A DNA stretch of 48,425 nt from Komagataeibacter melomenusus. GTDB lineage: Bacteria; Pseudomonadota; Alphaproteobacteria; Acetobacterales; Acetobacteraceae. Shown piece after piece: positions 1 to 48,425 of this stretch; the stretch's first letter is position 1; every line of letters starts with the position of its first letter. The position numbers and the translations under genes were made by a program. The notes beneath the pieces were generated by a model that was given only the letters and a program-made list of their open reading frames with translations, was not told the DNA's origin and searched no databases. The stretch lies in assembly GCF_013155395.1 (NCBI RefSeq), contig NZ_JABJWC010000026.1, positions 1 to 48,425 on the forward strand, read 5' to 3'.

Positions 1-66
1 TTGCTTGCCAAGGCACAGCGGTTCCATTTTCGCCCATTGGGCATCCGTCAATATCAAGCGATCCAT
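1..66 (-). CDS. IS5-family transposase, N-terminal fragment cut by the window edge
   Basis: Reading the minus strand from 66 gives a 22-residue start, MDRLILTDAQWAKMEPLCLG and two more residues. The LTDAQWxxxEPLL-like opening is typical of IS5-family DDE transposases common in Komagataeibacter. Only the first 22 codons are inside the window, so the catalytic DDE residues are not seen and it cannot be told whether the gene is intact. The start is ATG; the leader between the gene and the element end is short, as in compact IS elements. Confidence 0.75.
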   Translation of the reverse strand, partial: MDRLILTDAQWAKMEPLCLGKQ

Positions 67-120
67 ATGCAGTTTAAAGCACATCAGGGACCTTGTGAAA
101 AATCAATTCCAAACAGACCC
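1..120 (-). mobile_element. End of an IS5-family (IS1031-like) insertion sequence
   Basis: The transposase start lies about 54 bases from the element end, and the terminal bases read outward-in as GGGTCTGTTTGGAATTG on the minus strand. Directly outside is TGA at 121-123, which fits the TNA target trinucleotide known for IS1031-type elements. The sequence beyond it is half of a dispersed chromosomal hairpin repeat, which fixes the boundary at about 120. The rest of the element lies left of the window, so the other inverted repeat and the second target copy cannot be checked. Confidence 0.75.
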
Positions 121-142
121 TGAAAAAGGCTTCACCAAAAAC
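121..142 (-). repeat. Interrupted copy of the dispersed double-hairpin repeat (copy F)
   Basis: Minus-strand reading GTTTTTGGTGAAGCCTTTTT followed by CA matches the first arm of the repeat seen intact at 21602. The match stops at the hairpin loop, exactly where the IS element begins. The second half of this copy should lie on the far side of the IS, outside the window. Confidence 0.7.
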
Positions 143-562
143 ATCCTTATGATTGCCGGATGTTTTCCGGTCTGACTTTTCAAACAGTTTCCAAAAGACA
201 GCGTTTTCAGCAAGCTCCGGGCCTGATACTTCCTTCAGCCCAAACAGGCTTTACAACCCATGCGCAACATCCCGTGCCCCGCCAAGCGGGCGCACAGGCA
301 GGGGTGAATGCAGCCATCAACAAAGCGTCAGCACAACAAAAGAAGGTCAAATCGCGCCTGCGCGATGTTTAACATTCGCGCCGTATTCTGTTGCGGCAAG
401 AAATATTTTTGGCTTATCTATGACAGGCTGGTTCTGGTTTCCTGCCCTGGGCATTATTGTTGCACATATACAGTATCATGTGCCGAAGCTGACAGGATCA
501 TGGATGCGGCGCAGGGCTGGGCGGGCCTGAAAGGTCGCGGCCCACCATGATCCATCGGCAGG
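143..562. other. Intergenic stretch before the antiporter, no gene seen
   Basis: About 420 bases. Short ORFs in all frames here have no family resemblance and no clear ribosome binding site, so none is called. The one structure seen is an imperfect dyad at 462-483 (arms GCACAT and ATGTGC), about 80 bases before the antiporter start, which could be an operator. No convincing -35/-10 pair was identified. Confidence 0.4.
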
Positions 563-2461
563 GTGGCACCAGCGCCATTTGCAACATTATGGGACATCGG
601 GATGCAGGCAACAAACCTGGCAATTGGAATTCTGTTCGTGCTGGGCGGCGGCATCGCGGCGCAGTGGGTGGCGTGGCGCTTCAAGCTGCCTGCCATCGTG
701 CTGCTGTTTGCCCTTGGGCTGATCTGCGGGCCGGGGCTTGGCATCCTGCACCCGGCCACGGCCATCGGGCCGTATTTCCACCCGCTTGTGTCCATGGCCG
801 TGGCGTTCATCGTGTTCGAGGGTGGCCTTGCGCTTGACCTGCGGCAGTGGCGTGAATCGGGCGAGGGCGTGCTGCGCCTGACCGCGGCGGCACTTCCCAT
901 CAACTGGGTGCTCGGCTCGCTGGCCGCGCATTACGTGGGGCATCTGAACTGGGGCACGGCATGGCTGTTTGGTGCCATTGTGGTGGTGACGGGGCCAACC
1001 GTGGTGCTGCCCCTGCTGCGCCACACCAAGCTGCGGCCAAGGGTGGCGGCCTTCCTGCGGTGGGAGGCGATCGTGAACGACCCCATCGCCGCCATTCTGG
1101 CCACCCTGGTGCTGGAATGCCTGCTGATCAGTTCCAGCCACACATCCGATGCCTCGCTGGCGGCGGTGGAAATCGGGCCGCACCTGCTGTTTGCCACCAT
1201 GTTTTCCATCGGGTGCGGCATTTTTCCCGCCCTGCTCATCAAGTTCCTCTCGGCGCGCGACCTGCTGCCCGAGATCCTGCGCATTCCCATGATCCTGGCC
1301 TTCGCCATGGGGGTTGCGGCCGTGTGCAACCTGCTCATGCAGGGGGCGGGGCTCATGGCGGCCACCGTGTTCGGCATGGCGCTGGCCAACCTGCATGTGA
1401 CCGGCATGTCGGAACTCCAGCGCATCAAGGAATCGCTGGGCGTGATCGTGGTCTCGTGCCTGTTCGTGCTGCTCACGGCGGACCTGCAGCGCACGGTGCT
1501 GGCCGAACTGTCCTGGCCGATCATGGCGCTGACCTTCACGGTTATGTTCGTCGTCAGGCCGCTGGGCATCTATCTTTCCACCATCGGGGCAAGCATGTCG
1601 TGGCAGGAGCGGCTGTTCGTGGGCTGGATTGCGCCGCGCGGCATCGTGGCCGCCGCCGTGTCCGGCGTGGTGGGGCTACAGTTGCAGGAGGCCGGTTACG
1701 CAGGGGCCAACATGATCACGCCCGCCGTGTTCGCGCTGATCGCCTCGACCATGATCCTGCATGGATTCTCGCTCAGGCCGCTGGCGCGCGCGCTCAGGCT
1801 CACCCTGTCCGATGAGCCGGCGCTGGCCATCATGGGGGCCAATGCATGGTCCACCAACCTTGCCAGCGTGGTGCATGACCGGGGCGTGCCGGTGCTGCTG
1901 GTCGATACCTATGCGCCTGCGCTCAACAAGGCGGCGCGGCTGGGCATACCGGTGCTGCGCGCCGAACTGCTCTCGGTCGAGGGGCAGGAAAGCCTGGAGG
2001 AACGCCCCGCCGACTACCTGATCGCCACCACGCCGGATGCCATCTATAACGGCCTGGTGTGCGCGCGCATGGCGCCTGACCTGGGGCGGCAGCGCGTGTT
2101 TCAGGTCAGCCCGGGCATTGCAAGGCTGGACCTGTATCACGGGCTGAGCCGGGATTCGCGCGGCAAGGTGCTGGGCGAGCCTGCGTGGAATTTCTCGCTC
2201 ATCGATTCCCGCTACGCCCAGGGCTGGCGCTTTGGCAGCTATGTCGCCGATGAAACCATAAGCGAAACCCGGCTGACCGATGGCCCGGCCATGCTGTTCA
2301 TGATCATCCGCAAGGGCACGGCGATCTGGGTTTTCTCCGCCGAGGACGCGATTCCGGCCGAACCGGCGGAAGGCGACATCATCGTGCTGTTCATGCCGCC
2401 GGGGCAGGATGTGAGCCGGACGGACCTGCCCGTGGTCGATGGGTCTATCCCGGCGGCCTGA
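563..2461 (+). CDS. Cation:proton antiporter (CPA1 type) with C-terminal nucleotide-binding-like domain
   Basis: Predicted inner-membrane exchanger of Na+ or K+ for H+. About 12 hydrophobic segments fill residues 10-415, in the order and spacing of Na+/H+ exchanger domains; they include a conserved-looking NDPIAA stretch and a GIVAAAVS helix. The last 200 residues are soluble and resemble a TrkA-N/RCK fold, suggesting control by nucleotide or ion, as in K+/H+ antiporters. The GTG at 563 gives 632 residues; an ATG at 602 (13 residues shorter) is an equally plausible start. The gene ends 17 bases inside the convergent gene at 2445. The transported ion is not deducible. Confidence 0.85.
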   Translation: MAPAPFATLWDIGMQATNLAIGILFVLGGGIAAQWVAWRFKLPAIVLLFALGLICGPGLGILHPATAIGPYFHPLVSMAVAFIVFEGGLALDLRQWRESGEGVLRLTAAALPINWVLGSLAAHYVGHLNWGTAWLFGAIVVVTGPTVVLPLLRHTKLRPRVAAFLRWEAIVNDPIAAILATLVLECLLISSSHTSDASLAAVEIGPHLLFATMFSIGCGIFPALLIKFLSARDLLPEILRIPMILAFAMGVAAVCNLLMQGAGLMAATVFGMALANLHVTGMSELQRIKESLGVIVVSCLFVLLTADLQRTVLAELSWPIMALTFTVMFVVRPLGIYLSTIGASMSWQERLFVGWIAPRGIVAAAVSGVVGLQLQEAGYAGANMITPAVFALIASTMILHGFSLRPLARALRLTLSDEPALAIMGANAWSTNLASVVHDRGVPVLLVDTYAPALNKAARLGIPVLRAELLSVEGQESLEERPADYLIATTPDAIYNGLVCARMAPDLGRQRVFQVSPGIARLDLYHGLSRDSRGKVLGEPAWNFSLIDSRYAQGWRFGSYVADETISETRLTDGPAMLFMIIRKGTAIWVFSAEDAIPAEPAEGDIIVLFMPPGQDVSRTDLPVVDGSIPAA

Positions 2462-2957
2462 CCTCGATTTCCGCAAGTCCCGCGGCCAGCAGGCGGCGCA
2501 GTTCGGGTTCGGGCAGGGCGATGCAGCCTTCCGTCGGGCGGCCGCCCCTGGGCGGCAGGTGAAGGAAGATGGCCGAGCCCGCGCCGGAATGGACAGGCGC
2601 GTCGTTATAACCAAGCACCACCAGAATGTCGTAAACGTGATCCTCGCGCCACAGGCGCTCGTGCCGGGCAGGGTGGGGCAGGGTGACGTGGCGGTTGTAA
2701 TCGGTGCTGGCAGGGTCGTCGCACCAGCCATCAAGCGGCGAGAGCGGCTCGACAGGCAGATGACAAACAGGTGATGCCACCCGGTCGGCGCGATAGAACA
2801 CGCGCCGCAATGGCAGAATACCGGCAGGTGTTGCGTGATCTCCCTCGATTTTGCGGGTCTTGATGCCCCCCGCGCCGATGATGGCGGGCATAATTTCGCG
2901 CATGCAATGCAGTTGTGCATCCAGCCCTGTATTCGTTTGCAAAATAGCGCGTATCAT
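2445..2957 (-). CDS. L,D-transpeptidase (YkuD) domain protein without signal peptide
   Basis: 170 residues. The second half holds the YkuD signature: His123 and Ser124 in VHSGAGSAIF, then PTEGCIALP with the catalytic-type Cys145. Family members crosslink or modify peptidoglycan with a Cys nucleophile in the periplasm. Here no signal peptide or membrane anchor is visible, and the start at 2957 is well supported (AGAGG five bases before ATG), so its location is uncertain. The family of small YkuD proteins (COG3786 type) is often annotated this way. The 3' end overlaps the antiporter gene tail to tail by 17 bases. The gene is divergent from the response regulator at 3126. Confidence 0.8.
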   Translation of the reverse strand: MIRAILQTNTGLDAQLHCMREIMPAIIGAGGIKTRKIEGDHATPAGILPLRRVFYRADRVASPVCHLPVEPLSPLDGWCDDPASTDYNRHVTLPHPARHERLWREDHVYDILVVLGYNDAPVHSGAGSAIFLHLPPRGGRPTEGCIALPEPELRRLLAAGLAEIEVRPPG

Positions 2958-3125
2958 GAATTCCTCTGGATCGGGTCGTATTTATGTTATCTCCGGCCTC
3001 ATCCGGCTGCATACGGCATCGGGGCCGGCGGGTCATGGGCCTGTCGGTCGTGGTGGCGGGCATGAACAGCAAAGACAGAGACCGGTTCGATAAAGGGCCG
3101 GCCTTAAAGTGATAAAGAGGGTTCG

Positions 3126-3848
3126 ATGGCAGGAGCACGTCCCATACTGATAGCGGACGACGATCAGACTTTACGTCAGATGCTCGTTGAACAGCTACAG
3201 ATTGATGGTGAATTTGAAGCGATCGAGGCTGGCTCCGTCGCCGAGGCCTGGGAGAAGCTGCAGAAACCGGGGGCGCGCTTTGACGCGATCATCCTCGATG
3301 TATCCCTGCCTGACGGGGACGGGCGTGACTTCTGCGCTGACCTGCGGCGCAAGGGCAAGCGCATCCCCATCATCATCCTGACTGGCTCTGATGACGAGAC
3401 GGACGTGGTGCGCGGGCTTGATGCGGGCGCCAATGACTATGTGGCCAAGCCATTCCGCATTGCGGAACTGCTGGCCCGCCTGCGCGCGCAGATGCGCATT
3501 TTCGAGAACAGCGAGGACGCGGTCTTCGCCATCGGGCCGTATATCTTCCGCCCGTCGGCCAAGCTGTTGCAGGAAACGGCCAAGAATCGCCGCATCCGCC
3601 TGACGGAGAAGGAAGCGGCCATCCTGAAGTTCCTGTACCGCGCGGGCACGCGCCCCGTGCCCCGGCAGGTGCTGCTCAATGAGGTATGGGGCTACAACGC
3701 GGCCGTGACCACCCACACGCTGGAAACCCATATCTACCGCCTGCGCCAGAAGATCGAGCCCGACCCCACCAATGCCAGCCTGCTGGTGACGGAAGGCGGC
3801 GGCTACCGTCTCGACCCCGAAGGGGGCAAGAGCGCCGCCCTTGCCTGA
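3126..3848 (+). CDS. Two-component response regulator, OmpR/PhoB family
   Basis: 240 residues. The receiver domain spans 1-120 with acidic pocket Asp11-13, phospho-acceptor Asp58 in ILDVSLPDGDG, Thr86 and Lys108. A winged-helix DNA-binding domain fills roughly 135-235 (LTEKEAAILKFL, then the ETHIYRLRQKIE recognition helix region, ending GGGYRL). An AAGAGG ribosome site precedes the ATG. No histidine kinase gene adjoins it, so it is an orphan regulator and its partner and targets cannot be named. A GC-rich hairpin lies just downstream. Confidence 0.9.
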   Translation: MAGARPILIADDDQTLRQMLVEQLQIDGEFEAIEAGSVAEAWEKLQKPGARFDAIILDVSLPDGDGRDFCADLRRKGKRIPIIILTGSDDETDVVRGLDAGANDYVAKPFRIAELLARLRAQMRIFENSEDAVFAIGPYIFRPSAKLLQETAKNRRIRLTEKEAAILKFLYRAGTRPVPRQVLLNEVWGYNAAVTTHTLETHIYRLRQKIEPDPTNASLLVTEGGGYRLDPEGGKSAALA

Positions 3849-3879
3849 ACGGGCCCTGTTCTGACCTATGGATTGTGAC

Positions 3880-3903
3880 GGGCCGCCCGGTTTCGGGCGG
3901 CCC
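3880..3903 (+). terminator. Hairpin downstream of the response regulator gene
   Basis: A perfect 10-bp GC-rich stem (GGGCCGCCCG / CGGGCGGCCC) with a GTTT loop, 32 bases after the stop codon. No T-run follows directly; the nearest is in the repeat at 3939. Terminator role is inferred from position. Confidence 0.6.
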
Positions 3904-3938
3904 GGTCGCGTTCAGGCCACTGATTGATGAAAACGGAA

Positions 3939-3968
3939 GTTTTTGGTGAAGCTTCTTTCAAAAAGCTT
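3939..3968 (+). repeat. Dispersed double-hairpin repeat, copy A (first arm only)
   Basis: GTTTTTGGTGAAGCTTCTTT followed by a CAAAAAGCTT tail; the arms GAAGCTT and AAGCTT(A) pair around a T/A-rich core. It lies between convergent genes (response regulator and exonuclease III). The second hairpin of the full element is missing or degenerate here. Confidence 0.75.
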
Positions 3969-3990
3969 AGAAGAAGGCTGTCCCGGCAGG

Positions 3991-4785
3991 TCAGCCGTCA
4001 ATGTCGATCAGCACCGGCACGTGGTCCGAGGGCTTTTCCCAGTCGCGGGCGGCACGCAGCACCTCCATGCCGCGCAGGGCGGGGCGCAGGTCGGGCGTGA
4101 CCCATACATGGTCCAGCCGCCGCCCGCGGTTTGACGCGCTCCAGTCGCGGTTGCGGTAGGACCACCACGTATAGAGCTTCTCATCCGGCGGCACGAATTC
4201 GCGCATGGCATCGATGAAGCCGGTCTGCTGCCAGGCCAGCAGGCGTTCGGTTTCCGCGGGCGTGTGGCTGACGATCCGGAGCAGCTGTTTGTGGCTCCAC
4301 ACATCCTGCTCAAGCGGCGCGATGTTCAGGTCGCCCACCAGCACGGTGCGGCGCATGTCACGTGCGGAGAACCACGCCCGCGCCTCCTCCACAAAAGCCA
4401 GCTTGTGGGCGAATTTGGGGTTCTCGACCGGGTCGGGCACATCACCACCCGCCGGCACGTAGAAATCATGCACGTCAATCGCGTTCACCCCCGTGCCGTG
4501 GCGCACGGCGATGTGGCGGCAGTCGCCCTTTTCGCACCAGTCGGGTGTCTCCTCCAGCACGGTTACGGGTTGGCGTGACAGGATCGCCACCCCATTATAT
4601 CCCTTCATGCCCCGGAACACGACATGTTCGAAGCCAAGGGCACGCACGTCAGCAAGTGGGAACAGGGCGTCCGGCACCTTGGTTTCCTGCAGGCAGACGA
4701 GATCGGGCGATGTATCCTGGCACAGCCGGGCGAGAAGCGGCATCCGCAGGCGGAGGGAATTGATATTCCAGGTGACGATACGCAT
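3991..4785 (-). CDS. xth: Exodeoxyribonuclease III (AP endonuclease)
   Basis: 264 residues. It removes nucleotides from 3' ends of duplex DNA and cuts at abasic sites in base excision repair. Visible family motifs, in order: WNINSLR (metal-binding Asn7), CLQETK (Glu34), GYNGVAIL, YVPAGG, VGDLNIAP and the terminal SDHVPV with the catalytic His. The frame stays open 50 codons further upstream, but the canonical MRIVTWN start at 4785 aligns with the family, so the longer start is not used. The gene is divergent from uvrC, another repair gene, with about 380 bases between them. Confidence 0.9.
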   Translation of the reverse strand: MRIVTWNINSLRLRMPLLARLCQDTSPDLVCLQETKVPDALFPLADVRALGFEHVVFRGMKGYNGVAILSRQPVTVLEETPDWCEKGDCRHIAVRHGTGVNAIDVHDFYVPAGGDVPDPVENPKFAHKLAFVEEARAWFSARDMRRTVLVGDLNIAPLEQDVWSHKQLLRIVSHTPAETERLLAWQQTGFIDAMREFVPPDEKLYTWWSYRNRDWSASNRGRRLDHVWVTPDLRPALRGMEVLRAARDWEKPSDHVPVLIDIDG

Positions 4786-5165
4786 ATCGGCTGCATTGCC
4801 GATCCGTGGCAGGCTGACAAGAATATTTTTTTCCCCACAGGGCGCAGCGCAGGACGAAAACAGGAACGAATGGCAAAAGGCAGCTGATATTTCCTGCAAA
4901 ATTGCAATCCATGCATCAGGACACACGGATGCCATAATTTGTCCACCTGTGGGGTTGACAGCCGTGAATCCGGCCTGTTGTGGGGCGGATTTTTTTTCCG
5001 GCCTCCGGCTTGTCCAATATAATTGTTTAAAAACAGTAGGTTGTTGTTAGTGATGTTTTTTTGGGCAATCCAAGTACAGGAACGGAAAACCGCCACCCGC
5101 ACGTTTTTTTCGGCCCCTGCTCCACAGACTTATCCACATTATCGGTGGATGAACGGCTGGCGTCC
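4786..5165. other. Divergent intergenic region between exonuclease III and uvrC, with a DnaA-box match
   Basis: No gene called. The stretch 4960-5060 is AT-rich for this genome and should hold promoters for both repair genes. TTATCCACA at 5130-5138 is a perfect match to the consensus DnaA box, 28 bases before the uvrC ATG. No cluster of further boxes was seen, so it is not an origin. No LexA-type palindrome was recognised. Confidence 0.4.
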
Positions 5166-7052
5166 ATGACAACGGCCATTTCTGACGCACCGACCCGCCC
5201 GGTGGGGGTCGATGCCATCCACCACGCCCTGCGCACCATGCCGCAGGCCCCCGGCGTGTACCGCATGCTCGGTGAAAAGGGGGACGTGCTGTATGTGGGC
5301 AAGGCGCTGAACCTGAAGAAGCGCGTGACCTCCTACACCCATGTCAGCCGCCTGACCGAGCGCCTGCGCCGCATGGTGTCGGAAACGCGCAGCATGGAAA
5401 TCGTCACCACCCATACCGAGGCCGAGGCCCTGCTGCTCGAGGCCAATTACATCAAGCGCATGCAGCCGCGTTACAACATCCTGCTGCGTGATGACAAAAG
5501 CTACCCGTGGATCATGCTGACCGACCGGCACGACTTCCCCCAGATCAGCAAGCACCGGGGCAAGCCGGTCAAGGGGGCGTCGTACTGGGGGCCGTTCGCC
5601 TCGGCCTGGTCGGTCAACCAGACGCTGAACCTGCTCCAGCGCACCTTCCTGCTGCGCTCGTGCTCCGATAGCGAGATGCAGGGCCGCACGCGCCCGTGCC
5701 TGCTGCACCAGATCCATCGCTGCTCGGCGCCGTGCACCGACCGTATCAGCCGCGAGGACTATGCCGAACTCGCCGCCCAGGCGCGCAGCTTCCTGGCGGG
5801 CAAGAACCCGGACATGCGCGAAAAACTCGGCCGCGAGATGGAACAGGCCGCCGGGGCGCTGGAATTCGAGCGCGCGGCGGCCATCCGCGACCGCATACGC
5901 GGGCTTTCGGCCCTGCAGCAGGATTCCAGCGTCATCAACCCCTCCAGCGTGAGTGACGCGGACATCATCGCCATCTGGCAGATTGCGGGGCAGTCGTGCA
6001 TTCAGGTGTTCTTCATCCGTGCGGGGCGCAACAACGGCAACCGGGCGTTCTTTCCCAGCCATGCGCGCGATGAGAACGCGCCTGACGTGCTCGCCGCCTT
6101 CATCGGCCAGTTTTATGATGACAAGCCACCACCCGCCCAGGTGTTCGTCAACCAGGACCTGCCCGAGCTTGACGTGCTCACCGCCGCCCTGAGCCTGCGC
6201 CGGGGCCGCAGGGTCGAGATCCTGCACCCCCAGCGTGGCGAAAAGCGCGGCGTGATCGAGCATGCCGCCCTGAACGCGCGCGAGGCGCTGGAGCGCAGGA
6301 TGGCTGAAAGTGCCGGGCAGGCGAAGCTGTTGCAGGGTGTGGCCGACCTGTTTGGCCTCGATGCGCCGCCCAAGCGCATCGAGACCTACGATAACAGCCA
6401 CATCCAGGGGGCCAACCCTTACGGCGTGATGGTGGTGGGCGGCCCGGAAGGGTTTGAAAAACGCGCCTACCGCAAATTTTCCATCAAGGGGCCGGTCACG
6501 CCGGGCGATGACTTCGCCATGATGCGCGAGGTGCTCGAGCGGCGCTTCCGCCGCGCACTCAAGGACCGCGAGGAAGGCGTGCGCCCCGAGGACTGGCCCG
6601 ACATCCTGTTGATCGATGGCGGGGCAGGGCAGTACACCGCTGTGCGCGGCGTGCTTGATGAACTCGGCGTGACGGGCGTGACCCTGGTGGGCATTGCCAA
6701 GGGGCCGGACCGTGATGCGGGGCGGGAGTGGTTCCATACGGCCGACCGGCCGCCCTTCCAGCTGCCGCCGCGCGATCCGGTGCTGTACTACCTCCAGCGC
6801 CTGCGTGACGAGGCGCACCGCTTTGCCATCACCACCCACCGCGCCGGGCGCTCCAAAACCCTGGTGCGCTCGGAACTTGATGATATTCCGGGCGTTGGAC
6901 CGGCACGCAAGCGCGCGCTGCTCAAGCATTTCGGCTCGGCGCGTGGCGTGCGGCAGGCTGGCCTGGGGGAACTGGAGCATGCGCCGGGCATCAACCGCGA
7001 CATGGCACGGGTCATTTACGGTTTTTTCCATCCCGACTGGACAGGAGAGTGA
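5166..7052 (+). CDS. uvrC: Excinuclease ABC subunit C
   Basis: 628 residues from the ATG at 5166. UvrC makes both incisions in nucleotide excision repair with UvrB. The N-terminal GIY-YIG nuclease is clear (PGVYRM at 29-34, YVGKA at 43-47). It is followed by a UVR motif with the [13 protein letters not shown] pattern near residue 235, the RNase H-like endonuclease region ([19 protein letters not shown]), and helix-hairpin-helix motifs at the end ([20 protein letters not shown]). The frame continues upstream to a TTG at 5061, but similarity of the start to the family favours 5166. First gene of a + strand run into pgsA. Confidence 0.93.
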
Positions 7053-7086
7053 GCGGCTGTCATGCAGATGTGAGCCTGCAGGCTGC

Positions 7087-7103
7087 CTGATAGGCGCTAT
7101 CAG
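7087..7103. promoter_or_regulatory. Perfect 7-bp dyad between uvrC and pgsA
   Basis: CTGATAG-GCG-CTATCAG, 34 bases after the uvrC stop. Its last bases begin a CAGTATC heptamer that recurs at 7135-7141, just before the pgsA start. Could be an attenuating hairpin or protein site; function not known. Confidence 0.3.
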
Positions 7104-7144
7104 TATCTTGGCTTTTCCCCTTTCTTGGTTATAGCAGTATCAGC

Positions 7145-7744
7145 ATGCTTACCGACCTGCCCAACCTCCTGACCCTGTCCCGCATCATCGTGGTGCCGAT
7201 CGTGGTCGCGCTTGTGGTCATTCACACCGCGCAGACCGATTGCGCCGCGTGCGTGCTGTTCATCCTGGCGGGCATTACCGATTATTTCGACGGCAAGCTG
7301 GCGCGGGCATGGAACCAGAATTCGGATCTGGGCCGCATGCTCGACCCCATTGCCGACAAGCTGCTCGTCGGCGCATCGCTCATGGTCATGGCGGGGCTGG
7401 GGCGCCTGCCTTACGGGTGCCTGTACCCCGCCATCATCATCCTGTGCCGCGAGATCCTGGTCAGCGGCCTGCGCGAGTACCTGGCCGCCACGCGCGTGGG
7501 CCTGCCGGTGACGAAACTGGCCAAATGGAAGACCGGATTCCAGATGACGGCGATCGGCTTCCTGCTCGCGGGCGACAGCACGGCAGGGCTGCTGCATATC
7601 GGCTGGCTGCCAGTCAATGTGCTCGGCGCCATAATGATGTGGATCGCCGCCGCCCTGACGCTGATTACCGGGTGGGATTATGTCTCCACCGGGCTGCGCC
7701 ACGTGGGGCGTGGCACCTCGGGCGCCACCAAATTATCTTCCTGA
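7145..7744 (+). CDS. pgsA: CDP-diacylglycerol-glycerol-3-phosphate 3-phosphatidyltransferase
   Basis: 199 residues, integral inner-membrane enzyme making phosphatidylglycerol phosphate, the committed step to phosphatidylglycerol and cardiolipin. The CDP-alcohol phosphotransferase signature DG-x2-AR-x8-G-x3-D-x3-D is complete (DGKLARAWNQNSDLGRMLDP and on to AD), with hydrophobic helices on both sides. Gene order uvrC-pgsA-moaD-moaE is common in Alphaproteobacteria and supports the call. No strong ribosome binding site precedes the ATG. Confidence 0.92.
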   Translation: MLTDLPNLLTLSRIIVVPIVVALVVIHTAQTDCAACVLFILAGITDYFDGKLARAWNQNSDLGRMLDPIADKLLVGASLMVMAGLGRLPYGCLYPAIIILCREILVSGLREYLAATRVGLPVTKLAKWKTGFQMTAIGFLLAGDSTAGLLHIGWLPVNVLGAIMMWIAAALTLITGWDYVSTGLRHVGRGTSGATKLSS

Positions 7745-7831
7745 CCTACATGAAAAATTAACGCCCTTCATGGCTCATCGTCCCTGCGGGCCCACAGGCC
7801 CGCCGGTTTGGCGAGGGGGCGAGGGAAGAGC

Positions 7832-8329
7832 GTGGTACGCAAGGCACTGGTGCTGTCATTGCTGGTGGGGCTGACGGGATGCGGCGGGTTCGGGCCGATC
7901 CTGGCCGATAATACCGAATTGCCTGGCAGCCTGCCCAATACGCCGCGTGCGGAGGGGGAGAACATGCGCCGCGTAAGCGGGCAGGCCCCGCAGGTGCTGC
8001 CCATCGTGCCCCAGGCGCGCAATATCTGGCCCGTGCTGCCTGATGGCCAGGCGGACCTGGCACAGGGGGATGAGGTCGCGGCCATGCTGCCCGGCACCCG
8101 GAACAGGACCGCAGGCGTGGTCGAGCACGACCTGCCTGCAGGGGGCGAGATGCAGATCGGCAACGATGCAGCGGCTGATGGGCTGCCCGGGGAAGTTTCC
8201 GCATTGTCTTCGGGGCAGGGGGCAACGCATAAGGGCGCATCGGATGCGGCGATCATCGTGCCCAATGGCGATGGCAGCACAACCGAGGTCAGCGCCGATG
8301 GCACGGTGCATGAACAGCAGGCCCCCTGA
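7832..8329 (+). CDS. Putative small lipoprotein of unknown function
   Basis: 165 residues. Starting from the GTG at 7832, which has a purine-rich GAGGGA five bases upstream, the protein opens with a basic tip, a hydrophobic stretch and the lipobox LTGC (Cys17), so it should be a lipid-anchored envelope protein. The rest is low in hydrophobic segments and rich in Gly, Ala, Asp and Pro; no domain recognised. A TTG start at 7808 is possible but would push the signal peptide inward. It sits between pgsA and moaD on the same strand, where related genomes often go directly to moaD. Confidence 0.65.
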   Translation: MVRKALVLSLLVGLTGCGGFGPILADNTELPGSLPNTPRAEGENMRRVSGQAPQVLPIVPQARNIWPVLPDGQADLAQGDEVAAMLPGTRNRTAGVVEHDLPAGGEMQIGNDAAADGLPGEVSALSSGQGATHKGASDAAIIVPNGDGSTTEVSADGTVHEQQAP

Positions 8330-8384
8330 CGTGACCCGCCCCTGCGGGGCGCGGTGCCTGCCCTGAGTGGGAGAGAAGAGCGGA

Positions 8385-8639
8385 ATGCTACGCATTCTTT
8401 ATTTTGCATGGCTGCGCGACCGCCTTGGCCGCTCTGGCGAGACGCTGCCCCTGCCGCAGGGCGCGCATTGCGTGCAGGACCTGATTGCGGCCCTGCACGC
8501 GCGTGGCGGGGAATATGCCGCCATCTTCGCCCGGCCCGAACTGATCCGCGTGGCGGTGAACCAGAGTTTCGCCACGATTGCCGCCCCTATTGCCGCCCAT
8601 GACGAGATTGCCTTTTTCCCGCCAGTTACAGGGGGCTGA
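8385..8639 (+). CDS. moaD: Molybdopterin synthase small subunit
   Basis: 84 residues with a ubiquitin-like fold. Its C-terminal Gly-Gly (ending FPPVTGG) is the site that is thiocarboxylated to carry sulfur to the pterin in molybdenum cofactor synthesis. Internal EIAFFPPV matches the family tail. Start ATG at 8385 preceded by GAGAGAAGAG. Followed after 7 bases by moaE, its partner in the synthase heterotetramer. Confidence 0.9.
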   Translation: MLRILYFAWLRDRLGRSGETLPLPQGAHCVQDLIAALHARGGEYAAIFARPELIRVAVNQSFATIAAPIAAHDEIAFFPPVTGG

Positions 8640-8646
8640 GATCATC

Positions 8647-9111
8647 ATGCCGCGTGTCACGATCCGCGTTCAGGCCGAAGCGTTTGATAGCGCTCATGAA
8701 ACCGCGCTGCTGCTGCGCGGGCACGAGGATGTGGGGGGAGTCGCAGCCTTTACCGGAATCGTGCGCGGTGGCGGCGGGCTGGTGGCGCTGGAACTCGAAC
8801 ATTATCCCGGCATGACCGAATCCATGATGCGCCGCATAGCGGAATCGGCCTGCGCGCGATTCGGGCTGGTGGGCTGCACGGTCATCCACCGTGTGGGCAG
8901 GCTGGCGGTGGGCATGCCCATCGTGCTGGTGCTGTGTGCCGCCGCCCACCGCGGAGCGGCGCAGGAGGCCACCGCCTTCATGATGGACTGGCTCAAGACC
9001 AGCGCACCGTTCTGGAAACGCGAGGAATTTGCAAACGGGCACAGCGCCTGGGTCGAACCCCGTGCGCAGGATGAAGCGGCAAAGGCGCGCTGGGGCAGTC
9101 TCACCGCCTGA
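8647..9111 (+). CDS. moaE: Molybdopterin synthase catalytic subunit
   Basis: 154 residues. Converts cyclic pyranopterin monophosphate to molybdopterin with MoaD thiocarboxylate. Family features are plain: GVAAFTGIVRG near the start, LELEHYPGMTE, IHRVGRLAVGMP and the lysine-containing active-site stretch LKTSAPFWKRE. The ATG at 8647 follows a G-rich ribosome site in the moaD tail; a longer start at 8578 would overlap moaD and lacks family similarity. Last gene of the uvrC-pgsA-lipoprotein-moaDE run. Confidence 0.92.
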   Translation: MPRVTIRVQAEAFDSAHETALLLRGHEDVGGVAAFTGIVRGGGGLVALELEHYPGMTESMMRRIAESACARFGLVGCTVIHRVGRLAVGMPIVLVLCAAAHRGAAQEATAFMMDWLKTSAPFWKREEFANGHSAWVEPRAQDEAAKARWGSLTA

Positions 9112-9210
9112 GGCGGGGGGAAGAAAAATTAAAAAAATAATCTTTCCCTAAACGCCTTGACGCTAAGCTTGCCGCTGATTCGAGAGAACGCTCCCCATTT
9201 TCCCGGGCTA

Positions 9211-9251
9211 CATTATCTAGTGCAAAGTGGCATGGAATAGTCCATATATAG
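9211..9251 (+). promoter_or_regulatory. Tandem NrdR-box-like sites upstream of ribonucleotide reductase
   Basis: Two 10-bp cores related to the NrdR box core CWATATATWG lie at 9211-9220 (CATTATCTAG, 8 of 10) and 9242-9251 (CCATATATAG, 9 of 10). Their starts are 31 bp apart, three helical turns, which is the spacing reported for paired NrdR boxes. They lie 86-126 bases before the reductase start. NrdR is the nucleotide-sensing repressor of reductase genes; its gene is not in the window. Confidence 0.6.
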
Positions 9252-9336
9252 GGGCATATCATAAAACCCCGTCCCACCACGCAGGCGCCTGAAAAGCCCT
9301 GCGTGCCTTGGCGCGGGCCGATTACGGAGAATGTAA

Positions 9337-11268
9337 ATGGTCCTGGATGACGTATCCGGCGGCATGGCCGATCGTTCTGCCAACGGGGATGGGTTCGTCC
9401 AGGGAAAGGACAGTACGCCCATGCCTGACACGTCTGACATGCTGGACAGCGTGGTCCAGCTTCCCGGCCATCATCCCGTGCGCGTGGACCATTCCCGCGA
9501 TGCGCTGCTTACGGCATTTGGCAAGGCAACGCTCAACAACCGCTACCTCCTGCCTGATGAGAGCTACCAGGACCTGTTTGGCCGCGTGGCCTCGTATTAC
9601 GGGGCCAATCCCGCCCATGCCCAGCGGCTGTATGACTACATCTCGCGGCACTGGTTCATGCCGGCCACGCCGGTGCTCTCCAATGGTGGCACCTCGCGCG
9701 GGCTGCCCATCTCGTGCTTCCTCAACGAGGCCAATGACAGCCTGCGCGGCATCGTGGACCTGTGGAACGAGAATGTGTGGCTGGCCTCAAAGGGCGGCGG
9801 CATCGGCTCCTACTGGGGCAACCTGCGCTCGATTGGCGAGAACGTGGGCCGCAATGGCAAGACCTCGGGTGTCATTCCCTTCATCCGCGTGATGGACAGC
9901 CTGACGCTGGCCATCAGCCAGGGCTCGCTGCGGCGCGGCTCGGCTGCGGTGTACCTGCCGGTCTGGCACCCCGAGATCGAGGAATTCATCGAATTGCGCC
10001 GCCCCACCGGCGGCGACCCCAACCGCAAGGCGCTCAACCTGCACCACGGCGTGCTGGTGTCGGATGCGTTCATGCGCGCGGTGGCCGATGATGATGAATG
10101 GGCGCTGCTTTCGCCCAAGGACAACACGGTCATCCGCAAGGTTTCGGCCCGCGCGTTGTGGATTCGCATCCTGACGGCGCGCATGGAGCAGGGCGAGCCG
10201 TACATCATCTTCTCCGACCATGTGAACAACGCGCGCCCCGAGCACCACAAGCTGGCGGGGCTTGAGGTCAAGACATCGAACCTGTGCGCCGAGATCACGC
10301 TGCCCACCGGCATGGACCACCATGGCCGCGAGCGCACGGCGGTGTGCTGCCTCTCCTCGCTCAACCTCGAGACGTGGGATGAATGGAAGGATGACCCGCA
10401 GTTCATCGAGGACGTGATGCTGTTCCTCGACAACGTGCTGCAGGACTTCATCGACCGTGCGCCCGATGACATGGAGCGCGCCCGCTACGCCGCCATGCGC
10501 GAGCGCTCGGTGGGGCTGGGGGTGATGGGGTTCCACTCCTTCCTGCAGGCCAAGAACGTGCCGTTCGAGAGCGTTGTGGCCAAGAGCTGGAACCGCAGGA
10601 TCTTCCAGCACATCCGCGCGCAGGCCGATGCCGCCTCGCGCAAGCTGGCCGAAGAGCGCGGGCCGTGCCCGGATGCGGCGGAATATGGCGTGATGGAGCG
10701 ATTCTCCAACAAGATGGCGATCGCGCCCACGGCGTCGATTTCCATCATCGCGGGCAATGCCAGCCCCGGCATCGAGCCGATCGCGGCCAATGTGTTCCTG
10801 CAGAAGACGCTGTCCGGCTCGTTTACCGTGCGCAACCGCCACCTTGACAAGCTGCTGACCAGCAAGGGCCGCAACACCAGCGATGTCTGGTCGTCCATCA
10901 CGCTCAACAAGGGCAGCGTGCAGCATCTCGACTTCCTGACCCAGCAGGAGAAGGACGTGTTCAAGACCGCGTTCGAACTCGACCAGCGCTGGGTCATCGA
11001 GCATGCGGCCGATCGCGCGCCGTTCATCTGCCAGGCGCAGTCGGTCAACATCTTCCTGCCCGCCAACGTGCACAAGCGCGACCTGCACCAGATCCATTAC
11101 ATGGCGTGGAAGCGGGGGGTGAAATCGCTGTATTACTGCCGCTCGCTATCCATCCAGCGCGCCGATGCGGTGAGTGACGGGCAGGAAAAGCGCGACGTGC
11201 CGCCAAAGGATGGTGGCACCCCTCCCGCGACATCGGGTGACTATGAGGAATGCCTCGCCTGCCAGTAA
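9337..11268 (+). CDS. nrdA: Class I ribonucleoside-diphosphate reductase alpha subunit
   Basis: 643 residues. Reduces ribonucleoside diphosphates for DNA synthesis. Active-site residues are recognisable: redox Cys127 (PISCFLN), the Asn315-Cys317-Glu319 triad in NLCAEITLP, second redox Cys near 337, the paired tyrosines in SLYYCRS for radical transfer, and a C-terminal CLAC shuttle pair. The N-terminal 55 residues do not resemble an ATP-cone, so the usual overall activity site is absent. A GGAG precedes the ATG at 9337; a later ATG at 9421 is possible. No beta-subunit gene follows; it must lie elsewhere. The gene stands alone behind paired NrdR-like boxes. Confidence 0.88.
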   Translation: MVLDDVSGGMADRSANGDGFVQGKDSTPMPDTSDMLDSVVQLPGHHPVRVDHSRDALLTAFGKATLNNRYLLPDESYQDLFGRVASYYGANPAHAQRLYDYISRHWFMPATPVLSNGGTSRGLPISCFLNEANDSLRGIVDLWNENVWLASKGGGIGSYWGNLRSIGENVGRNGKTSGVIPFIRVMDSLTLAISQGSLRRGSAAVYLPVWHPEIEEFIELRRPTGGDPNRKALNLHHGVLVSDAFMRAVADDDEWALLSPKDNTVIRKVSARALWIRILTARMEQGEPYIIFSDHVNNARPEHHKLAGLEVKTSNLCAEITLPTGMDHHGRERTAVCCLSSLNLETWDEWKDDPQFIEDVMLFLDNVLQDFIDRAPDDMERARYAAMRERSVGLGVMGFHSFLQAKNVPFESVVAKSWNRRIFQHIRAQADAASRKLAEERGPCPDAAEYGVMERFSNKMAIAPTASISIIAGNASPGIEPIAANVFLQKTLSGSFTVRNRHLDKLLTSKGRNTSDVWSSITLNKGSVQHLDFLTQQEKDVFKTAFELDQRWVIEHAADRAPFICQAQSVNIFLPANVHKRDLHQIHYMAWKRGVKSLYYCRSLSIQRADAVSDGQEKRDVPPKDGGTPPATSGDYEECLACQ

Positions 11269-11279
11269 GGCGAGGGGGA

Positions 11280-11340
11280 AAAGCTTCAAAGAACGCCGCC
11301 TGTTTGAAAAAAGGCGGCACCCGGAAACTTTTATTTTTTC
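11280..11340 (+). repeat. Dispersed double-hairpin repeat, copy B (second arm plus remnant of first)
   Basis: Begins with AAAGCTTC, the tail of arm one, then the arm-two stem GCCGCC/GGCGGC at 11295-11318 around a T/A-rich core, then CACCCGGAAACTTTTATTTT. Lies between convergent nrdA and the methyltransferase gene. The trailing T-run makes it look like a terminator for the + strand; the opposing A/T core could serve the other strand. Confidence 0.8.
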
Positions 11341-11355
11341 AGCATGCCGTTTCGC

Positions 11356-12192
11356 TCAGACCGTAAGCGGCATGCCGTGTTCCAGTATGGCGCGGGCCGC
11401 AGGTGTAAAGCGGCCATCGGCTTCATGCAGCACGAGGCCGGGCAGCATTTCGCTGCCCGCGTGTGAATTCACCCGTCCCTGTACCAGCATGATGCGCGCG
11501 GCCTGCCCTGCGCGGGGCCAGAAGGGCAGCACCCTGATCCGGCCCAGCCGCGCGCCCTCCATGGCCGTGCAGCAGGCGGCCAGCAGGCTGCATGGCAGGG
11601 CCAGTGTCAGCGTGCCGTGGTGGCGTAGCTGGGCGGCCATGGCGCGCACCCAGCCGCCCAGCGCGCCTGTGGGCAGGCGGCGGGCAAGGTCACGCTGGCT
11701 GTGCGGCGAGGCTGACGAGTCCTGCCCATGCCATGGCGGGTTGGCAAAGGCATGGTCGATGCGCCGCACGCCGGGGCCGGACAGCAGCGGGTCATCGGGC
11801 AGGGCAGGCAGGGTGGCATGGCGCACATGCAGGCCATGGCGATGGTTGAGCATGAAGTTGTGCCGGGCCAGCGCTGCGGTGGCATCATCATGCTCCAGCC
11901 CGATTCCGGTCAGCCGGGGTACCCGATTCGACAGGCAGAGCAGCCCCGCACCCGCGCCGCATCCCCCTTCCATGACGGTCTGGCCGGGGCGCGCGGGCAC
12001 GAAAGCAGCCATCAGAACAGGCTCCAGTCCGGTCCTGTTTCCGGTCGAAAACTGGCGATAGACCACCTTTCCGCCCAGCAGGTGACCTGTGGTGACAGGG
12101 TCCATGCCCATGGGGGGAAGAGGCAGGTCATGCGCTGCTCCGTACCGTGTGCCTGTGTGCTCCGGCTTGACCGTTATTCCAGCGCCGCCCAT
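11356..12192 (-). CDS. SAM-dependent methyltransferase (tRNA adenine-N6 / TrmN6-like)
   Basis: 278 residues. A Rossmann methyltransferase with motif I as MEGGCGAGAG near residue 75 and the NPPW catalytic motif (FANPPWHG) near 150, which marks N6-adenine or related amino methyltransferases. The family resembles COG4123 (TrmN6, tRNA1(Val) A37). An early stretch, VTTGHLLGGKVVYRQ, matches that family. Starts are unclear: ATG at 12192 gives 278 residues but has a weak ribosome site, and ATGs at 12111 and 12105 give shorter proteins. Divergent from the polyprenyl synthase gene with under 50 bases between. Confidence 0.75.
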   Translation of the reverse strand: MGGAGITVKPEHTGTRYGAAHDLPLPPMGMDPVTTGHLLGGKVVYRQFSTGNRTGLEPVLMAAFVPARPGQTVMEGGCGAGAGLLCLSNRVPRLTGIGLEHDDATAALARHNFMLNHRHGLHVRHATLPALPDDPLLSGPGVRRIDHAFANPPWHGQDSSASPHSQRDLARRLPTGALGGWVRAMAAQLRHHGTLTLALPCSLLAACCTAMEGARLGRIRVLPFWPRAGQAARIMLVQGRVNSHAGSEMLPGLVLHEADGRFTPAARAILEHGMPLTV

Positions 12193-12237
12193 ATACTCAT
12201 TCTATGTTCATACATTCGGAACCGGGAGAGTAACCTT

Positions 12238-13314
12238 TTGGCCCTAGCAGTTAGTCTGCCGGAATCCGACGAAACGGCAAGTCAGAAAGACGAAGGGGCT
12301 CGCCGCCCGATGGCAGATGGATCAGAAGTCGCCCTGCGCGATCTGGCGGAATATCTTGCGGATGACATGGCGGCGTGCAACCGCGCCATTGTCGAGCGGA
12401 TGGACAGCCCGGTCGCCCTTATTCCCCAGCTTGCAGCCCACCTCGTGGCCGCCGGTGGCAAGCGGCTGCGCCCGCTGCTGACACTGGCCTCCGCCCGGCT
12501 GTGCGGCTACCAGCCCGATGCCACGCACCAGCGCCACGTGGCGCTGGCCGCCTGCGTGGAGTTCATCCACACGGCAACCCTGCTGCATGATGACGTGGTG
12601 GACGAGAGTTCGCTGCGCCGGGGCATGGCCAGCGCCAATGCGGTGTTTGGCAACAAGGCCTCGGTTCTGGTGGGGGACTTCCTGTTCGCCCGCTCGTTCC
12701 AGCTCATGACGGATGATGGCTCGCTCAAGGTCATGAATATCCTCTCATCCGCTTCCGCCACCATTGCGGAAGGGGAAGTGCTGCAGATGTCCACGCAGAA
12801 TGACCTGTCCACACAGATCGATCAGTATCTGGAAGTCATTCATGGCAAAACTGCGGCACTGTTCGCCGCAGCCTGTCGTGTGGGTGCTGTCGTGGCCGAC
12901 CGGGGCGAGGCGGAGGAGCGGGCGCTCGAATCCTACGGCACCAATCTGGGCATGGCTTTCCAGCTTGTTGACGACGCGCTGGATTACGCCGCCGACCAGG
13001 CCCGCCTGGGCAAGACGGTGGGCGATGACTTCCGTGAAGGCAAGATCACCCTGCCGGTGCTGGCGGCCTATGCCGCGGGTTCGCCAGAGGACCGTGCCTT
13101 CTGGCAGCGCGTGATCGAGGAAAGCGAGCAGAAGCCCGAGGATCTTGATCATGCCCTGCGCCTGATCGAGCAGACCGGCGCCATCCGCACCACGTTGGCG
13201 CGTGCGACGGAATATGCCGATGCGGCGCGTGAGGCGCTGTCCATCTTCCCGCCCAGCCGCCTGCGCCAGATGCTGCAGGATACGGCGAGCTACACCGTAA
13301 GCCGCCTGCGTTAG
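12238..13314 (+). CDS. ispB: Polyprenyl diphosphate synthase (octaprenyl/decaprenyl type, quinone side chain)
   Basis: Long-chain trans-isoprenyl diphosphate synthase that supplies the ubiquinone side chain. First aspartate-rich motif HDDVVDESSLRRG, second LVDDALDYA, plus GGKRLRPLL and GDFLFARSF. The TTG at 12238 has GGGAGAG eight bases upstream and gives 358 residues; the ATG at 12310 gives 334 and starts closer to the conserved fold but has a weaker, distant ribosome site. Chain length cannot be read from sequence by eye; Komagataeibacter relatives make Q-10. Ends in front of a double-hairpin repeat. Confidence 0.88.
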   Translation: MALAVSLPESDETASQKDEGARRPMADGSEVALRDLAEYLADDMAACNRAIVERMDSPVALIPQLAAHLVAAGGKRLRPLLTLASARLCGYQPDATHQRHVALAACVEFIHTATLLHDDVVDESSLRRGMASANAVFGNKASVLVGDFLFARSFQLMTDDGSLKVMNILSSASATIAEGEVLQMSTQNDLSTQIDQYLEVIHGKTAALFAAACRVGAVVADRGEAEERALESYGTNLGMAFQLVDDALDYAADQARLGKTVGDDFREGKITLPVLAAYAAGSPEDRAFWQRVIEESEQKPEDLDHALRLIEQTGAIRTTLARATEYADAAREALSIFPPSRLRQMLQDTASYTVSRLR

Positions 13315-13357
13315 CAGGCGGGCCTCATACCTTTTCCAGAATCTGGAAACAAGAAGA

Positions 13358-13435
13358 GTTTTTGGTGAAGCTTTTTTCAACAGGCTTCAGGAAACGCTGC
13401 CTTTTTTCCCAAAAAGCAGCACCCGGAACCGTTTA
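13358..13435 (+). repeat. Dispersed double-hairpin repeat, copy C (both arms)
   Basis: Full-length copy. Arm one at 13367-13388 (GAAGC...GCTTC, with mismatches), arm two at 13396-13420 (GCTGC...GCAGC around a T6/A5 core), then the conserved CACCCGGAAC tail. Lies between convergent ispB and murI. A further small palindrome, TTTCCAGA-TCTGGAAA like, sits just before it at 13333-13349. Confidence 0.85.
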
Positions 13436-14266
13436 CTCTTTGTGTTCGACAACCGGACTGGCCTCAAATGGCCTGGCTGCGTCCTGCTCATAGCCCAGCG
13501 CGGCCAGCCCCGGCCGTAGGGCGGCGAAGTCACGCGGCTCGGCGGTAAAGCAGAACTGGTCGGGCAGGGCAGGTGCAGGGCCATGCGGGGCAGGGCATGT
13601 GGCCAGCACGCGGGCGACCTGCCGGGCTACGGCGGGTGCCGGGTCCAGCCAGGCGACATGCGGTGGCCCGATATCACGCATGGCCTCAAGCAAAAAAGTA
13701 TAATGCGTGCAGCCCAGCCCCACCACGTCGATTGCGCTGCCGCCGGGTTGAGCGAACAGGCCAGCCAGTTCTGTCCTGAGCAGGGCAGGGTCGGGCGGGG
13801 TGCCACGAAAAGCCTTTTCCGCCATGTCAGCCAGTCCCCGCGCGCCGTAGGCGAGCAGGGTGCAGTCAGGCGCAAAGCGGGCGCTGAGGGCTTTCAGGTA
13901 GGGCCTGCGCACGGTGGCGCGCGTGGCCAGTAGCCCGATCGTGCCGGTGCGGGTCTGGTCGGCGGCCCATTTTATGGGGGGCACGCAGCCCACAAAGGGC
14001 ACGTCATAAGCAGCCCGCAGGCTGTCGAGCGCAAGCGTGCTGGCAGTATTGCACGCCACCACCACAACGCTGGGTTGCAGGCGCTCAATGGCCGCCCCCA
14101 CCAGCCGCACGATCCGCGCGCGTAGCGCGGAATCGGGCTGTTCGCCGTAAGGGAATACGGCCGTATCGGCCAGGTAATCGACCGGTATGCCCGGCAGGAG
14201 CAGGCGGAGCTGGGCTACGATGCCCAGCCCCCCAATGCCCGAATCGAAGGCAAGAACGCGCGGCAT
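13433..14266 (-). CDS. murI: Glutamate racemase
   Basis: 277 residues. Converts L- to D-glutamate for peptidoglycan. Both catalytic cysteines are in their motifs: Cys72 in ACNTAST and Cys186 in GLGCTHY; Asp8 and Ser9 in FDSGIGG form the N-terminal signature. The gene follows pyrE by 15 bases on the minus strand, so the two are probably cotranscribed. Its last codons touch the tail of the double-hairpin repeat. Confidence 0.92.
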   Translation of the reverse strand: MPRVLAFDSGIGGLGIVAQLRLLLPGIPVDYLADTAVFPYGEQPDSALRARIVRLVGAAIERLQPSVVVVACNTASTLALDSLRAAYDVPFVGCVPPIKWAADQTRTGTIGLLATRATVRRPYLKALSARFAPDCTLLAYGARGLADMAEKAFRGTPPDPALLRTELAGLFAQPGGSAIDVVGLGCTHYTFLLEAMRDIGPPHVAWLDPAPAVARQVARVLATCPAPHGPAPALPDQFCFTAEPRDFAALRPGLAALGYEQDAARPFEASPVVEHKE

Positions 14267-14281
14267 CGGCAGCCCCGCAGG

Positions 14282-15043
14282 TCAGGCCCCGGCGTCACGC
14301 CTGGCCTTGAGCGCCAGCGCCTCCTCAGCGCTGCCCACCCCGCCATGCTTGGCCGACCATGCGCAGGGGTCTTCAAGGAAGCGGCGGACTTCGGCGGCAT
14401 CCTTTTCCGAGAAATAGGGCTTGCCCGCGCAGGCTTCCAGCACATCCCACCAGGTGCACAGCGCGTGCAGGCTGATATCCATATCCGCCAGCGTGCGATA
14501 CGCACCAGGGAAGACACCGTAGAAGAACACGACGAAGGTGTGGTCCACGATCGCGCCCGCTTTGCGCAGCGCGTTGGCGAACTGCACTTTCGATGAGCCA
14601 TCGGTGGTCAGGTCTTCCACCAGCAGGGTGCGCATGCCCTCGGGCACATCGCCCTCGATCTGGGCATTGCGGCCAAAACCCTTGGGCTTTTTGCGCACAT
14701 AGGCCATGGGCGCCATCATGCGGTCCGCAATCCAGGCGGCGAAGGGAATGCCCGCCGTCTCGCCGCCCACCACGGCGTCGATGCTTTCATAGCCGACATG
14801 GCGACCGATCTTTTCCACCGCCAGTTCCATGATCTTCTGGCGCGCGCGGGGGAAGAAGATGATGCGGCGGCAATCGATATAGACCGGGGATTTCCAGCCC
14901 GAGGTCAGGGTGTAGGGATCATCGGGGCGGAAGTTGACGGCCTTGATTTCCAGCAGCAGGCGCGCGGTCATGAGGGCTGCGTCGCGGTCCCATGCGGTTG
15001 TGCCTGTTGAAAGTCCTGCCCCATTCCCCGTGGCGTCGTGCAT
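14282..15043 (-). CDS. pyrE: Orotate phosphoribosyltransferase
   Basis: 253 residues. Joins orotate to PRPP to make OMP in pyrimidine synthesis. The PRPP-binding motif appears as LLVEDLTTDGSSK, and the TLTSGWKSPVYIDCR and VVGGETAGIPFAAW stretches match the family. The ATG at 15043 has GGAGACAGGG upstream; the frame continues to a GTG at 15088 without support. The C-terminal extension of about 30 residues beyond the usual OPRT length is rich in Ala and charged residues. Upstream gene of a pyrE-murI pair. Confidence 0.9.
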   Translation of the reverse strand: MHDATGNGAGLSTGTTAWDRDAALMTARLLLEIKAVNFRPDDPYTLTSGWKSPVYIDCRRIIFFPRARQKIMELAVEKIGRHVGYESIDAVVGGETAGIPFAAWIADRMMAPMAYVRKKPKGFGRNAQIEGDVPEGMRTLLVEDLTTDGSSKVQFANALRKAGAIVDHTFVVFFYGVFPGAYRTLADMDISLHALCTWWDVLEACAGKPYFSEKDAAEVRRFLEDPCAWSAKHGGVGSAEEALALKARRDAGA

Positions 15044-15215
15044 ACCCTGTCTCCGGCCAAATGAATTGCGTGTACTGAATGTCAGCACAGACGCTTAACC
15101 GCAACAGGGCGGAAAATCCATCTATGTCCGGGCCAATGAAGGCGGAATTGCCAAAAAAAGGCCGCATCGGAAATATAACGTGACCCGATCAGCAGAGTGT
15201 GAGCGTTTGCGTACC

Positions 15216-15244
15216 TTGCCCCCACGGGGTATTCGCTCTAGTAT
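15216..15244 (+). promoter_or_regulatory. Sigma-70-type promoter for the 84-aa protein
   Basis: TTGCCC at 15216-15221 and TAGTAT at 15239-15244 are separated by 17 bases, the ideal spacing. The predicted transcription start near 15251 falls inside the Fur-like box at 15248. Confidence 0.6.
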
Positions 15245-15247
15245 CTC

Positions 15248-15266
15248 AATATTAATAATCATTCTC
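15248..15266 (+). promoter_or_regulatory. Fur-like box overlapping the transcription start
   Basis: The 19-mer AATATTAATAATCATTCTC matches 15 of 19 positions of the classical Fur consensus GATAATGATAATCATTATC. On the minus strand it reads GAGAATGATTAT..., a textbook half-site. Position over the start point suggests iron-dependent repression. Confidence 0.6.
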
Positions 15267-15270
15267 ACTA

Positions 15271-15525
15271 GTGGATCATCGCATCGTGTCTGTTGAAAAC
15301 AGTCGCATCGCCCGCAAATGCGAGCGTGCCGTAATCACCGCCTACCAGGAACTGCGTGGCGTCGGGACAAGCGATGTGTCGGCTTTCCATGCCTGCACGA
15401 CCCTCTACCGCATCCACCACCCCGAATCCTCGCTCAACGAGGCGCGGCGCCTGGTGTCGGAATGGATCGACCATCATGTCATCCAAAAGCGCCCTGGCCC
15501 GACGGCCGGGTGCGAGTGTGACTGA
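15271..15525 (+). CDS. Conserved-looking 84-residue protein of unknown function, probably iron-regulated
   Basis: Not recognised. The protein is soluble and helical-looking with a compact charged pattern (ARKCERAVITAYQELRGVG, then TLYRIHHPESSLNEARRLV and SEWIDHHVI) and four cysteines, two near the C-terminus (GCECD). No signal peptide or membrane segment. Start uncertain: GTG at 15271 or GTG at 15286 (79 residues); neither has a strong ribosome site. A consensus-spaced promoter and a Fur-like box sit immediately upstream and a strong terminator follows, so this is a single-gene transcription unit. Confidence 0.65.
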   Translation: MDHRIVSVENSRIARKCERAVITAYQELRGVGTSDVSAFHACTTLYRIHHPESSLNEARRLVSEWIDHHVIQKRPGPTAGCECD

Positions 15526-15547
15526 CCTGTCGGGGGTGGGGCTGTGT

Positions 15548-15585
15548 AAAAGAGGGCCGGGCATGGATGCGGCCTGCCCTCTTTT
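15548..15585 (+). terminator. Rho-independent terminator after the 84-aa protein gene
   Basis: Perfect 10-bp stem AAAAGAGGGC / GCCCTCTTTT with an 18-base loop, starting 22 bases after the stop codon and ending in TTTT followed by CATG. The A/T-ended stem would also work on the opposite strand. Confidence 0.75.
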
Positions 15586-15604
15586 CATGTGCGTCAGGTG
15601 ATGT

Positions 15605-15946
15605 TTATGCGGTTTTTTGCCAGAAAGTCAGGCATACGCCCTCTTCATCTGCCCTCCGGTTTTCTGCAATCTCGAATTCGAATTTCTTGTCCGGATGACA
15701 TTCAGACAAGGCAAGACGCCAGAACTGCTCTATCTGTCGTGCAAATACCGTCTTTAAATATATAGCTTTCCTGATTCCGTCTTCTTCAGTTTCATTTAGA
15801 TCTGTAACGTCCTCACATTCCCAAAAAAAGTTTTCCAGGCAGGGAATATTCAGGTAACGCTCTTTATCCGATATGCTTTGTACAGCGAGATTTTTACTGC
15901 CTTTTCATATGCAATGGATTCTGTATTCTTCCGCAAAATACAGCCA
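15605..15946 (-). pseudogene. Decayed gene remnant, AT-richer than its surroundings
   Basis: An open frame of 99 codons (15904 to the TAA at 15605) has no usable start near its beginning and is preceded in frame by a TGA at 15905-15907, beyond which 13 more coding-like codons run to another TGA. The residues look like a real protein: acidic, with YLNIPCLENFFWECEDV, then KAIYLKTVFARQIEQFW and KKFEFEIAEN. Base composition and codon use are clearly AT-richer than the neighbouring genes, suggesting acquired DNA. The acidic small style recalls immunity proteins or antitoxins, but no family is recognised. Confidence 0.5.
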
Positions 15947-16312
15947 TCAATCCCTTTTTTGCGCGCCTTCGTTTTTTATACTCTGTTCCTGTGTCGTGTG
16001 GGCTGAGAGGCTCCCGTTTACCCGGAACAAAATGGCCGATCCCCTTCGCAAGGCCTGCACGTCATTGTGAATCTGTTGATGGAGATCTGACGTTTTTCGC
16101 GCGTCCCGGCGCAGTTTAGTGGATGAGGACGGACGCCACAGCAGATGAAAGCTGGCGGGCTAAAGAGCCAAGGACAGCATGGTCATCCGCAAATTTAATT
16201 TCTGATGCTTCGCTCGATCAATATGCCCGGGCCATTGCCATATGCTGAGCGAAACAGCCTTTTATGGCAAGGGTAGTCTAAATGGGTCGGGCTTCTGCAA
16301 AAAATCAAAGTG
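15947..16312. other. Intergenic stretch between the gene remnant and the citrate synthase terminator
   Basis: About 366 bases. Only short frames with stops were found; on the minus strand a 33-codon open piece at about 16116-16217 and a roughly 30-codon piece near 15990-16070 read like protein but have no start or family. Taken with the remnant at 15605, this looks like decayed acquired DNA. No RNA gene recognised. Confidence 0.35.
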
Positions 16313-16346
16313 CCATGCCGGGCAGGGCGCTCCCCGCCCGGCATGG
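16313..16346 (-). terminator. Terminator of the citrate synthase gene
   Basis: Perfect 11-bp stem CCATGCCGGGC / GCCCGGCATGG, ten bases beyond the stop codon on the minus strand, followed by a T-rich stretch in both directions (TCTTTTT on the + side, CACTTTGATTTTTT on the minus side). Confidence 0.8.
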
Positions 16347-16355
16347 TCTTTTTAA

Positions 16356-17654
16356 TCAGGCCCGCTTGTCAAACGGCACGAAATCGCGCTCGGGCGATCC
16401 GGTATAGAGTTGGCGGGGGCGACCGATGCGCTGGCCGGGTTCCTCGATCATTTCCTTCCACTGGCTGATCCAGCCGGTGGTGCGGGCTACGGCAAACAGC
16501 ACGGTGAACATGCTGGTGGGGATGCCCATGGCCTTGAGGATGATGCCGGAATAGAAATCGACATTGGGGTACAGGCTGCGCTTGACGAAATATTCGTCAT
16601 GGATCGCAATCTTTTCCAGTTCGATGGCCAGGTCGAGCAGCGGGTCGTCCTTGATGCCAAGCTCGCCCAGCACCTCGTGGCAGGTGGCCTGCATGATCTT
16701 GGCGCGCGGGTCGAAGTTCTTGTACACCCGGTGGCCAAAGCCCATCAGGCGCACGCCGCTGGTCTTGTCCTTCACCTTGGCGATGAATTCGGGGATGTTG
16801 TCCTTGTGGCCGATCTCGGCCAGCATCTTCAGCACCGCCTCGTTGGCGCCACCATGCGCGGGACCCCAAAGCGCTGCGATACCGGCGGAAATACACGCAA
16901 ACGGGTTGGCCCCCGTCGAGCCCGCAAGGCGCACGGTGGAGGTCGACGCATTCTGCTCATGGTCGGCATGCAGGATCAGGATGCGGTCCATGGCGCGCGC
17001 CAGCACCGGGTTGATCTTGTACGGCTCGCTCGGCACCGCGAACATCATGGACAGGAAGTTCTCGGCATAGGACAGGTCATTGCGCGGGTAGATGAAGGTC
17101 TCGCCCTGCGTGTATTTGTAGGCCCAGGCCGCGATGGTCGGGATCTTGGCGATGATGCGCATGGCCGACTGGTAGCGCGTGGCAGCATTCGAGACATCAA
17201 GCCCTTCATGATAGAAGGAGGACAGCGCGCCCACCGTGCCGCACAGGATGGCCATGGGGTGCGCATCACGGCGGAAACCGTTGAAGAAATTGCGGATCTG
17301 CTCGTGCAGCAGCGTATGGTGCTTGATGGAGTTCACAAACCCGTCGTACTGCGCCCTGTCGGGCAGTTCGCCGTTGAGCAGCAGGTAGGCCACTTCCATG
17401 AAGGTGGCCTGTTCGGCCAGCTGCGCGATGGGATAGCCACGATGCAGCAGCACGCCCTTTTCACCATCGATGAAGGTGATCTTGCTGGAGCATGACGCGG
17501 TCTCGCCATAACCGGGATCATAGGTGAATACGCCAGCCTGGGCAGGCAGCTTGCGGATGTCGACAACCTCCGGCCCCATCGTGCCGGACAGCACGGGTAG
17601 TACAACATCCTTGCCGTTCAGCGAGATTGTGGCAGTTTTTCCGGACTCGCTCAT
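16356..17654 (-). CDS. gltA: Citrate synthase (AarA type, acetic acid resistance)
   Basis: 432 residues, the usual length of bacterial hexameric type II citrate synthase. Condenses acetyl-CoA and oxaloacetate. Catalytic residues: His267 in [11 protein letters not shown], His308 in GFGHRVYKN and Asp366 in NVDFYSG. In Acetobacter aceti the orthologue AarA is required for acetate tolerance, and here it lies close to aarB-like and aarC genes. AGGAGGAG stands eight bases before the ATG. A TATAAT-type -10 at 17765-17770 suggests its own promoter with a leader of about 100 bases. Confidence 0.95.
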
Positions 17655-17764
17655 CTACAACTCTCCTCCTGGGTGCCATCCTCGCGCGCCTGGCGGCAAG
17701 GGGGCACATGTCTCCAACCTCCGGGCATTCTGCCGTTCATGCGGCAGTTTATCGCTATGCCCAA

Positions 17765-17770
17765 ATTATA
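17765..17770 (-). promoter_or_regulatory. Consensus -10 element in front of citrate synthase
   Basis: TATAAT on the minus strand, 110 bases before the gltA start. No recognisable -35 stands at 16-18 bases; instead a dyad GCCGCcccgtGCGGC-like element lies at 17781-17795, where an activator or repressor might bind. The 220-base gap to sixA also argues for a separate promoter. Confidence 0.4.
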
Positions 17771-17874
17771 TGCCCGGCGTGCCGCACGGGGCGGCAGTCA
17801 TCGGGCCTCGGTTCTGACGATAGGAACGAAACCCCTGGCGTGGCAATCCATGCAGCCCCCTTGCCGCAATGACA

Positions 17875-18396
17875 TTATTGGCAAGACAGGGCGTGAAGGT
17901 GGATTTCGCCATCAGTGGCTGAATTCCATGGTTTTTCGGCGGTAAAACAGGCCATCGAGGCCGGTGGGAAGCCGCGCTGCATGGCCCCTTCAAGGGCGGG
18001 CGGACAATGCCGCGCCCCCCAGTGAAATACCAGCGCGCCCAAAGCCGGATTATGACCTAATACCATGATATTGCTTGTTTTATCGGCAATGTCATACAGC
18101 ATGTCACGCACCGTTTCGGCGGTTGCGTCATACAGTTCGTTCACATATCGGATATCGGGTTGCCGATCGCCATAAAATGATCCCAGCGCCGCCAGTGTCT
18201 CGACCGTGCGCCGCGCGGGGCTGACCAGCACCAGTTGCGGGGCAAAGGCGCGCGCCCGCAGCCATGCGCCCTGTGCGCGGGCACTATCGCGGCCATGCGG
18301 GGTCAGCGCGCGGTTGAAATCGGCCTGTGCCCCGATGTCACCAAATGCGGCGGGAGCGGCCTGGGCATGGCGCATGAGCACAAGCTGGCGGGGCAT
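17875..18396 (-). CDS. sixA: SixA-type phosphohistidine phosphatase (AarB-like)
   Basis: 173 residues of the histidine phosphatase (RHG) superfamily: Arg9-His10 in LMRHAQA, LVSPARRTVET and LGHNPALG give the catalytic pattern. SixA proteins dephosphorylate phosphohistidine on phosphotransfer proteins. The product of aarB in the A. aceti aar cluster belongs to this family, and here the gene lies just upstream of gltA/aarA, which supports that identity. Start at 18396 follows the chorismate mutase stop by 8 bases, so the two are probably cotranscribed. Confidence 0.85.
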   Translation of the reverse strand: MPRQLVLMRHAQAAPAAFGDIGAQADFNRALTPHGRDSARAQGAWLRARAFAPQLVLVSPARRTVETLAALGSFYGDRQPDIRYVNELYDATAETVRDMLYDIADKTSNIMVLGHNPALGALVFHWGARHCPPALEGAMQRGFPPASMACFTAEKPWNSATDGEIHLHALSCQ

Positions 18397-18404
18397 GGCG
18401 GCGG

Positions 18405-18722
18405 TTACTGGCCGGTACCCGCGGCAATGGCCTCATGGTGGCGAATGACCTCGCGGATGATGAAGGCCAGGAATTTTTCCGCAAAATCGGGGTCCAGATG
18501 GGCGGCGGTGGCCAGTTCGCGCAGGCGGGCCACCTGGCGGGCCTCACGCGCGGGGTCGGCGGGCGGCATGTCGTTGGCGGCCTTGAGCCTGCCCACCGCC
18601 TGCGTGTGGCGAAAGCGCTCGGCCAGCATGTAGATCAGGGCGGCATCAATGTTGTCGATGCTGCAGCGCAGTTCTTCGAGCTTGAGCCGGGCTGCGTCCT
18701 GTCTGGCCTCGGTCGTGTTCAT
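18405..18722 (-). CDS. Chorismate mutase, AroQ class
   Basis: 105 residues, all-helical. Rearranges chorismate to prephenate for phenylalanine and tyrosine. The family pattern is visible: LEELRCSIDNIDAALIYMLAERF at the start with the R-x2-ID-x2-D-x2-L motif, then KAAND and the helix REVIRHHEAI. A monofunctional enzyme without fused dehydratase. AGGAGC lies about 12 bases before the ATG. Sits between the metallophosphoesterase and sixA genes on the same strand. Confidence 0.87.
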   Translation of the reverse strand: MNTTEARQDAARLKLEELRCSIDNIDAALIYMLAERFRHTQAVGRLKAANDMPPADPAREARQVARLRELATAAHLDPDFAEKFLAFIIREVIRHHEAIAAGTGQ

Positions 18723-18770
18723 CGGTGTCGGCGCTCCTGCGTGGGGATAAGATGATGGCGTTATAAAGAT

Positions 18771-19580
18771 TTACAGGACAGGCGGAAGGTCGATCCACGC
18801 CAGATGCCCCCCTTTGCCCGCCCCCGTATCGGTAAAGATGGCCCGCCCGCCCATGCGGCCCTGGCGCACCCAGGGCCGTCCGTCGGTGGAGCGACGGTCA
18901 TGCCCGCAATAGACCGTGTAGCCCGGCGGAATGTGATCGACCCAGTTCAGCCGGCGCTCGGGGTAGCCATCCTTCTGCATGCGGCCCGTCGTCTCGCCAA
19001 ACAGGGCGCGTGACAGCAGGGGTGTGACCGTGCCCAGCCCCGGCGGGGGCAGTTCACCCAGCATGCGGGCATGAAAGCCGCCATGCACGAATATGGACTG
19101 CCCCAGCACGATCCACGCGGGCGCGCGCGCAAGATCGGCCAGCGCGCGCTGGTACACGTCGCTGTTCTCCTCGCGCTGGAAGGCGGCCAGCGTTTCCATC
19201 AAAGGCGGGTCGCGGCGCATCTTGCGGCCCTGCAGCGCGCGGGCCAGCTTGCGGTCATGGTTGCCCAGTATGAACAGGCCGCGCCCTTCATCGATCAGGC
19301 GCTGCATCAGGCGGAACGCGCCCGCGCTGTCCGGCCCGTAATCCACCAGGTCGCCCAGCTGTATGACAAAGCGGTCGGTTGCCGCGGCATGGCGGAAGGC
19401 GTGCAGGTCGCCATGCACGTCGCCCACCACGCGCAGGGGGCGGCCTGCCAGCAGCCCTGCCAGCGGGTGCGTGGGCAGCACGGGCGGGGCAGGGGGGGGC
19501 ACTTCTTCCCGCTCGGCAGTGGGCGGGAATATGGCATCCCGTGCCATGACAGGCCGATGGGAGGAAAATCGACGTCTCAA
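18771..19580 (-). CDS. Metallophosphoesterase (calcineurin-like, Ser/Thr phosphatase type)
   Basis: 269 residues. Metal-binding motifs in order: GDVHGD (about 53-58), GDLVDYGP, GNHD, then VHGGF and YCGHD. These are the signature of PPP/ApaH-like phosphoesterases; substrate unknown. The TTG at 19580 is chosen because GGAGAGG stands eight bases upstream; the ATG at 19547 has no ribosome site. The N-terminal tail is Pro-rich and is encoded in part by an eight-G tract (19492-19499, + strand), a site prone to slippage. First gene of a run with chorismate mutase and sixA. Confidence 0.83.
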   Translation of the reverse strand: MRRRFSSHRPVMARDAIFPPTAEREEVPPPAPPVLPTHPLAGLLAGRPLRVVGDVHGDLHAFRHAAATDRFVIQLGDLVDYGPDSAGAFRLMQRLIDEGRGLFILGNHDRKLARALQGRKMRRDPPLMETLAAFQREENSDVYQRALADLARAPAWIVLGQSIFVHGGFHARMLGELPPPGLGTVTPLLSRALFGETTGRMQKDGYPERRLNWVDHIPPGYTVYCGHDRRSTDGRPWVRQGRMGGRAIFTDTGAGKGGHLAWIDLPPVL

Positions 19581-21592
<2,012 letters not shown>

Positions 21593-21601
21593 TGTATAAA
21601 C

Positions 21602-21677
21602 GTTTTTGGTGAAGCTTTTTTCAAAAAGCTTCAGAAAATGCCGCCTTCTTTAAAAAAGGCGGCACCCAAGGGCCGTT
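21602..21677 (+). repeat. Dispersed double-hairpin repeat, copy D (best full-length copy)
   Basis: GTTTTTGGTGAAGCTTTTTT starts the element. Arm one is the perfect palindrome at 21611-21632 (GAAGCTTTTT, TC, AAAAAGCTTC). Arm two at 21640-21663 pairs GCCGCCTT with AAGGCGGC around a T/A core. A CACCC tail follows. It separates convergent aarC and smc by only about 90 bases. Confidence 0.9.
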
Positions 21678-21685
21678 ATGTTTTC

Positions 21686-24600
21686 CTAGCGTGCGGGTTC
21701 GGCATCCACCATTTCGGTCGCGCGTTCGAGGTCAACCGACAGCACGCGGCTGACCCCGCGCTCCTGCATCGTCACGCCATACAGCCGGTCCATATGCGCC
21801 ATGGTCAACTGGTGGTGGGTCACGACCAGGAAGCGCGTGCCCGCTTCCGCCACCATGTCGGCGAGCAGGGCGCAGAAGCGGCCCACATTGGCATCATCAA
21901 GCGGTGCATCCACCTCATCGAGCACGCAGACCGGCGCGGGGTTGCAGCGGAACACCGCGAAGATGAGCGACAGCGCGGTCAGCGCCTGCTCGCCACCTGA
22001 AAGCAGCGAGAGCGTGGCCAGCTTTTTGCCCGGCGGCTGGGCATAGATTTCCAGCCCGGCCTGAAGCGGGTCATCATTGCCCACCATGCCCAGATGCGCG
22101 CGACCGCCATTGAACATGCGGGCAAACAGAGCCTGAAAATGCTGGTCGATCTGCGAGAACACGGCCATCAGCCGCTCGCGCCCCTCGCGGTTGAGTTGCC
22201 CGATCATGCCGCGCAGGCGGGCAATGGCCGATTGCAGTTCGTCGCGCTCATGCAGGATCGTGTCGATCTTGCCCGATGCCTCCTGCGCCTCAAGCTCGGC
22301 GCGCAGGTTGACCGGGCCAAGTTCATCGCGCTGGCGGGTCAGGCGGGCCACCTTGCGGCGCAGCCCGGTCTCGGCATTCACGCTCAGGTCAGCAGGCACC
22401 ACGCCCGCAGGTGGTGTCGAGTCCGCCTGTAGCTGCGCCAGCAGCACCTGTGCCTGCTCGCGCCTGCCTTCGGCGCGGACCACGGCTTCACGCGCTGCGG
22501 TCAGCACCTCTTCTGCCGTGCGGCGGCCCTGCTGCACGTCCGCCATGCGGGTTTCGGCCTGTTGCAGTTCCGCCATCGCCACGTCATGGCTGGCTTCGTG
22601 CTGCGCCAGTTCGGTTGCGATCGCATCGCGCCGCGCGCGCACGGCAACCGGCTGGGGGGCAATGCGCTCATGCTCGGCGCGGGCGTTGTGCAGGCGGGTC
22701 TCGGCGGCTTCCGCTTCAAGGCTTGCAGCCTCCACGCGGGCGGTCCACTGCGTCATGTCCTGAGCCGATGCCTCAAAGCGCTGGCGCAGGGTGGCGTCTT
22801 CCGTATGCAGGCGGGCCAGGGTCTCGCGCTGCTCGGTTTCGCGCAGGCGCAGGCTTTCGGCCTGTTCGCGCAGGCTGGCCAGCGTGTGTTCCAGCCCGCT
22901 CATGTCGGGCAGGGCCTCGAGGCGGCTCTGGGCGGCGGCAACGGCGGCCTGTGCCTGTTGCAGCCCATCGGTCAGGTCGGCCATGCGGGCCTGACGGGCT
23001 TCAAGCCGGGCGCCGGTCTCGCGCATTTTCTGCTCAAGGCCAGCGCGGGCAGTGCGGGCGTGCTCGAGCTGGGTCGTTGTCTCTTCCACCATGATCCGGG
23101 CCTGTTCCAGCGCGTGAGCCGCCTGTGTCGCGGCAGCGGTGGCCTGCCGGGCCGCATCCTCGGCCAGCGCCGGGGCGGGCAGGGCGGCAAGCTGTTCGCG
23201 CCGGGTGGCCAGTTCCCGGCTTGCGGTGTCGTGGTCGTTCGCCAGCCGGGCCTGTTCGGGCAGCAGGGCCTGCAGGCGCGTTTCCGCCTCGCTGTGCCGG
23301 GTTGTTGCGGCCTGCAGGGCGCGGCGGGCCTGCTCAAGGGCTGATTCAGCCTGCTGATGGCGGGTCCGCAGCGCCTTTTCGGCATCCTGCGCCTGCGTGG
23401 CCGCCTGCGCTGCCGCCTGCTGGGCGCGGGCAAGCTGGTCGAGGGCGGGCAGGCTGGCTTCCTGTTCCGTGGCGCGTGCGCAGGCGGCCTCCGCATCCGT
23501 CAGGGCCGCCTGGGCCGTGGTCTGCTGCACCGAGAGCGTGTCGATCTGGGCCGAGATGGTGGCGTGCTGGCGTGAAAGCTCGGCCTCGGCCGTGCGGGCG
23601 GTCTCCAGCGCGTTCTCGGCGGCCATGCGGGCGTTACGTGCCGTCGCTAGGGCTTCGCCTGCGTGCTGGCGGGTGGTTGTGGCGGCTTGTGCCGCCTGTT
23701 CCAGTGCCGGGAGCGCGCCACGCAACTGCTCGAGTTCCGTGCGCAGCGCGCGCAGGCGGCCGAGCTCCTTGAGCCTTAGTGCCGCGCGGTCAGGCAGGTT
23801 GGGGGCCTGCGTGTAGCCATCCCACCGCCATAGCGCGCCCGCGCGGGTCACGAGGCATTGCCCCGGCGTCAGGCTGGCCTGAAGGGGGGCGCCATCCATG
23901 CCATCGGGCAGCAGGCCGGCAGCCCCCAGCGCGCGTGACAGGGCAGGCGGGGCTTCAAGCACGGTGGAAAGCGGCTCGATGCCCGCAGCGGGAAAGGGCG
24001 CTGGTGTCGCGGGCGGCAGGTCATGCCAGGAGCGCGGCGCCGTGCCCTTGACCACCGCCTCAAGCCCGTCGGACAGCACGACCGCCAGCGCGGTTTCCAG
24101 CCCGGCGGGCACATGCAGGCTGTCGGCCAGCGTCGTGCCGTGGGCGGGGTCGGCCTGCGCCTCGCTGTGCAGCGCGCGGGCGAGGCCATCGGCTTCCGCC
24201 TCGAGGCCCGACAGGCTGGCGCGGGCCTCGGTCAGGCGGGCATTACAGGCTTCATCCTCCTTTGTGGCCGCAATCGTGGCCGCCTCGACTGCCGCCATGT
24301 GCTGGCGGGCAGCGTCCAGCGCGGTGCCAGCGGCCTCGCGTTTTGTCACGAGCGCCTGCAGCGCCTCATCGGGCACGGCCTGCGCGCGCAGGCGCGTCAG
24401 GCTGGCAGTCAGTGTATCGACCGCGTCGCGCGCGCGCTTGTGGGCGGCCTGGGCGGCGCGGAGGGCTTCCTCGGTGGCGGCGCGGGTGGCGCGGGCTTCC
24501 TTCAGGCGGGCATTGGCCTGAATTTCGGCCTGTGTGGCCTGCGCACGGGCGTCTTCTGCCGTGGCGCGTTCGGCGCGGAGGGTATCAAGGGCAGTTTCGG

Positions 24601-26221
24601 CTTCGGTCGCAGCCTGTGCCAGGCGCGTGCGTTCGGCCTCGGGCACAAGGTCCGCGCGGGCATTGCCGACATGATTGCCCAGCGTTGCCACATCGCGCGC
24701 GAGGGCTTCAAGCCGGGCAGCCGCCGCCGCCGCATCCTGCGTGGCCTGCGCATGCACGCGCTGGCTCTCGGTTGCGGCATTGCGGGCCAGGTCGGCCTGT
24801 AGCGTGGCATCGGCGTGGGCGCGGGTGGCGTCCTCGCGCGCGCTCAGGGCGTGGGCGGCCTGGGCCTCGGCCTGCGTGATCCGTTCATCATGGGCGGCAA
24901 TGGCTTCGACCGTTGGCATGTCGGCTTCGAGTGCGGCGATCTCGGTAGCGAGGGCTGCGTGCCGGGCAGCAAGGCGCTCATGCGCGGCGGTGGCCGTGGC
25001 AAGCCCTTCGCGGGCCTGCGTGGCCTGCAACTGGGCCTCGCGCACGGTGGTGGTGGCCTCTTCCACGCGGGCGGCCATCCCCGTCATGGCCTGCGCCAGC
25101 GCCGTGCATTCGGCCTGTGCGGCTTCACGCAGGGCGGGCAGGGCGGACAGGCGTTCTTCCACCTGTGCCCGCTCGGCTTCAAGCTGCCCGAGCATGAGGC
25201 GCGCGTCATCACGCCGGGCAAGGGCTGCGGCGTGCGCGCCCTCGCATTCGGCAAGGCGGGTCCGTGCCTGTTCCGCCGCGGCCTCGGCGCGGGCCAGTTC
25301 CTCAGCAATGGTTTCGGCGCGGACCTTGAAGCGTTCGAGTGCCGTGCGCTGCGTATCCAGTGTCTCGCGCAGGGCGGGGAGCGCCTTTGTCACTTCGTAA
25401 TCGGTCAGGACGGCGGTCTCGGCCATTTCCTCGGCGGCGCGCAGGTCGGTGCGGGCGGCAAGCAGGGCGGCCTCGCCCTCGGCCACGCCATTATGGGCGC
25501 GGGCATGCAGCAGCGCCAGCAGCGCGGTTTCGGATTCGCGCAGGTCCTGCGAGAGTTCGCGGTAACGGGCGGCCTGTTCGGACTGCTCCTGCAAATCCCC
25601 AAGCCGGGATTCGAGTTGCAGGCGCAGATCTTCCGCGCGCGCGAGATTGGCTTCGGTCGCGCGGAGTTTCAGTTCGGCTTCGTGGCGGCGGCCATGCAGG
25701 CCGGTAATGCCCGCGGCTTCCTCCAGAATGGTGCGCCGTTCCTCGGGGCGGGCATTGACCAGCGCCGAGACGCGGCCCTGGCTGACCATGGCCGATGAAC
25801 GGGCACCCGATGCAAGGTCGGCAAACAGGGTCTGCACGTCGCGCCCGCGCGTGGTGCGGCCATTGATGCGGTAGCCGCTGCCCGCGCCCCGCTCGGCCCG
25901 GCGGCAGACCTGAAGCTCATCCTGCCCGGTAAAGGGCGCGGGGGCGATTTCGGCAGCGCCTTCCAGCGTCAGCGTTACGTCCGCCATGTTGCGGGCCGCG
26001 CGCGCGGTGGTGCCCGCGAAGATCAGGTCATCCATTTCGCCGCCGCGCAGGGCGCGGGCATTGGTTTCGCCCATGACCCAGCGCAGGGCTTCGACCACGT
26101 TGGACTTGCCGCAGCCATTAGGCCCGACGATGCCGGTCAGGCCGGGCAGGATGTCGACGGAGACCGGGTCGGCGAAACTCTTGAAGCCTGCGATGCGCAG
26201 CCGGACGAAACGGGCGGTCAT
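21686..26221 (-). CDS. smc: Chromosome segregation/condensation protein SMC
   Basis: 1511 residues. Walker A is GPNGCGKS at 33-40; the ABC signature LSLLSGGEQALTALSL and Walker B region CVLDEVDAPLDD lie near the C-terminus. A hinge-like globular segment sits near residues 650-760, flanked by very long Ala/Glu/Arg-rich coiled coils. ScpA/ScpB partners are not in the window. The protein is about 300 residues longer than typical SMCs (around 1150-1200), the excess being coiled coil. ATG at 26221 lies two bases after the stop of the DsbA-like gene, indicating cotranscription. Confidence 0.93.
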   Translation of the reverse strand: MTARFVRLRIAGFKSFADPVSVDILPGLTGIVGPNGCGKSNVVEALRWVMGETNARALRGGEMDDLIFAGTTARAARNMADVTLTLEGAAEIAPAPFTGQDELQVCRRAERGAGSGYRINGRTTRGRDVQTLFADLASGARSSAMVSQGRVSALVNARPEERRTILEEAAGITGLHGRRHEAELKLRATEANLARAEDLRLQLESRLGDLQEQSEQAARYRELSQDLRESETALLALLHARAHNGVAEGEAALLAARTDLRAAEEMAETAVLTDYEVTKALPALRETLDTQRTALERFKVRAETIAEELARAEAAAEQARTRLAECEGAHAAALARRDDARLMLGQLEAERAQVEERLSALPALREAAQAECTALAQAMTGMAARVEEATTTVREAQLQATQAREGLATATAAHERLAARHAALATEIAALEADMPTVEAIAAHDERITQAEAQAAHALSAREDATRAHADATLQADLARNAATESQRVHAQATQDAAAAAARLEALARDVATLGNHVGNARADLVPEAERTRLAQAATEAETALDTLRAERATAEDARAQATQAEIQANARLKEARATRAATEEALRAAQAAHKRARDAVDTLTASLTRLRAQAVPDEALQALVTKREAAGTALDAARQHMAAVEAATIAATKEDEACNARLTEARASLSGLEAEADGLARALHSEAQADPAHGTTLADSLHVPAGLETALAVVLSDGLEAVVKGTAPRSWHDLPPATPAPFPAAGIEPLSTVLEAPPALSRALGAAGLLPDGMDGAPLQASLTPGQCLVTRAGALWRWDGYTQAPNLPDRAALRLKELGRLRALRTELEQLRGALPALEQAAQAATTTRQHAGEALATARNARMAAENALETARTAEAELSRQHATISAQIDTLSVQQTTAQAALTDAEAACARATEQEASLPALDQLARAQQAAAQAATQAQDAEKALRTRHQQAESALEQARRALQAATTRHSEAETRLQALLPEQARLANDHDTASRELATRREQLAALPAPALAEDAARQATAAATQAAHALEQARIMVEETTTQLEHARTARAGLEQKMRETGARLEARQARMADLTDGLQQAQAAVAAAQSRLEALPDMSGLEHTLASLREQAESLRLRETEQRETLARLHTEDATLRQRFEASAQDMTQWTARVEAASLEAEAAETRLHNARAEHERIAPQPVAVRARRDAIATELAQHEASHDVAMAELQQAETRMADVQQGRRTAEEVLTAAREAVVRAEGRREQAQVLLAQLQADSTPPAGVVPADLSVNAETGLRRKVARLTRQRDELGPVNLRAELEAQEASGKIDTILHERDELQSAIARLRGMIGQLNREGRERLMAVFSQIDQHFQALFARMFNGGRAHLGMVGNDDPLQAGLEIYAQPPGKKLATLSLLSGGEQALTALSLIFAVFRCNPAPVCVLDEVDAPLDDANVGRFCALLADMVAEAGTRFLVVTHHQLTMAHMDRLYGVTMQERGVSRVLSVDLERATEMVDAEPAR

Positions 26222-26223
26222 GC

Positions 26224-26847
26224 TCAGCGGGCCGCCGCTTCAACCTTCTGGGCAAACTGCTCGTAGGTCAGTTCCTGGGCCACCTGCTCCCTGTCATTGA
26301 AGCGGAAGGTGGGCGTGCCGTCGATCTTGTACTGGGCCTGGGCGCGGTCTTCCTCATCCATGATGGCGTGGCGCAGCTTGTCGTCATGGACGGTCTGCTG
26401 GAACAGGTCGGCGGACATGCCTGCAAGTGCCGCCATTTTCTGGATCTCGGCCTCGGCTTCCGCCGGTTCCTTGCCAAAGGCCCAGTGGTCCTGGCTGGAC
26501 AGCAGGGCAAGCACGAACGGCTCATAACGCTCGGGTGCAAGCGTGCGCGCGACCATGCAGGCAGTCAGCGCCACCTGATCGAGCGGAAAATCACGGAAAA
26601 TGTAGTAGACCTTGCCCGTATCGATCAGCTTGCTGCGCACTTCGGGGAAGACCTCGGCAGCGAAACGCGCGCAATGCGTGCAGGTGAGCGAGAAGAATTC
26701 CTCCACATGCACCTTGGCCGCCGGGTTGCCCACGGCGCGGATGGACAGGCGCGGGTCCGCCGCCTGCGCCATGGCCTGGCCAGACAGCAGGCCGCCAGCC
26801 ATGAGAGTGGGGGTGAGGGCAAGCAGGGTGCGGCGTGTGATGGGCAT
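26224..26847 (-). CDS. DsbA-family thiol:disulfide oxidoreductase, exported
   Basis: 207 residues. N-terminal signal with a twin-arginine pattern (TRRTLLA) and a cut site near AMAQA. Then a thioredoxin fold with the active-site CTHC (Cys56, Cys59) after FFSL, and the cis-Pro loop in DGTPTFRFN. Members form or exchange disulfides in periplasmic proteins; the class resembles DsbA/Com1 proteins. The ATG at 26847 has GGAGAG eight bases upstream; a GTG nine bases earlier is too close to it. Coupled to smc by a two-base gap, an arrangement with no obvious functional link. Confidence 0.85.
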   Translation of the reverse strand: MPITRRTLLALTPTLMAGGLLSGQAMAQAADPRLSIRAVGNPAAKVHVEEFFSLTCTHCARFAAEVFPEVRSKLIDTGKVYYIFRDFPLDQVALTACMVARTLAPERYEPFVLALLSSQDHWAFGKEPAEAEAEIQKMAALAGMSADLFQQTVHDDKLRHAIMDEEDRAQAQYKIDGTPTFRFNDREQVAQELTYEQFAQKVEAAAR

Positions 26848-26941
26848 TACGGTCACTCTCCGGTGGGGACAGGGATATTATGGGGCATGGCCCCGGCGGG
26901 TATCAGTATTAAGGCGGCGCAGGCCCGGCGTAAATCCATCG

Positions 26942-26965
26942 TGGCACCATGCCATCGTGGTGCCA
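26942..26965. other. Inverted repeat in the corC-dsbA gap
   Basis: TGGCACCA at 26942-26949 pairs with TGGTGCCA at 26958-26965 across an 8-base loop, immediately beyond the corC hairpin. May extend the terminator or be a binding site for dsbA-smc control. Confidence 0.35.
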
Positions 26966-26969
26966 TGCA

Positions 26970-26997
26970 GGTGGCGCGCCGGGGCTGGCGCGCCACC
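26970..26997 (-). terminator. Hairpin directly after corC
   Basis: Perfect 11-bp stem GGTGGCGCGCC / GGCGCGCCACC with a six-base loop, two bases beyond the corC stop codon. No T-run, so termination would be imperfect; it may instead protect the end of the mRNA. Confidence 0.5.
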
Positions 26998-26999
26998 GT

Positions 27000-27917
27000 T
27001 CAGGCGGGCGGCGTGGCTGCGTCGCGCGGGGGCAGGCGCACGCGCACATGGCGGATATGGCGGGCATCCGAATCAAGGATGCGGAACACCATGCCGCTTT
27101 CATGCGTCACGATCTCGCCGCGCGTGGGCACATGGCCCGCAAGGCGGAACACCAGCCCGCCCACGGTCTCGATCTCGGCCTCGCGTTCCTCACGCGTGAG
27201 CACGGGGCCGACCTTTTCCTCAAAGGCGGCGACAGGGGTGCGGGCATCGACATCGAGCGTGCCGTCGGGCCGTTCGCGCATCATGTTCACGGTCGGTTCG
27301 TCGTGCTCGTCGGAAATATCGCCCACGATGGTCTCGATCAGGTCCTCGATGGTGACGAGGCCGTCGATGCCGCCATATTCATCGATCACGAGGGCAAGAT
27401 GCACATGCCGCAGCCGCATCTGCAACAGCAGGTCGAGCACGGGCAGTTGTGGTGCCACCATGAGCGGCTGGCGCAGCAGCGGCTCCATGCGGAAGGCTTC
27501 CGACGTGCCGACATAGGCGATCAGGTCCTTCACATGGATCATGCCCACGATGTCATCAAGCTGGTCGCGATAGACCGGCATGCGGGAGTGGTTTTCCCGT
27601 CGCATCATGGCCAGGGCCTCATCAAGGCTGATATCGACCGGCATCGCCACGATGTCGGCGCGTGGAATCATCACGTCATCCGCCGTGATGCCGCGCAGGC
27701 GCAGCACGTTGGCCAGCAGCGCGCGTTCCTGCCGGTCGAGTTCGGAGGCATGGGGATTGGCGTCATCCCCCGCTGCATCATCGGCTTCCTTGACCAGCGC
27801 GGCAATGGAATGGCGCAGTCCCGGTTCAGCGCGCCTGCGGCTGAACAGTGACAGGAATCCCCTGCCGCGCGAGCCGGACGGAGGCTCCTCGTTGGCATCG
27901 GTGCCGGGGCGGCTCAT
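27000..27917 (-). CDS. corC: CorC/HlyC-family protein with paired CBS domains
   Basis: 305 residues. Two CBS domains span about 75-200 (VMIPRADIVAMP, HSRMPVYRD, GMIHVKDL, DEYGGIDGLVTIEDLIETIVGDI), followed by the CorC/HlyC C-terminal domain (about 215-290). Members are linked to Mg/Co efflux or act as soluble modulators; no membrane segment is present here. The start at 27917 follows a G-rich site, and its ATG overlaps the ybeY stop as ATGA, implying translational coupling. Last gene of the miaB-phoH-ybeY-corC block. Confidence 0.88.
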   Translation of the reverse strand: MSRPGTDANEEPPSGSRGRGFLSLFSRRRAEPGLRHSIAALVKEADDAAGDDANPHASELDRQERALLANVLRLRGITADDVMIPRADIVAMPVDISLDEALAMMRRENHSRMPVYRDQLDDIVGMIHVKDLIAYVGTSEAFRMEPLLRQPLMVAPQLPVLDLLLQMRLRHVHLALVIDEYGGIDGLVTIEDLIETIVGDISDEHDEPTVNMMRERPDGTLDVDARTPVAAFEEKVGPVLTREEREAEIETVGGLVFRLAGHVPTRGEIVTHESGMVFRILDSDARHIRHVRVRLPPRDAATPPA

Positions 27918-28477
27918 GAGCGTGCCCCCCGCGCGGCCATGCGGCCCGGCTTCCACGGATTGGCAACGCCCAGGCCGGACAGGATGCGGGCCTCGCGCAT
28001 TTCCATCTCGCGGGCCTCGCCGGGGTGGTGGTGGTCATATTCGGCCAGGTGCAGCACGCCATGCACCACCAGATGCGCCAGATGGGCGGCCATGTCGCGG
28101 CCTGCGGCCTGCGCCTCGCGCGCGACGGTTCCAAAGGCGATGATGATGTCGCCGCCCCATATGCCACCGGCCTGGGGGTATTCGAACGTGAGGACATTGG
28201 TGGGCTTGTTGCGCCCGCGATGCCGCCAGTTCATGCGGGCGACCGTGCGGTCATCGGCCAGCACCACGCTGACCGGGCCATGGCAGCCCGTGGCCGCGAG
28301 CGTGGCGCGCACCGCGCGATCCACCACGCGGGCGGGGTGGGGGACGGCGCGGTTCCAGCGCCTGTCCGCCACCGTGACATCGGGGCCATCGGACCCGGCC
28401 GGGAGGGCAGGCTGCGTGGCCCGCCCTGCTGCGACCCCGCCCTTGTGGGCGGGGCCTGTGCTACTTCGAGGTTTCAT
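27914..28477 (-). CDS. ybeY: Endoribonuclease YbeY (16S rRNA maturation)
   Basis: 187 residues. Zinc-dependent RNase needed for 16S rRNA 3'-end processing and ribosome quality control. The zinc motif HGxLHLxxYDHHxP is present as VHGVLHLAEYDHHHP, and the conserved core TNVLTFEYP and GGDIIIAFGT is clear. The N-terminal 40 residues are a low-complexity extension. ATG at 28477 has AGGAGA closely upstream. It overlaps the 3' end of phoH by 17 bases and the start of corC by 4. Confidence 0.9.
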   Translation of the reverse strand: MKPRSSTGPAHKGGVAAGRATQPALPAGSDGPDVTVADRRWNRAVPHPARVVDRAVRATLAATGCHGPVSVVLADDRTVARMNWRHRGRNKPTNVLTFEYPQAGGIWGGDIIIAFGTVAREAQAAGRDMAAHLAHLVVHGVLHLAEYDHHHPGEAREMEMREARILSGLGVANPWKPGRMAARGARS

Positions 28478-29609
28478 CGTTCTCCTGCTGCGACCGGGCG
28501 TGGTGGGGGCGGCGTTCGGCCCCGGCACGCTGGTCGTATGCCTCCACTATACGCGCCACCAGCGGGTGGCGCACCACGTCACGCGATTCAAATCGCATCA
28601 TGCCGATCCCGGGCAGGCCGTCGAGGGTATCGACTGCCTCCCGCAGGCCGGATGTCACGCCACGCGGCAGGTCAACCTGGCTCAGGTCGCCGGTAATGAC
28701 CATGCGCGTGCCTTCACCCATGCGGGTGAGGAACATCTTCATCTGGGCGGGCGTGGTGTTCTGCGCCTCGTCCAGAATGACAAAACAGTGCGCCAGCGTG
28801 CGCCCGCGCATGAAGGCCAGCGGCGCCACCTCGATCTCGCCCGTGCCCATGCGCCGGATCACCTGATCACCCGGCATCATGTCATGCAGGGCGTCATACA
28901 GCGGGCGGAGGTAGGGGTCGATCTTTTCCTTCAGGTCGCCGGGCAGGAAGCCCAGCCGCTCGCCTGCCTCCACCGCGGGCCGCGAGAGCACGATGCGGTC
29001 CACCTGGCCCGCCTGCAGCATGGCCACCGCCTGGGCTACGGCAAGGTAGGTCTTGCCGGTGCCCGCGGGGCCAAGGCCAAACACCATTTCCTGCCGGGCG
29101 AGCATGGCCATGTATTCCGCCTGGCCCACCGAGCGCGGGGCCACGGGGCCGCGACGGGTCATGATGGTGGGCAGGTCGGCCAGCGTCGGGCCTGCCGGGG
29201 CTGCCGCAGTGCGGGTGTCGGGCATGGCGGGCAGTCCTCCCGTAACGGTGTGTGGGGCGGAAAAGGCATGGGCAGCCAGCCGGATGGCGGTATCGACCGT
29301 GGCGGTATCGACCGTCTGCCCGGCTGTTGCGCGGCGGTAGAGTTCGCCCAGCGTGGCCTGTGTCAGTTCCACCCGCTGTGCCGCACCCGTAATGGCGATG
29401 CGGTTGCCCCGGCAGGCCAGCCGGACATCAAATCCACGTTCAAGATGCAGCAGGTGGCGGTCATGGTCACCCACAAGCTGTGCCAGCAGCACGTTATCTT
29501 CAAACTGCATGGTCACGGTGCGGTCATTGGCCGCGGCCGTGCCACCGGGGGTACGCCGCCCGCCGCTGCGACGGGGGGCGTGGAGCGTGGATTGTGTCTG
29601 TTCTCTCAA
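28461..29609 (-). CDS. phoH: PhoH family ATPase
   Basis: 382 residues. Walker A GPAGTGKT and Walker B VILDEAQN mark the PhoH P-loop domain, with [15 protein letters not shown] and [13 protein letters not shown] between and after. Family members are RNA-helicase-like and travel with ybeY in many bacteria, here again. The assumed start is the TTG at 29609, whose first bases overlap the miaB stop (TTGA) and which has AGGAGA ten bases upstream; an ATG at 29510 would give 349 residues. The N-terminal part before residue 130 is poorly conserved. Confidence 0.88.
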
Positions 29610-31012
29610 GCCCTGTCTGTCTCCTCTGTCAGGATACCACCAAGCGAGTTGGTGTACCTGTGGCGGATATCCACATTGGCGATCTGGCCGATCAGGCTGT
29701 CCGGGCCTTCAACGCTCACGGCCTGCAGCCATGGGCTCTTGCCCGAAACCTGACCGGGCTTGCGCCCCCGCCCCGTAAAGAGCACGGGCACCACCTGGCC
29801 TATGGTTGCATCATTGAATGCATCCTGCTGCACGCGCAGCATGGCCTGGAGTTCCTGCAGGCGGGCATCCTTCACATCCTCGGGCACGTGCATGCCAGCG
29901 CCTGCCGCAGGCGTGCCGGGGCGGGAGGAATACTTGAAGGAATAGGCCTGCGCGAAGCCGATCTCATCGATCAGGCGCATCGTGTCGGCAAAATCGGCAT
30001 CCGTCTCGCCGGGATGCCCCACGATGAAATCGGATGACAGGGCAAGGTCGGGCCGCGCCGCGCGCAGGCGGGCCACGAGCGTGCGGTAGTCATCGGCCGT
30101 GTGGCCCCGGTTCATGGCGGCCAGCACCCGGTCGGAGCCGGACTGGACCGGCAGGTGCAAAAACGGCATGAGCTGCGGCAGGTCGCGATGGGCCGCGATC
30201 AGGTCATCCTCCATGTCGCGCGGGTGCGACGTGGTGTAGCGGATGCGCGTAATGCCCACCTCGTCGGCCAGCACGCGGGCAAGGCGGGCGAGGCCCCAGG
30301 TGCGGCCATCCGGGCCTTCGCCATGGTAGGCGTTCACGTTCTGGCCTAAAAGCGTGATCTCGCGCACGCCGGCGGCTGCCAGCCTGCGGGCTTCATCGAT
30401 CACCGCCTGCGCGGGCCGGCTGCTTTCCGCCCCGCGCGTGTAGGGCACGACGCAGAAGGAGCAGAATTTGTCGCACCCTTCCTGAATGGTGAGGAAGGCA
30501 GCCCCCCCGGCCGGCACCTCGCGGTCGGCGGGCAGGAAGTCGAATTTCTGCTCGACGGGGAAGTCGGTCTCGATCACGGCCCCCGCCGCGCGGGCGGCGC
30601 GCGCCACCATCTCGGGCAGGCGGTGATAGGTCTGGGGGCCGAGCACGATATCGACATAGGGCGCGCGGGCGAGGATTTCCTTGCCCTCCGCCTGCGCCAC
30701 GCAGCCTGCCACGGCCAGCACGGTGGCCGCACCCTGCTCGGCGCGCGCTTCCTTGACCTTGCGCAGGCGACCGAGTTCGGAGAAGACCTTCTCGGCCGCG
30801 CGGTCGCGGATGTGGCAGGTGTTGAGGATGATCATGTCAGCCGCATCCGGCGTGCTCACGGCCCGGTAGCCAAGCGGGCGCAGCACGTCGGACATCCGCT
30901 CGCTGTCATACACGTTCATCTGGCAGCCCCATGTTATGACATGAAGCCCCCTGGTGGATGAGGTGCTGGCTTGTGGCGTGGCCACGCCGGGGCGGGGAGA
31001 CAGGCTGTTCAC
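29606..31012 (-). CDS. miaB: tRNA-2-methylthio-N6-dimethylallyladenosine synthase
   Basis: 468 residues. Methylthiolates i6A37 in tRNAs. The N-terminal iron-sulfur cysteines are Cys30, Cys66 and Cys104; the radical-SAM triad is Cys180, Cys184 and Cys187 in [13 protein letters not shown]; a TRAM domain closes the protein (about 405-465). The GTG at 31012 is used as start, with GAGGA about ten bases upstream and the stop of a 40-codon ORF four bases before it. Head of the miaB-phoH-ybeY-corC block that is conserved in Alphaproteobacteria. Confidence 0.92.
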
Positions 31013-31015
31013 GGG

Positions 31016-31138
31016 TCAGGTATCCTCAGGCATCATCGCGGGCACGCGCCCGCGCAACGGGGGCAAGACATCGGGCCTTGCCTGCGCGCGGTCAAGAGGC
31101 TTGCCGCCGATAAAGCCGGGAACATATGGTCTGCCCAT
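31016..31138 (-). CDS. Possible 40-residue protein directly upstream of miaB
   Basis: An ATG at 31138 has a perfect AGGAG five bases upstream, and the frame ends four bases before the miaB GTG. The product is basic and Pro-rich (starts MGRPYVPGFIGGKPLDR), with no membrane segment or known domain. The frame stays open upstream to another ATG at 31204, which has a poorer site. It could be a leader peptide whose translation couples to miaB, or a small protein in its own right. Confidence 0.4.
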   Translation of the reverse strand: MGRPYVPGFIGGKPLDRAQARPDVLPPLRGRVPAMMPEDT

Positions 31139-31417
31139 CAACGCTCCTGGTGCGAAGGGTTGGGTGCCGGGTGCGGCCCCTATGCCCGATCTGCCCCCGA
31201 TCATGCCTGCCGGAATCGGGGGTATGTCAAGTCAGGAACGCAGGCGTGGAGATAGTTTGCAACATCGCTGGCGCGTTTTGTCCTTCAATGCGACAAATTC
31301 GGAACTTATTAAGGGGGAAGCGTTAATATCGGTTTGAACATGCATGGCGGGAATGGCAGACAATACCCTGTGGGCAACTGACCGCATGAAAGAAGACAGC
31401 AACAGGGGCAGCACCGT

Positions 31418-33373
31418 TTGACACGATTGCGTCATCTCCGCCTGGCGGTTCGTGCCCGGCGCGGGGTCGGTTATGTCAGCCTGTTCGCGGTCTTGACGGT
31501 TCTCCTGCCGGGACCGCCCGCAGCATTCGCCGCCGACCCGCAGGACTACACCACAACCATCCGCCCCACCGGCAATGCCGACCTTGATGCAGCGCTCAGG
31601 GCGTCTTCCGACCTGCTTTCGCTGCAGAAAACGCAGGCCGTCAGCCCCTTTGCCCTGACCGGGCGCATCCACAACGACTATTCCCGCCTGATCAGCGCGC
31701 TTGAAAGCTATGGCTATTATGCGGGCGCCATTACCATCACCATAAGCGATGGGGGCCATAAGGGCAGCACGCCCGCCGATGGCGCGCAGGACGGGCGCGA
31801 CCCCGACCTGCCGGAATGGATGCAGGCGCTGCCCGCGGGCCACAAGGCGCAGATCAGCATCGCGGCGAGCACCGGCCCGCTGTTCCGCATCGGCACGGTC
31901 ACGCTCAACCCCGACCAGGCCGATGGCCCCATCCACCTCAACCCCACCGAGGCCGCGGCCTTTGGCATGAAGCCGGGTGCTGCCGCGCAGGCCGAGGCGG
32001 TGCTGACAGCCGGCGCAAGCCTCCAGACCGCCCTGACGGAGGAAGGCTACGCCCTGGCCCATGTCAGCACCCCACAGGCCTGGCTGCGCCCTGCCACCCA
32101 TACGCTCGATATTGCCTATACCGTGCATCGCGGCCCGGTGGTGAACCTTGGCGCCTTCGCCTTTGGGGGGCTGCAGCGCACGCACCCGGCCTATATCGCG
32201 CGCAGGCTGACCATAGCACCCGGCGAACTGTACCAGCCCTCGCGCATCGAGCGCGCCCGGCAGGACATTGCCGCGACGGGGCTGTTTTCGGATGTGCAGG
32301 TCAACCATGGTGACACGCTGGCCCCTGATGGCTCCATGCCGCTCGATTTCGGCTTCCATGAAGGCAAGCGCCACAGCGTGGGGGCGGAGGGCGGGTATTC
32401 AACCGACCTTGGTGGCCGCGCGGGTGTGACATGGACGCACAACAACCTGTTCGGCAATGCCGAGCGGCTGCGGCTGACCGCGCTGATTACCGGGCTTGGC
32501 GGCTCGGCGGAGCAGGGGCTGGGCTATGATTTCTATGCCGACCTGATGAAGCCCGATTTCGGCTCGCGCCAGCAGAACCTCAGCGCCCGCATCGAGGGCA
32601 TCAAGCAGGAACTCTATTCCTACCGCCAGACCGCGCTGCTCGCGCGCATCGGCGTCGTGCGCCACGTCAACCGCCACTGGAACGTGTCGTTTGGCGGCCA
32701 GATCGAGCAGGAACAGATCGAGCAGATGCGCACCACCAACAGCTACTTCATCCTCTCGGTGCCGCTCACCGCCAATTATGACGGCACGGGCGTGGACAAC
32801 CCCATCACGCCCGCCACCCATGGCGTGCGCGTGGGGGCCAGCATCACGCCATCGGCCTCATTGACCGATGGCACCTCGTTCTTCGCCATCATGCAGGCCA
32901 CGGTCTCGACCTATTTCGACCTCAAGAATTTCGGCCTGAGCCGCCCTGGCCGCAGCGTGCTGGCGTTTCGTGGCACCATTGGCAATGTTGAAGGGGCCTC
33001 GACCTTCGCCATCCCGCCCGACCAGCGGCTTTATGCCGGTGGCTCGGCCACGGTGCGCGGCTTCCGCTACCAGGGCGTTGGCCCGCAATTTGCCAATACG
33101 CGCTACGCCATTGGCGGCACGTCGATGGATGCGGGCTCGTTTGAATACCGCCAGCGCATCTTGCAGAAATTCGGCGCGGTGGGCTTTATCGATGCCGGTC
33201 AGGTCACGGCGGACCGCACGCCCTTCCAGGGCACGGTGCGCGTGGGGGCCGGGGCGGGGGCGCGCTACTACACGCCCATCGGCCCGGTGCGGCTTGACGT
33301 GGCGGTGCCGCTCAACCGCCCCGCCAAGGGCGACACATGGGAGCTGTACGTGGGCCTGGGGGAGACATTCTGA
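31418..33373 (+). CDS. tamA: Outer membrane protein TamA (Omp85 family)
   Basis: 651 residues. Signal peptide with a likely cut after AFA (about residue 38), then POTRA domains to about 320 (GAFAFGGLQRTHPAYIARRL is a POTRA core), then a 16-strand Omp85 barrel ending in the C-terminal aromatic motif GLGETF. The GGSATVRGFRYQGVGP stretch carries the VRGF/Y barrel motif. TamA works with TamB to insert or transport envelope components. The start is a TTG at 31418 with AGGGG nine bases upstream; no ATG is available in frame before the signal peptide. Its stop overlaps the tamB start. Confidence 0.88.
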   Translation: MTRLRHLRLAVRARRGVGYVSLFAVLTVLLPGPPAAFAADPQDYTTTIRPTGNADLDAALRASSDLLSLQKTQAVSPFALTGRIHNDYSRLISALESYGYYAGAITITISDGGHKGSTPADGAQDGRDPDLPEWMQALPAGHKAQISIAASTGPLFRIGTVTLNPDQADGPIHLNPTEAAAFGMKPGAAAQAEAVLTAGASLQTALTEEGYALAHVSTPQAWLRPATHTLDIAYTVHRGPVVNLGAFAFGGLQRTHPAYIARRLTIAPGELYQPSRIERARQDIAATGLFSDVQVNHGDTLAPDGSMPLDFGFHEGKRHSVGAEGGYSTDLGGRAGVTWTHNNLFGNAERLRLTALITGLGGSAEQGLGYDFYADLMKPDFGSRQQNLSARIEGIKQELYSYRQTALLARIGVVRHVNRHWNVSFGGQIEQEQIEQMRTTNSYFILSVPLTANYDGTGVDNPITPATHGVRVGASITPSASLTDGTSFFAIMQATVSTYFDLKNFGLSRPGRSVLAFRGTIGNVEGASTFAIPPDQRLYAGGSATVRGFRYQGVGPQFANTRYAIGGTSMDAGSFEYRQRILQKFGAVGFIDAGQVTADRTPFQGTVRVGAGAGARYYTPIGPVRLDVAVPLNRPAKGDTWELYVGLGETF

Positions 33374-36300
33374 TGCCGCAGGATACGCCATCTTCCCCCC
33401 CGTCCCGCACGGGGCGGCGCATCGTGCGCGCCTGCGCGCTGGCATTTGGCATTCCCTTCGGGCTGGTGGCCGCGGCACTGGCCATGGTGCTGGTGGCGGC
33501 CAATACCGGGGCGGGCCAGCGCGAGATCGAGCGCCGCCTGCCGGGGCTGACCGGGGGCAGCGTGCACCTGTCGGGGCTGGGGGGGCGTTTCCCCGATGCG
33601 CTGCATGTCCAGCATCTTGAACTTGATGACTACAGGGGCGCGTGGCTGTCGATCGATGATCTCCAGCTTGACTGGTCGCCCCTGCGGCTGCTCACGCGGC
33701 GGGCGGTTGTCAACAACCTGTCCATGGCGCGGCTGGCCATTCCGCGCCTGAGCGAGGATGACCCCGCCCATCCGCCCAGGCCTGAAAAACCATCCAGCAG
33801 CAGCATCCACATGGGCGTGGACATCAGGGAAGTGCATGTGGCGCGGATCGATGTGGGGGCGGCCCTGGCGCAGGTTCCCGCCGCCTTCAGCCTCAACGGC
33901 CATGCCAGCCTGGCCGATATTGCCCCGGTGCTCGACCATTTCTCGATCGCCACCCTGCCGCCTGCCGATATCGCGCTGAAGCTGGTCCGGCTCGACCATC
34001 CCGGCAGCCTCGATCTTGTCACGAAGCTGGGCAGGGGCGACGTGGCGCTGGACCTGCACGCCAGTGAAGGAGCGGAGGGCTTCCTTGCCACGCTCACCCG
34101 CGTGCCCGCCCTTGCGCCGCTGGATCTCACGCTGGGGCTGCATGGCCCGCGTGCGAACACGCAACTGGCCCTCGCGCTGGCCACGGGGGGCATTCATGCC
34201 AGGGCGCACGGGCAGTTCGGCCTGCTCGATCACCACATGGCGCTGGATGTCGCGGCCCATAGCGATGCGGTAACGGCCACTGGTGGCACGGGCTGGCAGG
34301 GCGCGGAACTGGCTGCCCATCTGGGTGGCACGCTGGACCGCCCCACGGGCAATGGTACGCTCGACATCGACCGCCTGACCTGTAACGATACCAGCTTCAC
34401 CAACCTGCATCTGGTGGCCGACGGGCTGAGCGCCCCGGTCGCAGGCCAGCCCGAGCATGCGGCGGTGCATGCCACCGTGACGGGGCTGCGCATTCCGGGC
34501 AGCCAGCCCACGCTGTTCGCCGCTGATCCGCTGAAACTGGATGTGCTGTGGCGGCCCGATGCGCCCAAGGGGCTGCTCACGCTGTCGCTGTCGCACCCGC
34601 TGGCGCAACTGACCGGGCAGGCCACCACCACGCAGCCGATTGCCGCCACCTTCCATGCCGACCTGCCCGACCTTGCCCCGCTGGCGGCAGCGGGCGGCAC
34701 CACCCTGCATGGCCATGCGGGCCTTGATGGCAGCGTGAGCCTGCCCGCAAAGGGGCAGGACGGGCAGTTCGGCCTCGAGAGCCAGATCGTGCTCGATGGC
34801 GGGTTGCCGGTGGCCGTGGGGCTGGTGGGCGACAAGGGACATGTCAGCATTGCGGGCACCATGACGCCGGGCGGGAAGGGGATCAATACGATCCGCTTCA
34901 CCACGTTGCAGGTGCACGGACGCACCCTGCAACTCGATGCCACGCCGACCCGGATCGTAACCGGCACGCCGCTCAACGTGGATGCCACGGCGCATCTGGC
35001 CCTGTCGGACCTGCATGTGCTGGCGCCAACACTCAAGGGGCACATGCAGGCCGACCTGCATGCGGCAGGCCCGGTCAATGACCTCATGGCCAGCCTGAAG
35101 ACCCAGGCCAGCATCGCGGCCAGCAACACGGCGGCGGGCGATGTGCAGGCCAGCCTGACCATGGCGCACCTGCCGCAGGTCAGGCAGGGGGAACTGAGCA
35201 TTTCCGGCACGGTGGACCGCGCGCCTATACAGGTCAGCGCCCGTCTGGACAGCACTGCCGATAACAGCCGCCACCTCCAGATTGCCCAACTGGGCTGGAA
35301 GAGCCTTGCCGGCACGGCGGACATGACGCTGCCCGAGGGCCACAAGGTGCCAGCTGGCATGCTCGATGTGCACATGACCCGCCTGGCCGACCTGCATGAC
35401 CTGACCGGGCAGGACATCAGCGGCCACGTGGCGGCCACCGTGCACACCACCGCCGCCACGGCCACGACGCCCGCGGCCCTGGCGGTGAATGTGGATGGCG
35501 CGCTCAATGCCGCCATCGCGCGTATCGACCGGGTGGTGCTCAGGGGCCATGTGCTCGACCCTACGGGTGATGCGCCCACCACCGACCTCGACCTGTTGGT
35601 GGATAACGCCCATTTCCGCGATATGGGGGGGCGGGCGCATGTGACGGCAAAGGGGCCGCTTTCGGGGCTGGATGTCAACGCACAGTCCACGCTCGATACG
35701 CCGTGGACCGGCCCCGCCACGCTGGATGCGGGGCTGGTGGCCAATATCAGCGGGCAGTCGGTGAACGTGCGCCGCCTTACAGCGCAGGCGCGCGGCGAGC
35801 AGATGCGCCTCGATGGCCCGGTCAGCGTGGGGTATGGCAAGGAGATCGCGCTCGACCACCTGCGCGTGAGCCTGATGCCGCCGCGCGGGCAGGCGGGCAG
35901 CGTGGAAGCCAGCGGCAAGATCAGCCCGGCGCTTGACCTGCATGTGGCGCTCAACCGCCTCTCGCCCGACCTGCTGGTGCCCTTCGTGCCCACGCTGCAC
36001 GCGCAGGGCCAGATATCCGCCGAGGCCCGGCTGACCGGCACGCCCGCCAGCCCCACGGGCAAGGTGAGCCTGCGCGGCACGGACCTCAGATATCACACCG
36101 ATTATACCGCCTCGCTCGCCCCGGCCTCGATCGAGGCCACGGCCAACCTCAATGCGGGCATGGCGCGGGTCGATGCCCAGATCGAGGCGGGGCCGCAGGT
36201 CAATCTGGGCCTGCACGGCACGGCGCCGGTCAACAGGGCCGGGCAGATCACCCTGCAGGCCGATGGCCGGGTGGACCTTGCGGTGGCCAATGCCTATCTG

Positions 36301-37575
36301 GGTGCGCAGGGCATGCAGGCGGGGGGCAACCTGCAGGTGGCGCTGGGCGTGCGCGGCACCCCCGCCCAGCCCCGGCTCAATGGCACGCTCAGCCTGAGCA
36401 ATGGCCTGTTCCATGACTTTGGCGAGGGGATACAGCTTTCAGCCATGCAGGGCACGGTCAATGCCATGGGCGACAGGCTGGTCATCGCCGCGCTCACCGC
36501 GCAGGCGGGCAAGGGCAGCATTGCGGCCTCGGGCAGTTATGGCGTGCTGCAGCCCGGCCAGCCGATCGACCTGCATATCCATGCCGATAATGCCCGCCCG
36601 CTGGCCAGTGACCTGATCACCGCCACGCTGAATGGCGACCTGGGCGTAAAGGGGCAGCTTTCAAGCCGGATCGATGCGACCGGCAGCATCACGCTCAAGC
36701 GGGTGGACATCAACATTCCCGATTCCCTGCCCAGTTCGGTCGCCCATCTGGATGTCATCCGGCCCGAGGACGAGAAAAATCAGGACAGGACCGCCAAAGC
36801 CGCGCCGCTGGTGGTCGGGCTGGGGCTGGATGTGACCTCGCCGGGGCAGTTCTATGTGCGTGGGCATGGCCTGAACACGGAAATGCATGGCCATGTCCAC
36901 GCTGGTGGCACCGCGAGCGCGCCGGTGATGACGGGGGCGTTCTCGCTGGTGAAGGGGGGCTTCTCGCTCGGCGGCATCTCGCTTGACTTCAGCAAGGGGC
37001 AGGTGGGGTTCAATGGCGTGGGGGTGACGCATGCCATCGACCCGACGCTGGATTTCGTGGCCGAGCGCAGCACCAATGATGGCACCGCCCGGCTGAACGT
37101 GGGCGGGTATGCCAGCGCGCCCAAGATCACGTTCTCCTCCTCGCCGCCGCTCTCGCAGGACCAGATCCTCGCCATCCTGCTGTTCGGCACCGATACGCAG
37201 TCGCTCTCGCCCACGCAGATGGCCTCCATCGCCGCCGCCGTGGCCAGTGTCAGCGGTGGCTCCGCCTTTGACCCGCTGGGCATGGTGCGCAAGACCCTGC
37301 ATCTGGACCGGTTGCAGATGAGCAGTTCCTCCAACGGCTCGGGCGGCAATGATACCGGGGCCATCGAGGCGGGCAAATATGTCATGCGCGGGGTGTATGT
37401 GGGGGCCAAGCAGGCTACGTCGGGTTCAGGCACGCAGGCGCAGGTGCAGGTTGACCTGACCAAGCGGCTCAAGATCAACACCACGGTGGGCACCGGCGGC
37501 AACGTGACCGGCTTCACCACACCGGAAAATGATCCGGGCAGCAGTATCGGCCTGCTTTATCAGTTCAAATACTGA
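33373..37575 (+). CDS. tamB: Translocation/assembly module protein TamB (DUF490)
   Basis: 1400 residues. An N-terminal membrane anchor (about residues 19-43) is followed by a long beta-repeat body, the AsmA/TamB bridge-like fold proposed to span the periplasm, and the conserved DUF490 end (GGFSLGGISLDF, LSQDQILAILLFGTD, then a C-terminal LLYQFKY). The ATG at 33373 overlaps the tamA stop as TGATG, so translation is coupled; a longer in-frame start inside tamA is rejected. It ends four bases before the convergent gene at 37580, with no room for a terminator. Confidence 0.9.
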   Translation: MPQDTPSSPPSRTGRRIVRACALAFGIPFGLVAAALAMVLVAANTGAGQREIERRLPGLTGGSVHLSGLGGRFPDALHVQHLELDDYRGAWLSIDDLQLDWSPLRLLTRRAVVNNLSMARLAIPRLSEDDPAHPPRPEKPSSSSIHMGVDIREVHVARIDVGAALAQVPAAFSLNGHASLADIAPVLDHFSIATLPPADIALKLVRLDHPGSLDLVTKLGRGDVALDLHASEGAEGFLATLTRVPALAPLDLTLGLHGPRANTQLALALATGGIHARAHGQFGLLDHHMALDVAAHSDAVTATGGTGWQGAELAAHLGGTLDRPTGNGTLDIDRLTCNDTSFTNLHLVADGLSAPVAGQPEHAAVHATVTGLRIPGSQPTLFAADPLKLDVLWRPDAPKGLLTLSLSHPLAQLTGQATTTQPIAATFHADLPDLAPLAAAGGTTLHGHAGLDGSVSLPAKGQDGQFGLESQIVLDGGLPVAVGLVGDKGHVSIAGTMTPGGKGINTIRFTTLQVHGRTLQLDATPTRIVTGTPLNVDATAHLALSDLHVLAPTLKGHMQADLHAAGPVNDLMASLKTQASIAASNTAAGDVQASLTMAHLPQVRQGELSISGTVDRAPIQVSARLDSTADNSRHLQIAQLGWKSLAGTADMTLPEGHKVPAGMLDVHMTRLADLHDLTGQDISGHVAATVHTTAATATTPAALAVNVDGALNAAIARIDRVVLRGHVLDPTGDAPTTDLDLLVDNAHFRDMGGRAHVTAKGPLSGLDVNAQSTLDTPWTGPATLDAGLVANISGQSVNVRRLTAQARGEQMRLDGPVSVGYGKEIALDHLRVSLMPPRGQAGSVEASGKISPALDLHVALNRLSPDLLVPFVPTLHAQGQISAEARLTGTPASPTGKVSLRGTDLRYHTDYTASLAPASIEATANLNAGMARVDAQIEAGPQVNLGLHGTAPVNRAGQITLQADGRVDLAVANAYLGAQGMQAGGNLQVALGVRGTPAQPRLNGTLSLSNGLFHDFGEGIQLSAMQGTVNAMGDRLVIAALTAQAGKGSIAASGSYGVLQPGQPIDLHIHADNARPLASDLITATLNGDLGVKGQLSSRIDATGSITLKRVDINIPDSLPSSVAHLDVIRPEDEKNQDRTAKAAPLVVGLGLDVTSPGQFYVRGHGLNTEMHGHVHAGGTASAPVMTGAFSLVKGGFSLGGISLDFSKGQVGFNGVGVTHAIDPTLDFVAERSTNDGTARLNVGGYASAPKITFSSSPPLSQDQILAILLFGTDTQSLSPTQMASIAAAVASVSGGSAFDPLGMVRKTLHLDRLQMSSSSNGSGGNDTGAIEAGKYVMRGVYVGAKQATSGSGTQAQVQVDLTKRLKINTTVGTGGNVTGFTTPENDPGSSIGLLYQFKY

Positions 37576-37579
37576 AACG

Positions 37580-37900
37580 TCAGATCAGGGCCGGGCCGGT
37601 GTAGCAACCTGATGCCGCTCTGGCACGCAACTGCTCCAGTCTGGCCCTGTTGAAGCGCTTGCGGCGGGCCTTGCGCTGGTGCCTGTGTGCGCGCAGGGTC
37701 TGCTCCGCCTGTTGGGGCGTGGGCAGGGGGCGTGTCTCATCAATGCGGGGATAGGCCCCGCATATGGGGTCCGGGCAGCCGCAGGTAATGAGGTGTGTGT
37801 GGTACGACACCGGCCCTTGCCGTTTCTGGATGGCGTTCATGCGGTCAAGGTTGCGGCGCGTATCGATGATTGCATCGCGGCTGAAGAATTTTCCGGCCAT
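37580..37900 (-). CDS. Small cysteine-containing protein of unknown function
   Basis: 106 residues, very basic in the second half (RAHRHQRKARRKRFNRARL) with a Cys cluster ITCGCPDPICGAYP in the middle and one more Cys in SGCYTG near the end; the spacing could bind zinc or iron. No signal peptide. Start at 37900 (MAGKFF) has AAGGA eight bases upstream; the frame is open further upstream without support. Its stop faces the tamB stop across four bases. No family recognised; nucleic-acid binding would fit the charge but is a guess. Confidence 0.6.
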   Translation of the reverse strand: MAGKFFSRDAIIDTRRNLDRMNAIQKRQGPVSYHTHLITCGCPDPICGAYPRIDETRPLPTPQQAEQTLRAHRHQRKARRKRFNRARLEQLRARAASGCYTGPALI

Positions 37901-38026
37901 TGTCTCCATCCTTGCCAGCATCGGACCCGGTCGCCTTGCGTCTTTTGTGCCGGGCGACCGGGCGGTAAAGGTTTTTGCGTCATGGGGCACCGTGCCCCGG
38001 CGGGGTATGTGTTCCCCCATAGCAAA

Positions 38027-38050
38027 ACCGCTGGCGCGGGGGCCAGCGGT
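38027..38050 (-). terminator. Rho-independent terminator of carD
   Basis: Nine-bp stem ACCGCTGGC / GCCAGCGGT; on the minus strand it is followed by TTTTGC. Lies 33 bases past the carD stop. Confidence 0.7.
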
Positions 38051-38082
38051 GTCTTGTCGGGTGTAGTGGGGATGGGGCGCGA

Positions 38083-38679
38083 TCAGGCCGCCTTCATCAC
38101 CTCGGTCAGGTTTTCCAGCACTTCGGTCGGCTCCTTGCCTTCAAGCACGGCCACCTCGGCCACGAAGCGTTCCTGGGCCGCCTCGAACAGCTTGCGCTCG
38201 CTGAAGCTGCCATCAAGGCTGTCGACATTGCGGCGCAGGTCGCGCAGCACCTCGGCAATCTGCACGAGATCGCCGGAGTTGATCTTTTCCTGATAGGCCA
38301 CGGCGCGGCGGGCCCACATGCCACGGCTGACATGGGGCTTGCCCTTGATGATGGCCATCGCCTTGTCCACGATCTCGCGCGAGACGATCTTGCGCAGGCC
38401 GGACTTGCGTGCCTTCGAGAGCGGGATGCGCAGTGTCATCTGGTTGCCGGGGAACGAGATCTGGATCATCTCCAGTTTCGTGCCCGCGATCTCGTCGACC
38501 CCGATCCGGTCAACGCGGCCCACGCCATGCGCGGCATAGACGATGGCATCGCCCTCGCGGAACGGATCTTCATCTTTTACAGCCGTGCTGGACTTGGCCT
38601 CGGCTGCCGTGGTCGCGGCGGCGGTCCGCGCCATGGCATCGGTCACAGTGCCCTTCTGGGTGGTTCTGAACATGCTCAT
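38083..38679 (-). CDS. carD: CarD/CdnL-type transcription regulator
   Basis: 198 residues. The CarD/TRCF RNA-polymerase-interacting domain begins near residue 40 (FREGDAIVYAAHGVGRVDRI) with the following KLEMIQISFPGNQMTLRIPL, then a helical DNA-binding part (KPHVSRGMWARRAVAYQEKINSG in two pieces). CdnL-type proteins bind RNA polymerase beta and stabilise open complexes at rRNA and other promoters. ATG at 38679 has AAGG five bases upstream; the 35-residue N-terminal Thr/Ala tail is less conserved. Stands alone with its own terminator. Confidence 0.88.
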   Translation of the reverse strand: MSMFRTTQKGTVTDAMARTAAATTAAEAKSSTAVKDEDPFREGDAIVYAAHGVGRVDRIGVDEIAGTKLEMIQISFPGNQMTLRIPLSKARKSGLRKIVSREIVDKAMAIIKGKPHVSRGMWARRAVAYQEKINSGDLVQIAEVLRDLRRNVDSLDGSFSERKLFEAAQERFVAEVAVLEGKEPTEVLENLTEVMKAA

Positions 38680-38736
38680 GCCCACCTTGTAGCATAAATT
38701 GCGCCTGCTGTCTTGAGGCGCTTGCATGGCGCTGAT

Positions 38737-39612
38737 TCAGCCCTGTATGCCCCGCACGGGGGCGAGCGGCGGCGGGGCGGGCAACCCGCAGGACTGCATG
38801 AGGTCGATCTCGATGGTGCGCGATATGGTCAGCATCGGCATGCCGTGCGGCGTTGCGCCAAAGGGGTCCTGCAGGTCGCTGCCGATCTTGTCGAGGGCCA
38901 CGAACAGAACCCCCACGAGCGATGAGCCGAGTGGCGTGATCCACCCCAGCGTCTGCACCATGGAAAGCGGCAGGATGATGCAGAACACGGCGGCCACCAC
39001 CTTGGGCAGCACCGAGAACTGGATGGCCAGCGGCGTGTTGCGGATGCGCTCGAGCCCGCCCTGCGCGTTGCTCATGTCGGACAGGATGCGGTCGATCTGG
39101 CCCTGCAATGCGCCATCGATGTCCATCGCGCGGCATTCCGCCTCCACCCGCAGCCCGATCTGGAACAGGATGGCGGCCGGGATGTTGGCGCGGCCTTCGA
39201 TGCCGGGCTTCATCGAATCTGGCAAAAGGCGCAGCACGTCGCTCATGTCATCAAGTCGGCCGAGCGCGCTGCGCAGCGCGTAGGGGTAGGCGGCCATGGC
39301 GCAGGCCAGGTCCGGGCAGCCGCGCAGGATGGTGCCCGCCTGCCGGGCGAACGAGCGGCTGTTATTGGTCACGGCACCCCACAGGGTGCGCCCCTCCCAC
39401 CAGCGGTTATAGGCGGTGTTGTTGCGAAAACTCATGAACAGCACCAGCGCCGAGCCGATGAGCGAGATGGGCAGGGTGGGCTGCTCCATCCATTCCTGGT
39501 GGAAGATCTGGAACATCATGACCACGACCACATCCCACGCGCAGAGCAGCACGAGCGAGAGCAGGCTCTCGCGCATGAGGATCCACAAGCCGATTTTGCG
39601 ATTGATGACCAT
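38737..39612 (-). CDS. Bestrophin-family anion channel (UPF0187)
   Basis: 291 residues from the ATG at 39612. Family hallmark FRNNTAYNRWWEGRTLWGAVTN (shown here in a shortened sense, residues near 65-85) and FVALDKIGSDLQDPFG near the end are unmistakable for bacterial bestrophins, which form pentameric channels in the inner membrane. Two hydrophobic hairpins (about 12-60 and 200-250) fit. The frame runs upstream to a GTG at 39729 (330 residues); the shorter start matches the family but has only a weak ribosome site. Ion selectivity cannot be read from sequence. Confidence 0.85.
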   Translation of the reverse strand: MVINRKIGLWILMRESLLSLVLLCAWDVVVVMMFQIFHQEWMEQPTLPISLIGSALVLFMSFRNNTAYNRWWEGRTLWGAVTNNSRSFARQAGTILRGCPDLACAMAAYPYALRSALGRLDDMSDVLRLLPDSMKPGIEGRANIPAAILFQIGLRVEAECRAMDIDGALQGQIDRILSDMSNAQGGLERIRNTPLAIQFSVLPKVVAAVFCIILPLSMVQTLGWITPLGSSLVGVLFVALDKIGSDLQDPFGATPHGMPMLTISRTIEIDLMQSCGLPAPPPLAPVRGIQG

Positions 39613-39763
39613 ATGGTGTTCCCGGAGTGGTTGAAAAAAGCGGGCAGGCGTTGCCAGCCCCGCTTTCGCGCTTATCACATCCCGTACCGCGCGTGGCAGC
39701 ATGGCATGCCGCGTGGCATCATTTGTCACTGAAATGTCTTAACGCTTTCCTGACCCGGCAACA

Positions 39764-39792
39764 TTGACGCACCCCGCCCCGATGCCCTTAAT
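39764..39792 (+). promoter_or_regulatory. Promoter for the formaldehyde detoxification genes
   Basis: TTGACG at 39764-39769 and CTTAAT at 39787-39792, 17 bases apart. The expected start lies about 48 bases before the ATG at 39847. No FrmR-type operator recognised. Confidence 0.5.
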
Positions 39793-39846
39793 CGTTGCAA
39801 ACAGCTACGGGCTCCGGCCCGCAACGCATGCAAGGAGAGACTGGTC

Positions 39847-40962
39847 ATGGATGTAAGGGCCGCCGTTGCCTTCGAGGCTGGCAAACCGCTTGAAATCGAG
39901 ACCGTGCAACTCGAAGGCCCGCGTGAGGGCGAGGTACTGGTGGAAATCATGGCCACCGGCCTGTGCCACACCGACAAGTTCACCCTCTCTGGCGCCGACC
40001 CGGAGGGGCTGTTCCCCGCCATTCTCGGCCATGAAGGGGCAGGTGTTGTGCGCGAGGTCGGCCCCGGCGTGCGCCACCTCAGGCCCGGCGATCACGTGAT
40101 CCCGCTCTACACGCCCGAATGCCGGGAGTGCAAATCCTGCCTGTCACGCAAGACCAACCTGTGCACGGCCATCCGCGCAACGCAGGGCAAGGGGCTGATG
40201 CCTGATGGCACGTCGCGCTTTTCGTTCAAAGGCCAGCCGATCCATCACTACATGGGCTGCTCCACCTTCGCCAACTTTACCGTGCTGCCCGAGATCGCAC
40301 TGGCCAGGATCCGGCCCGATGCCCCGTTTGACAAGGTATTCTACATCGGCTGTGGCGTGACGACCGGCATTGGCGCGGTGCTGTTTACCGCCAAGGTCGA
40401 GGCCGGGGCCACGGTGGCCGTGTTCGGGCTGGGCGGCATCGGGCTGAACGTGATCCAGGGGGCGAAGATGGTAGGCGCCGAGCGCATCATCGGCATCGAC
40501 ATCAACCCCGAGCGCGAGGCCATTGGCCGCAAATTCGGCATGACCGATTTCATCAACCCCAAGGATCTTGGCCCCGATGGCGACCTCGTTGGCCATATCG
40601 TGGAGCTGACCGGGGGCGGGGTGGATTACTCGTTCGAATGCGTGGGCAACCCCACGCTCATGCGCCAGGCGCTGGAATGCGCGCATCGCGGCTGGGGGGT
40701 TTCGACCATCATCGGTGTTGCAGGCGCAGGGCAGGAAATCAGCACGCGCCCCTTCCAGCTCGTGACCGGGCGGCGGTGGATCGGCTCGGCCTTTGGCGGT
40801 GCGCGCGGGCGCACCGACGTGCCGCGCATCGTGGACTGGTTCATGGAAAACCGCATCGATATCGACAGCCTGATTACCCACAAGCTGCCGCTCGAGCGCA
40901 TCAATGAAGGCTTCGACATGATGGCGAAGGGCGAGAGCATCCGCACCGTTGTCGAGTTCTGA
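39847..40962 (+). CDS. frmA: S-(hydroxymethyl)glutathione dehydrogenase (class III alcohol dehydrogenase)
   Basis: 371 residues. Oxidises the glutathione adduct of formaldehyde to S-formylglutathione with NAD. Catalytic zinc ligands are Cys40 and His62 (GHEGAGVV) with a later Cys; the structural zinc cysteines are Cys92, 95, 98 and 106 in [16 protein letters not shown]. The nucleotide-binding GLGGIG follows near 195. GGAGAG stands nine bases before the ATG. The next gene begins after two bases and encodes the following enzyme of the pathway. Confidence 0.94.
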
Positions 40963-40964
40963 TC

Positions 40965-41820
40965 ATGGGCCAGATCACGACGCTTGAGGAACATGCAAGT
41001 TGCGGCGGGCGGGTTGGTTTTTACAGCCACCCTTCCACCACGCTGGGGCTGGAGGCACGCTTTGGCGTGTTCCTGCCCGCCCGGGCGCTGGCAGGCGCAA
41101 AGGTGCCGGTGCTGTTCGTGCTCGCGGGCCTGACCTGCACGCAGGAGACCTTCCTCATCAAATCCAACGCCGTGCGCTTTGCCGCCCATCACGGTCTTGC
41201 GCTGGTTGCGCCCGATACCTCGCCGCGGGGTGCGGGCGTGCCGGGCGAGGACGCGGCATACGACCTTGGCACCGGGGCCGGTTTCTACCTTGATGCCACC
41301 ACCCCTGCGTGGCGGACGCATTACCGCATGGGCAGTTACATCGATACGGAACTGCCGCAACTTGTGCAGGCGCATTTTGCCATTGATGGCGCAAGGCGCG
41401 GCATCATGGGGCACTCAATGGGCGGTCATGGCGCGCTGGTGCATGCGCTTACGGCGCCCCAGGCATGGAAGACGGTCTCGGCCTTTGCCCCCATCTGCCA
41501 TCCGGCCATCGTGCCGTGGGGCGAGAAGGCCTTTGCCACCTATCTTGGCCCCGACCGCAAGGCCTGGGCACGGCATGATGCTACGCTCCTGCTCGAGGCA
41601 GGCCACACCCACCCCACTACCATCCTGATCGACCAGGGCGAGGCGGACCAGTTCCTGCACAACCAGCTCCGGCCCGACCTGCTGCGTGCGGCGGCAGGGG
41701 GGGGCAGGGCAGGGGCTACAACTGCGCATGCATGCGGGGTATGATCACTCCTACTGGTTCATCCAGTCCTTCATTGCCGACCATATCAACCATCATGCTA
41801 CAATCCTGAATGCCACGTAA
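40965..41820 (+). pseudogene. fghA: S-formylglutathione hydrolase, frameshifted near the 3' end
   Basis: The frame as given stops at 41744 after 259 residues. Its first 244 residues are a normal esterase-fold hydrolase with nucleophile Ser151 in GHSMGGHGAL and the Asp region DQGEADQFL. After a run of eight G (41697-41704) the frame changes: the missing end, [17 protein letters not shown] with the catalytic His, is encoded in another frame that stops at 41820. One G fewer would restore a 284-residue protein. As written the product lacks the catalytic His and should be inactive. Slippage, mutation or assembly error are all possible. Follows frmA by two bases. Confidence 0.85.
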
Positions 41821-41857
41821 TCGGAACGGCATGAGAGATTGCAAATAATGCGTTGAT

Positions 41858-41914
41858 AAAAGTTTTCGGGTGCTGCCTTTTTTTAAGGAAAAGGCAGCAT
41901 TATTCTGAAGCTTT
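41858..41914 (-). repeat. Dispersed double-hairpin repeat, copy E (reverse orientation)
   Basis: Read on the minus strand: AAGCTTCAGAAT, then stem GCTGCC / GGCAGC (41872-41898) around an A/T core, then CACCCGAAAACTTTTAT. Arm one is reduced to its AAGCTTC tail. Lies between convergent fghA and yjbQ. Confidence 0.8.
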
Positions 41915-41918
41915 GTAA

Positions 41919-42338
41919 TTATTCGCCCATCAGGTGCAGCACGATCTCGCGCCGGTGGGGGCGGGCGCGGTGCTCGAACAGGTATAATCCCTGCCACGTG
42001 CCCAGCACCGGCCTGCCACCGGCCACGGGAATGGAAAGCTGCACGTTGGTGAGCATGGCGCGCAGATGGGCGGGCATGTCATCCGGGCCTTCATCATCAT
42101 GGATGTAGCGACCGGGCTGCTCGGGCACCAGCGCCTCGAAATACCGCTCGATGTCCGTGCGCACGGTGGGGTCGGCATTTTCCTGCACGCATAGCGAGGC
42201 GGAGGTGTGGCGGCACCACAGGGTGAGCAGGCCGGTTTCAATCCCGCTCTGCCGCACCCAGGCCAGCACCGGCCGGTCGATCGGAACCAGCCCCTTGCCC
42301 TGCGTGCTGACCTGAAGGCTGTGCAGTTCCTGGCGCAT
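41919..42338 (-). CDS. YjbQ/UPF0047 family protein
   Basis: 139 residues, single domain. Matches the family by GLLTLWCRHTSASLCVQENADP, then FEALVPE, HDDEGPDDMPAHLRAML and GTWQGLYLFEHR (each a separate conserved block). Members bind a metal through conserved His residues; some show thiamine-phosphate synthase activity in vitro, and the true role is unsettled. Lies 19 bases after trpS on the same strand. Its 3' end abuts the double-hairpin repeat. Confidence 0.88.
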   Translation of the reverse strand: MRQELHSLQVSTQGKGLVPIDRPVLAWVRQSGIETGLLTLWCRHTSASLCVQENADPTVRTDIERYFEALVPEQPGRYIHDDEGPDDMPAHLRAMLTNVQLSIPVAGGRPVLGTWQGLYLFEHRARPHRREIVLHLMGE

Positions 42339-42357
42339 GGGGCGGGTCCTTTCGGGT

Positions 42358-43353
42358 TTATTTGAGGAAGCCGATCAGCGATTCCGCTTCCGATACGATG
42401 GGATCGGCAATCACACGGGCCCGGTCCGCACCGGCGCGCAACGTGTCGCGCAGGAAGCCGGGTTCCTTGAGCAGGCGCTGCGTCTCGGTGGCGATGGGGC
42501 AGACAGCGCCCACCACCACCTCGGTCAGGGCCGCCTTGAAGGGGCCAAACCCCTGGCCGCCGAACTGCCCGAGCACGTCATCAATCGTGCGCCCCGAAAG
42601 CGTTGCGTAGATGGTGACAAGATTGCGGGCCTCGGGCCGGTTTTCAAGGCCCGCTGCCTCCGATGGCAGGGCCTCGGAATCGCTTTTGGCGCGCTTGATC
42701 TTGGTGGCGATGGCATCGGCGTCATCCGTCATCTCGATCCGGCTCTGGGCGGAGGGATCGGATTTGGACATTTTCTTGGTGCCATCGCGCAGGCTCATCA
42801 CGCGCGCGCCCTGCGGCGGAATGAGGGCCTCGACCTGCGGGAAGAATTCCACCCCGTAATCATGGTTGAATTTCTGGGCAATGTCGTTGGTCAGTTCAAG
42901 GTGCTGCTTCTGGTCCTCGCCCACCGGCACCGCCGTTGCCTTGTAGGCCAGGATGTCAGCCGCCATCAGGTCGGGATAGACATACAGCCCTGCGGAATGC
43001 TTCTCGCGGTCCTTGCCTGCCTTGTCCTTGAACTGGGTCATGCGGTTGAGCCAGCCCAGGCGTGCCACGCAGTTGAAGATCCACCCCAGCCGGGCATGGG
43101 CGCTGACAGCAGACTGGTTGAACAGGATGTGCCTGTTCACATCAATGCCTGAGGCCAGCAGCACGGCGGTCTGCGCCAGGGTCTGCTGGCGCAGGGTGGC
43201 GGGGTCCTGCCATGTGGTGATGGCGTGCATGTCCACCAGGCAGAAAATGCAGTCATGGTCGCGCTGGAGCGCAACCCAGTTGCGTATAGCACCCAGGTAG
43301 TTGCCAAGCTGCGGGATACCGGTCGGCTGAATGCCGGAAAACAGGCGTTGCAT
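42358..43353 (-). CDS. trpS: Tryptophanyl-tRNA synthetase
   Basis: 331 residues, the usual bacterial length. Class I synthetase: the HIGH-type motif is in [17 protein letters not shown] at residues 6-22 and the KMSKS loop is in [12 protein letters not shown]. The ATG at 43353 aligns with family starts; the frame remains open 18 codons into the upstream cytochrome gene, which is rejected. The ribosome site is weak (GGAAAAT). Followed by yjbQ after 19 bases and preceded by a cytochrome c gene. Confidence 0.93.
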
Positions 43354-43384
43354 GAAAGTATTTTCCGTTTCTTGTGCGCGGTGG

Positions 43385-43873
43385 TCAGGGCAGGGGGTGG
43401 ATCGCATCGAGGCGGCGGCGTTCCTCCGCCACCATGCTGCTGCTCAGGGCATGGGTGCGCTCGCTGGCCACCTCGGCTGCGGTAAAGACCGGGGCGGGCT
43501 TCGTGTCGCCGCGCGTGGCCAGATAGCTCAGGATGGAGGCGATCTCCTCATCGGACAGATGGGCGCGGAAAGACGGCATGAAGAAGTTGTAGGGCACGCC
43601 ATCGATCCTGAGCGGGCCATTGAGCCCGTTCAGCAGTACATGCATCAGGTACTGCCTGCCCTCGGGCGAGGTGGCGATCCTGTCCACGCGGCCGGTTATG
43701 GGCGGGATCTCGCCCTTCAGTCCTTCACCGCCATGGTGGCAGATGCCGCAGTTGGTGCGGTAGCGCGCATAGCCTTCCTGCCCGTGGCGCGTGCAGGCGG
43801 CAAGCAGCACTACGCTGGCAATCAGGCAGCTTTTGCGCAGTGCGGACGCCAAGCGCCCGGTTGCAGTACCCAT
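43385..43873 (-). CDS. Lipid-anchored cytochrome c
   Basis: 162 residues. Signal segment ending in the lipobox LLAAC (Cys27), then a class I cytochrome c domain with the haem motif CGICH (Cys42, Cys45, His46) and a likely axial Met in NFFMPSF. A loop [20 protein letters not shown] (blocks of the family) resembles c-type domains of membrane dehydrogenase subunits and small electron carriers. The partner enzyme is not nearby. The C-terminal 30 residues are a charged helix. Sits between FKBP and trpS genes. Confidence 0.83.
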
Positions 43874-43905
43874 CTCGGTTGTCCGGTTCCTGTCCCGTCA
43901 TGTGA

Positions 43906-43940
43906 AAAGAGCCACCCACCCGGCGGATGAATGGCTCTTT
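43906..43940 (-). terminator. Terminator of the FKBP gene
   Basis: Stem AAAGAGCCA / TGGCTCTTT with a 17-base loop starting six bases past the stop codon; on the minus strand the stem ends in TTTT. It separates the FKBP and cytochrome genes. Confidence 0.7.
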
Positions 43941-43946
43941 GAGGGC

Positions 43947-44441
43947 TTACCGGCCGCCAGGCGAGACGCCAAGCAGCTGGATCTTGAAAATCAGCGGGCT
44001 GTCGGGCTGGATGATGCCCATTGACTTGTGGCCGTAGCCCAGTTCGGGCGGCACGTACAGCATCCACGTATCGCCCACATGCATCTTGGGCACGGCTTCC
44101 TGCCAGCCCTTGATCACCATTTCCAGCGGCATCTGCATATACGCGCCGTGGCCATGCTGGTCGGAACTGTCAAAGATGCCGCCATCAGGCAGGCGGCCTT
44201 CATAGATCACCATCACGCTGTCATTGATGGTGGGCTGCGCCCCGTCCTTCGGACCGGACTGGAGCACCTTGTAGGCCAGCCCGTCAGGCAGGGTCTGGAC
44301 ACCGGGCTGCTTGCGCACGTTGTCCATGAACTGCGCCGGGGTCAGTTCCGGCTGTTCATCCTTGTTTCCGCCACAGGCCGCAAGCGGCAGCGCAACCACG
44401 GCTGCGGCAAGAAGGGGAATGACACGGGAAAAGCGTTTCAT
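43947..44441 (-). CDS. FKBP-type peptidyl-prolyl isomerase, lipoprotein
   Basis: 164 residues. Lipobox LAAC (Cys23) after a hydrophobic segment, a short spacer and an FKBP domain (about 55-160): VMVIYEGRLPDGGIFDSS, then PLEMVIKGWQEAVPKM and GDTWMLYVPPELGYGH are the FKBP core. It should assist folding in the periplasm. Start at 44441 has GAGG closely upstream; the frame continues 60 codons upstream into argG without support. Follows argG by 46 bases. Confidence 0.9.
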   Translation of the reverse strand: MKRFSRVIPLLAAAVVALPLAACGGNKDEQPELTPAQFMDNVRKQPGVQTLPDGLAYKVLQSGPKDGAQPTINDSVMVIYEGRLPDGGIFDSSDQHGHGAYMQMPLEMVIKGWQEAVPKMHVGDTWMLYVPPELGYGHKSMGIIQPDSPLIFKIQLLGVSPGGR

Positions 44442-44487
44442 GACACCTCGGCAGGCTGTTGAAGGGATGAAGAAAGGGCGCAGGCGA

Positions 44488-45717
<1,230 letters not shown>

Positions 45718-45831
45718 GGGAGAACGCTCCTGTCGACAAAACTTTGACAATACTTTGCCGGGAAAACCGGCGGCCTGCCCTCCTAGCACCCCACGCAGCG
45801 GGCGACCAGAAGCGAAAGGCGGATTTTTACG

Positions 45832-47037
45832 TCATTCCACCGGATCGGGCGCCCCTTCCGGGCGGGTCGCGCGGCGCAGGCGCTGGCTTTCGGTGCGCAA
45901 CTGCCCGCAGGCGGCCAGGATGTCGCGCCCGCGCGGCATGCGGATGGGCGAGGCAAAGCCCGCATCCATGACGATAGTGGCAAACTTCTCAAGCTGCTCG
46001 CGCGTCGAGGGTTTGTAGCTGCTGCCCGGCCACGGGTTGAACGGAATGAGGTTGACCTTGGCCGGAATGCCCGAGATCAGCCGCACGAGTTCACGCGCAT
46101 CGGCCTCGCTGTCATTGATGCCGCGCAGCATGATGTATTCAAACGTGATGCGCCGCGCATTGCTGGCGGCGGGGTAGCGGCGGCAGGCGGCAATGACTTC
46201 CTTTATGGGATATTTGCGGTTGAGCGGCACGATCTCGTCGCGCAGGTCATCGCGCACGGCATGGAGCGACACGGCCAGGTTGATGCCAAGTTCCGCCCCG
46301 CACTGGTCCATCATCGGCACCACGCCGGATGTGGAGAGCGTGATGCGGCGGCGCGAGAGGCCAATGCCCTCGCCATCCATGATGATGCGCATGGCCTTGG
46401 CCACGTTGTCGTAATTATAGAGCGGCTCGCCCATGCCCATCAGCACGATGGTGGAGAGCAGGCGCGGCGTATCGCCCTTGGGGCTGGGCCACTCGCCATA
46501 ACTGTCACGCGCGGCCATGAACTGGCCCACGATCTCGGCAGCACCAAGGTTGCGCACAAGCGCCTGCGTGCCGGTGTGGCAGAAGGTGCATGACAGCGTG
46601 CACCCCACCTGCGAGGAAATGCACACCGCCCCGCGATCTTCCTGCCGGTCGGGGATGTAAACGGTTTCCGCCTCCTGCCCGTCACGGAAGCGGAAGAGGA
46701 ATTTGCGCGTGGAATCCTGTGATGTCTGCTCGGTCACCACGCCGGGGCGGCCAACAACGAAGCGCTCGGCCAGCTTTTCCTGCAGGGGGCGGGCAATCGA
46801 ACTCATGCGCGAAAAATCGGTGGCGCCCTGGTGGTAGATCCAGTGCCACAACTGCTTGGTGCGGAATGGCTTTTCGCCAATCTCGACCATGATCTCGGTC
46901 AGTTCCTCGCGTGACAGGCCCACAAGGTCGCGCCTGCCATCGGGCAGGGCGGCGCCGGGGGGGGGCGAACTGGGCGGATTTGGCCCGTATGCGCGTGCGC
47001 TCCGCATCATCAAGGAGCGAGGCCGCCGTCCCGTCAC
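45832..47037 (-). CDS. rlmN: Dual-specificity 23S rRNA/tRNA A-C2 methyltransferase RlmN, start region frameshifted
   Basis: Radical-SAM methyltransferase: the CTLSCTFCHTG cluster motif gives the CxxxCxxC ligands, and a C-terminal Cys (LAACGQL) is the methyl-carrying pair partner. The frame with this core runs to a GTG at 47037 with no ribosome site and implausible first residues. A second frame from the ATG at 47074 (AGAGG ten bases upstream; MSAAPATSPSRLRDG start) reads as the natural N-terminus and joins the core if the nine-C tract (46957-46965 on the + strand as G) were eight. So the true gene is probably 45832-47074 with a +1 slip. Domains beyond residue 20 are complete. Confidence 0.85.
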   Translation of the reverse strand: MTGRRPRSLMMRSARAYGPNPPSSPPPGAALPDGRRDLVGLSREELTEIMVEIGEKPFRTKQLWHWIYHQGATDFSRMSSIARPLQEKLAERFVVGRPGVVTEQTSQDSTRKFLFRFRDGQEAETVYIPDRQEDRGAVCISSQVGCTLSCTFCHTGTQALVRNLGAAEIVGQFMAARDSYGEWPSPKGDTPRLLSTIVLMGMGEPLYNYDNVAKAMRIIMDGEGIGLSRRRITLSTSGVVPMMDQCGAELGINLAVSLHAVRDDLRDEIVPLNRKYPIKEVIAACRRYPAASNARRITFEYIMLRGINDSEADARELVRLISGIPAKVNLIPFNPWPGSSYKPSTREQLEKFATIVMDAGFASPIRMPRGRDILAACGQLRTESQRLRRATRPEGAPDPVE

Positions 47038-47178
47038 GTAACCGGGAAGGAGAAGTTGCGGGGGCTGCGGACATACCGGTGCTGCCTCTGTGTTTCATGT
47101 CATGCGTAAGGGGAGGGGCGTTGCAGCCCGCTCCTGCGGCCTGTGTATCACAGCCGGGGCCGTGGATGCGACTGCCGA

Positions 47179-47922
47179 TCAGCCGTCCTTGCGGGCCGCG
47201 ATCAGGAATTCGCGGTTGCCTTCCGGCCCGGTAATGGGGCTGGCATCAATGCCCAGCACGCGCCAGCCCGCAAGGCCCGCCCACCAGTCGCGTATCATTT
47301 CGCACACGGCCTCATGCACCGCCGGGTCGCGCACCACGCCCTTGGGGCCAACCGCGTCACGCCCGGCCTCGAACTGTGGCTTGATCAGCGCAATGGCCCA
47401 GGCTCCGGGCACGCACAGGTCAAGCCCGGCTGGCAGCACCGTGCGCAGGCCAATGAAGCTGGCATCGCACACCAGCGCATCGATGGGGTCGGGGATGATG
47501 GTGGCATCGAGCGCGCGGGCATTGCATTTTTCCAGCACCACGACCTGCTCGGTATTGCTGCGCAGCTTCCACGCAAGCTGGCCGTGGCCGACATCGACCG
47601 CATAGACCCTTGCAGCCCCTTCATGCAGCAGCACATCGGTAAAGCCGCCGGTCGATGCCCCCACGTCAAGGCAGGTCAGCCCCGCGGGCGAGAGACCGAA
47701 ATGCTCCAGTCCGTGCGCCAGCTTGATCCCCCCGCGTGAGACCCACGGATGGTCCTGCCCCTTGAGCGCAAGCGGCGCATCCTCGGGCAGCTGGTCGCCC
47801 GCCTTGGCAATGCGCCGGTCGGATGTATAGACCAGCCCCGCCATGATGAGCGCCTGCGCCCGGGTGCGGCTTTCCACCAGCCCCCGGTCCACCAGCATCT
47901 GGTCAACGCGTCGTTTTGCCAT
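47179..47922 (-). CDS. tlyA: TlyA-family rRNA methyltransferase (S4 plus FtsJ-like)
   Basis: 247 residues. An N-terminal S4 RNA-binding domain (MAKRRVDQMLVDRGLVESR to about 60) and an FtsJ-like SAM methyltransferase domain (motif I LDVGASTGGFTD, catalytic Lys region SRGGIKL and ALIKPQFEAG). TlyA adds 2'-O-methyl groups to rRNA cytidines; some members are annotated as hemolysins. The gene follows dxs by 27 bases, the order found in many Alphaproteobacteria, so the two are probably cotranscribed. Confidence 0.9.
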   Translation of the reverse strand: MAKRRVDQMLVDRGLVESRTRAQALIMAGLVYTSDRRIAKAGDQLPEDAPLALKGQDHPWVSRGGIKLAHGLEHFGLSPAGLTCLDVGASTGGFTDVLLHEGAARVYAVDVGHGQLAWKLRSNTEQVVVLEKCNARALDATIIPDPIDALVCDASFIGLRTVLPAGLDLCVPGAWAIALIKPQFEAGRDAVGPKGVVRDPAVHEAVCEMIRDWWAGLAGWRVLGIDASPITGPEGNREFLIAARKDG

Positions 47923-47949
47923 GCGCGGCGCTACCCCGACCCGCCCGTG

Positions 47950-48425
47950 TCAGGCCATCTGCCGTGAGTGCGGCACGCCAAGGGCCGAAAGGGCCGTTGC
48001 CACGATGGCGGGCGCATCCAGCCCGGCCTCATGGTACTGGGCCTCCTGGCTGTTATGGTCGATGAAGCGGTCGGGCAGGGTCATGGGGCGGAAGCGCACG
48101 CGGTCGAGCAGGCCGGTCTTGGCCAGATGCGTCATGACAAAGCTGCCAAATCCGCCAACCGAGCCTTCCTCGATGGTGATGAGCACGGCATGGTTGCGCG
48201 CAAGCTGCTCGATCAGCGCGGTGTCGAGCGGCTTGGCGAAGCGGGCATCGGCCACGGTGGGGGAAAGCCCCTGGGCTGCCAGCATGTCGGCAGCTTTCAG
48301 CGCATCGGCAAGCCTCGGCCCGAGCGAGAGGATGGCGATGCCGCCCTGCTCGGGGCCGGACTGGCGCGCCATCTCGCGCACGATTCGCCCGCGCCCGATC
48401 TCGATGATCTGGCCTGCTTCCGGCA
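47950..48425 (-). CDS. dxs: 1-deoxy-D-xylulose-5-phosphate synthase, C-terminal part cut by the window edge
   Basis: About 157 C-terminal residues remain, forming the transketolase C-terminal domain: [19 protein letters not shown], then [11 protein letters not shown], the family motif [14 protein letters not shown] and LPDRFIDH. The frame is open to the right edge ([12 protein letters not shown] precedes), so the TPP-binding parts lie outside. The full enzyme makes DXP for isoprenoids, which also feeds the polyprenyl synthase encoded at 12238. Confidence 0.9.

Follow-up and report, generated by a model that had tools for sequence, protein, structure and literature searches.

The question raised by this locus is what kind of element recurs at the ends of genes in a 48,425-nt stretch of Komagataeibacter melomenusus DNA (the whole stretch analysed, referred to below as the window), and what keeps it there. 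In an initial annotation, five copies of a double-hairpin repeat had been placed at 3939, 11280, 13358, 21602 and 41858, all of them between convergent genes, and had been read as a copied bidirectional terminator. Both the coordinates and the convergent settings were confirmed for the window, and all five copies were recovered with a covariance model (training set including copies C and D, and not A, B and E), with scores of 90 bits for D, 70 for C, 35 for B, 31 for A and 21 for E (E-value 0.0045 for the last). The other model matches in the window below an E-value of 1 were only the opposite-strand mirrors of B, C, D and E. The arm GTTTTTGGTGAAGCTTTTTTCAAAAAGCTTC was matched three times in the window when up to three mismatches were allowed (copies A, C and D), versus no match in 100 shuffles. 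The count of five proved incomplete, half of a sixth copy having been overlooked. This copy is interrupted at a hairpin tip by an insertion sequence; its remaining half gave no match with the covariance model and was recognized from its IS5-type end and by reading of the sequence. All features are collated in Table 1.

Table 1. Copies of the repeat and the adjoining insertion sequence end in the window.
Feature	Position	Strand	Description
Copy A	3932..3997	+	5′ arm and first hairpin; 3′ half decayed; overlaps the − strand gene's stop at 3991
Copy B	11264..11341	+	Retains hairpin 2 and the 3′ arm, with hairpin 1 reduced; genes end at 11268 (+) and 11356 (−)
Copy C	13351..13443	+	Full length; first hairpin imperfect; end overlaps the − strand gene's TTA stop at 13433
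Copy D	21595..21686	+	Full length; takes up the whole 93 nt gap that separates the gene ends at 21592 (+) and 21686 (−)
Copy E	41849..41935	−	Inverted; matches best at 41855–41914; retains hairpin 2 and the 3′ arm, with hairpin 1 reduced
Half of sixth copy	121..193	−	Keeps the left portion of the long form, with an IS5-type end (GAAACTGTTTGAAAA, 177–191), flank, 5′ arm and half of hairpin 1
End of IS5-type insertion sequence	1..120	−	First 22 residues of its protein at 1–66; sits in the hairpin tip at which it interrupts the sixth copy

The repeat unit, a module of 85–90 bp, contains two hairpins enclosed by outer arms (GATAAAAGTTTTTGG / CCAAAAACTTTTATC) that pair to complete a three-way junction. 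Its core is made up of two inverted half-units, each with an arm AAAAGTTTTTGG followed by a hairpin with GC pairs at its foot (consensus GGTG / GGGTG) and a tip of T5–6/A5–6. The earlier description as a double hairpin with a tail was borne out for the hairpins and had to be revised for the tail: there is an outer inverted repeat with TAAAAGTTTTTGGTG as its 5′ arm and CACCCGGAAACTTTTA, the supposed tail, as its 3′ arm, so the whole repeat is a three-way junction. It reads and folds almost identically on either strand; copy D was folded with −33.3 and −33.9 kcal/mol on the two strands, a value equalled by none of 200 shuffles. Fold energies of the remaining copies, expressed as z against shuffles, were −2.20 for C, −3.37 for E, −1.59 for A and −0.94 for B (32 of 200 shuffles of B folded as well or better), and A and B are accordingly regarded as decayed copies. 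A compensating change from GCCGCC/GGCGGC to GCTGCC/GGCAGC, claimed previously for C and E, is exact in E, whereas in C five of the six bases pair (GCTGC/GCAGC). The suggestion that the arms are separable was fair, given that copies with one hairpin and half copies were found among the sampled loci.

Copy number and position were determined in the genome of the window, a draft of 146 contigs. The arm pattern was matched 142 times genome-wide (at least one copy being matched on both strands), versus zero matches for the reversed pattern, and at least 148 matches were obtained with the covariance model. Positions were scored for 57 copies in 841 kb, on long contigs already known to hold matches, so that the copy density in this sample is biased. 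Convergent gaps held 36 of these copies, same-direction gaps 20 and divergent gaps one; none lay inside a gene. The suspected enrichment was thus strong, the 36 convergent copies comparing with 7.6 expected by gap length or 9.8 by gap number and being reached in 0 of 20000 permutations either way. The claim that same-direction gaps are free of copies applied to the window and failed for the genome. Since 20 of the 57 copies lie in such gaps and 18 of these 20 are found within 60 nt of the upstream stop codon, "directly after a stop codon" is the right description and "convergent only" the wrong one. Random placement within the same gaps reached 18 of 20 in 1 of 20000 trials; when confined to the upstream half of each gap, it did so in 504 of 20000. 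Copies were also found on plasmids (six records), and no match was obtained in the phage records searched.

The same architecture was found in other Acetobacteraceae genera, with different and compensated stems. In genus g68, all 17 copies examined lie within 22 nt of a stop codon, and at least five pairs next to the tip were formed in 25 of 29 hairpins versus 10.4% with shuffled partners; the well-paired hairpins included 11 distinct 5-nt stems (loci L173 and L118 are one place and were counted once). Outside g68 this stem test was weaker, with 40 of 60 hairpins in the own genome (26.0% shuffled) and 14 of 28 in g21/g34 (20.4%). Covariation between paralogs of the own genome scored 0.151 versus 0.131 in shuffled sets, and 23 versus 13 cells were changed on both sides, neither value being reached in 500 shuffles; overall pairing of the same paralogs was hardly above that of shuffles (90.7% versus 89.8%), and both sequences were still paired in only 15 of 52 double changes between orthologs. 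When counted by transcript strand, G–U versus A–C combinations numbered 36:20 in the same sense and 58:60 in the opposite sense. None of 11 Gluconacetobacter loci (approximately 21 kb each) held a copy; G. entanii, which has one, was counted under Novacetimonas.

Some core copies are located inside a longer element with IS5-type ends (GAGACTGTTTGAAAA) and TNA flanks. TNA was found outside 17 of 19 long-form ends, the background being 3.6% of all genome positions and 5.1% of intergenic ones; the 19 ends were selected by hand from 87 rows (23 with up to two mismatches, minus four belonging to the element's own hairpin) and are partly non-independent, as they include two ends of one plasmid copy and one orthologous pair. 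Six of the flanks coincide exactly with a called gene's stop codon, and one orthologous site (gap 104) accounts for two of them. The plasmid long-form copies L182 and L183 carry TTA on both sides. A plasmid IS5 (L218) has GAACCTGTTTGGAAAATCG at one end and a near complement at the other. Like ends together with TAA on both sides were found in one plasmid IS5 copy; of the three copies examined, one showed no second end and another no equal flanking triplets. Intact IS5 copies with the ends of the long form occur on plasmids; in the draft genome only a truncated one was found (L197/L211). An IS630-type parent was considered and rejected, the IS630 gene beside a plasmid copy looking like a mere neighbour; DDE_3 gave a single match in the genome. 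Because some copies are the core of a long form with IS5-type ends and TNA flanks, the repeat probably spread as a miniature inverted-repeat element (MITE), and in Komagataeibacter at least some of its spread appears to have taken place while it formed the core of a longer IS5-type MITE. Both long-form flanks were kept in only three of 57 own copies at a 95% background cut-off (left flank in 9, right flank in 10, about three per side being expected by chance), and most core copies are therefore not tied to movement by IS5-type ends. Equal target-site flanks were not found for core-only copies, nor was a pair of empty and filled sites.

On these grounds we favour, with the balance standing about even, a small non-autonomous mobile element that would have been spread by IS5-type transposition, retained at stop codons and given a role at mRNA 3′ ends. 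The long form would be moved by an IS5-type enzyme acting in trans, and copies would be inverted in place. TAA and TGA stop codons are themselves TNA sites, and insertion there would duplicate the stop, so copies at gene ends would survive and others would be lost. Once at a gene end, the core would form the transcript 3′ end for either neighbour and would most likely act as an orientation-independent structure that blocks 3′-to-5′ exonucleases and aids termination; with such a role, pairing would be kept while the sequences of the stems drift.

The nearest competitor, which we consider quite possible although we lean away from it, is purely selfish MITE- or REPIN-like DNA, the position next to stops following from the TNA target and the loss of harmful insertions, and the hairpins serving transposition. 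The flanks and ends of the long form and the plasmid copies agree with it, as do the divergent gaps that hold three of 12 placed copies in g21/g34 and the decay of the repeat by internal deletions at gaps 104, 117 and 131. Conservation between sister species is likewise not above that of the flanking DNA (0.846 for the element versus 0.862 for the rest of the gap, and 0.891 for element-free gaps). Against it, most core copies are without IS5-type ends, yet many lie a few nucleotides from stops on one or both sides, and the copies of g68 differ in their stems, pair well and were all found at stops. Own C80 copies with an alignable gap were, in addition, kept in three sister genomes (16/16, 15/16 and 10/11), so that no wave of new insertions is seen at them.

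A bolder version of the gene-end role is rather doubtful. It would make the repeat a gene-end module in several Acetobacteraceae genera, namely a dispersed RNA with a three-way junction, symmetric on both strands, that replaces canonical terminators and turns over in place, inside its arms and independently of orientation. On this view the stems would drift freely with compensation and the arms and T/A tips would be fixed, calling for a dedicated factor that reads tips and arms.

The tips also bear on a reading as a landmark in DNA structure, according to which the hairpins would be extruded from supercoiled DNA between convergent genes and read by nucleoid proteins, topoisomerase or transposases. 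Such a role has been proposed for BIMEs. The abstract of PMC2817692 mentions the binding of several proteins. IS5-type insertion sequences were found at the T-run of a hairpin tip of the repeat in 13 of 15 assembled ends, as read by eye from 15 rows (an automatic label gave 11 "in element"), the other two being located elsewhere in an element and beside a canonical terminator. In comparisons of sister species, the T/A tips also vary least (0.07 changes per site versus 0.22 in the linker), and the repeat was found in opposite orientations at five of 20 comparable sites. The insertion sequences, however, may need merely a T-run as sequence, and a binding factor for the repeat is not known. Linker similarity was lower in the flipped pairs (mean percentile 0.63 versus 0.83); as replacement by another copy could produce opposite orientations, these are not claimed as proven inversions. 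We regard the landmark reading as quite improbable.

The original view of a canonical bidirectional intrinsic terminator copied around is very improbable: the position after stops, the symmetry and the outer stem with an A-run ahead of it and a T-run behind it (copies C–E) speak for it, but a GC foot with a T/A tip is the reverse of the canonical layout, the T-runs sitting in the hairpin tips and, for the last of them, inside the outer arm, with no GC-rich hairpin directly before a T-run. A terminator scan of 3000–22500 was at the level of shuffles (12 sites versus 13.3) and touched, among four copies, only the end of D; several gaps, as read from their sequences, carry a canonical terminator beside the repeat. 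Hairpins outside the element were scored in gaps of 20–320 nt (site B gaps being those of the window and L071–L074 only); in favour of the terminator view, gap D and five site B gaps held no other scoring hairpin, little sequence being left there. In favour of the preferred 3′-end reading, a second strong hairpin was present, in the same genome, in 12 of 36 convergent gaps with the element versus 25 of 42 without it, a comparison confounded by the shorter leftover sequence (median 48.5 versus 83.5 nt without the element); short element-free gaps had a strong hairpin in five of nine cases. A cut-off of −12 kcal/mol was dropped because it did not discriminate, being passed by 127 of 130 random genic 80-mers. 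Against the 3′-end reading, canonical terminators were not clearly rarer at element-flanked ends of gaps of at least 100 nt (6 of 53, versus 45 of 236 without an element and 7 of 14 with a distal element). A function in termination or at 3′ ends is plausible, and the repeat may also shape mRNA ends.

Among known systems, REPINs share with the repeat two inverted half-units able to form hairpins or a clover, an extragenic position, a high copy number and compensatory changes (PMC3116915, in the portion available); high copy number, extragenic position and an inverted pair of hairpin units were all found here. The initial label of a mobile or copied, structure-keeping, REP-like element accordingly stood as regards dispersal, copying, kept structure and layout, and fell short in that the long form has IS5-type ends and RAYT-type transposases (PF01797) gave no match in the own draft genome. 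Among 13 element-bearing relatives, one match was above the cut-off (open frame of 140 aa) and one was weak. The hairpin foot is GGTG/GGGTG instead of a GTAG or CGTC tag, which is absent from the repeat consensus; CGTC repeats are given as missing in Acetobacteraceae in the excerpt of PMC3733652. Membership of the RAYT/REPIN family was rejected. MITEs such as the Correia elements (PMC10969869, partial text) are likewise short, with no reading frame noted and with terminal inverted repeats matching an insertion sequence of the lineage, a property that here was found only in the long form; inversion of Correia elements is also on record there. According to the same partial text, Correia elements are mostly located upstream of genes and carry promoters, whereas the present repeat follows stop codons, and its conserved three-way core is retained even where the terminal repeats are missing. 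SPRITE of Streptococcus pneumoniae (PMC10969869, partial text, compared by description only) is also dispersed and a suspected maker of RNA 3′ ends, but resembles a rho-independent terminator, whereas the present repeat is not a canonical one. Chloroplast spacer hairpins, as far as described in the accessible sections of PMC2903610, are inverted repeats with the inner part in both orientations among relatives and a suggested role in mRNA stability; they are single-locus plastid spacers with small recurrent inversions, in contrast to a dispersed bacterial family. No published description of the repeat was found among the matches listed from the open-access literature, nor a related one among those listed for GGTGAAGCTTTTT as text, and in Rfam there were no matches in the window and six in five loci at E-values up to 1, all far under the gathering scores. 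We class the repeat as an undescribed MITE/REPIN-like family.

Acetic acid bacteria in industrial use hold well over 100 copies of a repeat for which the literature searches gave no description. If the 3′-end role holds, the repeat would set the transcript ends of many genes in cellulose-producing strains and would offer strain engineering a ready-made part that works in either orientation. With its opposite orientations at fixed sites, its tip insertions and its compensated stems, the repeat is well suited as a natural system for learning whether cruciforms arise in living bacteria and how a MITE turns into a gene-end signal.

No autonomous element framed by the arms of the core was evident in 1.99 Mb of loci (some overlapping). 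A separate set of 27 loci was drawn up from which L156 and L171 (weak or at a contig edge) were left out, other omissions being duplicates of places already included. Among the 89 arms that lacked a near partner, almost all were read as parts of cores or remnants and about three as chance matches (L150 at 17267, L078 at 17192 and L079 at 17206). Three arm pairs lying 3.0–3.4 kb apart were found to be the arms of separate cores.

The repeat is a real and widespread family, and no published description of it was found in the open-access library searched. The positions of the five copies reported in the initial annotation are correct: a covariance model recovers all of them in the window, the weakest being copy E (E=0.0045). 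The two hairpins described there were confirmed as well, and the supposed tail proved to belong to an outer inverted repeat (TAAAAGTTTTTGGTG ... CACCCAAAAACTTTTA), of which it is the 3′ arm. The consensus folds into a three-way junction on both strands (−40.3 and −40.0 kcal/mol); copy D folds at −33.3 and −33.9 kcal/mol on its two strands, which was equalled in 0 of 200 shuffles. From either end of the element the same half-unit is read, namely an arm followed by a GC-footed hairpin with the tip T5–6, one base, A5–6. The stems are AAGC/GCTT in one half and GCCGCC/GGCGGC in the other. Copies A and B (fold z against shuffles −1.59 and −0.94, respectively) are decayed. Two further features at the start of the window are collated in the table.

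Features at the start of the window
Feature	Position	Context	Remark
End of an IS5-type sequence	1–120	Inserted in a hairpin tip of the sixth copy	First 22 protein residues
Half of a sixth copy	121–193	Belongs to the longer form	No covariance-model score

The genome to which the window belongs (3.64 Mb in 146 contigs) is that of a Komagataeibacter close to K. nataicola and K. xylinus, going by 97–99% protein identity in one polyprenyl synthetase, and was searched in three ways. The 30-base arm matched 142 times and the reversed pattern 0 times, with at least one copy matched on both strands. The covariance model gave at least 148 matches; because scoring was limited to 150 candidates, the true copy number is probably higher. 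A profile search at E 1e−5 yielded 57 copies in an 841,369-base sample consisting of long contigs chosen for having matches.

These 57 copies were placed relative to genes called with our own small gene finder, overlaps with gene ends of up to 25 nt being tolerated. Convergent gaps held 36 copies, same-direction gaps 20 and divergent gaps 1, and none lay inside a called gene; after subtraction of the elements, the gaps amounted to 16.4, 70.8 and 36.1 kb, respectively. The proposed enrichment between convergent genes was borne out by permutation (7.6 copies expected by chance; 36 reached in 0 of 20000 permutations), but the statement that same-direction gaps are free of copies does not hold beyond the window. 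Within the same-direction gaps, 18 of the 20 copies were found ≤60 nt from the upstream stop codon, whereas placing copies at random in these gaps would put 9.4 there (18 reached in 1 of 20000), and confining them to the upstream half of each gap 14.5 (504 of 20000). The placement rule is therefore a position just after a stop codon, rather than between convergent genes. Copies from other Acetobacteraceae genera, drawn from the best-scoring ones and not at random, were located similarly: all 17 examined in genus g68 were ≤22 nt from a stop codon, as were 9 of the 12 placed in genera g21 and g34 at ≤27 nt, the other 3 being in divergent gaps; one further g21/g34 copy, outside these 12, lay at a locus edge.

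Among 200 genomes sampled from Acetobacteraceae, 29 gave covariance model matches. The element was present in named loci of Komagataeibacter and Novacetimonas (with Gluconacetobacter entanii grouped with the latter) and absent from all of the remaining Gluconacetobacter loci compared (11, each spanning about 21 kb). With at most 150 candidates scored and many places counted twice (both strands), three g68 genomes gave 49, 110 and 7 matches, and one genome each of g21 and g34 gave 105 and 87. These genera have largely the same arms and T/A tips but different stems, which in g68 vary even among copies within one genome. At least five pairs beside the tip were formed in 25 of 29 g68 hairpins (10.4% with shuffled partners; 11 different 5-nt stems), 40 of 60 in the own genome (26.0%; 5 stems) and 14 of 28 in g21/g34 (20.4%; 6 stems). 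Two g68 copies (loci L119 and L178) measure 137–138 nt, some 35 additional nt separating the hairpins, and several other matches in genome G187 are of about the same length. Single-hairpin mini versions (about 45–60 bp) within the same arms occur at L134 8351, L142 7810 and L046 9337, with flanks that are alike in the three genomes.

The element may double as an mRNA 3′-end module, as its position, its two-strand symmetry and the compensated stems across genera suggest. A second strong hairpin (−22 kcal/mol or better) was present in 12 of 36 convergent gaps with the element versus 25 of 42 without, the leftover sequence being shorter in the former (median 48.5 vs. 83.5 nt). In other species, gaps lacking the element at sites A, C and D carried a hairpin of this strength in 37 of 46 cases (site C: only 3 of 12), against 10 of 29 gaps with the element, masked, at sites A–D, the window's own included; for random genic 80-mers the figure was 28 of 130. 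Against such a role, the element lacks the layout of a canonical intrinsic terminator. Furthermore, element conservation (0.846) does not exceed that of flanking DNA (0.862), and pair-keeping is weak among paralogs and orthologs. Counts of G-U versus A-C by transcript strand gave no clear signal (36:20 in the same sense, 58:60 in the opposite one). Changes per site between sister species were fewest in the T/A tips (0.07), followed by the arms (0.12–0.19) and the linker (0.22). Canonical terminators were not clearly depleted (6 of 53 element-flanked gap ends vs. 45 of 236 without the element). Two convergent gaps on own-genome contig C80 (47241–47384 and 64558–64704) have a canonical-looking terminator by one stop and the element by the other; the arrangement recurs in the compared sister genomes, with a single-hairpin version in G213 at the second gap.

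In its behaviour the element works like a MITE or a REPIN. Of the suggested likeness to REP elements, this REPIN-like behaviour stands, but the RAYT and tag tests by which REPs are recognised failed; MITE-type terminal repeats were found only in the long form. The latter, of about 180 bp around some cores, ends in GAGACTGTTTGAAAA / TTTTCAAACAGTCTC. In 19 long-form ends, hand-selected from the end-match list, TNA stood directly outside 17 (background frequency 3.6% genome-wide and 5.1% in intergenic sequence), and 6 coincided precisely with a called gene's stop codon, two of these being one orthologous site. Such ends (GAACCTGTTTGGAAAATCG) also bound a roughly 885-bp IS5 copy carried by a Novacetimonas plasmid; this copy encodes an IS5-family transposase and has TAA on both sides. 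A Gluconobacter IS5 copy has both ends with unequal flanking triplets, and in a K. xylinus copy the second end was not found. The shared ends and TNA flanks give the long form the appearance of a MITE belonging to an IS5-type sequence. Both TAA and TGA stops are TNA targets, and insertion there would recreate the stop, which could allow copies to survive at gene ends. Since only 3 of the 57 own copies resembled the long form on both sides (left 9, right 10; about 3 per side by chance), an IS5-type route can be traced at most for a minority of them. Copies were present in six plasmid records and in none of the phage records searched. On own-genome contig C33, a pair of GAGACTGTTTCAAAA ends in inverted orientation (L190 at 43922, L191 at 48964; distance about 5 kb), with TAA outside both, perhaps delimits a larger transposon that has ends of this type.

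The element is itself a target. Several plasmid hits related to the IS end at window positions 1–120 carry an IS5 annotation. Of the 15 own-genome matches of this IS end (loci L220–L234), 13 were at a hairpin's T-run tip in a core or remnant, 1 was elsewhere in a core and 1 beside a canonical terminator; TNA directly adjoined only 5, and all 15 lay no more than about 130 bases from where a stored stretch of this draft genome ends. The apparent other end was found twice in fetched loci, both times at tips. Of 18 other Komagataeibacter genomes, 1 has the IS end, which there adjoins an element rather than lying within it. The IS could recognise either the T-run sequence or hairpins presented as DNA structure.

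Turnover in place was followed by comparison of the C80 gaps with three sister genomes (92–94% DNA identity), in which 16/16, 15/16 and 10/11 own copies with an alignable gap were retained. Of 20 comparable sites, 5 showed both orientations (4 convergent, 1 tandem); in gap 34 the core is reversed between flanks that match on both sides. Site C is in plus orientation in the window, four fetched loci (L071–L074) and N. hansenii, and in minus orientation in L075, L076, L077, L079 and L082 (named species; L078 and L080 ambiguous). Flipped orthologs are about as similar as unflipped ones (both 0.89) and more so than paralogs (0.84), which fits in-place inversion; on the linker alone, however, flipped orthologs rank lower (0.63 vs. 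0.83), so that replacement by another copy could also account for the opposite orientations. At K. swingsii site C (L080 2368–2483), the gap contains a long palindrome built solely from the GCCGCC half-unit, as though this half had overwritten its partner.
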